A DNA stretch of 64,000 bases from Comamonadaceae bacterium ALPHA2B (GTDB taxonomy: Bacteria > Pseudomonadota > Gammaproteobacteria > Burkholderiales > Burkholderiaceae_C): positions 62,001 through 126,000 of the forward strand of contig SCOE01000001.1 of assembly GCA_005503065.1 (NCBI GenBank). Direction: 5' to 3'. Positions 1 through 64,000 of the stretch are shown in pieces. The notes beneath the pieces are model-generated. The model did no database searches and was not told the DNA's origin. It was given only the letters and a program-made list of their open reading frames with translations. Each line of letters begins with the position of its first letter. The first letter of the stretch is position 1. Made by a program: the position numbers and the translations under genes.

Positions 1-309
1 TGCTTGCCTGTTTCGGGGCTCTTGATGCGGGCTGCTTCCGGCGTTGCTGGTGGATCGGCCGGCACGAAGGGCGGGGGCGCTGGCGGCGGCCGCGGGCCTG
101 CGTTCTCCGGCGCTGGCTCGCGCTGACCGGCTTGTCGTTCTGACTGCGTGCTCGCTGTCCATCGACGTGCTTTGGGCACTGCACGGCGCCGCGAATGGCG
201 CCTGCGCCCGCAGGCCCGCGACCACCGCCAGAGGCGCTGCAGCCAAACCCAAACGCACCCGCCTCATGCCGGTCGGGCGCTACGCCCAAACTCGTCACGA
301 ACGTGACGA
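1..309. other. Unassigned region at window edge
   Basis: I cannot support a gene here. The first frame of the plus strand is open from the edge to a TGA at 124-126 and could be the C-terminus of a gene entering from the left, but its Gly/Ala-rich translation is not recognisable and its third-codon G+C is lower than in neighbouring genes. Several other frames are open, as expected in GC-rich DNA. No tRNA, terminator or repeat was recognised. Confidence 0.3.
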
Positions 310-1539
310 TCAACCGAAGAACCAGTAGCTCACCGCAATCGCCGCCACCACGCCCACCAGGTCGGCGAACAAGGCGCAGCCCACCGCATGCCGCGCCCGC
401 TGGATGCCCACCGCGCCGAAGTACACGGCCAGCACGTAGAAGGTGGTCTCGGTGCTGCCCTGGATCACCGCGGCGGTCAGGGCCGGGAAGCTGTCCACCC
501 CGTGGCTCTTCATCGTCTCGATCAGCATCGCGCGCGCCGCGCTGCCCGAAAAAGGCTTGACCAGGCCGGTGGGCAGGGCGTCGACGAAGCGCGTGTCCCA
601 GCCGGTCAGGCCCACCAGCCAGCGGATGCCGTCCAGCGCCGCATCCAGTGCACCCGACGCCCGCAGCACCCCGATGGCGCACAGCATCGCCACCAGGTAG
701 GGCAACAGGTTCTTCGCCACCTCGAAACCTTCCTTGGCGCCCTCGACGAAGGCCTCGTACACCGGCACCCGCCGCACCGCGCCCGCGATGAGGAACACGA
801 TCACGATGCCGAACAACACCAGGTTGCCCAGCAGCGACGACAACGCCGCCAGCGCCGCCGCCGACAGCGTTCCCAGCAGCAGCATGAAGCCGCCCAGCGC
901 CGCGGCCATCGGCAGCACCCAGGCCAGCACCACCGGGTCCCAGATCCGCAGCCGCTGCACCACCGCCACCGTGAGCAGCGCCACCAGCGCCGAGACCGCC
1001 GTGGCGATGAGGATGGGCAGGAACACCAGCGTCGGGTCGGCGGCGCCCTGCTGTGCGCGGTACATGAAGATGCTCACCGGCAGCAGCGTCAGTGAGCCGG
1101 TGTTGAGCACCAGGAACAGGATCTGCGCGTTCGTCGCCTCCTGGGGCCGCGGGTTCAGCGTCTGCAGTTCGCGCATCGCCTTCAGCCCGATCGGGGTGGC
1201 GGCGTTGTCCAGCCCCAGCGCGTTGGCCGCGAAGTTCATCGTGATCAGGCCCAGCGCCGGGTGCCCGCGCGGCACCTCGGGCATCAGCCGCGCGAAGAGC
1301 GGGCCCAGCCAGCGCGCGAGCGCGGCCACCAGCCCGGCCCGCTCGGCGATGCGCAGAAAACCCAGCCACAGCGTGAGCGTGCCGAAGAGCAGCACCATCA
1401 CCTCCACCGAGAGCTTGGCCATGGCGAACAGCGCCTCGACCATGGCGGCGAAGGCAGACGCGTCGCCGCCCACCAGCCAGCGGCCGAAGCCGGCGACGGC
1501 GGCGACGAGGAAGAAGGCGAGCCAGAGGCCGTTGAGCAT
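310..1539 (-). CDS. Fused SpmA/SpmB nucleoside-recognition membrane protein
   Basis: A 409-residue integral membrane protein with about ten hydrophobic segments. It looks like a fusion of spore-maturation proteins A and B. The N-terminal half (about 1-200) carries the SpmA-like motif NFAANALGLDNAATPIG, and the C-terminal half (about 225-409) carries the SpmB-like motif LPTGLVKPFSGSAAR. Each half contains a nucleoside-recognition (Gate) domain. In Bacillus the two proteins act in spore-core dehydration. This organism should not sporulate, and fused forms are common in Proteobacteria with unknown transport function. It starts at ATG 1537-1539 and is divergent from the phospholipase D gene. Family is confident; substrate is unknown. 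Confidence 0.85.
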   Translation of the reverse strand: MLNGLWLAFFLVAAVAGFGRWLVGGDASAFAAMVEALFAMAKLSVEVMVLLFGTLTLWLGFLRIAERAGLVAALARWLGPLFARLMPEVPRGHPALGLITMNFAANALGLDNAATPIGLKAMRELQTLNPRPQEATNAQILFLVLNTGSLTLLPVSIFMYRAQQGAADPTLVFLPILIATAVSALVALLTVAVVQRLRIWDPVVLAWVLPMAAALGGFMLLLGTLSAAALAALSSLLGNLVLFGIVIVFLIAGAVRRVPVYEAFVEGAKEGFEVAKNLLPYLVAMLCAIGVLRASGALDAALDGIRWLVGLTGWDTRFVDALPTGLVKPFSGSAARAMLIETMKSHGVDSFPALTAAVIQGSTETTFYVLAVYFGAVGIQRARHAVGCALFADLVGVVAAIAVSYWFFG

Positions 1540-1636
1540 GGGGGCGGGTGAAACGGGGGGCGGCCGATCATAGAAGCGAGGGGCCGCCCGCGAGACGAAG
1601 GCGCGGGCCGCGCATTCCCACTACATTTCGGAGCGC

Positions 1637-3232
1637 ATGCTGTTCCTGTCCCCCTTCCCCTTGCGCACCTGGTGCCTGCTCGTGCTGGTCGCAGCCGGCC
1701 TGCTCACGGGCTGCGCCTCCCTGCCGCCTCCGCAGCCGCGCCACGAAAGCCGGGCCGTGGCCGACGTCGGCCAGACCACGCTGGGCAAGCTTTCGCGCGC
1801 CGACGCACCGCAGACGCCCGTGGGGCGCGACGGGCCGCTGTCCGCCTTCCGCCTGCTGCCCGACGCCGCCTTCGCCTTCGACGCCCGCATCTCGCTGGCG
1901 CGCAACGCCGAGAACACGCTCGACGTGCAGTACTACCAGATCGCCAACGACGACGTGGGGCTGTTGCTGCTGCGCGAACTGCGCGACGCGGCCGAGCGCG
2001 GCGTGCGCGTGCGGCTGCTGGTGGACGACCTCTACACCGCCGGCGAGGACGAGCTGTTCTCGACGCTCGATGCCTTCCCCAACGTCGAGGTGCGGCTGTT
2101 CAACCCGCTGCCCTCGCGCGCCCGCTCGCTGGCGGCGCGGCTGCTCCTCTCGGCGCACGAGTTCCGGCGCATCAACCACCGCATGCACAACAAGATGCTG
2201 CTGGCCGACAACAGCTTCGCGGTGACCGGCGGGCGCAACATCGCCAACGAGTACTTCATGCGCAGCACCTCGGCCAACTTCATCGACATGGACGTGGTGA
2301 GCAACGGTCCGGTCGTCAAGGAGATGTCGGCCGCCTTCGACCGCTACTGGAACAGCGAGCACAGCTGGCCGATCCGTCACGTGGTGCCGCCGCGCCTGTC
2401 ACCGGCCGAGGCGCAGGCGCGCTTCGACGAGCTGGCGCGCCAGGCCCGGCCCGACGTGCCGATCCAGCCGCGCGACTCGTTGGGCCAGCCACCTGTCGGG
2501 CAGGAGCTGGTGATGGGCCAGATGAAGCGCTACTGGGCGCCGGCGCGCTTCTATGCCGACGACCCCGAGAAGATCGGCCGCAACGCCGAGGCTGCCTTCG
2601 CCGACAGCGTGTCGCAGTACGCGCTGTGGGCCATCGCCGGAGCGCGGCACAACGTGCGCATCATCTCGCCGTACTTCATCCCCGGGCCAATGGGGATGGA
2701 GATGATCCGCCAGGGGCGCTCGCAGGGCGTGGAGACCGTGGTGGTGACCAACTCGCTCGGCGCCACCGACGAACCGCTGGCCTACGCCGGCTACGAGCGC
2801 TACCGGGTCGACATGCTGCGCGCCGGCGTCATCCTGTACGAGATCGCGCCCGAGTTCACCGCGCGCTCGGGGCGCTTCGGCAACTTCGGCAAGTCGATCA
2901 GCCGGCTGCATGCCAAGTTCGCGCTGATCGACGAGCAGCGCATCTTCGTCGGCTCGATGAACCTGGACCATCGCTCTGCCGCCGTGAACACCGAGTCGGG
3001 CATGCTCATCGACAGCCCGGCGATGGTGGGCGACTACTACAGCGTGATTTCCAAGCGGCGCGACCAGCTCGGCTACCGCCTGCGTCTGTCGTCCGATGGC
3101 CGGCGCGCACAGTGGCTGGAGCTGGACGAGCAGGGCGGCGACATCGTCCACGAGGACATCCCCGGCGAATTCCTCTGGTTGCGCTTCAAGAACTGGCTGC
3201 TGCTGCCGATCGTGGGCGAGGACCTGCTGTAG
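1637..3232 (+). CDS. Phospholipase D-family lipoprotein, cardiolipin synthase C-like
   Basis: A 531-residue protein with two HKD phospholipase D motifs: H184-x-K186-x4-D191 and H425-x-K427-x4-D432, the second followed by the usual GSMNLDHRS stretch. The N-terminus is a lipoprotein signal with lipobox LTGC (Cys about 25), so it should be anchored in a membrane facing the periplasm. The arrangement matches ClsC/YmdC-type enzymes, which make cardiolipin by transphosphatidylation, although ClsC of E. coli is shorter (about 470 residues) and works with a partner, YmdB, not seen here. The first ATG of the frame at 1637 is used because it supplies the signal peptide. A hydrolytic phospholipase role cannot be excluded. 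Confidence 0.85.
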   Translation: MLFLSPFPLRTWCLLVLVAAGLLTGCASLPPPQPRHESRAVADVGQTTLGKLSRADAPQTPVGRDGPLSAFRLLPDAAFAFDARISLARNAENTLDVQYYQIANDDVGLLLLRELRDAAERGVRVRLLVDDLYTAGEDELFSTLDAFPNVEVRLFNPLPSRARSLAARLLLSAHEFRRINHRMHNKMLLADNSFAVTGGRNIANEYFMRSTSANFIDMDVVSNGPVVKEMSAAFDRYWNSEHSWPIRHVVPPRLSPAEAQARFDELARQARPDVPIQPRDSLGQPPVGQELVMGQMKRYWAPARFYADDPEKIGRNAEAAFADSVSQYALWAIAGARHNVRIISPYFIPGPMGMEMIRQGRSQGVETVVVTNSLGATDEPLAYAGYERYRVDMLRAGVILYEIAPEFTARSGRFGNFGKSISRLHAKFALIDEQRIFVGSMNLDHRSAAVNTESGMLIDSPAMVGDYYSVISKRRDQLGYRLRLSSDGRRAQWLELDEQGGDIVHEDIPGEFLWLRFKNWLLLPIVGEDLL

Positions 3233-3240
3233 GGCGATTC

Positions 3241-3303
3241 TTCAGGCCAAATCGGCCTTTAGCGCCCGCCAGTCGGTTGATGTCAGCTATCAAAAAGATA
3301 GCA
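3241..3303 (+). repeat. Family A short hairpin repeat, copy A1
   Basis: Element after the phospholipase D gene. It holds GGCCAAATCGGCC followed by T residues, then GCGCCCG, then the hairpin GCTATC-AAAAA-GATAGC at 3286-3302. The same order of blocks recurs at 12908, 14859 (degenerate), 26921, 30981 and 63208. It may double as a transcription terminator for the upstream gene. Confidence 0.75.
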
Positions 3304-3400
3304 ATTGGATGGGCGTGTACGATGTGGTTTGACTTGTGACTGCAGCGTCTTGTCGCAGTCGATGCGTCCAATCCGCGACGCGGGCGCCTAGAATGGCTGC

Positions 3401-4021
3401 ATGTCCGCCATCGCCCCGCCTGCCAAGCCCTCCTTCAAGGCCCAGATGCTGCAGGCGCGCGAGGACGCGATCGTGCAGACCGTGAACCGCCTGCTGGCCG
3501 AAAAAGGCTTCGACGCCATGACGGTCGATGAGGTGGCCGCTTCTGTCGGCATCGCCAAGGCCAGCCTCTACAAGCATTTCCCGAGCAAGGAAGACCTCGC
3601 CGCCGCGGCGATGGTGCGCATCATGCAGCGCACGCAGGACATGCTGGCCGCGCTGCCGGGCGACGCCAGGCCGATCGACCAGCTGCGCGCCGTGGTGCGC
3701 TGGGCCCTGCAGATGCAGCTGGCGGGCGAGATGCCCTCGCTGCCGAGCCAGAACTCCAGCCTGCGCGCGGCGCTGATGGCCAACCGGGGGTACCTCGACC
3801 GGCTGATCGCCGTCAGCGACCGGCTGGGCGGCTGGATCCAGGCGGCCCAGGCCGGCGGCTCGATCAACCCCGCGCTGCCGCCCATCGTCGTGCTCTACAC
3901 CCTGTATGCGCGCGCCTGCGACCCGGTGCTGGAATTCCTGAAGGCCGGCGGGCAGCACAGCGACGAGCAGATCGTCGAGCTGGTGCTGAGCACCTGCTTC
4001 GACGGCCTGGCCTCCCGCTGA
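3401..4021 (+). CDS. TetR/AcrR-family transcriptional regulator
   Basis: A 206-residue regulator. A TetR helix-turn-helix lies at about residues 20-65, with the typical core FDAMTVDEVAASVGIAKASLY and KHFPSKEDL. The C-terminal ligand domain is not recognisable as a particular subfamily. It starts at ATG 3401, about 100 bases after repeat A1, and ends 10 bases before the convergent metallophosphoesterase. No adjacent operator or obvious target operon was seen, so its regulon is unknown. Confidence 0.88.
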   Translation: MSAIAPPAKPSFKAQMLQAREDAIVQTVNRLLAEKGFDAMTVDEVAASVGIAKASLYKHFPSKEDLAAAAMVRIMQRTQDMLAALPGDARPIDQLRAVVRWALQMQLAGEMPSLPSQNSSLRAALMANRGYLDRLIAVSDRLGGWIQAAQAGGSINPALPPIVVLYTLYARACDPVLEFLKAGGQHSDEQIVELVLSTCFDGLASR

Positions 4022-4030
4022 GCCCTCCCC

Positions 4031-4840
4031 TCAGGCCTTCACCTCGATCAGCAACTCCGGCCGGAAGCCCTCCTGCTCGCCCTTGCTGGCATAGCCCAGC
4101 GGGTTCGCCACCACGCGGCAGCCGTCCTTCACATAGTCGAAGGCGCAGTGCAGGTGGCCGTGCATCCATACGTCGGCCCAAGGCAGCAGCGCATCCAGGG
4201 CATTGCAGAAGCCCGCCGTGCCCGGCGTGAGGCCGTAGCGCGGGTCGGCGCTGGCGAGCGTCGGCGCAAAGTGAGTGATCGCCACCGTGGGGCCGTCGAA
4301 GTGGCGGGCCAGTGCGTCGCGGAGCCAGGCCTGGCTGTCGAGCGACTCATCGCGCAGTTCCGCGGCCATGAAGGGCCGGCCGTGCCGGGTGGTGGCCGCG
4401 TGCGCCAGGTAGTGGTTGGCCGCCCGCATCGCCTTGCCGCGCTTGCGTTCGCGATCTGCGGGCGGGTCTCGCGGCTCGACCAGCGCGTCGAAGTCGGCCC
4501 ACAGCGTGGTGCCGATGAAGCGGACGCCGTCGATCACGCGCGCTTCGCGCTCCAGCCAGCCGATGTCCAAGGCTTCGCACTGCACCCGCAGGCGCGCATG
4601 CACGGCATCGAAGTCGTCGTTGTCGTACTCGTGGTTGCCCGGCACGTACAGCACGGGCGTGGGCCAGCCGTGCCGCGGCGAGAAACGGGCCAGACCGAAA
4701 TCGGTGCCCGTCAGGCGGGATCCCGGCTGGTACGAACCGATGTCGCCGGCGAGCACCAGCAGGTCGGCGCCCGGCGCAGGGACGGGCGCGAAATCCGGGT
4801 GGGTCTCGAGGTGCAGGTCGGACAGCAGCTGGATCTTCAT
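4031..4840 (-). CDS. Calcineurin-like metallophosphoesterase
   Basis: A 269-residue cytoplasmic metallophosphoesterase. Metal-binding motifs are in the usual order: D8-x-H10 in SDLHLE, GD at about 32-33, GNHE in PGNHEYD, a His in ITHFAPT, and GHLH in MHGHLHC near residue 234. The start at 4838-4840 places SDLHLE at the very N-terminus as in the family; an in-frame start 33 codons upstream would add a sequence unlike any phosphoesterase. No signal peptide. The substrate cannot be predicted. It is convergent with the TetR gene. Confidence 0.87.
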   Translation of the reverse strand: MKIQLLSDLHLETHPDFAPVPAPGADLLVLAGDIGSYQPGSRLTGTDFGLARFSPRHGWPTPVLYVPGNHEYDNDDFDAVHARLRVQCEALDIGWLEREARVIDGVRFIGTTLWADFDALVEPRDPPADRERKRGKAMRAANHYLAHAATTRHGRPFMAAELRDESLDSQAWLRDALARHFDGPTVAITHFAPTLASADPRYGLTPGTAGFCNALDALLPWADVWMHGHLHCAFDYVKDGCRVVANPLGYASKGEQEGFRPELLIEVKA

Positions 4841-4956
4841 GGCCTGCACAGTGTAGGAAGCCCCATTAAGGGGGCGAGCTGCCAACCCTTGCACCGCCCA
4901 TGTCGGCATATCCCGCACCGTATGCACGTCATGCATCAAGAGGGGGCTGTAAAAAC

Positions 4957-4970
4957 TAGGGGAAACCCTT
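4957..4970. promoter_or_regulatory. TAGGG-N4-CCCT inverted motif upstream of small gene
   Basis: TAGGGGAAACCCTT lies about 50 bases upstream of the small gene at 5020, in a local AT-richer stretch. A near-identical 18-base context (ACTAGGG, one base, AAACCCT) precedes the membrane-protein gene at 6339. This suggests a shared activator or promoter element, possibly recognised by the intervening LysR protein. That is inference. Confidence 0.45.
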
Positions 4971-5019
4971 ATTCTTCTTTCATCGTTACAACAGCGTGGC
5001 CTGGGTGCCGCGCACCATC

Positions 5020-5193
5020 ATGTTCAACATGCTCTCGCATCTGGTTCGCTCCATCCGGCCGCAGCAGGTCCAGGCTCCGATCAGCCCGGCCGCCGCCCTG
5101 TTGGAAAGCGCAGAAGCCCGTGTCGGTTTCGATCCGCACCACGCGCAGGAACTGCGCGAAGCAGCCTCGGCCTGGCTGCGCGTCGTCCGCTGA
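5020..5193 (+). CDS. Small hypothetical protein
   Basis: A predicted 57-residue protein starting at ATG 5020 (an in-frame GTG at 4996 and an ATG at 5029 are alternatives). It has no hydrophobic segment and no recognised domain; the C-terminal half is predicted helical and Ala/Glu/Arg-rich. Support comes from its upstream motif at 4957, shared with another gene, and from its isolated position between divergent and convergent neighbours. It could be spurious. Confidence 0.45.
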   Translation: MFNMLSHLVRSIRPQQVQAPISPAAALLESAEARVGFDPHHAQELREAASAWLRVVR

Positions 5194-5246
5194 GCGAGCG
5201 ACCGACTCCCTCAGGTCAAATCTGCGTTGCCGCAGCTGAAAAGAGT

Positions 5247-6248
5247 TTAGCCGTAAGGTAGCGCATACTCACGCAGCGATCGCGCGAATGCGTCGCTGGC
5301 CGCACGCACCAGCGTGTCCCGCAGCCAGGCATGGGCCGGCGAGCCGTGGGTGCGCCGATGCCAGAGCGCATCGACGTGCACGAGCGGCAGGTTCAGCGGC
5401 AGTTCCCGCACCGCCAGCGCTTCGGCCATCCCCGTCGTGTTCACGAAGTGCCGCGGCAGGACCGTGAGCAGGTCGGAGTTCGCGACCACCCGTCCGGCGG
5501 TGAAGAATTGGTTCACCGTCAGCACGATGCGGCGTTCGCGCCCCAGTGCGCCCAGTGCCTCGTCGACGAAGCCCCAGGGCCGCCCCGAGAAGCTCACCAG
5601 CAGATGACGCGCCTGGCAGAAGGCGTCCAGCGTCAGCACGCCCTGCGCCAGGGGGTGCCCACTGCGCATCACGCAGACGTACTGCCCCACATAGAGCCGG
5701 TGCGATTCGAAGGCCACCGCCTCGCCCGCCTGGGCGCGGCCGGTCAGGTCGGTCATCACAGCCGGGAAGTAGCCCAGCGCCACGTCGGCAGCCTCGTCTT
5801 CCAGCAGCCTTCGGGGGTCGCGCGTGGTCAGGGGCACGACGCGCAGCGAAATGCCGGGCGCCTCGTCTTCCAGGATGCGCACGGCGCCGGGGATGACCTC
5901 GGACGCCGTGGCGTCGGCCATCGCGAGCACGAAGCTGTTGTCGGCGTGCAACGGTTCGAAGCTGGCCGGCACCAGCGAATGCTCGAGCTGGCGCAACGCA
6001 TCGCGCACCACCGGCCACAGGCTCAGCGCGCGCGGGGTGGGCTCGACGCCGGCGCCCGCCCGGCGCACCAGCTCGTCTCCCAGCGCGCTGCGCAGCCGGC
6101 GCAGTGCGTTGCTCACCGCCGGCTGGGTGAGCGAAAGGTTTCTTGCGGCCCGCGTGAGGCTGCGTTCGGCCATGACCTCGTCGAACACGCGCAGGAGGTT
6201 GAGGTCAAGTGTGCGGAAATTGACGTCTATCACGGTGGCGAATGACAA
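5247..6248 (-). CDS. LysR-family transcriptional regulator
   Basis: A 333-residue LysR regulator. The N-terminal helix-turn-helix is DLNLLRVFDEVMAERSLTRA followed by ARNLSLTQPAVSNALRRLR, which resembles the NodD/LeuO-like subgroup. An inducer-binding domain fills residues about 105-320. It is divergent from the membrane-protein gene at 6339 with a 90-base intergenic region containing the TAGGG-N4-CCCTA motif, so it may control that gene and perhaps the small gene at 5020. The inducer is unknown. Confidence 0.88.
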   Translation of the reverse strand: MSFATVIDVNFRTLDLNLLRVFDEVMAERSLTRAARNLSLTQPAVSNALRRLRSALGDELVRRAGAGVEPTPRALSLWPVVRDALRQLEHSLVPASFEPLHADNSFVLAMADATASEVIPGAVRILEDEAPGISLRVVPLTTRDPRRLLEDEAADVALGYFPAVMTDLTGRAQAGEAVAFESHRLYVGQYVCVMRSGHPLAQGVLTLDAFCQARHLLVSFSGRPWGFVDEALGALGRERRIVLTVNQFFTAGRVVANSDLLTVLPRHFVNTTGMAEALAVRELPLNLPLVHVDALWHRRTHGSPAHAWLRDTLVRAASDAFARSLREYALPYG

Positions 6249-6276
6249 GCATCAGCAATATAAATTTGAAAGTTAC

Positions 6277-6290
6277 TAGGGCAAACCCTA
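6277..6290. promoter_or_regulatory. TAGGG-N4-CCCTA palindrome in LysR / membrane-protein intergenic region
   Basis: A perfect 5-base inverted repeat (TAGGG, CAAA, CCCTA) between the LysR gene and the divergent gene at 6339. It repeats the motif at 4957-4970, with the shared context ACTAGGG-N-AAACCCT. Candidate operator or alternative promoter element. Confidence 0.5.
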
Positions 6291-6338
6291 ATATTCCGTC
6301 ATCGGCTTCGGCCAATCGTCCCACTGGAGGGATACACC

Positions 6339-6890
6339 ATGACCACCTTCGTCCACGTTGACCAACCCGCTTCCCACCCTGGCGTGCGCCGCGCCGAGGC
6401 ACTGATGGACTATGTGCGCGAAAGCCGTCAGCCCAACGACGGCACGCGCGGCCTCGCAGCCGTGCTGCTCGCCGCCGTGCTGGCAGCCCTGCTGGCCGTT
6501 GCCGACAAGTTCGTCTCGGAGTGGACCGATGGCAGCCTGCTCGCCGCCTGGATGGTGCTGTGGGCCGTCGCATTCTTCGCGCTGGCGTTGTTCTCCGGGG
6601 CCGCCCGCTCGCTGGCAGCGCGCGCCCTTGCCGGCTGGAAGGCCCTGGACCGCCGCATGGCCGCTGCCCGTGCCGACGCGCAGTTCCTGGCCACCGCACA
6701 GAGCGATCCGCGCGTCATGAACGATCTGCGCGCCGCCATGACCCGCCAGCAAGGCCAGGATGACCTGGTGGTGCACGTCGCGCCGACGCGCTCTGCCGCG
6801 GTCGACGCAGCGGCCCGCCGCTCGCAGGACGTGCGCATGCCCACGCTGTACGAAGCGATGCGCCGCATGAACAGCGCTCGCTACTACTGA
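6339..6890 (+). CDS. Hypothetical two-helix membrane protein
   Basis: A 183-residue protein of unknown function. Residues about 45-100 contain two hydrophobic segments separated by the short loop KFVSEWTDGS. The C-terminal half is soluble and rich in Ala and Arg, ending MYEA-like (YEAMRRMNSARYY). The start is supported by GGAGGG eight bases upstream of the ATG. It is divergent from the LysR gene and followed by a strong terminator. No domain recognised. Confidence 0.7.
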   Translation: MTTFVHVDQPASHPGVRRAEALMDYVRESRQPNDGTRGLAAVLLAAVLAALLAVADKFVSEWTDGSLLAAWMVLWAVAFFALALFSGAARSLAARALAGWKALDRRMAAARADAQFLATAQSDPRVMNDLRAAMTRQQGQDDLVVHVAPTRSAAVDAAARRSQDVRMPTLYEAMRRMNSARYY

Positions 6891-6925
6891 CCGGCCGACG
6901 CCCGCTCCCGCGGGCATGGCACGTG

Positions 6926-6953
6926 AAAAAGCCGCCCGAGGGCGGCTTTTTTT
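6926..6953. terminator. Bidirectional intrinsic terminator
   Basis: Stem GCCGCC (6931-6936), loop CGAG, GGCGGC (6941-6946), flanked by AAAAA on one side and TTTTTTT on the other. It lies between the convergent membrane-protein gene and pckG, so it can serve both strands. Confidence 0.92.
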
Positions 6954-6980
6954 CTTTGGACGCTCGCGGCTGATCGGTGA

Positions 6981-8849
6981 TCAGGCGGCCAGCCGTTCCT
7001 CGATGGCCGCCTTGGTGGCCGGCAGCTCCTGGGGCAGGTGGTGCGCGAGCTGCTCGAACAACTCGGCATGCAGCTTGAGTTCGGCCTGCCACGCGGCCTT
7101 GTCGATGCTCGTCACCGTGGCGAACTGGGCGGGGCTGAAATCCAGGCCGGTCCAGTTCAGGTCTTCGTAACGGGGGCTCACGCCGAAGACGTGCTCGGTG
7201 CCCTGGCCGCGTCCCTCGACGCGGTCGATCATCCACTTGAGCACGCGCATGTTCTCGCCATAGCCGGGCCAGACGAACTTGCCGTCATCGCCCTTGCGGA
7301 ACCAGTTGGTGGTGTAGATCTTCGGCAGCTTGGCGCCCGAGGCCTGCAGCTTCTTGCCCAGTGTGAGCCAATGCTGGAAGTAGTCGCTCATGTTGTAGCC
7401 CATGAAGGGCAGCATGGCGAAGGGGTCGCGGCGCACGATGCCCTGCTGGCCGGCGGCGGCGGCGGTGGTCTCGCTGCCCATGGTCGCGGCCATGTACACG
7501 CCCTCGACCCAGTTGCGCGCCTCGGTCACCAGCGGCACCGTGGTGGAGCGGCGCCCGCCGAAGATGAAGGCGTCGATCTCCACGCCCTTGGGATCGTCCC
7601 AGGCCTCGTCCAGCGCCGGGTTGTTGGTCGCGGCCACGGTGAAGCGGGCATTCGGGTGCGCGGCCTTGGCGCCGGTCTCGCGCGCGATCTGCGGCGTCCA
7701 GTCCTTGCCCTGCCAGTCGATCAGGTGCGCAGGCAGCTCCTTGTTGGGCGCGTCGGCTTCCATGCCTTCCCACCACACGTCGCCGTCGTCGGTCAGCGCG
7801 ACGTTGGTGAAGATCACGCCCTTGTCGAGGCTGGCCATGCAGTTCGGGTTGGTCTTGTAGTTGGTGCCCGGCGCCACGCCGAAGTAGCCGGCCTCGGGGT
7901 TGATGGCGTGCAGCGAACCATCGGCCTGCGGCTTGATCCAGGCGATGTCGTCGCCGATTGTCGTGACCTTCCAGCCCTCGAAGCCGGCCGGCGGCACGAG
8001 CATCGAGAAGTTGGTCTTGCCGCAGGCACTGGGGAAGGCCGCAGCCACATGGTGCTTCTTGCCCTCGGGGCTGGTCACGCCCAGGATGAGCATGTGTTCG
8101 GCCAGCCAGCCCTCGTCGCGGCCCATGTTGGAGGCGATGCGCAGCGCGAAGCACTTCTTGCCCAGCAGCGCGTTGCCGCCGTAGCCCGAGCCGTAGCTCC
8201 AGATCTCGCGCGTCTCGGGGTAGTGGACGATGTACTTGGTCTTGTTGCAGGGCCAGGCGACGTCCTTCTGGCCGGCCTCGAGCGGCGCGCCCACGGTGTG
8301 CACGCAGGGCACGAACTCGCCCTCGGCGCCGAGCACGTCGTACACCGCCTTGCCCATGCGGGTCATGATCTTCATGTTGACCGCGACGTAGGGGCTGTCG
8401 GAGAGCTCGACGCCGATGTGCGCGATCGGCGAACCCAGCGGGCCCATGCTGAAGGGCACCACGTACATGGTGCGGCCCTTCATGCAGCCGTCGAAGAGCG
8501 GCTGCAGCGTGGCGCGCATCTCGGCCGGGGCCATCCAGTTGTTGGTCGGGCCCGCGTCTTCCTTCTTTGCGGAGCAGATGAAGGTGCGGTCCTCGACGCG
8601 CGCGACGTCGCTCGGGTCGGACCACGCGAGGAAGGAGCCGGGCCGCTTGGCCGGGTTGAGCTTTCGGAAGGTGCCGGCGTCGACCAGCTGCTGGCACAGG
8701 CGCTCGTACTCTTCCTGGCTGCCGTCGCACCATTCGATGCGCTCGGGCTTGCACAGGGCCGCCATCTCGGCGACCCAGGCGATCAGCTTCTGGTTCTTGA
8801 CGTAGGCAGGGGCCTGGATGGCCAGCCCTTTCACCACGGGTGCGTTCAT
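6981..8849 (-). CDS. pckG: Phosphoenolpyruvate carboxykinase (GTP)
   Basis: A 622-residue GTP-dependent PEP carboxykinase: oxaloacetate + GTP to PEP + GDP + CO2, the first step of gluconeogenesis from organic and amino acids. It contains the kinase-1 motif with catalytic Cys in [12 protein letters not shown] (about residues 272-283), the PEPCK signature [12 protein letters not shown], and the GTP-site region near the C-terminus. Length fits the family. The start at 8847-8849 (MNAPVVKGL) has AGGAG upstream; an in-frame start 45 codons earlier adds an unrelated tail. Such an enzyme fits an organism living on histidine and nicotinate. Confidence 0.97.
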
Positions 8850-8980
8850 CGGAAAACTCCTGGATAGAAAAATCGTCTTTTCGAACGGGACTCGGCCCCC
8901 GTGGAGGGCGGCGAGAGCCGTTGGAGAAAACGTCTTCCAGCGCGGGAGTTGGGCGGGGCTGAACGGGCCCCGCCGGGGGA

Positions 8981-9133
8981 TCAAGCCATGTAGATGGCGA
9001 TCGAGGCCAGCAGCAGCATCAGCACGCCGCCGGCCAGGGGCAGCACGATGGGCATGAGGGGCACGATGCCTTCGACGGCATCCTGTTCGACGCTGGCAGC
9101 GTGGCCAGGCTCGACGGGGGTGGGGTTGGACAT
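8981..9133 (-). CDS. 50-residue single-span membrane peptide
   Basis: A small protein ending in a hydrophobic helix (residues about 24-50, [20 protein letters not shown]) after an acidic, soluble N-terminus. The ATG at 9131-9133 is preceded by TGAGG. It lies between ilvA and pckG on the same strand, about 60 bases after the ilvA stop. No domain is recognised. The clean hydrophobicity pattern and ribosome-binding site favour a real gene. Confidence 0.6.
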
Positions 9134-9191
9134 CCGGAACCTCAGGTACTCAAACTTCGTGAATTTTACAAGTCCGGGTTCCGCGGCCTTG

Positions 9192-10403
9192 TCAGCGTTT
9201 TTCCTCGGCCTGGAATCCCGCATGGTGCAATGCCTCGATGACGGCGGCGAGATGCTCGCGCCCGCGCGTCTGCAGCACAAGCTCGATGTCGACGTTCTGC
9301 GCCGCCAGCATCGTGAAGGCGCGCTGGTGGTGGACCTCGTCGATGTTGGCGCCCGCTTCGGCCACGGTCGTCGTGATGCGGGCCAGCACGCCCGGCACGT
9401 CGCGCGCACCCACCTGCAGCCGGGCCAGCCGGCCGGCGCGCACCATGCCGCGTTCGATGATCGCCGCCAGCAGCAGCGGGTCGATGTTGCCGCCCGAGAG
9501 CACCAGCCCCACGCGCTTGCCGCGAAAGCGCTCCGGATGGCGGATCAGCGCCGCCAGGCCCGCCGCACCGGCGCCCTCGACCAGCGTCTTCTCGATCTCC
9601 AGCAGCATCAGCACGGCCTGCTCGATGTCGCCCTCGTCGACCAGCAGCAGGTCGTCGACAAGGCGCGCCACGATCTCGCGGTTGCGCTCGCCCGGCGTGC
9701 CCACGGCGATGCCTTCGGCGATCGTGCTGGTGCCGCCCGGGTGCTGCGTGCCCTGGATGGCGTTGACCATGGCAGGGAAGCGCGCCGTCTGCACGCCCAC
9801 GATCTCGATGCCGGGCCGCCGCGCGCGCGCCGCGATGGCCATGCCTGCGATCAGGCCGCCACCGCCCACCGAGACGACCAACGTGTCGAGGTCGGGCACC
9901 GCCTCGAGCATCTCCAGCGCCACCGTGCCCTGCCCGGCGATGACGGCGTCGTCGTCGTAAGGGTGCACGAAAGTCAGGCCCTCGCGCTCGGCCAGTTCGT
10001 AGGCGTGGCCGCGCGCCGCCTCCAGCGAATCGCCGAACAGCACCACGTTCGCGCCGAAGCCGCGCGTGCGCTCGATCTTCACACCCGGCGTGAAACGCGG
10101 CATCACGATGGTCGCCGGAATACCCAGCCGCTGCGCGTGGTAGGCCACGCCCTGGGCGTGGTTGCCGGCCGACATGGCCACCACGCCGGTCGTCAGCCCC
10201 GCCTCAGCCAGCTCGGTCATCTTGTTGCATGCGCCGCGCTCCTTGAAGGACGCGGTGAACTGCAGGTTCTCGAACTTGAGGAAGACCTGGGCGCCGACGA
10301 TCTGCGAGAGCGTGCGCGATTCCACGCAGGGCGTGTCGAGCACCTGCCCGCGCAGGCGCTGGGCGGCGAGTTCGATGTCGTCGATGGCAACCATGGGCGC
10401 CAT
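9192..10403 (-). CDS. ilvA: Threonine ammonia-lyase, short ACT-containing form
   Basis: A 403-residue PLP enzyme that converts L-threonine to 2-oxobutyrate and ammonia. The PLP lysine is K54 in TASFKERGA, and the glycine loop SVGGGGLIAGMA binds the phosphate. A single C-terminal ACT domain (about residues 325-400, ARDVPGVLARITTTVAEAG) identifies the short type rather than the two-ACT biosynthetic form. ATG 10401-10403 is chosen; ATG 10392-10394 is also possible. It is divergent from the AAA ATPase gene. Biosynthetic and catabolic roles cannot be separated from sequence. Confidence 0.93.
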   Translation of the reverse strand: MAPMVAIDDIELAAQRLRGQVLDTPCVESRTLSQIVGAQVFLKFENLQFTASFKERGACNKMTELAEAGLTTGVVAMSAGNHAQGVAYHAQRLGIPATIVMPRFTPGVKIERTRGFGANVVLFGDSLEAARGHAYELAEREGLTFVHPYDDDAVIAGQGTVALEMLEAVPDLDTLVVSVGGGGLIAGMAIAARARRPGIEIVGVQTARFPAMVNAIQGTQHPGGTSTIAEGIAVGTPGERNREIVARLVDDLLLVDEGDIEQAVLMLLEIEKTLVEGAGAAGLAALIRHPERFRGKRVGLVLSGGNIDPLLLAAIIERGMVRAGRLARLQVGARDVPGVLARITTTVAEAGANIDEVHHQRAFTMLAAQNVDIELVLQTRGREHLAAVIEALHHAGFQAEEKR

Positions 10404-10580
10404 TGTGGATCGCTTCCCACGCTCAGGGTTTTTCCTCTGGTCCTGTCTTCCACAACCCAAAAGTCTGCGTTATGGTCGTGCCGCAAGTGCCTGCCGGCCC
10501 GGCCCGGAATTCTTCTCCTCGGGTCGTGTTCGTCGGCGGCGCCGCGTTCTCTTCCCGCCTGAGCTTCTGGAGGTTGCCCC

Positions 10581-12905
10581 ATGGCAAAACGTTCCGGTGT
10601 CGATGTGCTGACCGCCTCGCCGCGTGGCCAGGCGCTGCCGTCGCCCGGCCTGAAGGACGCCCCGGTGCTGGAGCTCATGTGCTCGCACTTCGTGCTCACG
10701 CTCGCGGCCAAGCAGGGGCCGAAGTTCAACGTGCGGCGCGACCTCAACGGCCTGCTGTCGCTCACCGGCCGCCACTTGGTCTGGCCGGCATCGACGCTGC
10801 AGCGGCTGCGCGAGTTCCTGGGCCGTCGGTGTGCGGGCAACGAGGTGTGGAAGGACGTCCAGGGCCTCGACAACCGCGTGCTGCTCGAGCGGCATGGCGT
10901 CTGGCGCGGCCCGTATGAAGAGGGCACGCTCTTCTTCTACCTCGACGAGTACGCCAAGGACCAGCCCAAGGACCTGCTGGCGGTGCTCTCGCTCACGCGC
11001 GACTGGCTGTCGAACACGTTGCGCAAGCAGTCCACGCTGGTCGAGAAGAACATCGACGCCCTGGCCGGCCTGCTGCAGCTGAACAAGGCCGAGCGCGCGC
11101 TGCTGCTGTACGGCACCCTCGCGCGCTACCAGCGCGACCTGCGCTCGCTGCTGGTGGAGTTCAAGGTCAACAACGCACCCGAGGCCTACGCCGCCATCGC
11201 CGAAGTGGCCGGCGTGAACGCGAGCGAAGTGGGCGAGGCGCTGCGCGCCGGCTCGCGGCTGGAGCGCATCGGCCTGGTCGAGAACCTCATTTCCGAGCAC
11301 AACATCACCGACCTGGCCGACCTGATGAAGGTCAGCGAGAAGCTGCCGCCGGTGCTGATGCGTGAGTACCGCGACCACAACGAGCTGATGGCCGTGTTCA
11401 CGCGGCCCTCGGCCAAGAGCGGCCTGACGCTGCAGGACTTCGACTTCGTCGCCGAGGACGCGCAGATGCTCGTCACCCTGCTGCGCGCCGCCATCGCGCG
11501 CAAGGAGCCCGGCGTGAACGTGCTGCTCTACGGCCCGCCCGGCACCGGCAAGACCGAACTGGCCAAGGTCGTGGCGCAGGCCGCGGGGCTGGAACTGTTC
11601 GAGGTCGAGTATGCCGACCGCGACGGCAATTCGCTCTCGGGCCGCGACCGTTATCGCTCGCTGCAGATCGCGCAGGTCTTCCTCAAGGGCAGCGCGCAGG
11701 CGGCACTGCTCTTCGACGAGGTGGAAGACGTCTTCCCACCCATCAGCACCGAGGCCGCGCAGTTCATGGCGCGCGCCGAGCAGATCGGGGCGCCGGCCAG
11801 CGGCAGCGTGAGCGGCAAGGCCTGGGTCAACCAGATCCTCGAGACCAACCCGGTGCCCACGCTGTGGATCACCAACCGCATCGAGCAGATCGATCCCGCC
11901 TTCCGCCGGCGCTTCGCCTACCACCTGGAATTGAAGTCGCCCCCGCCCGGCGCGCGCGAGCAGATCGTGCGCAAGGCGCTGGCCGGTGTGCCCGTGTCCG
12001 AGGCCTTCACCGCCAAGCTGGCCGAGCGCAAGGGCCTCACGCCGGCGCAGATTCGCACCGCGGTGCGCTTCGCCGGTCTGGCCGCCAGCGACGTGCTGTC
12101 GACCGAGGCGTTGATCGAGCGTCAGCTGCGCAACGCCGACCAGGCCCTGGGCACCGGCGAAACCGCTCGCCACGAGCGCCTGCAGGTCACCACCTGGGAC
12201 CTCGACATGCTGCACGTCGAGACGCGTTTCGAGATCCCGCGCATCGTCGAGGCCCTCAAGGCGCGCGGCCATGGCACGCTGTGCTTCTACGGCGCGCCCG
12301 GCACCGGAAAGACAGCGCTGGCCGAGCACATCGCCAAGAGCATCGGCCGGCCGCTCATCATCAAGCAGGCCAGCGACCTGATGAGCAAGTACGTCGGCGA
12401 GACGGAGCAGAACATGGCCGCCATGTTCAGGGAGGCCGAGGCCGAGAAGGCCGTGCTGCTGCTTGACGAGGCGGACTCCTTCCTGCAGGACCGCCGCGGC
12501 GCCCAGCGCACCTACGAGGTCACCGAGGTCAACGAGATGCTGCAGGGCATGGAGCGCTTCAAGGGCGTGTTCGTCTGCACCACCAACCTGCTCGACCGGC
12601 TTGACCAGGCGGCGCTGCGGCGCTTCACCTTCAAGATCAGGTTCATGCCGCTCACCGCCGAGCAGCGCGAGCGCATGTTCGTCACCGAGGCGCTGGCCGG
12701 CGACGCCGCGGCGCTCACGCCCGAACTGCGCACGCGCCTGGCGCGCCTCGCGCAGCTGTGCCCCGGCGACTTCGCCGCCGTGAAACGCCAGACCGACATC
12801 CTGGCCGCCACCTTCTCGCCCGAGGAGTTCCTCGACCAGCTCGAGGCCGAGCACCGCATCAAGCCCGAGGTGCGCGAGGCGCGCTCGATGGGCTTCGTGC
12901 ACTGA
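10581..12905 (+). CDS. Tandem AAA+ ATPase of unknown function
   Basis: A 774-residue protein. The helical N-terminal region (1-285) has no recognised domain. Two AAA+ modules follow: Walker A GPPGTGKT at 318-325 with Walker B LLFDEVED, and Walker A GAPGTGKT at 571-578 with Walker B LLLDEADS, followed by Arg-finger-like NRIEQIDPAFRRRF in the first and TNLLDRLDQAALRRF in the second. Both modules therefore look active. The layout resembles Cdc48/FtsH-type remodellers, but there is no protease domain or pore-loop family signature that I can name. The start has GGAGG eight bases upstream. Apparently a single-gene unit, followed by repeat A2. Confidence 0.85.
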   Translation: MAKRSGVDVLTASPRGQALPSPGLKDAPVLELMCSHFVLTLAAKQGPKFNVRRDLNGLLSLTGRHLVWPASTLQRLREFLGRRCAGNEVWKDVQGLDNRVLLERHGVWRGPYEEGTLFFYLDEYAKDQPKDLLAVLSLTRDWLSNTLRKQSTLVEKNIDALAGLLQLNKAERALLLYGTLARYQRDLRSLLVEFKVNNAPEAYAAIAEVAGVNASEVGEALRAGSRLERIGLVENLISEHNITDLADLMKVSEKLPPVLMREYRDHNELMAVFTRPSAKSGLTLQDFDFVAEDAQMLVTLLRAAIARKEPGVNVLLYGPPGTGKTELAKVVAQAAGLELFEVEYADRDGNSLSGRDRYRSLQIAQVFLKGSAQAALLFDEVEDVFPPISTEAAQFMARAEQIGAPASGSVSGKAWVNQILETNPVPTLWITNRIEQIDPAFRRRFAYHLELKSPPPGAREQIVRKALAGVPVSEAFTAKLAERKGLTPAQIRTAVRFAGLAASDVLSTEALIERQLRNADQALGTGETARHERLQVTTWDLDMLHVETRFEIPRIVEALKARGHGTLCFYGAPGTGKTALAEHIAKSIGRPLIIKQASDLMSKYVGETEQNMAAMFREAEAEKAVLLLDEADSFLQDRRGAQRTYEVTEVNEMLQGMERFKGVFVCTTNLLDRLDQAALRRFTFKIRFMPLTAEQRERMFVTEALAGDAAALTPELRTRLARLAQLCPGDFAAVKRQTDILAATFSPEEFLDQLEAEHRIKPEVREARSMGFVH

Positions 12906-12907
12906 GG

Positions 12908-12966
12908 TTTGCTATCGAATTGATAGCTGTTCGCGTCCGTCCCGCGGGCGCTGCAGGCACTTTTCG
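12908..12966 (-). repeat. Family A short hairpin repeat, copy A2
   Basis: Hairpin GCTATC-GAATT-GATAGC at 12911-12927 followed by CGCGGGCGCTGCAGGCA, i.e. the A1 order reversed. It fills the gap between the convergent AAA ATPase and recQ genes and may terminate both. Confidence 0.75.
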
Positions 12967-12967
12967 T

Positions 12968-14854
<1,887 letters not shown>

Positions 14855-14858
14855 GGGA

Positions 14859-14919
14859 TGCTATGGTTTTCGTAGCTGTCGGCCCAGATGCCACGGGCGC
14901 AGACACCCGATTCGGCCGA
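14859..14919 (-). repeat. Family A repeat, degenerate copy A6
   Basis: GCTATGGTTTTCGTAGC (mismatched arms) followed after a spacer by GGGCGCAGAC and CGATTCGGCC, the same block order as copy A4 at 30981. The arms have decayed, but the three blocks and their spacing are kept. Confidence 0.55.
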
Positions 14920-15044
14920 CAAGTCAATGCGAGGTTCAGTGTGACCCTTGCATTGTCGCCGGTGCGCGTGCAGGGGCGAGGCGGTCCGCCGCCAGCGCGG
15001 CTGGCATGGCGCTTGCTCACTTCGCCGCCATTCGCTGATCAATC

Positions 15045-15056
15045 CTGTATAGACAG
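15045..15056. promoter_or_regulatory. HutC operator, upstream site 1
   Basis: CTGTATAGACAG, an inverted repeat sharing the core TGTATAGACA with the sites at 15137 and 18960. HutC of the GntR family binds TGTATATACA-like palindromes in other Proteobacteria; hutC is encoded at 18046. The 92-base spacing to the next site would permit looping. Confidence 0.8.
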
Positions 15057-15136
15057 CATTCTGGTGCATCGCAAGCCGCGATGCACCAAGGAAGGACCCA
15101 CGACTTCGCTGGCGGTGGCACGCGGTGCGGGTTTAA

Positions 15137-15150
15137 CCTGTATAGACAGG
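15137..15150. promoter_or_regulatory. HutC operator, upstream site 2
   Basis: CCTGTATAGACAGG, the best palindrome of the three sites, about 105 bases before the transporter start. The AT-containing GGTTTAACCTGTATAGAC context suggests that it overlaps the promoter, so HutC binding would block RNA polymerase. Confidence 0.85.
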
Positions 15151-15253
15151 ATGGAATGAGCGAAACACACTGCGCCGTCGCGGCCCGGATCCGCCCGGAT
15201 CCGCGCGACGGGGCGCCCACCGTCATTTTCGTCCTTTGATTCAGGAGGGCCGC

Positions 15254-16222
15254 ATGGCCAAGACAGTCTTCTTCAAGATCGCATCCCTGGCCGCCGCGGC
15301 CGCCTGCCTGGCCGGTGCCGCCGGCTCCGCCGCCGCGCAGGAGACCAAGATCGCGCTGGGCATGTCCGGCTGGACGGGCTTCGCGCCGCTCACGCTGGCC
15401 GACAAGGCAGGCATCTTCAAGAAGAACGGCCTGGACGTGGAGATCAAGATGATCCCGCAGAAGGACCGCCACCTGGCGCTGGCCTCGGGCGCCATCCAGT
15501 GCGCCGCCACCACGGTGGAGACGCACGTGGCCTGGAACGCCAACGGCGTGCCGATCGTGCAGATCTTCCAGATGGACAAGTCCTACGGCGCCGACGGCAT
15601 CGCCGTGCGCAACGACATCAAGTCCTTCGCCGACCTCAAGGGCAAGACTGTCGGCGTCGACGCGCCGGGCACCGCGCCCTTCTTCGGCCTGGCCTGGATG
15701 CTGAGCAAGAACGGCATGAGCCTGAAGGACGTGAAGACCGTCACCCTGGCGCCGCAGGCCTCGGCCCAGGCCTTCGTGGCCGGCCAGAACGATGCCGCCA
15801 TGACCTACGAGCCGTACCTCTCGACGGTGCGCAACGCGCCGCAGTCCGGCAAGATCCTTGCGACCACGCTCGACTATCCGATGGTGATGGACACCGTGGG
15901 CTGCGCGCCCACCTGGCTCAAGGCCAACGCCAAGGCGGCCCAGGCGCTGACGAACTCCTACTTCGAGGCACTGGAGATGATCAAGGCCGACCCGGCCAAG
16001 TCCAACGAACTCATGGGTTCGGCCGTGAAGCAGACCGGCGAGGCCTTCGCCAACTCGTCGAAGTACCTGCGCTGGCAGGACAAGGCCGCCAACCAGAAGT
16101 TCTTCTCCGGCGAGCTGGAGCAGTTCATGAAGGACTCGGTGCCGATCCTGCTGGAGGCCGGCGTCATCCGCAAGGCACCGGACGACCTCAAGGCCACCTA
16201 CGACGCCTCGTTCATCAAATAA
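15254..16222 (+). CDS. NitT/TauT-family ABC transporter substrate-binding protein
   Basis: A 322-residue periplasmic binding protein with a signal peptide (cleavage about residue 29, SAAAQ). The mature part begins with the NMT1/SsuA-like fold: KIALGMSGWTGFAPLTLADK and GIFKKNGLDVEIKMIP, then an Ala/Ser-rich ligand region. ATG 15254 is chosen because AGGAGGG lies just upstream. It heads a three-gene importer directly behind two HutC operators, so histidine, urocanate or a related imidazole is the likely ligand. Members of this family more often bind nitrate, sulfonates or pyrimidine-like compounds. Ligand is inferred from context only. Confidence 0.88.
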   Translation: MAKTVFFKIASLAAAAACLAGAAGSAAAQETKIALGMSGWTGFAPLTLADKAGIFKKNGLDVEIKMIPQKDRHLALASGAIQCAATTVETHVAWNANGVPIVQIFQMDKSYGADGIAVRNDIKSFADLKGKTVGVDAPGTAPFFGLAWMLSKNGMSLKDVKTVTLAPQASAQAFVAGQNDAAMTYEPYLSTVRNAPQSGKILATTLDYPMVMDTVGCAPTWLKANAKAAQALTNSYFEALEMIKADPAKSNELMGSAVKQTGEAFANSSKYLRWQDKAANQKFFSGELEQFMKDSVPILLEAGVIRKAPDDLKATYDASFIK

Positions 16223-16235
16223 GCACGGACGGACG

Positions 16236-17071
16236 ATGGAAGCGACTTCCGCGAGGGTGCAGGTACCGCCTTCTTCGATCGCCGCGCCGCGCCCCGCGCG
16301 CCGCGCGCGCGGCATGGCGCCGCTGGAGCCGGTGAGCCCGCGTGCGCGCTGGATGCTGGGTGTCGGCTTCTTCGTCCTCTTCGTCGCCGTGTGGGCGGTG
16401 GCCACGCTGGGCGGCTTCGTGTCGCCCACCTTCCTGGCCAGCCCGGTCACGATGGTGAAGGAGGCCTGGCTGCTCTTCACCGAATACGGCTTCATCAAGG
16501 ACATCGGCATGACCGTCTGGCGCGTGCTGGGCGGCTTCATCCTGGCGGCCGTGATTGCCGTGCCGCTGGGCATCGCGATGGGTGCGTACAAGCCCGTGGA
16601 AGCCTTCCTCGAGCCCTTCGTCTCCTTCTGCCGCTACCTGCCGGCCTCGGCCTTCATTCCGCTGCTCATCCTGTGGGCGGGCATCGGCGAGACGCAGAAG
16701 TTGTTGGTGATCTTCATCGGCTCGGTGTTCCAGATCATCCTCATGGTCGCCGTGACCGTCGGCGGCGCGCGCAAGGACCTGGTCGAGGCCGCCTACACCC
16801 TGGGCGCCGACAGCCGCGGCATCGTGCGGCGCGTGCTCATCCCGGGCGCCGCGCCGGGCATCGCCGAGACGCTGCGCCTGGTGCTCGGCTGGGCCTGGAC
16901 CTACGTCATCGTGGCCGAGCTCATCGGCTCGTCGTCGGGCATCGGCCACATGATCACCGACAGCCAGGCGTTGCTGAACACCGGGCAGATCATCTTCGGG
17001 ATCATCGTCATCGGCGTGATCGGGCTGGTGTCGGATTTCGTGTTCAAGGCGGTGAACCGCAGGTTGTTCGG

Positions 17072-17087
<16 letters not shown>
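16236..17087 (+). CDS. ABC transporter permease, NitT/TauT type
   Basis: A 283-residue inner-membrane permease with six predicted helices after a 35-residue Arg/Pro-rich cytoplasmic tail. The EAA loop is visible as EAAYTLGADSRGIVRRVLIP. It lies 13 bases after the binding-protein gene, and its last codons overlap the ATPase gene, so the three genes form one transcript controlled by the HutC operators. Confidence 0.92.
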
Positions 17088-17860
<773 letters not shown>

Positions 17861-17863
<3 letters not shown>

Positions 17864-18009
17864 AATGAAACACCCCCCATGCCGCTTCGCGGCTCCCCCC
17901 TCTCTGGCGCCTTCGGCTTGGAGGGGGGCGCACCCAGCGGCCTGGCCAAGCCAGTTCCGCGGGTGCCCTGAGGGCTTTGCTTCGCTCGCCGGCTGTGTGG
18001 CGTTTCATG
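17861..18009. repeat. Family C element, copy C1
   Basis: About 145 bases beginning at the ATPase stop codon with TGAAATGAAACA and ending GGCGTTTCATGC, i.e. roughly inverted ends. The middle shares long identical blocks with the copy at 53074, including GGGGGGCGCACCCAGCGG and AAGCCAGTTCCGCGGGTGCC, plus GC-rich hairpins. MITE-like in size; no coding capacity. Confidence 0.75.
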
Positions 18010-18045
18010 CGATGCGAGTGGCGCGCAGCGCTATGGATAGCTGAA

Positions 18046-18927
18046 ATGAAAGCGAGCACCGGCACCAGAACGCAGAGATCGCAAAAGCGCGCAGAGGTCG
18101 CAAAAGAAGGCAACAAGAAATTGGCTGTCCCTTTTGCGTCCTCTGCGAAGCCTTTGCGCCCTCTGCGTTCGGCTGTCCGTATTCAGGCCGACTCCTCCGG
18201 CGAGCCCTCCCTCGCCCTCTACGAGCAGGTCAAGGAGCACATCACCCGCCGCATCCAGGACGGCACCTGGCCCGCCGGGCACCGGCTGCCGTCGGAGCAC
18301 GAGCTGGTGGCGCAGTTCGGCATCTCGCGCATGACCATCAACCGCGCGCTGCGCGAATTGGTGGAGCAGGGCCGCATCGTGCGCGTGGCGGGCGTGGGCA
18401 GCTTCGTGGCCGAGAACAAGCCGCAGTCCACGCTGCTGCAGATCGCCAACATCGCCAGCGAGATCCGCGCGCGCGGCCACGACTACGGCTACCAGTTGCT
18501 GTCGGCAGAACGCGTGGCGGCCTCGCCCGACGTGGCCGCCTGGCTCGACCTGCGTGCCGGCGAATCGGTCTTCCATTCCACCTGCCTGCACCTCGAAGAC
18601 GGCGTGCCGGTCCAGCTCGAGGACCGCTATGTCAGCCCGCGAGTCGTGCCCGACTACCTGGAGCAGGACCTCGCGGCCACGCCGCCCAGCGAGTACCTGG
18701 TGCGCCATGTGCCCTTCGACCAGATCGAGCACCTGGTCGATGCCGTGCTGCCCACCGCCGAGCAGGCCGACCGCCTCGACATGGCCGCCGCCGACCCCTG
18801 CCTGCTGCTCACGCGGCGCACCTGGACACGCACGGTGCCCGTCACGGTGGTCCGCTGCCTGCACCCCGCGTCGCGCTATCGCCTGGGCAGCCGCTTCCGG
18901 GCCGACGGCAACCCGTCTTCCGCCTGA
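18046..18927 (+). CDS. hutC: Histidine utilization repressor HutC (GntR family)
   Basis: A repressor of 293 residues from ATG 18046. The GntR winged helix starts near residue 50 (LYEQVKEHITRRIQDGTWPA, then LPSEHELVAQFGISRMTINR), followed by a UTRA ligand domain that in HutC senses urocanate. Typical HutC proteins are about 240-250 residues; the extra N-terminal 40-45 residues are encoded by family B repeat B1. No in-frame ATG lies between the repeat and the helix-turn-helix, so either the repeat-encoded tail is translated or a TTG such as 18121 is used. Three matching operators flank it. Function confident, start uncertain. Confidence 0.88.
   Translation: MKASTGTRTQRSQKRAEVAKEGNKKLAVPFASSAKPLRPLRSAVRIQADSSGEPSLALYEQVKEHITRRIQDGTWPAGHRLPSEHELVAQFGISRMTINRALRELVEQGRIVRVAGVGSFVAENKPQSTLLQIANIASEIRARGHDYGYQLLSAERVAASPDVAAWLDLRAGESVFHSTCLHLEDGVPVQLEDRYVSPRVVPDYLEQDLAATPPSEYLVRHVPFDQIEHLVDAVLPTAEQADRLDMAAADPCLLLTRRTWTRTVPVTVVRCLHPASRYRLGSRFRADGNPSSA
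18068..18170. repeat. Family B long hairpin repeat, copy B1
   Basis: Left arm GAACGCAGAG at 18068 and right arm CTCTGCGTTC at 18161, with further complementary AGAGG/CCTCT and GCAAAAG/CTTTTGC blocks between, making an imperfect hairpin of about 100 bases. Related to copies at 46628, 51055, 51720 and 56003. Here it lies inside the reading frame of hutC. Confidence 0.85.
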
Positions 18928-18959
18928 ACGGCCCACCGCCCCGACTTCGCCCGCCCCTA

Positions 18960-18973
18960 CTTGTATAGACAGG
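18960..18973. promoter_or_regulatory. HutC operator at hutH start
   Basis: CTTGTATAGACAGG ends six bases before the hutH ATG and includes the only Shine-Dalgarno-like AGG. HutC bound here would act at the transcript start or as a roadblock for the hutH-hutU unit and the genes after it. Confidence 0.85.
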
Positions 18974-18978
18974 TTCCC

Positions 18979-20535
18979 ATGACTCTCACCGCACTCACCC
19001 TCGACCCTGGCCGTGTGTCCCTGGCGCAGTTGCGTGCCATCCATGCAGGTGGCGTGCGGCTCGCGCTCGATGCGGCCACCGCCGCACACATGCAGGCCGC
19101 ACAGGCGGTGGTGCAGCGCATCGTGGACCACGACGAAGTGGTCTATGGCATCAACACCGGCTTCGGCAAGCTGGCCAGCACGAAGATCGGCCACGACCAC
19201 CTGGCCGAACTGCAGCGCAACCTGGTGCTCTCGCACAGCGTGGGCACCGGCGAGCCGCTCGCGCCCGCGGTGGTGCGCCTGGTGCTGGCCACCAAGGCCG
19301 TGAGCCTCGCACGCGGCCACTCGGGCGTTCGGCCGGCGCTGGCCGACGCGCTGCTCGCGCTTTTCAACGCCGGCGTCACGCCCGTCATTCCGGCCAAGGG
19401 CTCGGTCGGTGCCTCGGGCGACCTGGCGCCGTTGGCGCACCTGGCCTGCGTGCTGATCGGCGAGGGCACGGCGCAACTGCCGGATTCAATGGGGGGCCGC
19501 ACGGTCCCGGGCGCCGAGGCGATGCGTGCCATCGGGCTCGAGCCCTTCGTGCTCGGTCCCAAGGAAGGCCTGGCGCTGCTCAATGGCACGCAGGTGTCCA
19601 CCGCGCTCGCGCTGTCGGGCCTCTTCAGCGCCGAGAACGTGTTCGCCTCGGCGCTCATGTCGGGCGCGCTCTCGCTCGAAGCCATCCAGGGCTCGATCAA
19701 GCCCTTCGATGCGCGCATCCACGCCGCGCGCGGCCAGCCGGGGCAGATCGCCGTGGCCGGCGCGGTGCGTGCGCTGCTCGAAGGCAGCGGGATCGTGCCT
19801 TCGCATGCCGACTGCGGCCGCGTGCAGGACCCCTACTCCATCCGCTGCATCCCGCAGGTGATGGGCGCCTGCCTCGACAACCTCACACACGCCGCGCGCG
19901 TGCTGGTCATCGAGGCCAATGCCGCCTCGGACAACCCGCTGGTCTTCACGGACACCGGTGAAGTGATTTCGGGCGGCAACTTCCACGCCGAGCCGGTCGC
20001 CTTCGCCGCCGACATCGTTGCGCTGGCCGTGAGCGAGATCGGCGCCATCGCCGAGCGACGCATCGCGCTGCTGCTGGACACGGGCCTGTCCGGCCTGCCG
20101 CCCTTCCTGGTGCGCGACGGGGGCCTCAACTCCGGCTTCATGATCGCGCAGGTCACGGCCGCGGCGCTGGCATCGGAGAACAAGTCGCTTGCCCATCCCG
20201 CCAGCGTGGACAGCCTCCCCACCTCCGCCAACCAGGAGGACCATGTGTCCATGGCCACTTTCGCCGCCCGCCGTCTGGCCGACATGGTGAACAACACCGC
20301 GGTGGTGGTCGGCATCGAGGCCATGGCCGCCGCGCAGGGCATCGAACTCAAGCGCAGCGTGTCCTCGCCGCGCAGTTCCGTGCGGATCGAAGCCGAATTC
20401 GCCCGCATCCGCGAACGGGTCGCCTTCGTCGAGCGCGACCGTTACCTCGCCCCCGACCTCGAGGCCATGCGCCTCTGGGCGCTGAAGGCCGACCTGCCCG
20501 ACGCGCTGCTGAACATCCTGCCCAGCCACGCCTGA
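18979..20535 (+). CDS. hutH: Histidine ammonia-lyase
   Basis: A 518-residue lyase that converts L-histidine to trans-urocanate and ammonia, the entry step of the pathway. The MIO prosthetic group forms from A145-S146-G147 in [14 protein letters not shown]. Other family hallmarks are [10 protein letters not shown] near residue 55, [14 protein letters not shown], and the C-terminal ANQEDHVSM stretch. Length is normal. ATG 18979 is preceded directly by a HutC operator. It is followed 22 bases later by hutU. Confidence 0.97.
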
Positions 20536-20557
20536 ACCTCATCGAAGGAGCCCAGCC

Positions 20558-22270
<1,713 letters not shown>

Positions 22271-22373
22271 ACTGCCCTTCGCGGCGGCTCGCGCGGCGCA
22301 TGAGCAAAGACGCGATTCGCCATATCGAAACACCCAGAATCCGGAGCCTTGCGCTGCCCGCGCATGCCACGCC

Positions 22374-23390
22374 ATGACAGAGAACCCGATTCACATCACC
22401 TACCTCAACCATGCCGACGTCCAGGCGCTGGCGTTGACCGACGCCGAGATCGTTGCCGCGGTCGAGGAGGGCTTGCGCGCCCAGGGCATGGGCCAGACCA
22501 CCATCGAGCCGCGCGTGCACCTGGTGCCCGAGAAGGACTATCCGGGCCACTTCAACGTGCTGCGGGGCTATGTCCGCACGCTGGGCGAGCATGGCATCGC
22601 CGGCGTGAAGACCGTGGGCGACTTCTACCGCAACTACGAGCGCGGGCTGCCTTCCGAGCTGGCCATCCTCAACCTGTTCGATCCGCAGACCGGGGTGCCG
22701 CTGGCCATCATCGACGCCAGCGACATCACCGACATGCGCACCGGGGCCGTCACGGCCATCGGCGCGCGCTACCTGGCCCGCAAGGATTCGAAGGTGCTGG
22801 GCCACATCGGTGCGCGCGGCACCTCGTACTGGAACGTGCGCCTGCTCGACGCCATCTTCGATTTCGACGAGATCCGCGTGCACTCCCGCCGGCCCGAGAG
22901 CCGCGACGCCTTCGCGGCGCGGCTCGAAAAGGATCTGGGCAAGAAGATCGTGGTGACCACCGACTGGGAGCACGCCGTGCGCGGTGCGGACATCGTGGTC
23001 GAGGCTTCGCGGCTGGACAAGCCCGCGCCGATGCTGCGGACTGAATGGATCAAGAAGGGGGCGTGCGTCATTCCCTACGGCACCCAGAGCGCGGTCGAGC
23101 TCTCCCTCACCGACATCATGGACAAGATGGTGATGGACGACTGGGGCCAGGCCCACGCCGGCCCCTTCGGGGCGCTGCGCGCCCACGTCGACAGCGGCCG
23201 GCTCAACAAGGACAACCTGCACGCCGAGCTCGGCCAGATCGTCGCGGGGTTGAAGCCGGGACGCGAGCGCGACGACGAGACGAACCTGTTCTGGCACCGG
23301 GGCCTGTCGCTGTCGGACATCGCCCTGGGCAGCTTCATGCTGGACAAGGCGAAGCAGCTGGGCATCGGCCAGACGCTTCGCTACCGCTGA
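22374..23390 (+). CDS. Ornithine cyclodeaminase / mu-crystallin family protein
   Basis: A 338-residue member of the family that includes ornithine cyclodeaminase, ketimine reductases and alanine dehydrogenase. The catalytic-lysine region is GVKTVGDFYRNY and the family core DMRTGAVTAIGARYLARKD is kept. The Rossmann loop reads GHIGARGTSYWN instead of the usual GxGxQA-type sequence, so it belongs to a divergent subgroup; I recall such proteins being annotated as tyramine oxidase subunit B, which I cannot verify. It opens a four-gene insert after a 103-base gap from hutU and lacks a clear Shine-Dalgarno. The substrate is unknown; a histidine-derived imine or amino acid is a guess from context. 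Confidence 0.82.
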   Translation: MTENPIHITYLNHADVQALALTDAEIVAAVEEGLRAQGMGQTTIEPRVHLVPEKDYPGHFNVLRGYVRTLGEHGIAGVKTVGDFYRNYERGLPSELAILNLFDPQTGVPLAIIDASDITDMRTGAVTAIGARYLARKDSKVLGHIGARGTSYWNVRLLDAIFDFDEIRVHSRRPESRDAFAARLEKDLGKKIVVTTDWEHAVRGADIVVEASRLDKPAPMLRTEWIKKGACVIPYGTQSAVELSLTDIMDKMVMDDWGQAHAGPFGALRAHVDSGRLNKDNLHAELGQIVAGLKPGRERDDETNLFWHRGLSLSDIALGSFMLDKAKQLGIGQTLRYR

Positions 23391-23412
23391 GCCAACCGCC
23401 GAGCGAGGTCCC

Positions 23413-24249
23413 ATGACCGCCGCCACGCCCGTCGCCAACGCACGCATGTATTCGGTTGCGCCGCAGGTGCGCGCCGACTGGAAGACCCTGCTGGCGTGGG
23501 TGCTCGAGCGTGCGGGGCTGCCATGGCCCGTCATCGACCACGACGCGCCCGCTCCGCTCAACGTGCTGTGGGCCCGCAGCGACCTCGGGCTCGTCATGAT
23601 GTGCGGCCTGCCCTTCGCGCAGCGCGTACGGCCGGGCCAGAACGCCGTGCCGCGGCCGAGGCTGGTGGCGGCGCCGGTGCCGTCGCCCGCGCGTTACCAG
23701 GGGCGGGCGGTGTACTTCACCGACATCGTGGTGCGCGCGGACGCACCGGCCCGGACGCTGGAGGACACCTTCGGCGGCACGGTGGGCTACACCCTGGCCG
23801 ACTCGATGTCCGGCGGGGTGGCGCTGCGCCACCATCTCGCGCCCTTCCACGCGGCGCGGGGCGGGCGCCTCTACACACGGGCCGCCGGCAACCTCATCCA
23901 TGCGCGCGGCGTGATCGAGGCGCTGGCGCGGGGCGAGATCGATGTGGGCCCCCTCGACAGCTACTGCCACGACCTGCTGGCGCTGCACGACCCCGCGTTC
24001 GCCAGCCAGGCGCGCACCGTGGCGACGACCGAGGCACGGCCGATTCCGCCGCTGGTGGCCACCGCCGACACGGGCGAGCACGCCATCGCGGCGCTTCGCG
24101 CCGCGCTGAAGGCAGCCATCGCCGAGCCCTCGCTGGCCGCCGTGAGGGAACGATTGTTGCTGGCGGACTTCGCCGTGCCCGAGGCATCCGCCTATGCGCC
24201 GCTGGCCGATCTGGCCGAACAGACCATCCCGCCCTTCGAGGAGCTGTGA
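23413..24249 (+). CDS. PhnD-like substrate-binding-fold protein without signal peptide
   Basis: A 278-residue protein of the PhnD/SsuA periplasmic-binding fold: MYSVAPQVRADWKTLLAWVL, a central GGTVGYTLADSMSGGVALRH with the ligand-site Ser/Gly loop, and IDVGPLDSYCHDLL. It has no signal peptide and no partner permease or ATPase nearby. It may therefore be a cytoplasmic ligand sensor or carrier for the neighbouring enzymes instead of a transporter component. It lies 22 bases after the cyclodeaminase-like gene and two bases before the desaturase-like gene, so co-translation is likely. Confidence 0.75.
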   Translation: MTAATPVANARMYSVAPQVRADWKTLLAWVLERAGLPWPVIDHDAPAPLNVLWARSDLGLVMMCGLPFAQRVRPGQNAVPRPRLVAAPVPSPARYQGRAVYFTDIVVRADAPARTLEDTFGGTVGYTLADSMSGGVALRHHLAPFHAARGGRLYTRAAGNLIHARGVIEALARGEIDVGPLDSYCHDLLALHDPAFASQARTVATTEARPIPPLVATADTGEHAIAALRAALKAAIAEPSLAAVRERLLLADFAVPEASAYAPLADLAEQTIPPFEEL

Positions 24250-24251
24250 CG

Positions 24252-25160
24252 ATGACCGCTGCCCCTGCCGCGCGCCCGTGGGATCGCTACGAGATTCCCA
24301 CGGTGTTCCTGGGCCTGGTGCTTTACGCGTCCTGGCTGGCGCTGACCTGGTGGCATGCGTCCATTCCGACCGTGCTGCTGTTCCTGGCCGGCGGCTACGT
24401 GACGCAATGGCATTTCTCGCTGCAGCACGAAAGCATCCACGGGATGCGCCACTGGCCGGCGTGGCTGCGCACCGCCTTCGTGTGGCCGCCGCTGGGCTTG
24501 TGGATGCCCTACCCGATCTACCACCGCAGCCACAGCACGCACCACGTCAATTTCTACATGACGCACCCGCAGCGCGACACCGAGAGCAACTACCAGATGC
24601 AGGACGCGTGGCCGCCGCGGAACCCGCTGCAGCGCCGCATCATCCTGCTCAACCAGCAGCTGTGGTTCCGGCTGGTGTTCGGCCCGTTCCTGCGGCTCTG
24701 GAAGCTGGCCAGGCGGGAGACGCTGCGCGTGCGCGCAGGCGACCATTCCAACCTCCCGCACTGGGGCGCCCACCTCGTCAGCCTCGCCGTCATCCTCTGG
24801 TGGGTGCTGGACGTGTGCGGCATGCCGCTGTGGAAATACCTGCTGTGTTTCGCCTGGCCGGGCATGTCGCTGGGCATGCTGCGCACCTTCACGGAGCACC
24901 GCTGGGGGGAACGGCCGATGGAGCGTGTGGCGATCGTCGAGTCCAACACGCTGATGGGCATCCTCTTCCTCTACAACAACCTGCACCTGGTGCACCACCG
25001 CCAGCCCACGCTGCCTTGGTACCGCATTCCCCGCCGCTGGCACGAGAACCGCGAGGAGATGCTGGCCACCAACAACAACTTCTACTACCGCGGCTACCTG
25101 CAGATCGCACGCCTGTTCATGTTCAGGCCCGTGTTCGATCCGCGGCACCCGCGCTGGTAG
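24252..25160 (+). CDS. Fatty acid desaturase-family di-iron membrane enzyme
   Basis: A 302-residue membrane protein with the three histidine boxes of the desaturase/hydroxylase superfamily: HESIH (near residue 59), HSTHH (near 97) and HLVHH (near 245). Four or so hydrophobic segments place the boxes on the cytoplasmic face. ATG 24252 is chosen; the Shine-Dalgarno GAGGAG lies in the end of the preceding gene. Enzymes of this superfamily desaturate or hydroxylate lipids, but also small hydrophobic or amino-containing molecules. Its place in a hut operon with a cyclodeaminase-like protein argues for a small nitrogenous substrate. That is inference. Confidence 0.85.
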   Translation: MTAAPAARPWDRYEIPTVFLGLVLYASWLALTWWHASIPTVLLFLAGGYVTQWHFSLQHESIHGMRHWPAWLRTAFVWPPLGLWMPYPIYHRSHSTHHVNFYMTHPQRDTESNYQMQDAWPPRNPLQRRIILLNQQLWFRLVFGPFLRLWKLARRETLRVRAGDHSNLPHWGAHLVSLAVILWWVLDVCGMPLWKYLLCFAWPGMSLGMLRTFTEHRWGERPMERVAIVESNTLMGILFLYNNLHLVHHRQPTLPWYRIPRRWHENREEMLATNNNFYYRGYLQIARLFMFRPVFDPRHPRW

Positions 25161-25211
25161 CCCGTTTTCACCCCTCGTCCCCAAGTCCCGTCCTTGCGAA
25201 AGAAGCGTCTC

Positions 25212-26180
25212 ATGAAGCCCTCATTCATCCGCCTGCCGGCCCTCCTGGGCGCTGTGCTCCTGGCCGGCGCCGCCATGGCCCAGGACTACCCGGCCAAGAC
25301 CATCCACATCGTCGTGCCCTATCCGGCCGGCGGCATCGCCGACAAGGTGGCACGCGAGACGGCCGAAGAGCTGGGCCGCCGCTGGAAGCAGTCCGTGGTC
25401 GTCGACAACCGCAGCGGCGCGGCCGGCAACATCGGCTTCGACTGGGTGGCGCGCCAGCCTGCCGACGGCTACACGCTGCTGCTCGCCCCGGCGTCCAACC
25501 TCACGGTCCAGCCCGCCCTTTTCAAGAACCTGTCGTACGACCTCGACAAGGACTTCACGCCGGTCTCGCTGCTGGTGTTGACGCCGCAGGTCCTGCTGGT
25601 CAACCCCGCCGTTCCGGTCAACACGCCCAGGGAACTGGTCGAATACTCCAAGGCGAACCCCAGGAAGGTCAACTTCGGCGTGACGCTGGGTTCCTATGCG
25701 CACCTGGCCGGCGAACTGCTCAAGACGCAGTCCGGTGCGGACTTCACCGCCATTCCCTACCAGGGCGCCGCGCCCGCGATGAACGACCTGCTGGGCGGGC
25801 AGACGCAGTTCATCTTCAACGAGGTGGTCACCGCCATCCCGCACATCCAGGCCGGCAAGCTCAAGCCGCTGGCCGTGGCCTACAGGACGCGCGCGCCCTG
25901 GCTGCCCAACGTGCCCACCTTCGCCGAAGCCGGGTTCCCGGGGTTCGAGGTCACGTCCTGGTATGCGCTGGTGGCACGCAGCGGCACGCCCAGGCCGATC
26001 GTCGACAAGCTGTCCAAGGAGCTCAACGCCATCATGCAGAGCCCGGAATTCAAGAAGAGGTATGACGACATCGGCGCGTTCACGATCGGCAGCACGCCCG
26101 AGGAGCTGGGCAGTTTCATCAAGTCCGAAAGCGTCAAGTGGACCGCCGTGGTCCGGCAGGCCGGCATCCAGCCCAATTGA
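25212..26180 (+). CDS. Bug/TctC-family tripartite tricarboxylate receptor protein
   Basis: A 322-residue periplasmic receptor. The signal peptide is cleaved at about residue 23 (GAAMA-QDYP). The mature start KTIHIVVPYPAGGIADKVAR and the loop GAAGNIGFDWVARQPADGYT are typical of the Bug family, which is greatly expanded in Burkholderiales. No TctA/TctB membrane partners are in the window. It lies 51 bases after the desaturase-like gene and probably delivers or senses the substrate of the inserted module. Ligand unknown. Confidence 0.9.
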   Translation: MKPSFIRLPALLGAVLLAGAAMAQDYPAKTIHIVVPYPAGGIADKVARETAEELGRRWKQSVVVDNRSGAAGNIGFDWVARQPADGYTLLLAPASNLTVQPALFKNLSYDLDKDFTPVSLLVLTPQVLLVNPAVPVNTPRELVEYSKANPRKVNFGVTLGSYAHLAGELLKTQSGADFTAIPYQGAAPAMNDLLGGQTQFIFNEVVTAIPHIQAGKLKPLAVAYRTRAPWLPNVPTFAEAGFPGFEVTSWYALVARSGTPRPIVDKLSKELNAIMQSPEFKKRYDDIGAFTIGSTPEELGSFIKSESVKWTAVVRQAGIQPN

Positions 26181-26343
26181 ATGCGCCTCCCCGAAAGGCA
26201 GTGACGGTCGCGACGATGCGGCCGATGACCGAGTGAGCCGACCGGCCATCCCCCCGGTACGCTGGTCCCGCGGCGGCGGCGCTGCGATAGTGGCGCGGTG
26301 CCCGTGCCGCGTCTGCCGGGCCTGCCGAACGGAGTGACACCGC

Positions 26344-26919
26344 ATGCCCTACGAACGCTTCAAGCTCCACGAACTGCCCGTCAGCCCCTGGAAGAACGGT
26401 GGCGGCAGCACGCGCGAGATCCTGTGCTGGCCGCGCGGCGCCGACATGCACGGCTTCGACTGGCGGGTGAGCGTGGCCCACATCGCCGCGCCGGGCCCCT
26501 TCTCGCCCTTCCCGGGCGTGGACCGCACCATCGTGCTGCTCGACGGCGACGGCGTGTGGCTCGAGGGCGAGGGCGTGCGCCACCGCCTGGAGACCCGGTA
26601 CGACCCCTTCGCCTTCAGCGGCGACGTGCCGCTGCGATGCGAGCTGCTGGGCGGCCCGTCGACCGACTTCAACGTGATGGCGCGGCGCGAGGGCGGCAGT
26701 GCCACCGTCTCGGTGTTCAGCCAAGCCCACCGGATGCCGCGCTGCACCTACGGCCTGGTGCTGAGCGTGCAGGGCCACTACCACCTGCGCGGCGCCGGCC
26801 TGCTCAAGACCGGGGACGGCCTCTGGTGGGCCGAGCAGCCGCAGGCATGGCAGCTGACCCCGGCGAGCCGGGACGCGCGCCTGATCGCGGTGCGCTGGGA
26901 ACCGCGGATTTCTGAATGA
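26344..26919 (+). CDS. hutD: HutD-family protein
   Basis: A 191-residue cupin-fold protein of the HutD family. The N-terminal signature is PVSPWKNGGGSTREILCWP, followed by GFDWRVSVAHI and GPFSPFPGVDRTIVLLDGDG. HutD has no proven catalytic role; work in pseudomonads suggests that it limits hut expression by titrating urocanate or formylated intermediates. It sits 163 bases after the receptor gene and directly before hutI, so the canonical hut order resumes here. Confidence 0.93.
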   Translation: MPYERFKLHELPVSPWKNGGGSTREILCWPRGADMHGFDWRVSVAHIAAPGPFSPFPGVDRTIVLLDGDGVWLEGEGVRHRLETRYDPFAFSGDVPLRCELLGGPSTDFNVMARREGGSATVSVFSQAHRMPRCTYGLVLSVQGHYHLRGAGLLKTGDGLWWAEQPQAWQLTPASRDARLIAVRWEPRISE

Positions 26920-26920
26920 A

Positions 26921-26974
26921 AAAGGGCTGCAATGCCCGCGAGTCGGGCGCAGGCTGCTATTAAAAAGAGAGCAA
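26921..26974 (+). repeat. Family A repeat, copy A3
   Basis: Blocks AAAAAGGGCTGC, GCCCGCGAGTCGGGCGC and the imperfect hairpin GCTATTAAAAAGAGAGC fill the gap between hutD and hutI and end nine bases before the hutI ATG. It could weaken or modulate read-through into hutI. Confidence 0.65.
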
Positions 26975-26982
26975 ATCGATCC

Positions 26983-28203
26983 ATGACATCCTTCGCCTTG
27001 CGGCCTTCGGCCGACGGCCTGTGGACGGGCCTGCGCGACCCCGGCGGCGCGCCGCTGGCGCTGGCCGTGGCCGACGGCGTGCTGCGCTGGGCCGGCGCGC
27101 CCGACGCCGTGCCCGCCGCCTGGGCCGGTGCGCGCGTGCACGACGGTGCCGGCGCGCTGGTCACGCCCGGCCTGGTCGACTGCCACACCCACCTGGTCTA
27201 CGGCGGCCAGCGCGCCAACGAATTCGCCATGCGCCTGGCCGGCGCCAGTTACGAGGAGGTGGCGAAGGCCGGCGGCGGCATCGTCTCCAGCGTGCGCGCC
27301 ACGCGCGAGGCCAGCGAGGACGCGCTCTTTGCCAGCGCCTCGGCGCGGCTCGAAAACCTGCTGGCCGAGGGCGTGTGCGCGATCGAGATCAAGTCCGGCT
27401 ATGGCCTGGCGCTGGACCACGAGCGCAAGCAGCTGCGCGTGGCGCGCCGGCTGGCGCAGGCGCACGGCGTGACGGTGCGCACCACCTTCCTCGGCGCGCA
27501 TGCGCTGCCGCCCGAGTACGCGGGCCGCAGCCAGGCGTACGTCGACCTCGTCTGCCGCGAGATGCTGCCCGCGCTGGCCGCCGAGGAGTTGGTGGACGCC
27601 GTCGATGTCTTCTGCGAGCGCATCGCCTTCTCGCTGGACGAGACCGAGCGCGTGTTCCAGGCCGCCCGGGCGCTGGGCCTGCCCGTCAAGCTCCATGCCG
27701 AGCAGCTGTCGGACATGGGCGGCGCGGCGCTGGCGGCGCGCTACGGCGCGCTCTCGTGCGACCACGTCGAGCACCTGTCGCAGGCCGGCATCGAGGCCAT
27801 GCAGGCCGCCGGCACCGTCGCCGTGCTGCTGCCCGGCGCCTTCTACACGCTGCGCGACACGCAGCTGCCGCCCATCGCCGCGCTGCGCGAGGCGGGCGTG
27901 CCCATGGCCGTCTCCACCGACCACAACCCCGGCACCTCGCCGGCGCTGTCGCTGCTGCTGATGGTCAACATGGCCTGCACGCTGTTCCGCCTCACCGTGC
28001 CCGAGGCGCTGGACGGCGTCACCCGCCACGCGGCACGCGCGCTGGGCCTGCAGGGCACGCACGGCGGCCTGATCGTCGGCCAGAGCGCCAACTTCGTGCT
28101 GTGGGACGTTCGCGAGGCCGCGGAGCTGGCCTACTGGTTCGGCCAGCGGCCCGTGCGTACCGTCGTGCGCCAGGGCCGCATCGCCGTAGGGGAGGGCGCA
28201 TGA
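26983..28203 (+). CDS. hutI: Imidazolonepropionase
   Basis: A 406-residue amidohydrolase (4-imidazolone-5-propionate to N-formimino-L-glutamate). The metal motif is H68-x-H70 in [13 protein letters not shown]; other family stretches are [28 protein letters not shown] and ATDHNP-like [13 protein letters not shown] 26983 is used; an upstream in-frame start would be encoded by repeat A3. The stop codon overlaps hutF by ATGA. Confidence 0.96.
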
Positions 28204-29585
28204 CGCATTCGCTGCATGCCGCCGACGCGCTGCTGCCCGGCGGCTGGGTGCGCGACGTGCGCCTGGACTGGGACGCGGCCGGTCGCCTCACGGCCGTGAG
28301 GCCCGGCGCCGCGGCCGATGCGTCCATCGCGCGCGCGGCCGGGCCGGTGATTCCCGGTATGCCCAACCTGCATTCGCACGCCTTCCAGCGCGGCATCGCG
28401 GGGCTCACCGAATACCGGGGCCAGGCGCAGGATTCCTTCTGGAGCTGGCGCACGCTGATGTACCGCTTCGCGCTGCGGCTGGATCCCGCCCAGCTGGAGG
28501 CGATCGCGCTGTGGCTCTACGTCGAGATGCTCGAGGCCGGCTACACCTCGGTGTGCGAGTTCCACTACGTGCACCACGACGCCGACGGCCGTCCCTATGC
28601 CGACGACGCCACGCTCGCGCTCGTGCTGCTGCGCGCCGCCGAGAAGGCCGGCATCGGCCTCACGCTGCTGCCCGTGCTGTACCAGGCCAGCGGCTTCGGC
28701 GGCCTGCCGCCCGGGGAGGGGCAGCGGCGCTTCATCCGGTCGACCGACTCGATGCTGGCGCTGCTCGAACGCCTGAAGCCGCTGTGCGACGCGCAGGGCG
28801 CGCGCCTCGGTCTCGCGCCCCATTCGCTGCGCGCCGTGCCGCCCGACAGCCTGCGCGCGGCCCTGGCCGGACTGCAAGCGCTGGACGCGACCGCGCCCGT
28901 GCACATCCACATCGCCGAGCAGACCAAGGAGGTCGACGATTGCATCGCCTGGAGCGGCCAGCGCCCTGTCGCCTGGCTGCTCGACCATGCGCCGGTCGAT
29001 GCACGCTGGTGCCTGGTGCACGCCACGCACATGGACGCCGACGAGTACCGACGCGCCGCCGCCAGCGGCGCCGTCGCGGGCCTGTGCCCGACCACCGAGG
29101 CGAACCTGGGCGACGGCATCTTCGACCTGCCGGCCTGGCGTTCTGCCGGCGGCGCCTGGGGCATCGGCTCCGACAGCCATGTCTGCGTCAACGCGGCGGA
29201 GGAACTGCTGATGCTCGAGTACAGCCAGCGCCTGGCCCGGCGCGAGCGCAACGTCGCCGCCGATGCGTCGCAACCGCAGGTCGCCACCTCGATGACGCTG
29301 GCGGCGGTGCGGGGCGGCGCGCAGGCCGCGGGCCGGGCGGTCGCCGGGCTGGCCGTGGGGCAGCAGGCGGATTTCGTCGTGCTCGATGCGGCACACGTCG
29401 CGCTGGCCGGCCTGCCCGCGCCCGAGATGCTGGCCTCGCATGTCTTCGCCAGCCAGCGCACGAGCGCGATCGACGCCGTGTGGGTCGGGGGCCGGCCGCG
29501 CGCGCGGCGCGGGCGCCATCCGCTCCACGACAGCGCCGCGGCCGGCTTCGTCGCCGCGCGGCGGCAATTGCTGAACACACCATGA
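28200..29585 (+). CDS. hutF: Formimidoylglutamate deiminase
   Basis: A 461-residue amidohydrolase that removes ammonia from N-formimino-glutamate to give N-formyl-glutamate. Its zinc motif is H58-x-H60 in [12 protein letters not shown]; later ligands are in HIHIAEQ and GIGSDSHV. Its presence selects the five-step branch of histidine breakdown over direct formamide release. It is joined to hutI and hutG by ATGA overlaps at both ends, so the three proteins should be made in fixed ratio. Confidence 0.96.
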
Positions 29586-30394
29586 GCCTCTTCACCACCA
29601 CCGAACCATCCTTCCGCTTCCGCGCCGGCACCCGGCCGCTGCTGATCTCCATGCCGCACGTGGGCACGCACCTGCCGCCCGCGCTGGCCGCGCGCCTCAC
29701 GGACGAGGCGCGCCAGGTGCCCGACACCGACTGGCACCTCGAGCGGCTCTACGACTTCGCCGACGAACTCGGCGCCTCGGTGCTCGTCGCCACGCACTCG
29801 CGCTATGTCATCGACCTGAACCGTCCTCCGGACGGCGCCAGCCTCTACCCGGGCCAGAGCGTCACCGGCCTGTGCCCGGTCGACACCTTCGACGACACGC
29901 CGCTCTACGCCGCGGGCGATGTGCCGGGCCAGGCCGAGATCGCTGCCCGGCGCGAGGCGCTCTGGCAGCCCTACCACGACCAACTGGCCGCCGAACTCGC
30001 GCGCCTGAAGGCGCTGCACGGCGTCGTCGCGCTGTGGGATGCGCATTCCATCCGCTCGGTGCTGCCGCGCTTCTTCGACGGCAAGCTGCCCGACCTCAAC
30101 CTGGGCACGGCCGACGGCGCGAGCTGCGATCCGGCACTGGCGGCGCAGCTGCTGGCCATCGCGCAGTCGAATCCCGCGTACACCGGCGTGCTGAACGGCC
30201 GCTTCAAGGGCGGCCACATCACGCGCCGCTACGGCGACCCGGCGGGCGGCGTCCACGCGGTGCAGCTCGAGATGACGCAGTGCAGCTACATGCAGGAGGC
30301 GCTGCCCTTCGATTACCTCCCCACGGTGGCGGCCGGCGTGCAGCCGCAGGTGCGGCGCATGCTGGAAGCGGTGCTGGCCTTCGTGCAGGCCTGA
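29582..30394 (+). CDS. hutG: N-formylglutamate amidohydrolase
   Basis: A 270-residue deformylase releasing formate and L-glutamate, the last hut step. Family stretches are LLISMPHVGTHLP, YVIDLNRPPDG and VALWDAHSIRSVLPRFF, with the metal-binding His/Asp/Glu residues in these and in HAVQLEMTQCSYM. The start ATG overlaps the hutF stop (ATGA). It ends the hut operon. Confidence 0.96.
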   Translation: MSLFTTTEPSFRFRAGTRPLLISMPHVGTHLPPALAARLTDEARQVPDTDWHLERLYDFADELGASVLVATHSRYVIDLNRPPDGASLYPGQSVTGLCPVDTFDDTPLYAAGDVPGQAEIAARREALWQPYHDQLAAELARLKALHGVVALWDAHSIRSVLPRFFDGKLPDLNLGTADGASCDPALAAQLLAIAQSNPAYTGVLNGRFKGGHITRRYGDPAGGVHAVQLEMTQCSYMQEALPFDYLPTVAAGVQPQVRRMLEAVLAFVQA

Positions 30395-30460
30395 CCGCGG
30401 GCCCCGGCCGCGATCCGGCGCTTACCATCGCGGCCTCGAACATCCAGGAGGCATCACCGC

Positions 30461-30964
30461 ATGCGCCATCCGAGCCGAATCCTCCTCGCATCCGCCGCCT
30501 GCGCCGCCGCGCTGGGGCTGCCGCTGAGCGCGGCCGCCCAGCAGCCACCGCAGCCCGTCGACGCCGACCTGCGGGCCGGCAGCGTGCTGCGGGCCGGGCC
30601 GTCCACCCGCGATGCGGTCACGCAGCGCGTGCCGCGCACCGTGCCCGCATGGGTCTACGGCTGCACCGAGCAGCGCGGCTGGTGCGAGGTCGAACTCGAG
30701 AGCGGTGCGCGCGGCTGGGTGGCCGAAAGCCGGCTGCAGGCGGTGCAGGAAGAGGACAGCCTGGACCACCGCACCAGCACGCCGCTGCCGCAGCGCGGCG
30801 TGATCAACAACGGCGCCGTCACCGGCGTCTACGTGGTGCAGCCCTGGGGCTACGGCTACGACGGCGGCGCCACCGTCATCGAGCTCGCACCGCGCGGCGG
30901 CCCGGGCGAGCCGATGTTCCCGATGCGCCCGGGCTGGGCACGCGGGCAGCCGATGCCGCGCTGA
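30461..30964 (+). CDS. Secreted SH3b-domain protein
   Basis: A 167-residue protein with a signal peptide (cleavage about residue 26, SAAAQ). A bacterial SH3 domain follows: VLRAGPSTRDAV, then VYGCTEQRGWCEVELESG and ARGWVAESRL. The C-terminal 60 residues are Gly/Pro-rich and unstructured. SH3b proteins usually bind cell-wall or periplasmic partners. It resembles the gene at 33575 in the GC-x-GWC-RGWVA core. It starts 66 bases after hutG but is functionally unrelated to it. Confidence 0.85.
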   Translation: MRHPSRILLASAACAAALGLPLSAAAQQPPQPVDADLRAGSVLRAGPSTRDAVTQRVPRTVPAWVYGCTEQRGWCEVELESGARGWVAESRLQAVQEEDSLDHRTSTPLPQRGVINNGAVTGVYVVQPWGYGYDGGATVIELAPRGGPGEPMFPMRPGWARGQPMPR

Positions 30965-30980
30965 GCGGTCTTGGCTCCAT

Positions 30981-31056
30981 CTGCTATCGAATCGATAGCT
31001 GCTCACGCCCGGCTGGCGGGCGCCGCAGGCCGATTCGGCATGAGAAAAATCGGCCG
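30981..31056 (-). repeat. Family A repeat, copy A4
   Basis: Hairpin GCTATCGAATCGATAGC (30983-30999), then CGGGCGCCGCAGG and AGGCCGATTCGGC, with AAAAATCGGCC closing. This is the longest family A copy and separates the convergent SH3b and desaturase genes. Confidence 0.8.
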
Positions 31057-31058
31057 GA

Positions 31059-32165
31059 TCAGGCCGCCGCCAGCGGCAGCGGCGCCGGTTCGCTGGTCGC
31101 GCGGCCCTGGAAATCGGTCCAGCAGCGCCGCGTGAAGTCGTACAGCTTGCAGCGGCGCGCCGTGCCGAAGTACCAGCGCCACGAGAAGCGCTGGATCACG
31201 ATGCGCCCGGGCAGCAACTCCTCGATGCGGGCCTGGGCCGCCTTGAGCTTGTAGAGCGGGATGCTCATGTCCACGTGGTGCGCCGTGTGTTCCATGATGT
31301 GGTGCATCAGGCTGCCGATGCGCCACGGGAAGGTCAGGTGCACGGTGGTCGAGACGAAGGGCTGCGCGCGCTGCCAAGCCGCGCGGTCGTCGTGCCACGA
31401 CACCTTCACGTGCGTGTGGTGCACGTACACCACGAAACCGATCATCGCGAACCAGAACAGCACCGGCAGCACGAAGGCGAAGCCCAGCATCGGCAGCAGC
31501 GCGCGCCCGGTGGCGAAGGACACCGCCGCCAGCACCGCCAGCCACAGCGCTGCGAAGCCCAGCACCAGCGCGCAGTCGCGCGAGAACACCGGCCGCTCGG
31601 CGTTGGCCGACTTGTCGCGCGCGATCATGCGGCGCCACCAGATCTCGACCATGTAGTACACGCCGGGCGCCCAGCCGCTGCGGTACAGGCGCTCCATCAG
31701 CCGGCGGCCGGGCGGCAGCGCCTCGTACTCGGCCTGCGTGAGCGGTGCCCAGACGAAGTCCACGCCCTTGAGGTTGGTGAAGCCGTGGTGCACCGTGTTG
31801 TGCCCCATGTCCCACAGGCTGTAGGGCGTGAGCGAGGGCAGGAAGGCGATGCGCCCCAGCCACCGGTTCAGGTGCCGGTGCGGCGTCAGGCTCTGGTGGC
31901 AGGCGTCGTGGCCGATGATGAACAGCCGCCCGATCACGAAGCCGCAGGCCAGCCCGGCCAGGGCGCGCGCCCAACCGGCATCCAGCAGCACGGCAGCAGC
32001 GGCCAGGGCGAAGAAGAGCACGTAATCCAGCACCAGCAGCAGGACGGGGCGCAGCGTGCTGCGCTGCACGAGCGGCAGCAGCCAGCCGCGGATGGTCTTG
32101 CGGTGCGGCAGCGGCACCTCGGGTGGCAGCGGGCGGGGCGCCGGCTGGGAAGTCGATTCGGACAT
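31059..32165 (-). CDS. Fatty acid desaturase (acyl-lipid type)
   Basis: A 368-residue membrane di-iron desaturase with boxes HDACH (near residue 107), HNTVHH (near 143) and HTAHH (near 294), and hydrophobic segments at about 45-95 and 205-255. The pattern resembles DesA-like omega desaturases that insert double bonds in membrane acyl chains. Start MSESTSQPAP at 32163-32165; an upstream in-frame extension of 44 residues lacks a coding character. Unlike the desaturase-like gene at 24252, it stands alone. The regiospecificity is unknown. Confidence 0.88.
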   Translation of the reverse strand: MSESTSQPAPRPLPPEVPLPHRKTIRGWLLPLVQRSTLRPVLLLVLDYVLFFALAAAAVLLDAGWARALAGLACGFVIGRLFIIGHDACHQSLTPHRHLNRWLGRIAFLPSLTPYSLWDMGHNTVHHGFTNLKGVDFVWAPLTQAEYEALPPGRRLMERLYRSGWAPGVYYMVEIWWRRMIARDKSANAERPVFSRDCALVLGFAALWLAVLAAVSFATGRALLPMLGFAFVLPVLFWFAMIGFVVYVHHTHVKVSWHDDRAAWQRAQPFVSTTVHLTFPWRIGSLMHHIMEHTAHHVDMSIPLYKLKAAQARIEELLPGRIVIQRFSWRWYFGTARRCKLYDFTRRCWTDFQGRATSEPAPLPLAAA

Positions 32166-32376
32166 GAAGCTGAAGGAGGCGCGACCTGCGCGCACGGTGG
32201 ACGAAAGGGAGGAAGGCGATCCGGCCGCGGCCCGGCAGGGATCGACGTGCAACCCTAACCGAGGCCTGTGGACGGTGTCATGACAGCGGTCAAACACCGG
32301 CCCGACGCCCAGGAAGTTGGCAGGGCCAGCCGGGAGTGCAGGGCGGCGCCGAGGCCGCGATTCCTACAATCGCCGC

Positions 32377-33417
32377 ATGACGCTGCCCGCCTACACCCGT
32401 GCCCGTGAGCTGCCCGGCATTCTCGCCCAACGCATCGCCATCCTCGACGGTGCCATGGGCACGATGATCCAGCGCTTCAAGCTCACCGAGGCGCAGTACC
32501 GCGGCGAGCGCTTCCAGGATTTCCACAAGGATGTGAAGGGCAACAACGAATTGCTGTCGCTCACGCGCCCGGACGTCATCCGCGACATCCACGAGGGTTA
32601 CCTCGCCGCGGGGGCCGACCTCATCGAGACCAACACCTTCGGCGCCACCACCGTCGCGCAGGAAGACTACGACATGGCGCACCTGGCGCGCGAGATGAAC
32701 CTCGAATCCGCCAAGCTCGCCCGCGCCGCCTGCGACAAGTTCAGCACGCCGGACAAGCCGCGCTTCGTGGCCGGCGCCCTCGGCCCCACGCCCAAGACCG
32801 CCAGCATCAGCCCCGACGTGAACGACCCCGGCGCGCGCAACGTCGACTTCGAGACCCTGCGCGCCGCCTACTACGAGCAGACCGAGGCCCTGGTGCAGGG
32901 CGGGGCCGACGTGATCCTGGTCGAGACCATCTTCGACACCCTCAACGCCAAGGCCGCGCTCTTCGCCGTCGACGAGTACTTCGAGGCCAGCGGCGAGCGC
33001 CTGCCGATCATCATCAGCGGCACCGTGACCGACGCCTCGGGCCGCATCCTGTCCGGCCAGACCGTGACCGCCTTCTGGCACAGCGTGCGCCACGCACAGC
33101 CCTTGGCCGTGGGCCTGAACTGCGCGCTCGGCGCCGCCCTGATGCGGCCCTACGTGCAGGAGCTCAATCGCGTGGCGGGCGACACCTTCATCAGCTGCTA
33201 CCCGAACGCCGGCCTGCCCAACCCCATGAGCGACACCGGCTTCGACGAGACGCCCGAGGTCACTTCGCGCCTCATCCACGAGTTCGCCGCCGAGGGGCTG
33301 GTCAACATCGTCGGCGGCTGCTGCGGCACCACGCCCGACCACATCGCCGCCATCGGCCGCGCCGTGGCGCCGCTGCGCGGCCGGGCGCTCCCGCCGGCGT
33401 ACCAGGAAGCGGCCTGA
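32377..33417 (+). CDS. metH: Methionine synthase, homocysteine-binding part (split MetH, N-terminal)
   Basis: A 346-residue homocysteine S-methyltransferase module, equal to the N-terminal domain of cobalamin-dependent MetH. The fold starts [20 protein letters not shown]. Zinc ligands are C249 in GLNCALG and C315/C316 in GGCCGTT. It is a separate gene, with the pterin, B12 and activation domains encoded 4.3 kb away at 37676. ATG 32377 is preceded by a likely promoter (TACAAT near 32366). No SAH riboswitch was seen here. The two proteins must associate, or act through a complex, to make methionine. Confidence 0.93.
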
Positions 33418-33574
33418 CGGCGCCGCCGCGTCGGCCTCGTGTGAAGCGAGGATGAAGGCGGTAGCCAAAAGTAGCGGCGGTCCACCGTGCGGCGGCCGGT
33501 GGCGTTGGCGAAAGGCAGGGTCCTACGGACAGCGCGTCCGTCGCCTGCCTACCCTGCGCCAGAAAGGATTGCCC

Positions 33575-34327
33575 ATGACCCCCATGCCCCAGCCATCAGG
33601 CGCGCGCCGCTGGATCGCCGTCGCCGCGCTGGCACTTGCCGTGCCACTCGCCGCGTCGGCACAGGAAGCCTATACGCGCGGATCGCCAACGCTTTTTGCC
33701 GGCCCTTCCCCGGACTACCCGGCCGTCGCACGGCTGGCGCCCGGCCAATCGCTCAGCGTCGTGGGTTGCACCGACGGCTATGGCTGGTGCGACGTGGTCC
33801 TGCCCGACGGCCTGCGGGGCTGGGTCGCGGCGAACAGGCTCGAGTACGACTACGCCGGCGACACCCTGCCGCTGGCGTCGTACGGCGCGGCCATCGGGGT
33901 GCCGATCGTCGGTTTCACGCTCGGGAACTACTGGAGCAACTACTACCGCGACCGGCCCTGGTACCGCGAGCCGCGCTGGTGGGGCAACCGCCCGCCGCCG
34001 CGGCCGGAGTGGAACGGTCCGCCGCCTCAGCCGCGGCCCGACTGGAACAACGCGCCGGGCCGACCCGGCTGGGGCGGCCCCCCGCCCCAGCGGCCGGAAT
34101 GGAACGGGCGCCCGCCGCCGGCCGCCGTCCAGCCGCCGCCGGTCGCGATGCCGAGGCCGCAGCCGCAGCCCCAGTTTCCTGTGCAGCCGCAACGACCGCC
34201 TGGTGCCGGACCGCAGCCGCCGATGCCCGTGCAGGTCGCGCCGCAGCCGCGCTTCCCGATGGGCAACATGCCGCCCCCGCCGGGCGGCGGCGCGACCTTC
34301 AACGGCAACAACCCGGATCGCCCCTGA
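33575..34327 (+). CDS. Secreted SH3b protein with proline-rich tail
   Basis: A 250-residue protein. The signal peptide ends near residue 33 (PLAASAQE). The SH3b domain covers about 37-90 (LFAGPSPDYPAVARLAPGQS, then GYGWCDVVLPDGLRGWVAAN). It is followed by a short aromatic stretch (NYWSNYYRDRPWYREPRWW) and an 110-residue Pro/Gln/Arg tail. ATG 33575 has GAAAGGA upstream. Probably periplasmic or envelope-associated. A paralogue lies at 30461. Confidence 0.85.
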   Translation: MTPMPQPSGARRWIAVAALALAVPLAASAQEAYTRGSPTLFAGPSPDYPAVARLAPGQSLSVVGCTDGYGWCDVVLPDGLRGWVAANRLEYDYAGDTLPLASYGAAIGVPIVGFTLGNYWSNYYRDRPWYREPRWWGNRPPPRPEWNGPPPQPRPDWNNAPGRPGWGGPPPQRPEWNGRPPPAAVQPPPVAMPRPQPQPQFPVQPQRPPGAGPQPPMPVQVAPQPRFPMGNMPPPPGGGATFNGNNPDRP

Positions 34328-34342
34328 GCCGGCGCCGCGTGT

Positions 34343-35230
34343 TCAACCGGGCGTGCGCCCCATCAGGGCCACGAAGCGGCGCGCGCCCAGCCCCAGCGGG
34401 CGCTCCTTGGACCACACGACGTCGACCCACAGGTTGAGCCCGTTGCTGAGGTTCTCGAAGGGAATCTCCACCAGCGCGCCGGCCGCCACGTGCGGGCGCA
34501 CCACGTTGCGCGGCAGCCAGCCCCAGCCGAGGCCCGCGCTCACCATGTTCAGCGCCGCCAGCGCGTTGTCGGTGCGCCAGACCTGCCGCGCGAAGACGAA
34601 GCGCGGGTCGGCCGTGGGCACGTCCCGGCCCGCGACGACGATCTGCCGCGTGGCCGCCAGGTGCTGCTCGCGCAGACGGCCGCCGGCGGCGGCGAGCACC
34701 GGGTGGCCGGGCGCGATCACCAGCACCAGCGTCTCGCGCGCCACCTCCTGAAAGCCTTCGCGCCCGTCCATGCCGGGCCGCTCGAACACCAGCGCCAATT
34801 GCGCGCGCCCGCTGTGCAGCATGGCCAGGGCGTCGGCCTGCGGCGCGGCCAGCACCTCCATCTCCAGCGCCGGGTATTCGGCGGCCAGGGTGGCGAGGGC
34901 CGGCCCCCACGCCGCGCCCAGCAGCTCGGGGGCGATGGCCAGCGTGAGCCGATGCTCCAGGCCCTGTGTCAGCGCCAGGGCCTGCACCTGCAGCTGCGTG
35001 AGCTGGTCCGCCATGAGCCGCGCCTGCGGCTCCAGCGAGCGCGCGGCCGGCGTGGGGCGCGGTTCGCGCCCGCTGCGGTCGAACAGCGGCAGGTCGAGTT
35101 CGGCCTCCAGCTGGGCGATGGCCATGCTCACGGCCGACGGCACCTTGCCCAGGGCGCGGGCGGCGGCCGAGAAGGAGCCGTGGTCGAGCACCGCCAGGAA
35201 CACCGCCACGCTGTCGCTGTCGAACGCCAT
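34343..35230 (-). CDS. LysR-family regulator, AceR-like context
   Basis: A 295-residue LysR protein. The helix-turn-helix is in FLAVLDHGSFSAAARALGKV, and SAVSMAIAQLEAELDLPLFD. The effector domain occupies about 90-290. It is divergent from a PACE-family efflux gene, and the 70-base gap holds a perfect 8-base inverted repeat. In Acinetobacter the LysR protein AceR activates the PACE gene aceI from the same geometry, so this protein likely controls the efflux gene. The inducer is unknown. Confidence 0.88.
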   Translation of the reverse strand: MAFDSDSVAVFLAVLDHGSFSAAARALGKVPSAVSMAIAQLEAELDLPLFDRSGREPRPTPAARSLEPQARLMADQLTQLQVQALALTQGLEHRLTLAIAPELLGAAWGPALATLAAEYPALEMEVLAAPQADALAMLHSGRAQLALVFERPGMDGREGFQEVARETLVLVIAPGHPVLAAAGGRLREQHLAATRQIVVAGRDVPTADPRFVFARQVWRTDNALAALNMVSAGLGWGWLPRNVVRPHVAAGALVEIPFENLSNGLNLWVDVVWSKERPLGLGARRFVALMGRTPG

Positions 35231-35266
35231 GCTCGATCTATCAAAGAATCTGAAAGAAGATGACTT

Positions 35267-35291
35267 TTTATGTCAATCAAGAAGACATAAA
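35267..35291. promoter_or_regulatory. LysR operator palindrome between regulator and PACE gene
   Basis: TTTATGTC-N9-GACATAAA, perfect 8-base arms, ten bases before the PACE start and about 36 bases from the LysR start. It contains the T-N11-A core expected of LysR binding sites, and could serve both autoregulation and activation. Confidence 0.8.
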
Positions 35292-35300
35292 TTCTGCCGC

Positions 35301-35726
35301 ATGCAAGGAATCCAGCGAAAGATCGTCTACATCAGCCTCTACGAGGGGCTGGCCATCGTCTGCGCCACCTTTGGGCTGGCGATGCTTTCCGACAACGGCC
35401 TGGGCCACTCGGGCGTCGCAGCCGTCATGGCGTCGGCCATCGCCATCGTGTGGAACCTGGGCTACAACAGCGCGTTCGAGTGGTGGGAATCGCGCCAGGC
35501 CGTACGCGGGCGCAGCGTGGCGCGGCGCGTGGCGCACGCCATCGGCTTCGAACTGGGCTTGGCGGTGGTGCTGATCCCGGTGTTCGCCTGGTGGCTCGGC
35601 GTGAGCCTGTGGCATGCACTGGTGATGGACGGCGGGCTGATGGTGTTCTTCCTCGTCTACACCTTCTGCTTCAACTGGGGCTTCGACCGCGTCTTCGGCC
35701 TGCCGGCCTCGGCGCAGCCCGCTTAA
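35301..35726 (+). CDS. PACE-family multidrug efflux transporter
   Basis: A 141-residue inner-membrane protein with four helices in two bacterial-transmembrane-pair repeats. E15 in ISLYEGLAI matches the glutamate essential for proton-coupled efflux in AceI. The second repeat has HAIGFELGLAVVLIPVFAW. Members export biocides such as chlorhexidine and short diamines. It is divergent from its likely LysR regulator. Full length. Confidence 0.88.
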   Translation: MQGIQRKIVYISLYEGLAIVCATFGLAMLSDNGLGHSGVAAVMASAIAIVWNLGYNSAFEWWESRQAVRGRSVARRVAHAIGFELGLAVVLIPVFAWWLGVSLWHALVMDGGLMVFFLVYTFCFNWGFDRVFGLPASAQPA

Positions 35727-35801
35727 GCTTCTTGCCTTTAAATGACCTGTTTAAATTGAGAATCCAACGAAATCTTGTTGATTCAGTGATTTAATTGGTA
35801 C

Positions 35802-36986
35802 ATGTTGCACCGTTATGCATTTGCCAACTTCCAGTCATTTCGAGAGCGGGCCGAAGTTTCCTGGCTGCTGGACCGCAAGGTGCCTGAAGCAGTCTGGTCA
35901 CACACTGCGACCAACGGCGAGCGTGTAAGCGCGGTCATGGGGGTGATCGGCCCCAATGCGGGCGGCAAGACCGCGCTGCTCAAGCCGATCTTGTTCATGG
36001 ACTGGTTCGTCCGGCAATCGTTTGCGGCCGATCCCGCCCAACCCCTGCCATTTCAACCTCATGCGGCTAGCCAGGATGAGCCTTCGGAATTCGAGGCGGA
36101 AGTCGACATGGATGGCCGGCTCATGCGCTACACGCTGCGTTGCACACCTGCACGGGTGCTGCATGAAGCACTTTACGCACGGCACGAGCGCATGCGCTAT
36201 GTGTTCGTGCGAGAGTGGAACGAATCCACGCAGAGCTACGACATCAAGCAACAGGACTTCGGCTTCGCGCCCGCGGAAGCGCGCAAGGTGCGGCCCAATG
36301 CCTCCCTCATTGCCACGGCGGCGCAGTACGGCGTGGCCTTGGCCCAGCGGTTGACCCAAACCCACTTGGCCACGAACATCCACCAGTACGGGCGTGTGAA
36401 TAACGATGTCCAGCAGTTGGTTGCTGCAGCAGCTTATTTCGCCCGAGACGAAACACAGCGACAACATCTGGTACGTTTGCTCTCAAGTTGGGATCTGGGT
36501 TTGAGCGACGTGCAGGTGCGCGAGGTCGAGACGGTATCGCCCGACGGGAAAGCCAGCAGGATATGGGCTCCGTACGGTGTGCACCAAATCGCAGGCGGCA
36601 AGACGTTCGAATTGCCGTTTCCCCTGGAGTCCAGCGGCACACAGGGCGCGTTCATGCTGCTGCACCGCCTGCTGCCCGTTCTACAAGTGGGCGGTCTGGC
36701 GGTCATCGATGAATTCGAGAACGATCTGCACCCCCACATGCTGGAACCCATTCTTGGCCTATTTGCCAGTCGGGTGACCAATCCGCATGGCGCCCAGTTG
36801 CTGTTTACCTGCCATGCCATGGAGGTGCTGAACCTGGTGCATAAATCCCAGGTCATACTGGTAGAAAAAGGCGCCAGCAGTGAGAGCAGTGCCTGGCGGC
36901 TGGACAGCGTAGAGGGGATTCGCAATGACGACAACTTCTACGCTAAGTACATGGCAGGCGCCTATGGCGCGGTGCCGCAACTGTGA
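35802..36986 (+). CDS. AAA (RloA/OLD-like) ATPase, candidate defence protein
   Basis: A 394-residue SMC/ABC-type AAA ATPase. It starts with HRYAFANFQSFRERAEVSW, then Walker A GPNAGGKT at 50-57, an ABC-signature-like SSGTQGAF near 277, Walker B VIDEFENDLHPHM at 301-313, and switch His in FTCHAMEVLNL. This set is shared by RloA, AbiL subunit i, OLD and AriA ATPases of phage-defence systems. The region has about 55-60% G+C on lines I counted, against about 70% around it. The Toprim partner overlaps its stop by GTGA. The upstream 75 bases are AT-rich. Defence role inferred from the pairing. Confidence 0.82.
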   Translation: MLHRYAFANFQSFRERAEVSWLLDRKVPEAVWSHTATNGERVSAVMGVIGPNAGGKTALLKPILFMDWFVRQSFAADPAQPLPFQPHAASQDEPSEFEAEVDMDGRLMRYTLRCTPARVLHEALYARHERMRYVFVREWNESTQSYDIKQQDFGFAPAEARKVRPNASLIATAAQYGVALAQRLTQTHLATNIHQYGRVNNDVQQLVAAAAYFARDETQRQHLVRLLSSWDLGLSDVQVREVETVSPDGKASRIWAPYGVHQIAGGKTFELPFPLESSGTQGAFMLLHRLLPVLQVGGLAVIDEFENDLHPHMLEPILGLFASRVTNPHGAQLLFTCHAMEVLNLVHKSQVILVEKGASSESSAWRLDSVEGIRNDDNFYAKYMAGAYGAVPQL

Positions 36987-37540
36987 AGCCACCTATCGTG
37001 CGTCGGCAAGCCGCCCGCACTGCGTTGCTGGTTGGCGAAGGCGACGCGGAAGTCCTTTTTCTTCATCACCTCAAGGCCTTGTACGTTTCCCGCGGATCGG
37101 GCGTGGCGGTCACGATCAAGAACGCGCGTGGTCGAGGTGCGGCCCATGTGGTCGACTTTGCGCGACGCCAATCTGCCAATGCCGCATATGACATCGTCGC
37201 TGCGCTGCTCGATACCGATAAAGACTGGAACGACAAGACGCGCCAGGCCGCCAAGCGTGCCAGGGTTCATGCAATCGAGTGCGAGCCATGCCTGGAGGCC
37301 TGCCTGTTGCAGGTGCATGGGGTGTCCGTCGAAGGGCGCTCGACACTGCAATTGAAGCGAAGCTTTGCGGAGCGCTATGGCGGTCCTGCCCACGACGAGC
37401 GAGTGATGCGGCATTTCGGTGAGGAAGCCGTTGCTGCCGCCAGCGATCGGCTGATCGTATTGGCGAACCTGTTGCGACTGATGCGTGGCGAGCCACCGCA
37501 GTCTGGCGAAAGGGGCGCAGTCTCGCCGTGCGGAGACTGA
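36983..37540 (+). CDS. RloB-like Toprim-fold protein
   Basis: A 185-residue protein starting at GTG 36983, overlapping the ATPase gene by four bases. It has the Toprim-like acidic motifs E19 (LLVGEGDAEVLFL) and D77-x-D79 (ALLDTDKDWND), and the RloB-like stretch ECEPCLEACLL. Such proteins pair with AAA ATPases in RloAB and AbiL loci and are presumed nucleases or RNA-acting effectors. The last 20 residues are richer in G+C, and the SAH riboswitch begins 16 bases after the stop. Effector activity is inferred, not shown. Confidence 0.75.
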   Translation: MKPPIVRRQAARTALLVGEGDAEVLFLHHLKALYVSRGSGVAVTIKNARGRGAAHVVDFARRQSANAAYDIVAALLDTDKDWNDKTRQAAKRARVHAIECEPCLEACLLQVHGVSVEGRSTLQLKRSFAERYGGPAHDERVMRHFGEEAVAAASDRLIVLANLLRLMRGEPPQSGERGAVSPCGD

Positions 37541-37555
37541 TCGTTAAAATTGCCG

Positions 37556-37645
37556 CGCCCGAGGAGCGTTGCAGCGCAATCGGTCAGCACGGTGCCTGAC
37601 TGATCTCGCCAGGCTCGGGTCCTTTTCTTCGCAACGACGCTCGCC
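37556..37645 (+). promoter_or_regulatory. SAH riboswitch upstream of metH second half
   Basis: The conserved S-adenosylhomocysteine aptamer is visible. CCCGAG (37558-37563) pairs with CTCGGG (37614-37619). GAGCGTTGC (37564-37572) pairs with GCAACG and ACGCTC (37631-37642). A variable hairpin GGTCAG/CTGACT lies inside. SAH accumulation normally turns expression on, driving homocysteine remethylation. The metH ATG follows 30 bases later. Confidence 0.92.
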
Positions 37646-37675
37646 TGTTTCTCCGTGTCCCCTGCAGGTGAGCCC

Positions 37676-40429
<2,754 letters not shown>

Positions 40430-40448
40430 GCGCGAGGCGGCCGTCAAG

Positions 40449-42257
40449 GTGACCCTGCTGTTGCAGAAGCTGATCTTCGCCGCGCAGCACATCGCGGCGC
40501 TGGCCCTGTTTCTCTGGGCCGCCTGGGGCGTGGGCGACCTGGTCGGCGCCCGCCTGCGGGCCGGCCCGCCCGCACGGCACGGAACGGCCCGGGGCGACGC
40601 ATGGCTGGGCCTGGCCCTGTCCTGCGCACTGGGCATCGGCGTCTTCGTGCTGCTGCTGCAGGGTCTCGGCATCGTGGGCTGGCTGCGTCCTGCGGCCACG
40701 ATGGCGCTGCTGCTTGCCGCACTGGCCGCGGCGGCGATGCGAACGCCGGCCGCGTGGCGGCGGCTGCGCGCCGTCCCGCCGGCCCCGGCGCCGACGCTGG
40801 CCGAGCGCACCATGCGCTGGGTCGTCGCCGGCGCCGTGGTGGTGTGCCTGATCGAACCGCTCTCGCCGCCCTTCGCCTTCGACGAGATGATGTACCACCT
40901 GCCATGGGCACGAGAGACCGCCCTGAGCGGACGCATCGGCATCCACGACTGGCTGCGCTACCCCTGGTTCCCCTACAACTACAACCTGCTCTATGCGGCC
41001 GCGCTGCCGTGGATGGGCGACGTGTTCCCGCACCTGCTGCATGCGCTGGCGGGCTGGCTGTCGGCCCTCGTCGTCTATCGGCTGGCCGTGCTGTACACCG
41101 ACCGCATCGTGGCCGGCATGGCGGTGGTCATCCTGCTGGCGGTGGGCGAATACGCCAATGCGCTGATCGACATGGCGGTGGCGCTCTTCGTCGTCGCGGC
41201 CTGCGCCGCGCTGTGGATCTGGCAAGAAGACGGCGACGGCGACGGCGGCGCCCGGCCCACGCGCTGGCTGGTGCTGGCGGCCTTCTTCCTCGGCGTGGCG
41301 GCAGGCAGCAAGTACCAGGCGCTCACTTTCCTGCCGCTCCTGGGCCTGTGGGTGCTGTGGCGGGAGCGCCGGCCCGGCCCGCTGGCACTGGGACTCGCGG
41401 CCTTTCTGCTGCCGTGCATCTACTGGTACGCGCGCAACTGGCTGCAGACGGGCGATCCGTTCAATCCCATCGGGGCGCGCGTGTTCGGCTTCACCAACTG
41501 GAACCCTGCCGACTACCAGCAGCAGCTCGACGACGTGCGGGCGCACGCCAGCCTGCCCAACGTGATGTTCTGGGCCCTGCTCGTGGTTCCCTTCGGCGTC
41601 TTCTGGAAGGCGAGGCCGGCCGTGCGTGCCGCCTTCGCGTTCGGCGTCTGGTCGCTCGTCGTGTGGGTGCTGACCTCGCGCTATCCCCGCTACATGATGG
41701 CCTCGTTTCCCATCCTCGCCTGGCTGGGCGCGATGGGCTGGCGACAGCTCTACCTCTGGGGCGCGGGCCTCGTCCGGAGCCGGGCCCCAGGACTCGCCGG
41801 CGGGCGCAGGCCTGCGATGGCGGCTGGCGCGCTCGTGGCGGTGCTCGCGGCGGCCGGCCTGTCGCGGTTCGCCGCGCATTGGCGCATCATCTCGCCCACG
41901 CCGCAGACGCGGGAAGCCTTTCTTCGCCAGCAGGTGCCGGGTTACGAAGTCCTGAGTTATCTGCGCGCGCATCCGGTGCCCGACAAGCTGTACCAGGTGG
42001 TGCTCAACGACGCGCTGTACTACGCCGGCGTCCCGGCGTGGGGCGATGTCTTCGGCCCCTACCGCTATGCCGACTTCGTGTACCTGCCCGCGGATGAACT
42101 CGCGCGCAAGCTGGCGGCCCAGGGCTTCGGCCGCATCGTGATCCGCACCGACCTGGCGCCCTATATCCATACCAAGCCGGGCTTCGATCGCCGTTTCCAG
42201 CTCATCGCGGAGCAGGGAAGCGTGAAGGCGTACCGCATACTGCCGGCCACACCATGA
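40449..42257 (+). CDS. GT-C-type membrane glycosyltransferase (GtrC-like)
   Basis: A 602-residue polytopic membrane protein with 10-12 predicted helices. The first large periplasmic loop carries the acidic GT-C motif FDEMMYHLPW near residue 143. The C-terminal 110 residues form a soluble periplasmic domain. Such enzymes take a sugar from polyprenyl phosphate and add it to an envelope glycan. GTG 40449 is the start. The stop overlaps the next gene (ATGA), and the set GT-C, GT2, GtrA matches Gtr lipid-linked glycosylation clusters. Sugar and acceptor unknown. Confidence 0.82.
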   Translation: MTLLLQKLIFAAQHIAALALFLWAAWGVGDLVGARLRAGPPARHGTARGDAWLGLALSCALGIGVFVLLLQGLGIVGWLRPAATMALLLAALAAAAMRTPAAWRRLRAVPPAPAPTLAERTMRWVVAGAVVVCLIEPLSPPFAFDEMMYHLPWARETALSGRIGIHDWLRYPWFPYNYNLLYAAALPWMGDVFPHLLHALAGWLSALVVYRLAVLYTDRIVAGMAVVILLAVGEYANALIDMAVALFVVAACAALWIWQEDGDGDGGARPTRWLVLAAFFLGVAAGSKYQALTFLPLLGLWVLWRERRPGPLALGLAAFLLPCIYWYARNWLQTGDPFNPIGARVFGFTNWNPADYQQQLDDVRAHASLPNVMFWALLVVPFGVFWKARPAVRAAFAFGVWSLVVWVLTSRYPRYMMASFPILAWLGAMGWRQLYLWGAGLVRSRAPGLAGGRRPAMAAGALVAVLAAAGLSRFAAHWRIISPTPQTREAFLRQQVPGYEVLSYLRAHPVPDKLYQVVLNDALYYAGVPAWGDVFGPYRYADFVYLPADELARKLAAQGFGRIVIRTDLAPYIHTKPGFDRRFQLIAEQGSVKAYRILPATP

Positions 42258-43219
42258 GCGCCCCCGACCCCCTCGCCGCATTGCGCATCGCGGCCGTGAT
42301 TCCCTGCTACAACGAGGCGCTGGCCATCCCGCAGGTCATCGCCGAGTTCCGCGCCGCGCTGCCGCAGGCGGAGATCCACGTCTTCGACAACGCGTCGACC
42401 GACGACACCGCTGCCGTGGCACGCGCGCACGGTGCGCAGGTGACGCACGTGGCGCTGCGCGGCAAGGGCAATGTGGTGCGCCGCATGTTCGCGGATGTCG
42501 AGGCCGACGTGTACGTGATGGTCGACGGCGACGCCACCTACGACCTGTCGACCGTGCGCGAGCTGATCGCCGACCTGGTCGAGGGCAACCTCGACATGGT
42601 GGTGGGCGCGCGCGTCGACGATCGCCAGGACGCGCAGACCTACCGGCTTGGCCACCGCTTCGGCAACCGCCTGCTCACCGGCGCGGTGGCGCACCTCTTC
42701 GGCGGCCACTTCACCGACATGCTGTCGGGCCTGCGGGTGTTCTCGCGCCGCTACGTGAAGTCCTTCCCGGCGCTGGCCAAGGGCTTCGAGATCGAGACCG
42801 AGCTCACCGTGCATGCGCTCGAGCTGCGGATGCCCCATGCCGAGCGGCCCACGCTGTACCGGTCGCGGCCCGAGGGCTCGCATTCCAAGCTCTCGACGTA
42901 TCGCGACGGCTGGCGCATCCTCGTCATGATCCTGCGCCTGTACGTCAACGAGCGGCCGCTGGGCTTCTTCAGCGCCATCGGCGGCCTGCTCGCCTTCGGC
43001 GCGATCGTGCTGGCCATTCCGCTTTTCATCACCTTCCTCGAGACCGGCCTGGTGCCGCGCCTGCCCACCGCCGTGCTGGCCACCGGGATGATGCTGGCCG
43101 CCATGCTCTCGGCCGCCTGCGGCGCTGTGCTTCGCACGGTGACGCTGGGCCGGCGCGAGGTCAAGCGCCTGCGCTATCTGGCCACGCCGGGCGTGCGCAA
43201 CGCGCTGCGCCGGCCATGA
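42254..43219 (+). CDS. GT2 polyprenyl-phosphate glycosyltransferase (GtrB-like)
   Basis: A 321-residue enzyme. The GT-A domain begins AAVIPCYNEALAIPQVI, with the nucleotide-sugar metal motif DGDATYD near residue 94 and the acceptor-loop segment LSGLRVFSRRYVKSF. Two C-terminal helices (about 235-260 and 275-300) anchor it. It should charge undecaprenyl phosphate with a sugar in the cytoplasm. ATGA overlaps join it to both neighbours. Confidence 0.88.
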   Translation: MSAPDPLAALRIAAVIPCYNEALAIPQVIAEFRAALPQAEIHVFDNASTDDTAAVARAHGAQVTHVALRGKGNVVRRMFADVEADVYVMVDGDATYDLSTVRELIADLVEGNLDMVVGARVDDRQDAQTYRLGHRFGNRLLTGAVAHLFGGHFTDMLSGLRVFSRRYVKSFPALAKGFEIETELTVHALELRMPHAERPTLYRSRPEGSHSKLSTYRDGWRILVMILRLYVNERPLGFFSAIGGLLAFGAIVLAIPLFITFLETGLVPRLPTAVLATGMMLAAMLSAACGAVLRTVTLGRREVKRLRYLATPGVRNALRRP

Positions 43220-43644
43220 ACGACGCCGGCCCGCGGGGCGCCGAGTCCGGCGGCGGCGCGCGCCGGCTGGCCTTGTTCGCGGTGGCCGGCGTGCTCGGCC
43301 TGATCGTCGACGTGGGCGTGCTCTACCTGCTGGCACCCTGGCTGGGCTGGTATGCCGCCCGCGTGCTGTCCTTCCTAGCCGCGGCCACCGCGACCTGGGC
43401 CTTCAACCGACGCTTCACCTTCGCGGTCGATCGTTCCGCCTCGTTGTGGCGCGAGTACCTGTCCTATGTGCTCGCCATGCTCGGCGGCGCGGCAGTGAAC
43501 TACGCGGTCTACGTGCTCACGCTGCGTTCGATCGAGGGCCCATGGGCTGCGGCGCTCGGCGTCGCGCTGGGCAGCCTGTGCGGCATGGTCGTCAACTACC
43601 TCTCGGCGCGGCACCTGGTGTTCCGCTCGCGCGGCCCGCGCTGA
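43216..43644 (+). CDS. GtrA-family membrane protein
   Basis: A 142-residue protein with four hydrophobic helices and the family stretch TWAFNRRFTFAV. It is proposed to flip or position the polyprenyl-phosphate sugar made by the preceding GT2. Its start overlaps the GT2 stop by ATGA. The three genes from 40449 form one coupled unit. Confidence 0.85.
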   Translation: MNDAGPRGAESGGGARRLALFAVAGVLGLIVDVGVLYLLAPWLGWYAARVLSFLAAATATWAFNRRFTFAVDRSASLWREYLSYVLAMLGGAAVNYAVYVLTLRSIEGPWAAALGVALGSLCGMVVNYLSARHLVFRSRGPR

Positions 43645-43679
43645 TCGACAGCGCCACCGAAGGCCGCTAGCGTCGGGGC

Positions 43680-44603
43680 ATGCCGGCCGTGTCCCCCACC
43701 TCGCTTCCGCCCTTCGTCCAGAAACTGCTGGTGCCGCTGCGGCCGCTCACGCCGTTGTGGCGCGCCGCCATGCTGTGGAAGGAGGCCGACGGCCTGCGCA
43801 TGAGCGCCGCGATGTCCTTCTACGGCATCCTCAGCCTCGCACCGCTGCTGGTGCTCATCGTCGCCATCCTCGGCTGGTGGCTGGACCCGGCCTTCGTGCA
43901 GACGCGGCTGGTGGGCGAGATCTCCGCCGTGGTCGGCCAGCGCGGCGCCGAAGCGGTGCGCCAGGCGCTCACCAGTGCGCAGCAGCCCAAGGAAGGGATC
44001 ATCGCCTCGGTGCTGGCCTTCGTGCTGCTGATCTCGGGCGCGACGGGCGTGTTCGCCGAGCTGCAGTCGGCCTTCGAGCGCCTCTGGCGCCAGGGCGGCG
44101 AGCCCGCCCCCGAGACGCCCTGGTGGTACACGGCCTCGCTGCGGCTGCGCGGGCTGGGCTACATCCTGGTCTTCGGCGTGCTGCTGCTGATGTCGCTGGC
44201 GGCGAGCACGGCCATCAACTTCATCGCCGACTGGGCCGGGCAGTGGCTGTCGCTCAAGCCGCTGCTGCGCGGCATCAACGAGCTGATCTCCTTCGCCTTC
44301 TGCACCGGGCTGTTCGCGGGCCTGATGCGGCTGAGCACCGGACCCAAGCCGCGCATGCGCTACATGCTGGTTGGCGGGGCGGTGGGCGCGGTGCTGTTCA
44401 CGCTGGGCAAGCAGGCGCTGGCGCTGTACCTGTCGACGGCGGCCGTGGTGTCGGCCTACGGCGCGGCCGGCTCGCTGGTGGTGATCCTCATGTGGATCTA
44501 CTTCACCTCGGCCATCCTGCTGCTGTCGGCCGGCTGCGCGCGGGCGCTGTCGGACGAAGCGAAGGCGCGCGCGCAGGCAGCGTCGCGCCCAGTCCGGGGC
44601 TGA
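43680..44603 (+). CDS. YihY/UPF0761-family inner-membrane protein
   Basis: A 307-residue membrane protein of the YihY family (once misnamed ribonuclease BN). Six hydrophobic segments and the family stretches SAAMSFYGILSLAPLLVL and GATGVFAELQSAFERLW are visible, with YGAAGSLVVILMWIYFTS near the C-terminus. Function unknown; no nuclease residues are evident. It lies 36 bases after the GtrA gene and may be co-transcribed. It is convergent with the enamidase gene. Confidence 0.9.
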   Translation: MPAVSPTSLPPFVQKLLVPLRPLTPLWRAAMLWKEADGLRMSAAMSFYGILSLAPLLVLIVAILGWWLDPAFVQTRLVGEISAVVGQRGAEAVRQALTSAQQPKEGIIASVLAFVLLISGATGVFAELQSAFERLWRQGGEPAPETPWWYTASLRLRGLGYILVFGVLLLMSLAASTAINFIADWAGQWLSLKPLLRGINELISFAFCTGLFAGLMRLSTGPKPRMRYMLVGGAVGAVLFTLGKQALALYLSTAAVVSAYGAAGSLVVILMWIYFTSAILLLSAGCARALSDEAKARAQAASRPVRG

Positions 44604-44690
44604 CCGGCAAAAGTGCAATCGGGCTGCAGCCCACGCCAGGCGGGCGAAGCAGCCGAATTCGTCACGGTCGTTACGATCGCTTGAGGGGGT

Positions 44691-45890
44691 TCAGTGGCCA
44701 GCCGGAACGACCACCGGCACCTCGGTCGCCGGCGGCGTGTTGCGGCTGCGTCCGGCCCGCACGATGCCGTCGATCATCACCATGCCCACGCCGGGGATGT
44801 CGCCCAGCTGGACACTCTCGAGCAGCGTCTTGCCGGCCGTGTGCTGCGCGCGGTCCATGAAGACGAAGTCTGCCGCGCGGCCGACCTCGACCAGGCCGCA
44901 GTTCAGGTTGCGCATGCGCGCCGTGTTGCCGGTCGCGAAGCAGAACACCACCTCGGCCGGGATGTCGGCCATCGACGAGATCAGCGACACCATGCGCAGG
45001 ATGCCCAGCGGCTGCACGCCCGAGCCGGCCGGGCCATCGGTGCCGAGGATCACGCGGTGCGGGCACTTCAGCTCGATCGCGGCGCGCGCGGCGCCGATGG
45101 CCACGCGCTCGTTGCCGTTGTGCACGATCTCGATGCCGCGCGTGCTCTGCTCGCACAGCTCGCACACGTGCTTGAGCGGCAGCGAGGTGTGGCCGCCGTT
45201 GATGTGGCCGATGATGTCGGCGTCGGCCTCCAGCACCGTGTCCTTGTCGATGTAGCCCGAGCCCGGCACCGAGGGGCCGCCCGTGTGGATGGTGCTCTGG
45301 ATGCCGTACTTGCGCGCCCAGGCCACCATCTCCTTGGCCTCGTAGCCGGCCTTCACCGTGCCCAGGCCCACCTCGCCGAGCAGGCCCACGCCGGCCTCGG
45401 CGAGCTCCTTGAAGTCGCTCTCGACCATGCCCTTCTCGATCACCGGCGCGCCGGCCAGCACCTTCACACCGCCGGGGCGGAAGGCGTCGAAGGCCCGCTG
45501 CGCGGTGATCGCCAGCGCCTTCAGTCCCACGATGTCCCTGGGCCGGCCGGGGTAGTGCACCTCGCCGGCCGAGATCATGGTGGTCACGCCACCGTTCATG
45601 CTCGACTCGATCCAGTTGAGCTGGCTCTGCCGCGGCGTCCAGTCGCCGGCCACCGGGTGCACGTGGCTGTCGATGAGGCCGGGCGCCACGCACACGCCCT
45701 TGGCGTCGATGACGGTCTTGGCGCCCTCGGTGTCGCAGTCCTTGAACTTGCCGACGGCCGTGATCAGCCCGTCGTTCACGACGATGGTGTCGGCATCGAG
45801 GATGGGCCGGTCGATGTCGCCCGAGAGCAGCAGCCCTATGTTCTGGATGACGACCTTGCCCGACTTGCCGCCGGTTGCGATTTCTGCCAT
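44691..45890 (-). CDS. ena: Enamidase (6-oxo-1,4,5,6-tetrahydronicotinate amidohydrolase)
   Basis: A 399-residue amidohydrolase. It begins IQNIGLLLSGDIDRPILDAD, the start style of Eubacterium barkeri enamidase. Metal ligands H76 and H78 lie in GLIDSHVHP; later ligands include EVGLGTVKAG, HTGGPSVPGS, HINGGHTSLP and GTDGPAGSG. The ending GIVRAGRSRNTPPA also fits. Enamidase opens the lactam of tetrahydro-oxonicotinate to ammonia and 2-formylglutarate. It is last in a minus-strand unit with fpr and a TetR gene and overlaps the TetR gene by 55 bases. The assignment rests on remembered family features plus the adjacent 6-hydroxynicotinate reductase gene. Confidence 0.82.
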   Translation of the reverse strand: MAEIATGGKSGKVVIQNIGLLLSGDIDRPILDADTIVVNDGLITAVGKFKDCDTEGAKTVIDAKGVCVAPGLIDSHVHPVAGDWTPRQSQLNWIESSMNGGVTTMISAGEVHYPGRPRDIVGLKALAITAQRAFDAFRPGGVKVLAGAPVIEKGMVESDFKELAEAGVGLLGEVGLGTVKAGYEAKEMVAWARKYGIQSTIHTGGPSVPGSGYIDKDTVLEADADIIGHINGGHTSLPLKHVCELCEQSTRGIEIVHNGNERVAIGAARAAIELKCPHRVILGTDGPAGSGVQPLGILRMVSLISSMADIPAEVVFCFATGNTARMRNLNCGLVEVGRAADFVFMDRAQHTAGKTLLESVQLGDIPGVGMVMIDGIVRAGRSRNTPPATEVPVVVPAGH

Positions 45891-46597
45891 GACTTGCTCT
45901 CTTCGTGAGGTGGGGTGTCGTTGTCGGCCGCGTCCTCGAGCCGCACGGTGCGCAGCACCGCCTCGATGACGAAGTCTTCCCAGTGCGCCACCTTGTCCGG
46001 CGCGTCCAGGGCCTCGTCCAGGAAGGTGGTCAGGGTGTAGCGGTTGGAGGTATAGAAGTAGCCCGAGGCCGCGATCAGCAGGTACACGTCGCGCGCCACC
46101 ACGTCGGCGCGGAACAGCCCCTGCGCCGCGCCTGCCGCCAGGATGTCCGCGATGATCGCCACCGCACGCGAGGAGTACTCGCGCGCCCGCACCGATCGGG
46201 CGATGTGCCGGCCCTTGTGCAGGTTCTCGGTGTTCAGCAGCGTGACGAAGTCGGGGTTGCGCCGGTAGTAGCCGTGCACGAAGCGGATCACCTCGGTGAG
46301 CGCCTCGACCGGCCGCGAGGCATCGAGCGCGATCGCCGCCTCGGCCTCGTCCATGCGCTGGTAGATGCCTTCGAGCACCGCGACGAACAGGCCTTCCTTG
46401 CTGCCGAAGTAGTAGTAGATCATCCGGTCGTACGACTTGGCCGCCTTGGAGATCTTCTCCACGCTGCCGCCGTCGTAGCCGTACTTCGCGAACACCTTGG
46501 TGGCCGCCTTCAGGATCGCGTCGCGCGTCGCCTGCGCCGCCGCCTCCCGCACGCCGGTCTTGCGCTGGGGCTTGGCGACGGTCTTGCGGGTGGTCAT
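45836..46597 (-). CDS. TetR-family regulator of the nicotinate cluster
   Basis: A 253-residue TetR protein with helix-turn-helix VFAKYGYDGGSVEKISKAAK, then SYDRMIYYYFGSKEGLFVAV. A basic 20-residue tail precedes it and a Ser/Arg-rich tail follows. The C-terminal 18 codons overlap the enamidase gene. Probably represses the cluster in the absence of a nicotinate-derived ligand; the palindrome at 47692 is a candidate site. Ligand and site are inference. Confidence 0.85.
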   Translation of the reverse strand: MTTRKTVAKPQRKTGVREAAAQATRDAILKAATKVFAKYGYDGGSVEKISKAAKSYDRMIYYYFGSKEGLFVAVLEGIYQRMDEAEAAIALDASRPVEALTEVIRFVHGYYRRNPDFVTLLNTENLHKGRHIARSVRAREYSSRAVAIIADILAAGAAQGLFRADVVARDVYLLIAASGYFYTSNRYTLTTFLDEALDAPDKVAHWEDFVIEAVLRTVRLEDAADNDTPPHEESKSWQKSQPAASRARSSSRT

Positions 46598-46627
46598 GCG
46601 GTGTGGATGCGAATGCGGGAGCGGGTA

Positions 46628-46736
46628 CCGAACGCAGAGGGCGCAGAGAACTCGCAGAGGTCGCAGAAGAAGACCATCGAAGATTCGGATGTCTTCTCTG
46701 CGCCCTTTGCGGACCCTTTGCGCCCTCTGCGTTCGG
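46628..46736. repeat. Family B long hairpin repeat, copy B2
   Basis: Left end CCGAACGCAGAG (46628-46639), right end CTCTGCGTTCGG (46725-46736): perfect 12-base terminal arms with GGGCGCAGAG/CTCTGCGCCC inside. It is the cleanest copy of the family and separates fpr from the TetR gene. Confidence 0.9.
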
Positions 46737-46750
46737 CGGTCCGCATTCGG

Positions 46751-47524
46751 CTACTTCTCCGCGAAGGCGCGCTCGACGACGTAGTCGCCCGGCGTGCTGG
46801 TGTTGCCTTCCTTGAAGCCGCGGCCTTCGAGGATTTCCTTCATGTCGGTCAGCAGACCGGGGCTGCCGCAGATCATCACGCGGTCCTCGGCCGGATTCAG
46901 CGGCGGCAAGCCCAGGTCGTCGGTGAGCTTGTTGGTGGTGATGAGGTCCGTGATGCGGCCCTGGTTGCGGAACTCCTCGCGCGTCACCGTGGGGTAGTAC
47001 AACAGCTGCTTCTCGATCATCTCGCCCAGGAACTCGTGCTTGGGCAGGTGGTCGACGACCAGGTCGTGGTAGGCCAGCTCGTCGACCTGGCGCACGCCGT
47101 GCACCAGGATGACCTGCTCGAACTTCTCGTAGGTTTCCGGGTCGCGGATCACCGACATGAAAGGCGCCAGGCCGGTGCCGGTGCCGAAGAGGTACAGGCG
47201 CTTGCCGGGCAGCGTGTAGTCGATCAGCAGCGTGCCCGTGGGCTTGCGGCCGACGATGATCGTGTCGCCGACCTGGATGTGCTGCAGGCGCGAGGTGAGG
47301 GGGCCTTCCTCGACCTTGATGCTGAGGAACTCCAGGTGCTCCTCGTAGTTGGGGCTGACGATGCTGTAGGCGCGCAGCAGGGGCTTGTTGTTGACCTTCA
47401 GGCCGATCATCGTGAAGTGGCCGTTGGAGAAGCGCAGCGCCGGGTCGCGCGTGGTCGTGAAGGTGAACAGGCGGTCCGTCCAGTGGTGGACCGAAAGAAC
47501 GCGTTCTTCGCTGAAGGCACTCAT
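46751..47524 (-). CDS. fpr: Ferredoxin-NADP(+) reductase
   Basis: A 257-residue FAD enzyme. The flavin motif RAYSIVSPNYEE (R-x-Y-S), the NADP-site GTGTGLAPFMS and the ending DYVVERAFAEK mark the bacterial subclass. It exchanges electrons between NADPH and ferredoxin or flavodoxin. It is divergent from the 6-hydroxynicotinate reductase gene across a 301-base region, and could supply the reduced ferredoxin that this reductase needs. A housekeeping role in oxidative-stress defence is the alternative. Confidence 0.93.
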   Translation of the reverse strand: MSAFSEERVLSVHHWTDRLFTFTTTRDPALRFSNGHFTMIGLKVNNKPLLRAYSIVSPNYEEHLEFLSIKVEEGPLTSRLQHIQVGDTIIVGRKPTGTLLIDYTLPGKRLYLFGTGTGLAPFMSVIRDPETYEKFEQVILVHGVRQVDELAYHDLVVDHLPKHEFLGEMIEKQLLYYPTVTREEFRNQGRITDLITTNKLTDDLGLPPLNPAEDRVMICGSPGLLTDMKEILEGRGFKEGNTSTPGDYVVERAFAEK

Positions 47525-47825
47525 GGCGGTTTCGAAAACAGTGGTTGACAGAGGGAATGGCGGGCGACGGGAATGCTTGCGAACGATGGCTGGCGCGTCA
47601 ACCGGCTGGGGCCGCCCAATTGTCGTTCACGGTGCACCGTCTCGGTGAATGCGCCTCGGGAAAACCACCCATGCAAGCTTCGCGCCGCACCGCTACATTC
47701 CATTCCATGTAGCAACCGCAACATGAAAGTGGAGCAAATGCTACACAAAACGATGGTGGCGCTCAAGCGGCACGCGGGCACGCTTGTTGCAGGTGAGAGC
47801 GCCTCATCTCCATGGATGACCCACG
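47525..47825. promoter_or_regulatory. Divergent fpr / hnr control region
   Basis: A 301-base non-coding interval, AT-richer than its surroundings near the hnr side. It contains the palindrome at 47692-47713 plus a third TGCTACA half-site at 47739. No convincing gene is seen in it. Confidence 0.7.
47692..47713. promoter_or_regulatory. Candidate TetR operator, GCTACAT-N8-ATGTAGC
   Basis: A perfect 7-base inverted repeat with an 8-base spacer. A further half-site TGCTACA at 47739-47745 makes a second inverted pair with TGTAGCA at 47708. The size and symmetry suit a TetR dimer, and the only TetR gene in the cluster is nearby. Confidence 0.65.
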
Positions 47826-49451
47826 ATGACTGAACACACCAAGACCGACGGGCTGCCGAGCATGGACCTGCCCGTCGTGCCCGATGCGGCGGGCCTGGGC
47901 TACGGCAAGTCGCCGGTGCGCAACGAGCGCATGAGCGCCGCCAAGGTCGAATGCAACGCCTGCCCCGTGCTCTGCCAGATTTCCGAGGGCCGCACGGGCG
48001 CCTGCGACCGCTACGCCAACCGCGCCGGGGTGCTGGTGCGCGTCGACCCGGTGGTGCTGCTGCGCCGCGAGCTGGCCACCGAGGCGCCGGCGCTGGTCTC
48101 CTTCGCACGCCCCGGCGCCGAGGGCGAGGCGGCGGACGCCGGCGTGCCGGCCGACTGGAACGGCGACCTGCTGCACGCCAACGAGGTCTTCGTCACCGGC
48201 ATCGGCGCCTCCACCACCTACCCCGACTACAAGCCGGCGCCTTTCATCGTCGGCTCCAAGGCCGACGGCGTCGACATGGTGACCGTGGTGACCGAAGGCA
48301 TCTTCAGCTACTGCAGCGTGAAGGTGAAGATCGACACCGACCGCTTCCTCGGCGCCGAGCAGGCCAACGTTCGCTACAAGGGCGAGGTGGTGGGCCACGT
48401 GACCACGGCCGAATACGGCTCGCAGATGCTCTCGCTCGGCGGCGTGCACCACCTCACCGGCGGCAGCAAGAAGGAAGGCCGCATGACGCTGGAGCTCATG
48501 CAGAACCTGTGCAACAAGCAGGCGGCCGAATGCACCATCGACGGCGGGGCCAGCCTCGTCATCCAGGCGGGCAGGGCGCCCATCGTCAACGGCGTCGAGG
48601 AGCAGCGCATGCGCGTGGGCTGCGGTTCGGCCACCGTGGGCATCTTCGCCAAGCAGCTGCTCGAACTGGCCGACGAGGTGGTGGTGGTCGACGACCACAT
48701 CACCGGCGTGCTCACCGAGCACCAGGCCGGCCGCTGCCTGTCGATGGCACCCTCGGGCATCCAGATGCGCGGGCGCAAGTCCACGCCGGGGCGCTACTTC
48801 CAGGTCGCCAACCCCGGCAGCGGCTGGGGCGGCACCGACATCGCCGACCCGCTGTCCATCATCGAGGGCTGGGAACCCGGCGTCGCCAGGCCCGGACTTC
48901 GCCTGCTCATGACCTCCACCACCGGCGAGCAGGCGCAGTGGTACGTGCTCGACGACAACCTGCAACCCATCGAGCAGCCCATGCCGCCCGCGGTGCAGCG
49001 CGTGGTCGACCGCATCGGCGAGAACTGCGAGCCGTCCCTGTGCACCGTGCTCTTCCTCGGCGGCGCGGGCGGCAGCCTGCGCGCCGGCGTCACCGAAAAT
49101 CCGATCCTTCTCACGCGCGCCATCAAGCAGGCGATGGTCAACGTGACCTGCGGTGGCGCGCCGGCCTATGTGTGGCCGGGCGGCGGCATCACCGTCATGG
49201 TCGACGTGATGCGCATGCCCGACAACAGCTTCGGCACCGTGCCCACGCCGGCCATCATCGCGCCCATCGAGTTCAGCATGCGCCTGGACGATTACGCGGC
49301 GCTCGGCGGCCACGTCGACCATGTCATGCCGCTCGGCAAGGCGCTGGCCCGCGGCGCCTGGCAGGACGACGGCGCCCCCACGGCGCGTGAGTGGCGCCGC
49401 GCGGACGGCGTCAATCCGTGGCCGCTGGGACATGGCCCCATGCTGGGCTGA
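47826..49451 (+). CDS. hnr: 6-hydroxynicotinate reductase
   Basis: A 541-residue protein resembling 6-hydroxynicotinate reductases, which use reduced ferredoxin to make 6-oxo-1,4,5,6-tetrahydronicotinate. An Fe-S site is suggested by C43, C46, C50 and C60 (VECNACPVLCQISEGRTGAC). Later segments include GIGASTTYPDYKPAPFIVGS, GSKKEGRMTLELMQNLCNKQ and the Gly-rich ISMG-like turn GGAPAYVWPGGG. A DHITGVLT stretch at 290-297 resembles, but does not match, flavinylation motifs. It heads the plus-strand unit and is divergent from fpr. Assignment depends on family recall supported by the NicAB and enamidase neighbours. Confidence 0.8.
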   Translation: MTEHTKTDGLPSMDLPVVPDAAGLGYGKSPVRNERMSAAKVECNACPVLCQISEGRTGACDRYANRAGVLVRVDPVVLLRRELATEAPALVSFARPGAEGEAADAGVPADWNGDLLHANEVFVTGIGASTTYPDYKPAPFIVGSKADGVDMVTVVTEGIFSYCSVKVKIDTDRFLGAEQANVRYKGEVVGHVTTAEYGSQMLSLGGVHHLTGGSKKEGRMTLELMQNLCNKQAAECTIDGGASLVIQAGRAPIVNGVEEQRMRVGCGSATVGIFAKQLLELADEVVVVDDHITGVLTEHQAGRCLSMAPSGIQMRGRKSTPGRYFQVANPGSGWGGTDIADPLSIIEGWEPGVARPGLRLLMTSTTGEQAQWYVLDDNLQPIEQPMPPAVQRVVDRIGENCEPSLCTVLFLGGAGGSLRAGVTENPILLTRAIKQAMVNVTCGGAPAYVWPGGGITVMVDVMRMPDNSFGTVPTPAIIAPIEFSMRLDDYAALGGHVDHVMPLGKALARGAWQDDGAPTAREWRRADGVNPWPLGHGPMLG

Positions 49452-49461
49452 CGGGGCGGCC

Positions 49462-50361
49462 GTGGCAGCGACGCGTGCCCTGCTCGACGGCGGGCGCTGG
49501 CATTTCCAGCACGGCCCGATGGACGTCGTGCTGCAGGCCGAGGGCGAGCCGCAGGCCGTCGCGGCCGCGCATGCCGAGGCCTGGGCGCGCTTCGTGCCGT
49601 TGCTCGACGAGCTCGTGGCCGAGCTGCCGCTGCTCAAGCAGCCCATCGCGGCCGGCGCCGTGCCGGCCGGCCCGGTGGCCCGCCGCATGTGGGACGCGTG
49701 TGCGGTGCACGCGCCGCTCTTCATGACGCCGATGGCGGCCGTCGCCGGCGCGGTCGCGCAGGAACTGATCGCCGCCTACCGCCGTGCCGGCATCGTGCGC
49801 GCCTGGGCCAACAACGGCGGCGACATCGCCTTCCACCTGGCGCCCGGTACGTCGGCACGCGTGGGGCTGTACGCCGACCTGGCGCGCTTCGACCCGGCCG
49901 ACGCCGCGGCCCTGCGCACCGATGGCCAGTTCGACGTGCATGCCGCCCAGCCCGTGCGCGGCGTGGCCACGAGCGGCTGGCGCGGCCGCAGCTTCTCGCT
50001 GGGCATCGCCGACAGCGTGACCGTGCTCGCCGCGACCGCGGCGGGCGCCGACGCCGCGGCCACCGTCATCGCCAATGCCGTGGACGTGTCGCACCCGGAC
50101 ATCCGCCGCCTGCCGGCCAGCGAATGCAAGGACGGCAGCGACCTGGGCGACACGCCTGTCACGGTGGAAGTCCCGACCCTGCCGCCCCAGGTCGTCGCAC
50201 AGGCACTGGATGCGGGCGCGCGGCGCGCCCGCGCGGTGCAGGCGGCCGGACACGCCTTCGCCGCGATACTCGTTTGCCAGGGGCAATGGCGACTTGTGCA
50301 GCCCTTAAGCTCGGCGTCCGGCGAGGCCGGGCAGCCCGCACTTGGTTCAGTATTTGCTTAA
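49462..50361 (+). CDS. UPF0280 (ApbE-superfamily) protein
   Basis: A 299-residue protein from GTG 49462; ATG 49432, overlapping hnr by 20 bases, is an alternative. The family start is visible in DGGRWHFQHGPMDVVLQAEG, with NNGGDIAFHL, VATSGWRGRSFSLGIADSVT and the C-terminal DLGDTPVTVEV. UPF0280 proteins share the fold of ApbE flavin transferases. Its place directly after hnr suggests cofactor attachment or maturation of that flavoenzyme. That is inference; no biochemical function is established. Confidence 0.82.
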   Translation: MAATRALLDGGRWHFQHGPMDVVLQAEGEPQAVAAAHAEAWARFVPLLDELVAELPLLKQPIAAGAVPAGPVARRMWDACAVHAPLFMTPMAAVAGAVAQELIAAYRRAGIVRAWANNGGDIAFHLAPGTSARVGLYADLARFDPADAAALRTDGQFDVHAAQPVRGVATSGWRGRSFSLGIADSVTVLAATAAGADAAATVIANAVDVSHPDIRRLPASECKDGSDLGDTPVTVEVPTLPPQVVAQALDAGARRARAVQAAGHAFAAILVCQGQWRLVQPLSSASGEAGQPALGSVFA

Positions 50362-50383
50362 CGAAAAGCAAGGCATCCTTTCC

Positions 50384-51028
50384 ATGATCGACATCCGACG
50401 CGTCTTCACCCAGGTCGAGACCATCCACCACGAGTTCGGCCCGCGCGCCGCGACGCCGCTGGTGCGTGGTGCGATCGCCGCGGTGCTGACCAATCCCTTC
50501 GCAGGCCGCTACGAGCCCGACATCCTGCCCATGATGGACCTGCTGGAGCCGGTGGGCGTCGACATGGCGCACCGGCTGCATGCCGCGATGGACGTGCCGC
50601 TCGATCGAATCGCCACCTACGGCAAGGGCGCCATCGTCGGCGCCGCCGGCGAACTCGAGCACGGCGCGCTGTGGCACGTGCCCGGCGGCTACGCGATGCG
50701 CGAGCTGCTGGGCTGGAAGGGCGACCGTGCGGCGTACAAGGCCGGCACCGTCGACGAGAAGAAGACCGGCCAGCCCGGCAACGCACTGTCGATCGTGCCC
50801 TCGACCAAGAAGGTCGGCCCGCCGGGCGCCGCGCTCGACGTGCCGCTCACCAACATCAACGCCAGCTACGTGCGCGGCCAGTTCGACGCCATCGAGGTGC
50901 GCGTGCCCGGTGCGCCCGAATCGGACGAGATCGTCTTCATCCTCGCCATGAGCACCGGCTACCGCGTGCACGATCGCGTGGGTGGCCTGCGCGCCGAGAA
51001 CATCGCCCAGTGGGACGGGCTGCGGTGA
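50384..51028 (+). CDS. DUF1185 'amino acid synthesis' family protein, first copy
   Basis: A 214-residue protein of the AA_synth family. Its shared features with the next paralogue are IAAVLTNPFAGRYEPDI, ATYGKGAIVGAAGELEHGAL, ALDVPLTNINASYVRGQFDA and VGGLRAENI. No catalytic residue is established; conserved Lys, His, Glu and Asp in the YGKG/ELEH segment are candidates. It begins 23 bases after UPF0280. Probably a metabolic enzyme acting after enamidase, by position only. Confidence 0.82.
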   Translation: MIDIRRVFTQVETIHHEFGPRAATPLVRGAIAAVLTNPFAGRYEPDILPMMDLLEPVGVDMAHRLHAAMDVPLDRIATYGKGAIVGAAGELEHGALWHVPGGYAMRELLGWKGDRAAYKAGTVDEKKTGQPGNALSIVPSTKKVGPPGAALDVPLTNINASYVRGQFDAIEVRVPGAPESDEIVFILAMSTGYRVHDRVGGLRAENIAQWDGLR

Positions 51029-51054
51029 ATCGACAGGTCGTCGAAGACGGGCAG

Positions 51055-51099
51055 CCGAACGCAGAGGTCGCGAAGGTTTCGCAGAAGTCGCAAAGAAGA
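51055..51099 (+). repeat. Family B repeat, truncated copy B3
   Basis: Only the left arm CCGAACGCAGAGGTCGCGAA and the following GCAGAAGTCGCAAAG block remain; no right arm is present before the next gene starts at 51114. It forms the spacer between the two DUF1185 genes. Confidence 0.7.
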
Positions 51100-51113
51100 C
51101 AAGTGAAGGATCA

Positions 51114-51701
51114 ATGATGTCAGTCGATATTCGCAAGCTGGTGGTGCAGGTGGACGAAACGCGCAAGGAGATGGGCCGGGTCATCGACCCGCCCACGCGC
51201 CGCGCCGTCGCGATCGCCGTCATCGCCAACCCCTACGCCGGCCGCTACAGCGAGAACCTCGACGAGCTGATCGCCATCGGCGAGGAGCTCGGCGCGTTGC
51301 TGGGCCAGAAGGCCGTGAAGGCGCTGGGCATCGAGCCCGGCCAGGCCCAGAGCTACGGCAAGGCCGCGATCGTCGGCGAGGGCGGCGAGCTGGAGCATGC
51401 GGCCGCCATCCTGCATCCCAAGCTGGGCGCACCGCTGCGCGTGGCCGTCGAGAAGGGCGCGGCGCTGGTGCCGTCGGCCAAGAAGCGCGGCACGCTGGGC
51501 ACCGCCATCGACGTGCCCCTGGGCCACAAGGACGCCGCCTTCGTGCGCAGCCATTTCGACGCCGTCGAGGCACGCGTCGGCGATGCGCCGCGCGCCGGCG
51601 AGATCGTCGTGGCCGTGGCCGTGACCGACAGCGGCCGGCCGCTGCCGCGCATCGGCGGGCTGCAGGTGTCCGAAATCAAGGGCGAAGATGGTCTTCGCTG
51701 A
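51114..51701 (+). CDS. DUF1185 'amino acid synthesis' family protein, second copy
   Basis: A 195-residue paralogue of the preceding protein: IAVIANPYAGRYSENLDELI, SYGKAAIVGEGGELEHAAAI, GTAIDVPLGHKDAAFVRSHF and IGGLQVSEI. It lacks about 15 residues present between these blocks in the first copy. The pair may form a hetero-oligomer or catalyse successive steps. ATG 51114 or 51117, with GAAGGA upstream. Function unknown. Confidence 0.82.
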   Translation: MMSVDIRKLVVQVDETRKEMGRVIDPPTRRAVAIAVIANPYAGRYSENLDELIAIGEELGALLGQKAVKALGIEPGQAQSYGKAAIVGEGGELEHAAAILHPKLGAPLRVAVEKGAALVPSAKKRGTLGTAIDVPLGHKDAAFVRSHFDAVEARVGDAPRAGEIVVAVAVTDSGRPLPRIGGLQVSEIKGEDGLR

Positions 51702-51719
51702 AAGCCAGAAGCAGGCAGC

Positions 51720-51832
51720 CGAACGCAGAGGTCGCAAAGAATCCGCGGAGGGCGCAGAGAAAGCCAAAAAAGGAATTTCTTCTGTCTTCTCTGCGCCCTC
51801 TGCGTAGTTTTTGCATTTCTTCTGCGTTCGGC
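51720..51832. repeat. Family B long hairpin repeat, copy B4
   Basis: Left end CCGAACGCAG, right end CTGCGTTCGG, with GGGCGCAGAGAA/TTCTCTGCGCCC as a strong inner pairing. It lies between the second DUF1185 gene and the binding-protein gene and could reduce read-through or protect transcript ends. Confidence 0.85.
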
Positions 51833-51870
51833 TGTCCGAATTTCCTGTCGAGTTTTTCAAGGAGTCTCCA

Positions 51871-53076
51871 ATGAATGCACTGCGTCCCGCCTTCACCGTC
51901 GCCGCGCTCGCTGCGCTGCTGGCGCCTGCCGTCCACGCCCAGGGCGTGATCAAGATCGGCGAAGTCAACAGCTACAAGGCGCAGCCCGCCTTCCTCGAGC
52001 CCTACAAGAAGGGCATGGAACTGGCGGTGGACGAGATCAACGCCGCTGGCGGTGTGAACGGCAGGAAGATCGAGCTCATCACGCGCGACGACAACGCCAA
52101 CCCCGGCGATGCGGTGCGCATGGCCGAGGAGCTGGTCTCGCGCGAGAAGGTCGACATCCTGGCCGGTGCCTTCCTCTCGAACACCGGCCTGGCGCTGGCC
52201 GACTTCGCCAAGCAGAAGAAGTTCTTCTACCTGGCCGGCGAGCCGCTCACCGACAAGATGACCTGGCAGGGCGGCAACCAGTACACCTTCCGCCTGCGCC
52301 CCGGCACCTACATGCAGGCTGCCATGCTGGTGCCCGACGCGGCCAAGCTCAAGAAGAAGCGCTGGGCCATCGTCTATCCCAACTACGAGTACGGCCAGTC
52401 GGCCGTGGCTGCCTTCAAGCAGCTGCTCAAGGCGGCGCAGCCCGACGTCGAATTCGTCACCGAGCAGGCCACCCCGCTGGGCAAGGTCGATGCCGGCAGC
52501 GTCGCGCAGGCCCTGGCCGATGCCAAGCCGGACGCGATCTTCAACGTGCTTTTCGGCGCCGACCTGTCGAAGTTCGTGCGGGAAGGCAACACCCGCGGCC
52601 TCTTCAAGGACCGTGAAGTGGTGAGCGTGCTCACCGGCGAGCCCGAGTACCTCGACCCGCTGAAGGACGAGGCGCCCAACGGCTGGCTGGTGACGGGCTA
52701 CCCGTGGTACGGCATCACCACGCCCGAGCACAAGAAATTCGAGCAGGCCTACCAGGCCAAGTTCAAGGACTACCCGCGCCTGGGCTCGGTGGTCGGCTAC
52801 AGCATGATCAAGTCGGCCGCCGCCGGCGTGGCCAAGGCCAACAGCACCGATTCCGACAAGCTCGTCGCGGCCTTCAAGGGCCTGCAGGTCGACACCCCCT
52901 TCGGCAAGATCAGCTACCGCGCCGAAGACCACCAGTCGACCATGGGCGCCTTCGTCGGCCGCACCAAGAACGAGGGCGGCAAGGGCGTGATGGTGAACTA
53001 CACCTACTTCGACGGCGCCGACGCGCGCTTCCAGCCCCCCGCGGCCGACGTCAAGAAGTCCCGCGCCGCGGATTGA
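51871..53076 (+). CDS. Branched-chain-type ABC transporter substrate-binding protein
   Basis: A 401-residue type I periplasmic binding protein. The signal peptide is cleaved near residue 23 (AVHAQ). The mature fold starts VIKIGEVNSYKAQPAFLEPY, then GMELAVDEINAAGGVNGRKI, as in LivK/AmiC-like receptors. AAGGAG precedes the ATG. With the permease and ATPases downstream it makes a high-affinity importer. Given the cluster, nicotinate, 6-hydroxynicotinate or nicotinamide is a more likely ligand than leucine. Ligand inferred. Confidence 0.92.
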   Translation: MNALRPAFTVAALAALLAPAVHAQGVIKIGEVNSYKAQPAFLEPYKKGMELAVDEINAAGGVNGRKIELITRDDNANPGDAVRMAEELVSREKVDILAGAFLSNTGLALADFAKQKKFFYLAGEPLTDKMTWQGGNQYTFRLRPGTYMQAAMLVPDAAKLKKKRWAIVYPNYEYGQSAVAAFKQLLKAAQPDVEFVTEQATPLGKVDAGSVAQALADAKPDAIFNVLFGADLSKFVREGNTRGLFKDREVVSVLTGEPEYLDPLKDEAPNGWLVTGYPWYGITTPEHKKFEQAYQAKFKDYPRLGSVVGYSMIKSAAAGVAKANSTDSDKLVAAFKGLQVDTPFGKISYRAEDHQSTMGAFVGRTKNEGGKGVMVNYTYFDGADARFQPPAADVKKSRAAD

Positions 53077-53212
53077 AATGAAGCAACCCCCATGCGGCTT
53101 CGCCGCTCCCCCTTCTGCTTCGCGAAGGGGGCGCACCCAGCGGCCTGGCAAAGCCAGTTCCGCGGGTGCCCTGGCATCTGCGGGCGCCAGTCGCAGGGGG
53201 CGTTTGCATTGC
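53074..53212. repeat. Family C element, copy C2
   Basis: Begins at the binding-protein stop codon with TGAAATGAAGCAACCCCCAT and contains GGGGGCGCACCCAGCGGCCT and AAGCCAGTTCCGCGGGTGCC, shared with copy C1 at 17861. A hairpin TTCGCGAAGGGG lies in the middle. Confidence 0.8.
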
Positions 53213-53246
53213 AAAACCTGCGGGTCACTGAATTGAAGAACGGGTT

Positions 53247-55214
53247 ATGAGCTTTTCCGGCCTGATCGTCCAGCTCCTCAACGGGCTGGCGTCCGCGTCC
53301 TCGCTGTTCCTGGTGGCGGCGGGGCTGTCGCTGATCTTCGGCGTCACGCGCATCGTCAATTTCGCCCATGGCTCCTTCTTCATGGTGGGCATCTACATCG
53401 CCTACACCCTGGCCGACAAACTCGGCGGTGCAATGGGCAGCGGCGGCTTCTGGCTGGCGTTGCCGCTGGCCGCGATCGCGGTGGGCGTGCTTGGTGCGCT
53501 GATCGAGGTGGTGCTGCTGCGCCGCATCTACAAGGCGCCCGAACTCTTCCAGCTGCTGGCCACCTTCGCGCTGGTGCTCGTCATCAAGGACGCCGTGCTC
53601 TGGCTCTGGGGCCCCGACGAACTGCTGGGCCCGCGCGCACCGGGCCTCAAGGGCTCGGTCGAGATCCTGGGGCGGCAGTTCCCGTCCTACGACCTGTTCC
53701 TGATCGTCGTCGGGCCCCTGGTGCTGGGCCTGGTGTGGCTGCTGCTCACGCGCACGCGCTTCGGCACACTGGTGCGCGCCGCCACCCAGGACCGCGAGAT
53801 GGTCAGCGCCCTGGGCGTGAACCAGGCCTGGCTCTTCACGGCCGTGTTCGCGCTGGGGGCCATGCTCGCCGGGCTGGGCGGTGCGCTGCAGCTGCCGCGC
53901 GAGCCGGCCACGCTGGAGATGGACCTCAACACCATCGGCGCCGCCTTCGTGGTGGTCGTGGTGGGTGGCATGGGTTCGCTGCCCGGCGCCTATGTGGCGG
54001 CGCTGCTCATCGCGGAGATCAAGGCCCTGTGCATCTGGCTGGGCGTGGTCGACGTCTTCGGCTTCCCCATCTCCTTTTCCAAGCTCACGCTGGTGGTCGA
54101 CTTCCTCGTGATGGCAGTCGTGCTGGTCTGGCGGCCCTGGGGCCTGAGGGGCCGGCCGCAGGCGCCGAGCCGCTACGTCGGCATGCAGGAAGAGCCGCTG
54201 CGCCGCGCCGGCCGCACCTACGTGATCGCGGCCGCAGCATTCGCGGCGCTGCTGGCCGTGACGCCCTTCCTCACGGCCGGCTCGCCCTACACCACCGTGC
54301 TCATGATCGACCTGCTGGTGGCCGCGCTCTTCGCCGCCAGCCTGCACTTCATCATGGGGCCCGCGGGCATGCACTCCTTCGGCCATGCGGCCTACTTCGG
54401 CCTCGGGGCCTACGGCGCGGCGCTGCTGGTGCGCGCGCTGGGCCTGCCGATGGAACTCGCGCTGGTCGTGGCGCCGCTGGTCGCGGCCATCGGCGCCTTC
54501 GTCTACGGCTGGTTCGCGGTGCGGCTCTCGGGCGTGTACCTGGCGATGCTCACGCTCGCCTTCGCGCAGATCACCTGGGCCGTCACCTACCAGTGGGACA
54601 GCTTCACCGGCGGCAGCAATGGCCTGACCGGCGTGTGGCCCTCGGCCTGGCTGTCCGACAAGCGCAACTACTACTGGCTCACGCTGGTGCTGGTGGGCGC
54701 CGGGGTGTGGTGGCTGCGGCGCGTGCTGTTCTCGCCCTTCGGCTACGCCATGCGTGCGGGCCGCGATTCGTTGCTGCGCGCGGATGCGATCGGCATCGAC
54801 GTGAAGCGCATGCAGTGGGCCGCCTTCGTGGTGGCAGGCCTCGTGGCCGGCCTGGCAGGCGCGCTCTTCGCGTTCTCCAAGGGCAGCATCTCGCCCGAGT
54901 CGCTGTCGGTCGGCAAGTCGGTCGACGGGCTGGTGATGGTGCTGCTCGGCGGTATCCAGACCCTGGCCGGCCCGGTGGTGGGCGCCGTCACCTTCACCTG
55001 GCTGCACGACGCCGTGGCGCGCAACACCGACTACTGGCGGGCCACGCTCGGCGCCATCATCCTGATCCTGGTGCTGCTCTTCCCGCAGGGCATCGCCGGC
55101 TCGCTCAAGCTGCTGGCCGACCGCTGGCGCGGGCGCGCCGACGATGAAGCGGCCGATGCCGCGGGCCAGCAGCCTTTGAGGGCCGACGCCGCCACCGGGG
55201 AGGCCGCACGATGA
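53247..55214 (+). CDS. Fused branched-chain-type ABC permease (LivH-LivM fusion)
   Basis: A 655-residue inner-membrane protein that joins two normally separate permeases. The LivH-like half (about 1-295) has FGVTRIVNFAHGSFFMVG and MVSALGVNQAWLFTAVFALG; the LivM-like half (about 325-630) has MGPAGMHSFGHAAYFGLGAY and RDSLLRADAIGIDVKRMQWA. Such fusions are common in Burkholderiales. The stop overlaps the next gene by ATGA. Confidence 0.92.
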   Translation: MSFSGLIVQLLNGLASASSLFLVAAGLSLIFGVTRIVNFAHGSFFMVGIYIAYTLADKLGGAMGSGGFWLALPLAAIAVGVLGALIEVVLLRRIYKAPELFQLLATFALVLVIKDAVLWLWGPDELLGPRAPGLKGSVEILGRQFPSYDLFLIVVGPLVLGLVWLLLTRTRFGTLVRAATQDREMVSALGVNQAWLFTAVFALGAMLAGLGGALQLPREPATLEMDLNTIGAAFVVVVVGGMGSLPGAYVAALLIAEIKALCIWLGVVDVFGFPISFSKLTLVVDFLVMAVVLVWRPWGLRGRPQAPSRYVGMQEEPLRRAGRTYVIAAAAFAALLAVTPFLTAGSPYTTVLMIDLLVAALFAASLHFIMGPAGMHSFGHAAYFGLGAYGAALLVRALGLPMELALVVAPLVAAIGAFVYGWFAVRLSGVYLAMLTLAFAQITWAVTYQWDSFTGGSNGLTGVWPSAWLSDKRNYYWLTLVLVGAGVWWLRRVLFSPFGYAMRAGRDSLLRADAIGIDVKRMQWAAFVVAGLVAGLAGALFAFSKGSISPESLSVGKSVDGLVMVLLGGIQTLAGPVVGAVTFTWLHDAVARNTDYWRATLGAIILILVLLFPQGIAGSLKLLADRWRGRADDEAADAAGQQPLRADAATGEAAR

Positions 55215-55987
55215 GCACCGCAACACCGCTGCTGCAGGTCAGCAACCTCGGCAAGTCCTTCGGCGGCGTGAAGGCCGTCGACGGCATCACCTTCGACCTC
55301 GCCGCCGGCGAGCTGCTGGCCCTGATCGGCCCGAACGGTGCCGGCAAGTCGACCACCTTCAACATGGTCAACGGCCAGCTGCAGGCCGACCAAGGCTCGA
55401 TCCGGCTCGACGGCACCGAGCTCGTGGGCAAGCGTCCGCGCGACATCTGGCGCCTCGGGGTGGGCCGTACCTTCCAGATCGCCGAAACGTTCTCCTCGCT
55501 CACCGTGGTCGAGAACGTGCAGATGGCGCTGATCTCGCACGACCGCAAGCTGTTCTCGATGTGGAAGCCCGCCGCCGAACACAGGCGCGACGAGGCGCTG
55601 GCCCTGCTCGACCAGGTCGGCATGAAGGCGCAGGCCGACCGGCCCTGCAGCGTGCTGGCGTACGGCGACGTCAAGCGGGTCGAACTCGCCATCGCCATGG
55701 CCAATTCGCCCAAGCTGCTGCTGATGGACGAGCCCACCGCGGGCATGGCGCCCAAGGAGCGCAATTCGCTCATGGCGCTGACCAAGCAGCTGGTGGTCGA
55801 CCGCGGCCTGGCGGTGCTCTTCACCGAGCACAGCATGGACGTCGTCTTCGCGTACGCCGACCGCATGATCGTGCTGGCTCGCGGCCGCCTCATCGCGCAG
55901 GGCAAGCCGCTGGAGATCCGCGACCACCCGAAGGTGCAGGAGGTCTACTTCGGCACAGGCAAGACCTTCGAGAAGGCGGCGGCATGA
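55211..55987 (+). CDS. ABC transporter ATP-binding protein (LivG type)
   Basis: A 258-residue ABC ATPase. Walker A GPNGAGKST is at 40-48, Q-loop in RTFQIAETF, signature LAYGD (LivG subclass), Walker B LLLMDEPTAGM, and switch His in FTEHSMDVV. The ATG overlaps the permease stop. It is separated from the LivF-type gene by repeat B5. Confidence 0.93.
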   Translation: MSTATPLLQVSNLGKSFGGVKAVDGITFDLAAGELLALIGPNGAGKSTTFNMVNGQLQADQGSIRLDGTELVGKRPRDIWRLGVGRTFQIAETFSSLTVVENVQMALISHDRKLFSMWKPAAEHRRDEALALLDQVGMKAQADRPCSVLAYGDVKRVELAIAMANSPKLLLMDEPTAGMAPKERNSLMALTKQLVVDRGLAVLFTEHSMDVVFAYADRMIVLARGRLIAQGKPLEIRDHPKVQEVYFGTGKTFEKAAA

Positions 55988-56002
55988 ATACGGGAACGGA
56001 AA

Positions 56003-56122
56003 CCGAACGCAGAGGGCGCAAAAGTTGCGCGGAAGCCGCAAAAGAACAGCCAGAAGAGGTTCTTGATTCTCTTTCCGCGCCCTCTGCGAAACCTTTGCGT
56101 CCTCTGCGTCCTCTGCGTCCGG
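56003..56122. repeat. Family B long hairpin repeat, copy B5
   Basis: Left end CCGAACGCAGAGGGCGC, right end CCTCTGCGTCCTCTGCG ending CCGG. The right arm has a duplicated CCTCTGCGT unit. It lies between the two ATPase genes of one transporter, splitting a normally tight pair. Confidence 0.85.
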
Positions 56123-56146
56123 ATATCCGCTTTCAGGATTTTTGAG

Positions 56147-56881
56147 ATGAGCCTTCAAGACACATTGCTGGAAGCCAAATCCCTGTGCGCCTGGTACGGC
56201 GCCGCGCAGATCCTCTACGACGTCGACCTGGAGGTGCGGCGCGGCGAGGTGGTGGCGCTCATGGGCCGCAACGGGGCCGGCAAGTCCACCACGCTCAAGG
56301 CCCTGATGGGCATGCTGGCCAAGCGGCGCGGCGCGATCCGCTTCCTGGGCCACGACATCTCGAAGACCGAGCCGCACCACGCGGCGCGCCTGGGCCTGGG
56401 CTTCGTGCCCGAGGACCGGCGCGTGTTCACCGACCTCACGGTGATGGAGAACCTCGAGGTGGGCCGACAGGCTGGCCGCAAGTGGTCGGATGGGGGCGAT
56501 GCGCCACTGTGGACGCCCGAGAAGCTGTTCAAGCTCTTCCCCAATCTCGGCGAGATGCCCCACCGCCCGGGCGGCCGCATGAGCGGCGGCGAGCAGCAGA
56601 TGCTCACCGTGGCGCGCACGCTGATGGGCAACCCGTACCTGGTGCTGCTGGACGAGCCCTCGGAGGGCGTGGCGCCGGTCATCGTGGAGCAGATGGCCAA
56701 CATGATCCTGGAGCTGAAGGCACAGGGCGTGTCGATCCTCCTTTCCGAGCAGAACATGCACTTCGCCGAACTGGTCTCCGACCGCGCCTACGTGCTCGAG
56801 AAGGGCCAGATCCGATATGCCGCCAGCATGGCCGAGCTGGCAGCCAACGAGGACGTGCGACGCGCCTACCTGAGCGTGTGA
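56147..56881 (+). CDS. ABC transporter ATP-binding protein (LivF type)
   Basis: A 244-residue ABC ATPase with Walker A GRNGAGKST (40-48), GFVPEDRRVFTDLTV, signature MSGGEQQ, Walker B LVLLDEPSEG and switch residues LLSEQNMHFA, where Gln-Asn replaces the usual His as in LivF proteins. ATG 56147 directly follows repeat B5. Completes the importer. Confidence 0.92.
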   Translation: MSLQDTLLEAKSLCAWYGAAQILYDVDLEVRRGEVVALMGRNGAGKSTTLKALMGMLAKRRGAIRFLGHDISKTEPHHAARLGLGFVPEDRRVFTDLTVMENLEVGRQAGRKWSDGGDAPLWTPEKLFKLFPNLGEMPHRPGGRMSGGEQQMLTVARTLMGNPYLVLLDEPSEGVAPVIVEQMANMILELKAQGVSILLSEQNMHFAELVSDRAYVLEKGQIRYAASMAELAANEDVRRAYLSV

Positions 56882-56939
56882 GCACCCCTTGTCGTCCCGC
56901 GGCCTCCACAGATCCATTCCAACCCCGGAGGGCTTTCCC

Positions 56940-57662
56940 ATGCAGATCCCGCAACGCCGTCAGTTCCTTCAGGCCGCCGCCGCATTCGGCGCGGCCGGCC
57001 TCGCGCCCACCCTGTGGGCCGCCGGCAAGATCAAGCCCGGCCCCAAGGCCGCGCTCATCGTGGTCGATGTGCAGAACTGCTTCGTCGACGGCGGCACGCT
57101 GCCGGTCAAGGGCGGTGCGGAGGTGGTGCCGCTCATCAACAAGCTGGCCGAGAGCTTCGACAACGTCGTCGTCACGCAGGACTGGCACACGCCTGGCCAT
57201 GCCTCCTTCGCCAGCGCGCATGCGGGCCAGAAGCCCTTCTCCAGCATCAAGCTCGACTACGGCAACCAGGTGCTGTGGCCCGACCACTGCGTGCAGGGCA
57301 CCGACGACGCGGCGCTGCACAAGGACCTGAAGCTGCCCACCGCGCAGCTCATCATCCGCAAGGGCTTCAACAAGGGCGTGGACAGCTATTCCGCTTTCGA
57401 GGAAGCCGACCGCAAGACCGTCACCGGCCTGGCCGGGTACCTCAAGGCGCGCGGCATCAAGACCGTCTATGTCACCGGGCTGGCAACCGACTTCTGCGTG
57501 GCCTGGACCGCGCTCGATGCACGCAAGGCCGGCTTCGAGGCCTACGTGATCGAGGACGCCACGCGCGCCATCGACCTCAACGGCTCGCTGGCCAAGGCCT
57601 GGAAAGACATGCAGGCCAAGGGCGTCAAGCGCATCCAGTCCGCCGACATCGCCACTGCCTGA
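56940..57662 (+). CDS. Tat-exported nicotinamidase (PncA-like)
   Basis: A 240-residue cysteine hydrolase of the nicotinamidase/isochorismatase family. The catalytic triad is visible: Asp in IVVDVQNCFVDGG, Lys in IIRKGFNKGVDS, and Cys in GLATDFCVAWTALDA. Metal ligands are in DWHTPGHASF. Unlike cytoplasmic PncA it starts with a twin-arginine signal (RRQFLQAAAAFGAAGL), so it should deamidate nicotinamide to nicotinate in the periplasm. It starts 59 bases after the LivF-type gene, giving nicotinate to the importer. Confidence 0.88.
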   Translation: MQIPQRRQFLQAAAAFGAAGLAPTLWAAGKIKPGPKAALIVVDVQNCFVDGGTLPVKGGAEVVPLINKLAESFDNVVVTQDWHTPGHASFASAHAGQKPFSSIKLDYGNQVLWPDHCVQGTDDAALHKDLKLPTAQLIIRKGFNKGVDSYSAFEEADRKTVTGLAGYLKARGIKTVYVTGLATDFCVAWTALDARKAGFEAYVIEDATRAIDLNGSLAKAWKDMQAKGVKRIQSADIATA

Positions 57663-57678
57663 AGGAGCCGGGCCACCC

Positions 57679-58839
57679 ATGACTTCCATTTCCAGGCGGC
57701 GCACGCTCGCCGCGGGCGCCGCCGCGCTCGCCTTCGGCCCGGCGCTGCTGCGAGGCGCCCGTGCCGAGAACGGCGTCGCCGATGGCGTCATCCGTCTCGG
57801 GCAGTCGGCCGTGTTCAGCGGCCCCGCGCAGGACTTCGGCATCGACTACCGCGCCGGCATCCAGCTGTACTTCGACCGGCTCAACAAGGCGGGCGGCGTC
57901 CATGGCCGGCGCGTCGAGCTCGTGTCGTACGACGACGTCTACGAGCCGGCGAAGACGGCCGCCAACACCACGCGCCTGATCGAGCAGGACAAGGTCTTCG
58001 CGCTCACCGGCTACGTCGCCACCGGCAACCTGGTGGCGGCCATGCCCCTGTGCGAGAAGGCCGGCGTGCCGATGTTCGCGCCGCTGGTGGGCACCTCGTC
58101 CTTCCGCACCAGCGTCAACCGGCTGCTGTTCCACGTGCGCGCGGGCTATGACCTGGAACTGCGCAAGATCATCAGCCACCTCTCGACCATCGGCATCCAG
58201 TCCATCGCCGTGGTGTTCCAGGACAGCGCGTTCGGCAAGTCCAACCTCGCGACCTGCGAGCAGCTCGCGGCCGACTTCAAGGTCAACGTGGTGCAGAAGC
58301 TGCCGATGGCCATCGCCGCGACCGATGCCAAGGACGTGGTGGCGGGCCTCAAGGCGGCATCGCCCGGCGCGGTGGTGATGATCATGGCCGGCCGCATGGT
58401 CGACGTCTTCATCCGCGACTACCGCGCGAGCGGGTCCGGCGCCCAGCTCTACACGCTGTCGGTGGGCATCACCGACGCCAAGGGCTCGGCCCAGCGGCTC
58501 GAAGGCAAGCTCGCCGGGCTGGTCACGGCCAGCATCGTGCCGCCGCCGCAGGCGCTGCGCGTGCCCATCGTGGCCGACTACCAGCGCGACCGCGCGGCCT
58601 TCGGCCAGAAGATCGACAGCTACACGGCGCTCGAGGGCTACATCGTCGGCCGCGTCATGGCCGAGGGCCTGCGGCGCGGCGGCCCGGCGCTCACGCGCGA
58701 CAGCTTCATCGCCGGCCTGGAGGGCATCGGGCGCGCCAGCTTCGGCGAATTCCCGGTCGAGTACAGCGCGCGCAACCACAACGGCTCGACCTTCGTCGAC
58801 CTGGAGATGTACACCGGCGATGGGCAGTTGCGACGCTAG
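57679..58839 (+). CDS. Second type I ABC substrate-binding protein
   Basis: A 386-residue periplasmic binding protein with a twin-arginine-like signal (SRRRTLAAGAAALAFGPALL, cleavage near residue 32). The mature start is IRLGQSAVFSGPAQDFGIDY, then RAGIQLYFDRLNKAGGVHGR as in LivK-like receptors. It is unlike the first receptor at 51871 in detail, so the importer may use two receptors with different ligands, or this one serves a sensor. The last 20 bases overlap nicA. Confidence 0.9.
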   Translation: MTSISRRRTLAAGAAALAFGPALLRGARAENGVADGVIRLGQSAVFSGPAQDFGIDYRAGIQLYFDRLNKAGGVHGRRVELVSYDDVYEPAKTAANTTRLIEQDKVFALTGYVATGNLVAAMPLCEKAGVPMFAPLVGTSSFRTSVNRLLFHVRAGYDLELRKIISHLSTIGIQSIAVVFQDSAFGKSNLATCEQLAADFKVNVVQKLPMAIAATDAKDVVAGLKAASPGAVVMIMAGRMVDVFIRDYRASGSGAQLYTLSVGITDAKGSAQRLEGKLAGLVTASIVPPPQALRVPIVADYQRDRAAFGQKIDSYTALEGYIVGRVMAEGLRRGGPALTRDSFIAGLEGIGRASFGEFPVEYSARNHNGSTFVDLEMYTGDGQLRR

Positions 58840-59347
58840 TCCCGGGCAAGCGGCGGCGCCGGGCGCCGGCGGCTCCGCGCCCGTGCTGGCGCTGGAGGTG
58901 AACGGCCGCGCGGTGTCGGTGTCCGTCTCGCGCGAAGCCACGCTGCTGCATGTGCTGCGCAACGATCTGGGCCTCAACGGCCCCAAGTACGGCTGCGGCC
59001 TGGGCCAGTGCGGCGCCTGCACCGTGCATGTGGACGGGGTCGCCGCCCGGGCCTGCGTGATTCCCGCGCACGGCGTGGCGGGCCGATGCATCACCACCCT
59101 GGAAGGCCTGGGGTCGCGCCACGGTTTCCACCCTGTGCAGCAGGCCTTCGAACGCGCCCAGGCCGCGCAGTGTGGCTACTGCCTCAACGGCATGGTGATG
59201 CAGGCCGCGGCGCTGCTGGCCCGTGAGGCCCGCCCGTCGCCGGCGCGCATCCGCGCGGAGCTGTCGGGCAACCTGTGCCGCTGCGGCACCCACATCGAGA
59301 TCCTGCGTGCCGTGGAAGACGCCGCCGCGCGGCTCGCTTCGGCATGA
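58820..59347 (+). CDS. nicA: Nicotinate dehydrogenase small (2Fe-2S) subunit
   Basis: A 175-residue protein with two [2Fe-2S] clusters as in molybdenum hydroxylase small subunits. The plant-type cluster uses C59, C64 and C67 in YGCGLGQCGACTV and a later Cys; the second uses C118, C121, C153 and C155 (QCGYC and NLCRC). A Gly/Ala-rich 22-residue N-terminal extension is extra. It overlaps the preceding gene by 20 bases and nicB by ATGA. With nicB it should hydroxylate nicotinate at C6, as in Pseudomonas putida. Confidence 0.88.
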   Translation: MGSCDASPGQAAAPGAGGSAPVLALEVNGRAVSVSVSREATLLHVLRNDLGLNGPKYGCGLGQCGACTVHVDGVAARACVIPAHGVAGRCITTLEGLGSRHGFHPVQQAFERAQAAQCGYCLNGMVMQAAALLAREARPSPARIRAELSGNLCRCGTHIEILRAVEDAAARLASA

Positions 59348-62300
59348 GCCTTCCCATGCGTGCCGGCCAGCCGCGCAGCCGTGCCGACTTCCTGGCGGCC
59401 GAGGGTGTGCTCGTCGTCGTGCGTCCGACGCCGCCCGCGCCGCCGCCGGCCCAGGGCCAGCCGGCCGCGGTGCCGGGCAATCCCGCCGAGGGCGACGAGG
59501 TGCTGCTGGCCGTGTGGGACGACGGCAGCGTCACCGCCCTGAACGGCCATGTGGACCTGGGCACCGGCATCCGCACCGCGCTGGCCCAGATCGTCGCCGA
59601 GGAACTGGATGTGCCGCTGGCCGCGGTGTGCATGGTGCTCGGCGACACGGCGCGCGCGCCCAACCAGGGCGGGACCATTGCCAGCGCTTCGATCCAGATC
59701 CATGCGCAGCCCCTGCGGCTGGCTGCGGCCCAGGCGCGCGCCTGGCTGCTGGCGCGTGCTGCGGCGCGGCTCGGGGTGCCCGCCGCGTCGCTGCGCATCG
59801 TCGACGGCGTGGTGCAGGCGGGCGATGCCGACGGCCTGCCGCTGGCTGCGCTGGCGGCCGGCCAGCGCACGGTGCTCACGCTCGACACCGCCGCGCAGGT
59901 CAAGCGCACCGAGGACTACCGCCTCGTCGGCACGCCGCAGCCCCGCGTCGACATTCCCGCCAAGCTGTCGGGCGAACTGGTGTTCGTGCACGACATGCGG
60001 CTGTCCGGCATGTTGCACGGCCGCGTCGTGCGGCCGCCCTACGCGGGCGCCGACCATGGCGACTTCGTCGGCAACACGCTGGAATCGGTGGACGAATCGT
60101 CCATCGCCCACATCCCCGGCATCCGCGGGGTGGTCGTGATCCGCGACTTCGTCGGCATCGTGGCCGAGCGCGAGGAGCATGCCGAGCAGGCGATGCGCGA
60201 GCTGCGCGTGCGCTGGAAGCCCTGGCCCGGCATGCCGGACCTGAACCATCCCGACAAGGTGGCGCAGGCCATCCGCGACAACCCCGCCACGCAGCGCCTG
60301 CTGGTGGACGAGGGCGACGTCGATGCGGCCCTGGCCGGCGCCGGCGACGCGATGCGCCGCACCTACCTGTGGCCGTACCAGCTGCATGCCTCCATCGGCC
60401 CCTCGTGCGCCGTCGCGCATTGGCTGGAGGAGCCAACTGCGCCGAGCCCCCGATCCGCAGGATCGGCCGCCCCGGCTGGGCCGGGGCCAGGGGCGAGCGC
60501 CCCCTCGGGGGGCAGCGGACCGCGCGAAGCGGGGGAGCGTGGGCGCGCGCGCCTGCGCGTTTGGGCCGGGTCCCAGAACCCGCATGTCCTTCGCGCCGAC
60601 CTCGCGAAGCTGATGGGCGTTCAGGACCTCGAGGTCGACGTCGTGCGCATGGAGGCCGCCGGCTGCTACGGCCGCAACGGCGCCGACGACGTGGCGGCCG
60701 ATGCGGCACTGCTGGCGCGCGCCGTCGGAGCGCCGGTGCGCGTGCAGCTCACGCGCGAGCAGGAGCACGCGTGGGAGCCCAAGGGCACGGCGCAGCTCAT
60801 GACGGTGGCCGGTGCGCTGTCGCCCGAGGGCGGCATCGGCGCCTACGACTTCGAGAGCTCCTACCCCAGCAACGGCGCCCCCACGCTGGCGCTGCTGCTC
60901 ACCGGCACCGTCGATGCGCAGCCGCATGCCTACGAGATGGGCGACCGCACCGCGCGCCCGCCCTACGCCTACGACCACCTGCGGGTGAAGGTCAACGACA
61001 TGGCGCCCATCGTGCGCGCCTCGTGGCTGCGCGGCGTGTCGGCGCTGCCCAACTCCTTCGCGCACGAGTCCTTCATCGACGAACTGGCCACGGCCGCGGG
61101 CGTGGACCCGGTGCAGTTCCGCCTGCGCCACCTCGACGACCCGCGCGCCATCGAGCTCGTGCAGGCCACCGCGCAGAAGGCCGGTTGGCGCATGCGCACG
61201 GGACCGCAGGAGAACGTCGATGGCGGCCTCGGGCCAGGGGGCGACATCCTTTTTGGTCAGGGGTTCGCCTATGCGCGCTACATCCACAGCAAGTGGCCCG
61301 GCTTCGGCGCCGCCTGGGCCGCCTGGGTGGCCGATGTGGAGGTCAACCGCAGGACAGGCGAGGTGCATGTGCGCCGCGTGGTCGTCGGCCATGATGCGGG
61401 CCTGACCATCAACCCGGCGGGTGTCGAGCACCAGGTGCACGGCAACGTGCTGCAGACCACCAGCCGCGCCCTGAAGGAGCAGGTGCAGTTCGCACCGGCG
61501 CCGCCCGCCGACACCGATGCCGCCAAGGAGCAGCTGCCCGGCGTGCTGCCGCAGGGCGTGGTCGCGAATCGCGAATGGGGCAGCTACCCCATCCTCAGCT
61601 TCCGCGAGGTGCCGGTCGTCGAGGTGCTGCAGATGCCGCGCCCCGGCGAGCCGCCGCTGGGTGCGGGCGAGTCGGCCTCGGTGCCGGGCACGGCGGCGAT
61701 CGCCAATGCGATCTTCGATGCGACAGGCGTGCGTTTTCGCGCGCCGCCCTTCACGCCCGAGGTGGTGCGGGCTGCGCTCAATCCGCTGCCACCTGCGGGT
61801 GAGGCCGCGGCATCTGACGAGGCGCCGCAGGCGCTGCCCCTTCCGGCACACGGGCTGCCGGCCGATGCACCGCTGCCGCGCCGCAAGGGCCTGTGGGCGA
61901 CGGGCGCCGCCCTGGTCTTCGGCGGCCTCGGCGCCATCGCCGGCCTGCTCGGCTGGCGACCCGCCATCGCACCCGTGTCCTTCAGTGCACCCGCCTACAG
62001 CGCCGAGACCATCGAGCGCGGCCGGCAACTCGCCGCGCTCGGCGATTGCGTGGTGTGCCACACCGCGCCCGGCGGTGTGCCCAATGCCGGTGGCCGCGCG
62101 ATGGAAACGCCCTTCGGCACCCTCCACACCACCAACCTCACGCCCGATGCCGAGACGGGCCTGGGCCGCTGGTCCTTCACGGCCTTCCAGCGCGCGATGC
62201 GCGAGGGCATCTCGCGCGACGGCCGGCACCTCTACCCGGCCTTCCCGTACACCGCCTTCGCCAAGACCGGCGACGACGACCTGCAGGCGCTGTACGCCTA

Positions 62301-63198
62301 CCTGCAGTCGCTGCCCGCGGTGAAGGCACCGACGCCGGACAACGACCTGCGCTTCCCCTTCAACCTGCGGCCGCTGATGGCGGGCTGGAACGCGCTGTTC
62401 CACGACGCCACGCCCCACGTGCCCGTTGCGACGCAGAGCGCGGAGTGGAACCGGGGCGCCTACCTCGTCAACGGCCTGGGCCATTGCGGCGCCTGCCACA
62501 CGCCCCGCAACGCGCTGGGGGCGGAGCAGGGCGGCAGCGCCTTCCTCGCCGGCGCCACCATCGACGGCTGGGACGCGCCTGCGCTCACGTCGCTGTCGAA
62601 GTCGCCCGTTCCCTGGGATGCCGATGCGCTGTACGCCTACCTGCGCCACGGCCATTCGCCGCGGCACGGCGTTGCCGGCGGGCCGATGGCGGAGGTGGTG
62701 CGCGAACTGCAGCAGGTGTCGGATGCCGACGTCCGCGCCATGGCCACGTACCTCGCGTCCTTCAACCCCGCGCCGGCGCCCGATCCGCAGCGGCAGGCGC
62801 AGGCCATGGTGCAGGCCGCCGCGGCGCGGCAGGACCAGCTGCTCGGCGCGCCGCAGCGCATGTTCGAGATGGCCTGCGCCGCCTGCCACCACGACAAGAC
62901 AGGCGCCGGCGGCCCGACGCTGCTGGGCGTGAACACGCCGCTCGCGCTCAACAGCCAGCTGTCCGGCGACCGGCCCGACAACCTCATCCGCACCATCCTC
63001 GACGGCGTGCGCGAGCCCGCGACGAAGGACCTCGGCTTCATGCCCGCCTTCCGCAACGCCCTGAGCGACGCGCAGATCGCCGAACTGGCCGGCTACATGC
63101 GCGCGCGCTTCGCGCCGCAGGCTGCACCGTGGACCGACCTGCCGGCGCAGGTCGCCCGCGTGCGCGCGGCGCCGGGCCACGGCGCGCCGGGGCGCTGA
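59344..63198 (+). CDS. nicB: Nicotinate dehydrogenase large subunit with tri-haem cytochrome c domain
   Basis: A 1284-residue NicB-like protein. The molybdopterin domain (about 30-830) has GHVDLGTGIRTALAQIVAEE, GGTIASASIQ and near its end GAGESASVPGTAAIANAI, where the catalytic Glu is expected. A hydrophobic anchor lies at about 850-872. Three haem c sites follow: C902 (CVVCH), C1048 (CGACH) and C1178 (CAACH). Electrons thus leave to a periplasmic cytochrome chain. Residues about 364-402 are an in-frame insert of GC-rich repeat sequence absent from the family consensus I know. P. putida NicB is about 100 residues shorter. Confidence 0.87.
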   Translation: MSLPMRAGQPRSRADFLAAEGVLVVVRPTPPAPPPAQGQPAAVPGNPAEGDEVLLAVWDDGSVTALNGHVDLGTGIRTALAQIVAEELDVPLAAVCMVLGDTARAPNQGGTIASASIQIHAQPLRLAAAQARAWLLARAAARLGVPAASLRIVDGVVQAGDADGLPLAALAAGQRTVLTLDTAAQVKRTEDYRLVGTPQPRVDIPAKLSGELVFVHDMRLSGMLHGRVVRPPYAGADHGDFVGNTLESVDESSIAHIPGIRGVVVIRDFVGIVAEREEHAEQAMRELRVRWKPWPGMPDLNHPDKVAQAIRDNPATQRLLVDEGDVDAALAGAGDAMRRTYLWPYQLHASIGPSCAVAHWLEEPTAPSPRSAGSAAPAGPGPGASAPSGGSGPREAGERGRARLRVWAGSQNPHVLRADLAKLMGVQDLEVDVVRMEAAGCYGRNGADDVAADAALLARAVGAPVRVQLTREQEHAWEPKGTAQLMTVAGALSPEGGIGAYDFESSYPSNGAPTLALLLTGTVDAQPHAYEMGDRTARPPYAYDHLRVKVNDMAPIVRASWLRGVSALPNSFAHESFIDELATAAGVDPVQFRLRHLDDPRAIELVQATAQKAGWRMRTGPQENVDGGLGPGGDILFGQGFAYARYIHSKWPGFGAAWAAWVADVEVNRRTGEVHVRRVVVGHDAGLTINPAGVEHQVHGNVLQTTSRALKEQVQFAPAPPADTDAAKEQLPGVLPQGVVANREWGSYPILSFREVPVVEVLQMPRPGEPPLGAGESASVPGTAAIANAIFDATGVRFRAPPFTPEVVRAALNPLPPAGEAAASDEAPQALPLPAHGLPADAPLPRRKGLWATGAALVFGGLGAIAGLLGWRPAIAPVSFSAPAYSAETIERGRQLAALGDCVVCHTAPGGVPNAGGRAMETPFGTLHTTNLTPDAETGLGRWSFTAFQRAMREGISRDGRHLYPAFPYTAFAKTGDDDLQALYAYLQSLPAVKAPTPDNDLRFPFNLRPLMAGWNALFHDATPHVPVATQSAEWNRGAYLVNGLGHCGACHTPRNALGAEQGGSAFLAGATIDGWDAPALTSLSKSPVPWDADALYAYLRHGHSPRHGVAGGPMAEVVRELQQVSDADVRAMATYLASFNPAPAPDPQRQAQAMVQAAAARQDQLLGAPQRMFEMACAACHHDKTGAGGPTLLGVNTPLALNSQLSGDRPDNLIRTILDGVREPATKDLGFMPAFRNALSDAQIAELAGYMRARFAPQAAPWTDLPAQVARVRAAPGHGAPGR
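60432..60548. repeat. Family D GC-rich element inserted in frame in nicB
   Basis: About 117 bases (39 codons) with hairpins CCGATCCGCAGGATCGG, CCCCGGCTGGGCCGGGG and GCGCCCCCTCGGGGGGC, followed by a GCTTCGCGC-like block. It is the kind of sequence normally found between genes. It encodes Pro/Ala/Gly/Ser/Arg-rich residues and keeps the frame open. Confidence 0.75.
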
Positions 63199-63207
63199 CG
63201 AAGTTCC

Positions 63208-63266
63208 AAGCCGAATCGGCCTCTTGCGCCCGTCCCGTCTGCGCAGGCAGCTATCGTTTCGATAGC
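63208..63266 (+). repeat. Family A repeat, copy A5
   Basis: Blocks CCGAATCGGCC, GCGCCCG and the hairpin GCTATC-GTTTC-GATAGC (63250-63266), in the same order as copy A1. It fills most of the gap between nicB and the next gene. Confidence 0.8.
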
Positions 63267-63322
63267 GTCATGCGCCGCCGAAGCTGCGGCGACACTCTGG
63301 CTTTCACGACATGGAGACACCG

Positions 63323-64000
63323 ATGACCGCGCCCACGCCTCTCGATCCCACCCGAAGCCTGCCGCAGGACGCCGAGCGCGCCACGCTCGTGGGCCGGCTC
63401 TGGCAGCCCGGCGTCGGCCCGGTGCTGGTCGCGGTGCGCGGCGATGCGCTGCACGACCTGTCGGCCCTGGCACCCACGGCCAGCGAGCTGTTCGAGCAGG
63501 ACGACCCGGCCGCGGCGGCCAAGCGCCTGCTCGATGCCGGCGGGGCGCCGCGCATCGCGTCGCTGGCCGAGGTGCTGCGCAACAGCGACGCCACCGCGCG
63601 CGACGACGCGCAGCCCTGGCTGCTCGCGCCCTGCGACCTGCAGGCCGTCAAGGCCAGCGGCGTCACCTTCGTGGCGAGCCTGCTCGAACGGGTGATCGAG
63701 GAGCAGGCGCGGGGCGACGCGACCAAGGCGGAGGCGATCCGCGCCGGCCTCTCGCAGGTGCTGGGCGACAACCTCGCGGGCATCGTGCCCGGCTCCCCGC
63801 AGGCGGCGAAGGTCAAGGAAGTGCTGATCGCGCAGAACGCGTGGTCGCAGTACCTCGAGGTCGGCATCGGACCGGATGCCGAGATCTTCACCAAGGCGCC
63901 GGTGCTCGCGGCGGTGGGGACGGGCGCCGACGTCGGCATCCTCGCCAAGTCGGTGTGGAACAACCCCGAGCCCGAGGTCGTGCTGGCCATCGACAGCCGC
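63323..64000 (+). CDS. Fumarylacetoacetate hydrolase-family protein (partial)
   Basis: The first 226 residues of a gene running off the window. It starts at ATG 63323 with GGAG upstream (ATG 63311 in frame is an alternative). The N-terminus LVGRLWQPGVGPVLVAVRGD and the later EVLIAQNAWSQYLEVGIGPD, then AEIFTKAPVLAAVGTGADVG resemble the FAH-fold enzymes that act on 2-keto-3-deoxy sugar acids in Burkholderiales. The metal-binding residues would lie beyond the edge. Whether it belongs to the nicotinate pathway or starts another unit cannot be told; repeat A5 suggests a boundary. Confidence 0.8.
   Translation, partial: MTAPTPLDPTRSLPQDAERATLVGRLWQPGVGPVLVAVRGDALHDLSALAPTASELFEQDDPAAAAKRLLDAGGAPRIASLAEVLRNSDATARDDAQPWLLAPCDLQAVKASGVTFVASLLERVIEEQARGDATKAEAIRAGLSQVLGDNLAGIVPGSPQAAKVKEVLIAQNAWSQYLEVGIGPDAEIFTKAPVLAAVGTGADVGILAKSVWNNPEPEVVLAIDSR

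Follow-up and report, generated by a model that had tools for sequence, protein, structure and literature searches.

The nicotinate dehydrogenase of Pseudomonas putida KT2440 is of the NicA/NicB type and has a haem-c tail. In Eubacterium barkeri the lower nicotinate pathway is fermentative, its gene cluster having reportedly been described by Alhapel in 2006, and the 6-hydroxynicotinate reductase (Hnr) carries a covalent flavin. The nicotinate dehydrogenase of E. barkeri has been described as containing selenium. Reductive chemistry by way of 6-oxo-1,4,5,6-tetrahydronicotinate (THON) is also used by aerobic Azorhizobium caulinodans (Kitts 1989, 1992, as cited in PMC3511419 and PMC9304392), and such a gene cluster was described in 2012 in Azorhizobium and Bradyrhizobiaceae (PMC3511419). 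Complete degradation of nicotinate and 6-hydroxynicotinate has been reported for SG-6C, an organism reported with such a cluster.

We analyzed a stretch of 64,000 nucleotides (the window, to which all positions refer) that contains a cluster comparable to these systems. With the Azorhizobium and Bradyrhizobiaceae type it shares an Hnr-family protein, an enamidase, a Mo/2Fe-2S/haem-c dehydrogenase and an importer; that type is described from aerobic hosts and with genes for the first three steps, and two further proteins of the description are likely a UPF0280 and a PF06684 protein. The host in our case is, however, betaproteobacterial. Hnr and enamidase are held in common with E. barkeri, whose enamidase structure (2VUN) is matched over nearly the full length, but where E. 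barkeri has a selenium-containing dehydrogenase, the window has a haem-c NicAB, and its lower pathway probably runs through glutaryl-CoA. The likeness to P. putida KT2440 lies in the NicA/NicB-type dehydrogenase with its haem-c tail, and the difference in a genome with no detected NicX and no close full-length NicC. The initial annotation of this DNA had implied that joining aerobic life to ring reduction was new, which does not hold given A. caulinodans and the cluster of 2012. The pathway is already known, and the tie between UPF0280 and Hnr is the new lead.

Gene content and proposed pathway

The cluster comprises 15 genes between 44691 and 63198 (Table 1), the components named initially being open reading frames at the coordinates given then, and the importer genes span 51811 to 56881. 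Five genes had not been mentioned before: those for the TetR regulator, the UPF0280 protein, the two PF06684 proteins and the second substrate-binding protein. For the rest, the families first proposed, namely a NicA/NicB-type dehydrogenase with a haem c tail, a nicotinamidase, a 6-hydroxynicotinate reductase-like protein, an enamidase-like amidohydrolase, a ferredoxin reductase and an importer, were borne out by the matches in Table 1. Most frames have coding-type GC3. In a simple GC3 pick, an opposite-strand frame displaced both ATPase frames, which by Pfam are clear ABC ATPases. No ferredoxin was found among the cluster frames of at least 90 amino acids in a Pfam and open reading frame scan of those frames.

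Table 1. Genes of the cluster, with positions in the window and the matches on which each assignment rests
Product	Position	Strand	Basis
Enamidase homologue (amidohydrolase)	44691..45890	-	PDB 2VUN, E 3.1e-109; Pfam PF01979
TetR-family regulator of cluster	45836..46597	-	Pfam TetR_N, TetR_C_29
Ferredoxin-NADP reductase type flavoprotein	46751..47524	-	Pfam FAD_binding_6, NAD_binding_1; NCBIfam NF008178, 137 bits, below cut-off of 390
Hnr (6-hydroxynicotinate reductase) homologue	47826..49451	+	Homologues so annotated in named records
UPF0280 protein, ApbE (flavin transferase) fold	49462..50361	+	Profile and model comparisons
PF06684 (AA_synth, DUF1185) protein 1	50384..51028	+	Pfam PF06684, E 5.8e-63
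PF06684 (AA_synth, DUF1185) protein 2	51114..51701	+	Pfam PF06684, E 1.3e-70; PDB 2QTP, E 2.2e-84
Periplasmic substrate-binding protein, BCAA-type ABC importer	51811..53076	+	Pfam Peripla_BP_6
Fused ABC permease	53247..55214	+	Pfam PF02653 (BPD_transp_2), two stretches
ABC ATPase 1	55211..55987	+	Pfam ABC_tran
ABC ATPase 2	56063..56881	+	Pfam ABC_tran
Nicotinamidase, predicted Tat-exported	56940..57662	+	PDB 2WT9, E 5.9e-87; NCBIfam NF008623, 180 bits, cut-off 174; N-terminal Tat-type signal RRQFL
Second substrate-binding protein	57679..58839	+	Pfam Peripla_BP_6
NicA-type [2Fe-2S] subunit of nicotinate dehydrogenase	58820..59347	+	Pfam Fer2, Fer2_2
NicB-type molybdopterin subunit, C-terminal tri-haem cytochrome c	59344..63198	+	Pfam MoCoBD_1/2, cytochrome c; three CxxCH

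From these gene families we infer, with high confidence, that the cluster enables a soil-type bacterium of Comamonadaceae character to take up nicotinamide and nicotinate and to break them down reductively, via THON. In the periplasm nicotinamide would be deamidated, and NicA-NicB would convert nicotinate to 6-hydroxynicotinate, passing the electrons through the haem-c domain to the respiratory chain. Electrons from NADPH would reach Hnr through the ferredoxin reductase, and the ring would be reduced to 1,4,5,6-tetrahydro-6-oxonicotinate, from which the enamidase would yield ammonia and 2-formylglutarate. The latter may be decarboxylated and oxidized to glutarate and burnt via glutaryl-CoA dehydrogenase; a putative GcdH, the glutarate step covered by our search, lies on the same contig and is 86% identical to the query sequence used. 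The UPF0280 protein may supply Hnr with its flavin, by loading or by covalent attachment, and the PF06684 pair probably assists with the ring-opened formyl intermediate.

Hnr and the UPF0280 protein

The Hnr-like product gave no match in Pfam, NCBIfam or the PDB, and its homologues in named records carry the annotation "6-hydroxynicotinate reductase". The link to the E. barkeri Hnr is an indirect one, running through the Bradyrhizobiaceae SG-6C protein, which is given as 42% identical to the E. barkeri enzyme (PMC3511419). At the N terminus lies a CxxCxxxC...C cysteine cluster, and C43, C46, C50, C60, C163, C266 and C401 are invariant in two sequence sets (16/16 and 39/39). In the phylum sample, 32 of 398 genomes carry Hnr. 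The pathway is common in the window's family, where 24 of 150 sampled genomes have Hnr, which makes aerobic reduction of the pyridine ring no Azorhizobium curiosity.

The UPF0280 gene lies 7 to 488 bases downstream of hnr, and the two occur in the identical set of 32 of the 398 phylum genomes, a one-to-one linkage that makes this unnamed protein family directly testable. Profile and model comparisons place the UPF0280 protein in the ApbE flavin-transferase fold. It also has the TSG and ADA..T motifs in common with the ApbE/Ftp/FmnB flavin transferases (PF02424); S171 and D197 of the protein, invariant in 42 of 42 sequences, align with TSG and ADA. PF02424 gave no match to the window's protein with hmmscan at E <= 0.001, and at UPF0280 genes of other genomes it appeared under the cut-off, at E about 5e-4. 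The active site of Vibrio cholerae ApbE consists of Ser241, His257 and Asp285, with His257 as the general base (PMC12052999); by our own reading, Ser241 and Asp285 sit in the TSG and ADA motifs. The UPF0280 protein differs in having no equivalent of His257, since the His-containing segment is deleted in the alignment with ApbE, and in showing no N-terminal signal when the sequence was inspected by eye. Hnr in turn lacks the ApbE target motif D-x-x-[ST]-G-A-[ST], which is absent from every sequence of both sets (0/16 and 0/39).

We propose, from the shared fold, motifs and gene linkage, that the UPF0280 protein may be the factor by which Hnr is loaded with its flavin or covalently joined to it. 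The missing general base and the missing target motif speak against this and for a different role, as do the source of the solved relative 2O34, a Desulfovibrio, and the weaker relatives, under the cut-off, in two methanogens. In that case the protein would have nothing to do with flavin attachment and would be a catalytic or structural partner in which the ApbE/T-fold serves to bind substrate, nucleotide or metal; we give this alternative close to an even chance.

Dehydrogenase, enamidase and accessory proteins

By their architecture, the two subunits encoded at 58820 to 63198 would form a respiration-linked nicotinate dehydrogenase with Mo, 2Fe-2S and haem c. The NicB-type subunit is identical to the Neorhizobium NicB at 651 of 1,284 alignment positions (51%). 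In the PDB, the Mo part matches the large subunit of 8GY3 best (E 3.1e-38), followed by the nicotinate dehydrogenase 3HRD (E 4e-20), and the haem part matches best the cytochrome subunit of the same aldehyde dehydrogenase, 8GY3. As aldehyde dehydrogenase subunits are the best matches, the substrate of the Mo enzyme is not fixed by sequence.

For the product of 44691 to 45890, the E. barkeri enamidase is the best PDB match, over residues 11 to 390, and the next match has an E value of 2.7e-6. The alignment with 2VUN shows identity at the D-x-H-x-H, E, H, H and D residues that amidohydrolases typically have at their metal sites. By homology this protein is the enzyme predicted to open the THON ring hydrolytically and deaminate it. 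KpiC, a more distant relative with 28% identity to the enamidase, reportedly acts as a ring-opening dioxygenase (PMC7356986), so the family is not bound to a single reaction. The ferredoxin-NADP reductase type protein probably feeds electrons to Hnr.

The two PF06684 proteins are 36% identical in a pairwise BLASTP comparison and probably aid in handling the ring-opened formyl intermediate. The same Pfam family includes HcdD of 7-hydroxycoumarin degradation, and TgnF of trigonelline degradation is called an HcdD homologue; both pathways break down rings, and efforts to detect an effect of HcdD are reported to have failed (PMC7913881). The present cluster differs in carrying two tandem copies.

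Conservation and variants of the cluster

Of at least 590 named loci, the best 80 were retained; the gene set is conserved across these, many of which are cut by contig ends, and this places the cluster beyond chance. Among these best 80, the TetR regulator was matched in 70, the ferredoxin reductase in 61 and the second substrate-binding protein in 14. The nearest named clusters among the matches listed are from Xenophilus, Pseudacidovorax and Variovorax, and the betaproteobacterial origin initially assigned appears to be correct.

In the family sample, an enamidase (E <= 1e-80) is present in 21 of 24 Hnr-positive genomes versus 1 of 126 Hnr-negative ones; two of the three Hnr-positive genomes without it show HyuA, and the third stops at a contig end. 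The phylum sample contains 31 further genomes with Hnr, and in each we surveyed the surroundings of the gene over 15.0 to 19.9 kb (in G217 as two stretches). UPF0280 is present in 31/31 and PF06684 in 30/31, while an enamidase occurs in 11, HyuA or HyuB in 8, both in none and neither in 12. Some clusters thus have HyuA/HyuB-type hydantoinase genes in the enamidase's place. Fifty of the best 80 named loci (of at least 590) exceed 21 kb, and among these 48 have an enamidase, none has HyuA and 2 have neither. A shorter named locus, L110, has an enamidase together with a distant HyuA relative (36% identity). The alternation between enamidase and HyuA is not an absolute one. Most Hyu-type clusters carry the same core beside a different Mo enzyme (NicA identity of 40 to 48% in 6 of 8), so relatives of Hnr may act on other substrates.

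The exchange of enamidase for HyuAB suggests a modular catabolic design, perhaps with a second way of opening the reduced ring. A fuller reading, which we offer tentatively and rate as somewhat short of an even chance, has two parts. UPF0280 (the NF003322 branch) would be a cytosolic, divergent ApbE-fold protein whose sole job is installing or loading the flavin of Hnr, with a base and a target site unlike those of classical ApbE, and Hnr-UPF0280, usually with PF06684, would be a portable pyridone-reduction module whose ring-opening partner is either an enamidase or a HyuA/HyuB hydrolase that depends on ATP.

The same variants bear on the substrate. With no fixed partner set around the core, with aldehyde dehydrogenase subunits as the closest structures to NicB and with the different activity reported for KpiC, the cluster might degrade another N-heterocyclic carboxylate, such as another pyridine or pyridone acid, through its Hnr, enamidase and NicAB homologues. 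We regard this as unlikely in view of the near full-length similarity of the enamidase to the E. barkeri enzyme, the nicotinamidase within the same gene row and the complete degradation of nicotinate and 6-hydroxynicotinate reported for SG-6C, all of which favor nicotinate.

The oxidative route

The initial annotation read the cluster as reductive and noted neither a ring dioxygenase nor a NicC-type monooxygenase. Homology supports this reading well, as the enzymes required as far as the opening of the ring are encoded in one cluster and belong to the expected families. A search of the whole genome assembly (91 contigs) for NicX (2,5-dihydroxypyridine dioxygenase) came back empty at E <= 10. 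The query itself works, with hits at E <= 1e-30 in 33 of the 398 phylum genomes, this genome not among them. No close full-length NicC was detected in the genome. Its best full-length matches are two flavin monooxygenases (E about 2e-49; 32% and 36% identical), and NicC scores similarly against another enzyme of its family, tropone 2-monooxygenase (E 5e-56). NicC also matches a 33-residue piece (61% identity, E 7e-4) in a 344-amino-acid frame at a contig end, which we take as a common FAD-binding motif.

Use of an oxidative NicC/NicX route with the cluster as an accessory, to which these monooxygenase matches might point, is highly improbable in a genome whose 91 contigs give nothing at E <= 10 with a working NicX query. 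Across the phylum sample, a NicX-like match accompanies Hnr in 11 of the 32 genomes that carry it, with 48 to 55% identity in two, and the two routes are therefore not exclusive in general.

Gene cluster and pathway assignment

The genes at 44691-63198 form a single catabolic cluster (69% GC across the window) in a genome of 6.0 Mb and 91 contigs, and the gene set recognized there by the initial annotation was confirmed. Among the best 80 of at least 590 loci, the nearest named relatives belong to Xenophilus azovorans, with 89% for Hnr, and to the genera Pseudacidovorax and Variovorax. On this basis the host is a betaproteobacterium of Comamonadaceae type; the initial annotation, too, had taken it for a betaproteobacterium.

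Features of the cluster and its downstream flank
Feature	Position	Strand	Remark
Enamidase homologue	at 44691	minus	
TetR regulator		minus	
Ferredoxin-NADP reductase (FPR)		minus	
Hnr homologue	47826-49451	plus	divergent from the minus-strand genes
UPF0280 protein	49462-50361	plus	divergent, as Hnr
PF06684 proteins, two		plus	divergent, as Hnr
Importer		plus	binding protein, fused permease, two ATPases
Nicotinamidase	56940-57662	plus	Tat-type signal
NicA/NicB		plus	
Second binding protein		plus	part of the importer; lies between nicotinamidase and NicA/NicB
Open frame	63311-64000		extends past window end; no NCBIfam match

The amidohydrolase, initially called enamidase-like, matched the solved Eubacterium barkeri enamidase at an E value of 3.1e-109 over residues 11-390, while the runner-up in PDB reached only 2.7e-6. 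Caution in reading this homologue by family comes from KpiC, which has 28% identity to the enamidase and is reported, in excerpts from PMC7356986, as a ring-opening dioxygenase. The Hnr homologue had no Pfam, NCBIfam, or PDB relatives at the thresholds used; its putative identity rests on annotated homologues and on the 42% identity between an SG-6C protein and E. barkeri Hnr given in excerpts from PMC3511419. The isochorismatase-type protein is by family a nicotinamidase (2WT9, E 5.9e-87; NCBIfam NF008623, scoring 180 bits where 174 is required), and its signal suggests that nicotinamide would be deamidated in the periplasm before nicotinate import. NicA carries two [2Fe-2S] domains, and NicB carries Mo-cofactor domains plus three CxxCH motifs and is 51% identical to a protein annotated as NicB near hnr in Neorhizobium. 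In PDB, the Mo part of NicB matched an aldehyde dehydrogenase first (8GY3, E 3.1e-38) and nicotinate dehydrogenase next (3HRD, E 4e-20), so that sequence alone leaves its substrate unfixed.

The reductive nicotinate pathway put forward initially is supported by homology, and a GcdH homologue on the cluster's own contig (86% identity to the query) fits the route through glutarate that Azorhizobium uses. The novelty of the pathway is low. Excerpts from PMC3511419 place the route via 6-oxo-1,4,5,6-tetrahydronicotinate in Azorhizobium caulinodans and other proteobacteria, and those from PMC9304392 give the same chemistry for E. barkeri and Azorhizobium; the pathway is therefore already known in kind. 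Among the matches listed, in a search of mainly open-access literature, there was no description of such a cluster in betaproteobacteria.

The initial annotation held that a nicC/nicX set elsewhere, if it carried all growth on nicotinate, would speak against its reading. None is visible in this assembly, because NicX gave no match in the genome at E <= 10 (the same query matched 33 of 398 phylum-sample genomes at E <= 1e-30) and NicC matches were distant or short. The best full-length NicC matches showed 32% and 36% identity, and a further 33-residue piece at a contig end (61% identity, E 7e-4) is probably a common FAD-binding motif. Both routes can coexist in other genomes: a NicX-like match occurs in 11 of the 32 Hnr genomes of the phylum sample, with identities of 48-55% in two and 34-36% in nine.

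Distribution of the cluster

Hnr occurs in 32 of the 398 phylum-sample genomes, counting this one, and in 24 of 150 in the family sample, where enamidase (E <= 1e-80) was found in 22 genomes: 21 of the 24 with Hnr and 1 of the 126 without, the latter at 40% identity. Within the best 80 loci kept of at least 590 in genome_contigs, many truncated by contig ends, the genes near Hnr were UPF0280 (79), PF06684 copy 2 (76) and copy 1 (73), permease (72), TetR (70), enamidase (68), the ATPases (66 and 64), first binding protein (64), NicA (64), FPR (61), NicB (57), nicotinamidase (32), and second binding protein (14). We also found hnr on 26 plasmid records. On a 159-kb plasmid of a Comamonadaceae leaf isolate (L142, CP099606.1), the gene order is that of the window, without nicotinamidase and second binding protein.

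In the sequence taken around Hnr from the 31 other phylum-sample genomes with Hnr, enamidase was present in 11, HyuA or HyuB in 8, both in none, and neither in 12. HyuA and HyuB immediately follow the PF06684 gene(s) in Neorhizobium and Pleomorphomonas and come after the importer in Fuscovulum. Proteins of the HyuA/HyuB family are ATP-dependent hydrolases, and the simplest reading is that such a hydrolase replaces enamidase in these clusters. The Hyu-type clusters may have another substrate, because NicA also differs in most of them (40-48% identity to that of the window in six of eight and 54% in a seventh; the eighth gave no match). Among individual loci, Hnr-UPF0280 clusters with hydantoinase genes and no enamidase match contain HyuA and HyuB (L143, L144, L145) or HyuA near the stretch end (L148, L149, L151, L153). 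L110:94-1518, with enamidase and a distant HyuA relative (36%), is an exception to the alternation.

PF06684 and UPF0280 proteins

PF06684 genes were found in 59 of 398 genomes, comprising 31 of 32 with Hnr and 28 of 366 without; the single Hnr genome lacking one is G139 (locus L151). According to excerpts from PMC7913881, HcdD is a PF06684 member for which attempts at showing an effect failed, and TgnF, called homologous to HcdD, stimulates TgnE in trigonelline degradation. Our guess is that the PF06684 proteins act on the formyl intermediate left by ring opening. Of the new leads, the UPF0280 protein is the most useful: it has a predicted ApbE-type fold, adjoins hnr, and scored above cut-off in exactly the 32 of 398 genomes that have Hnr.
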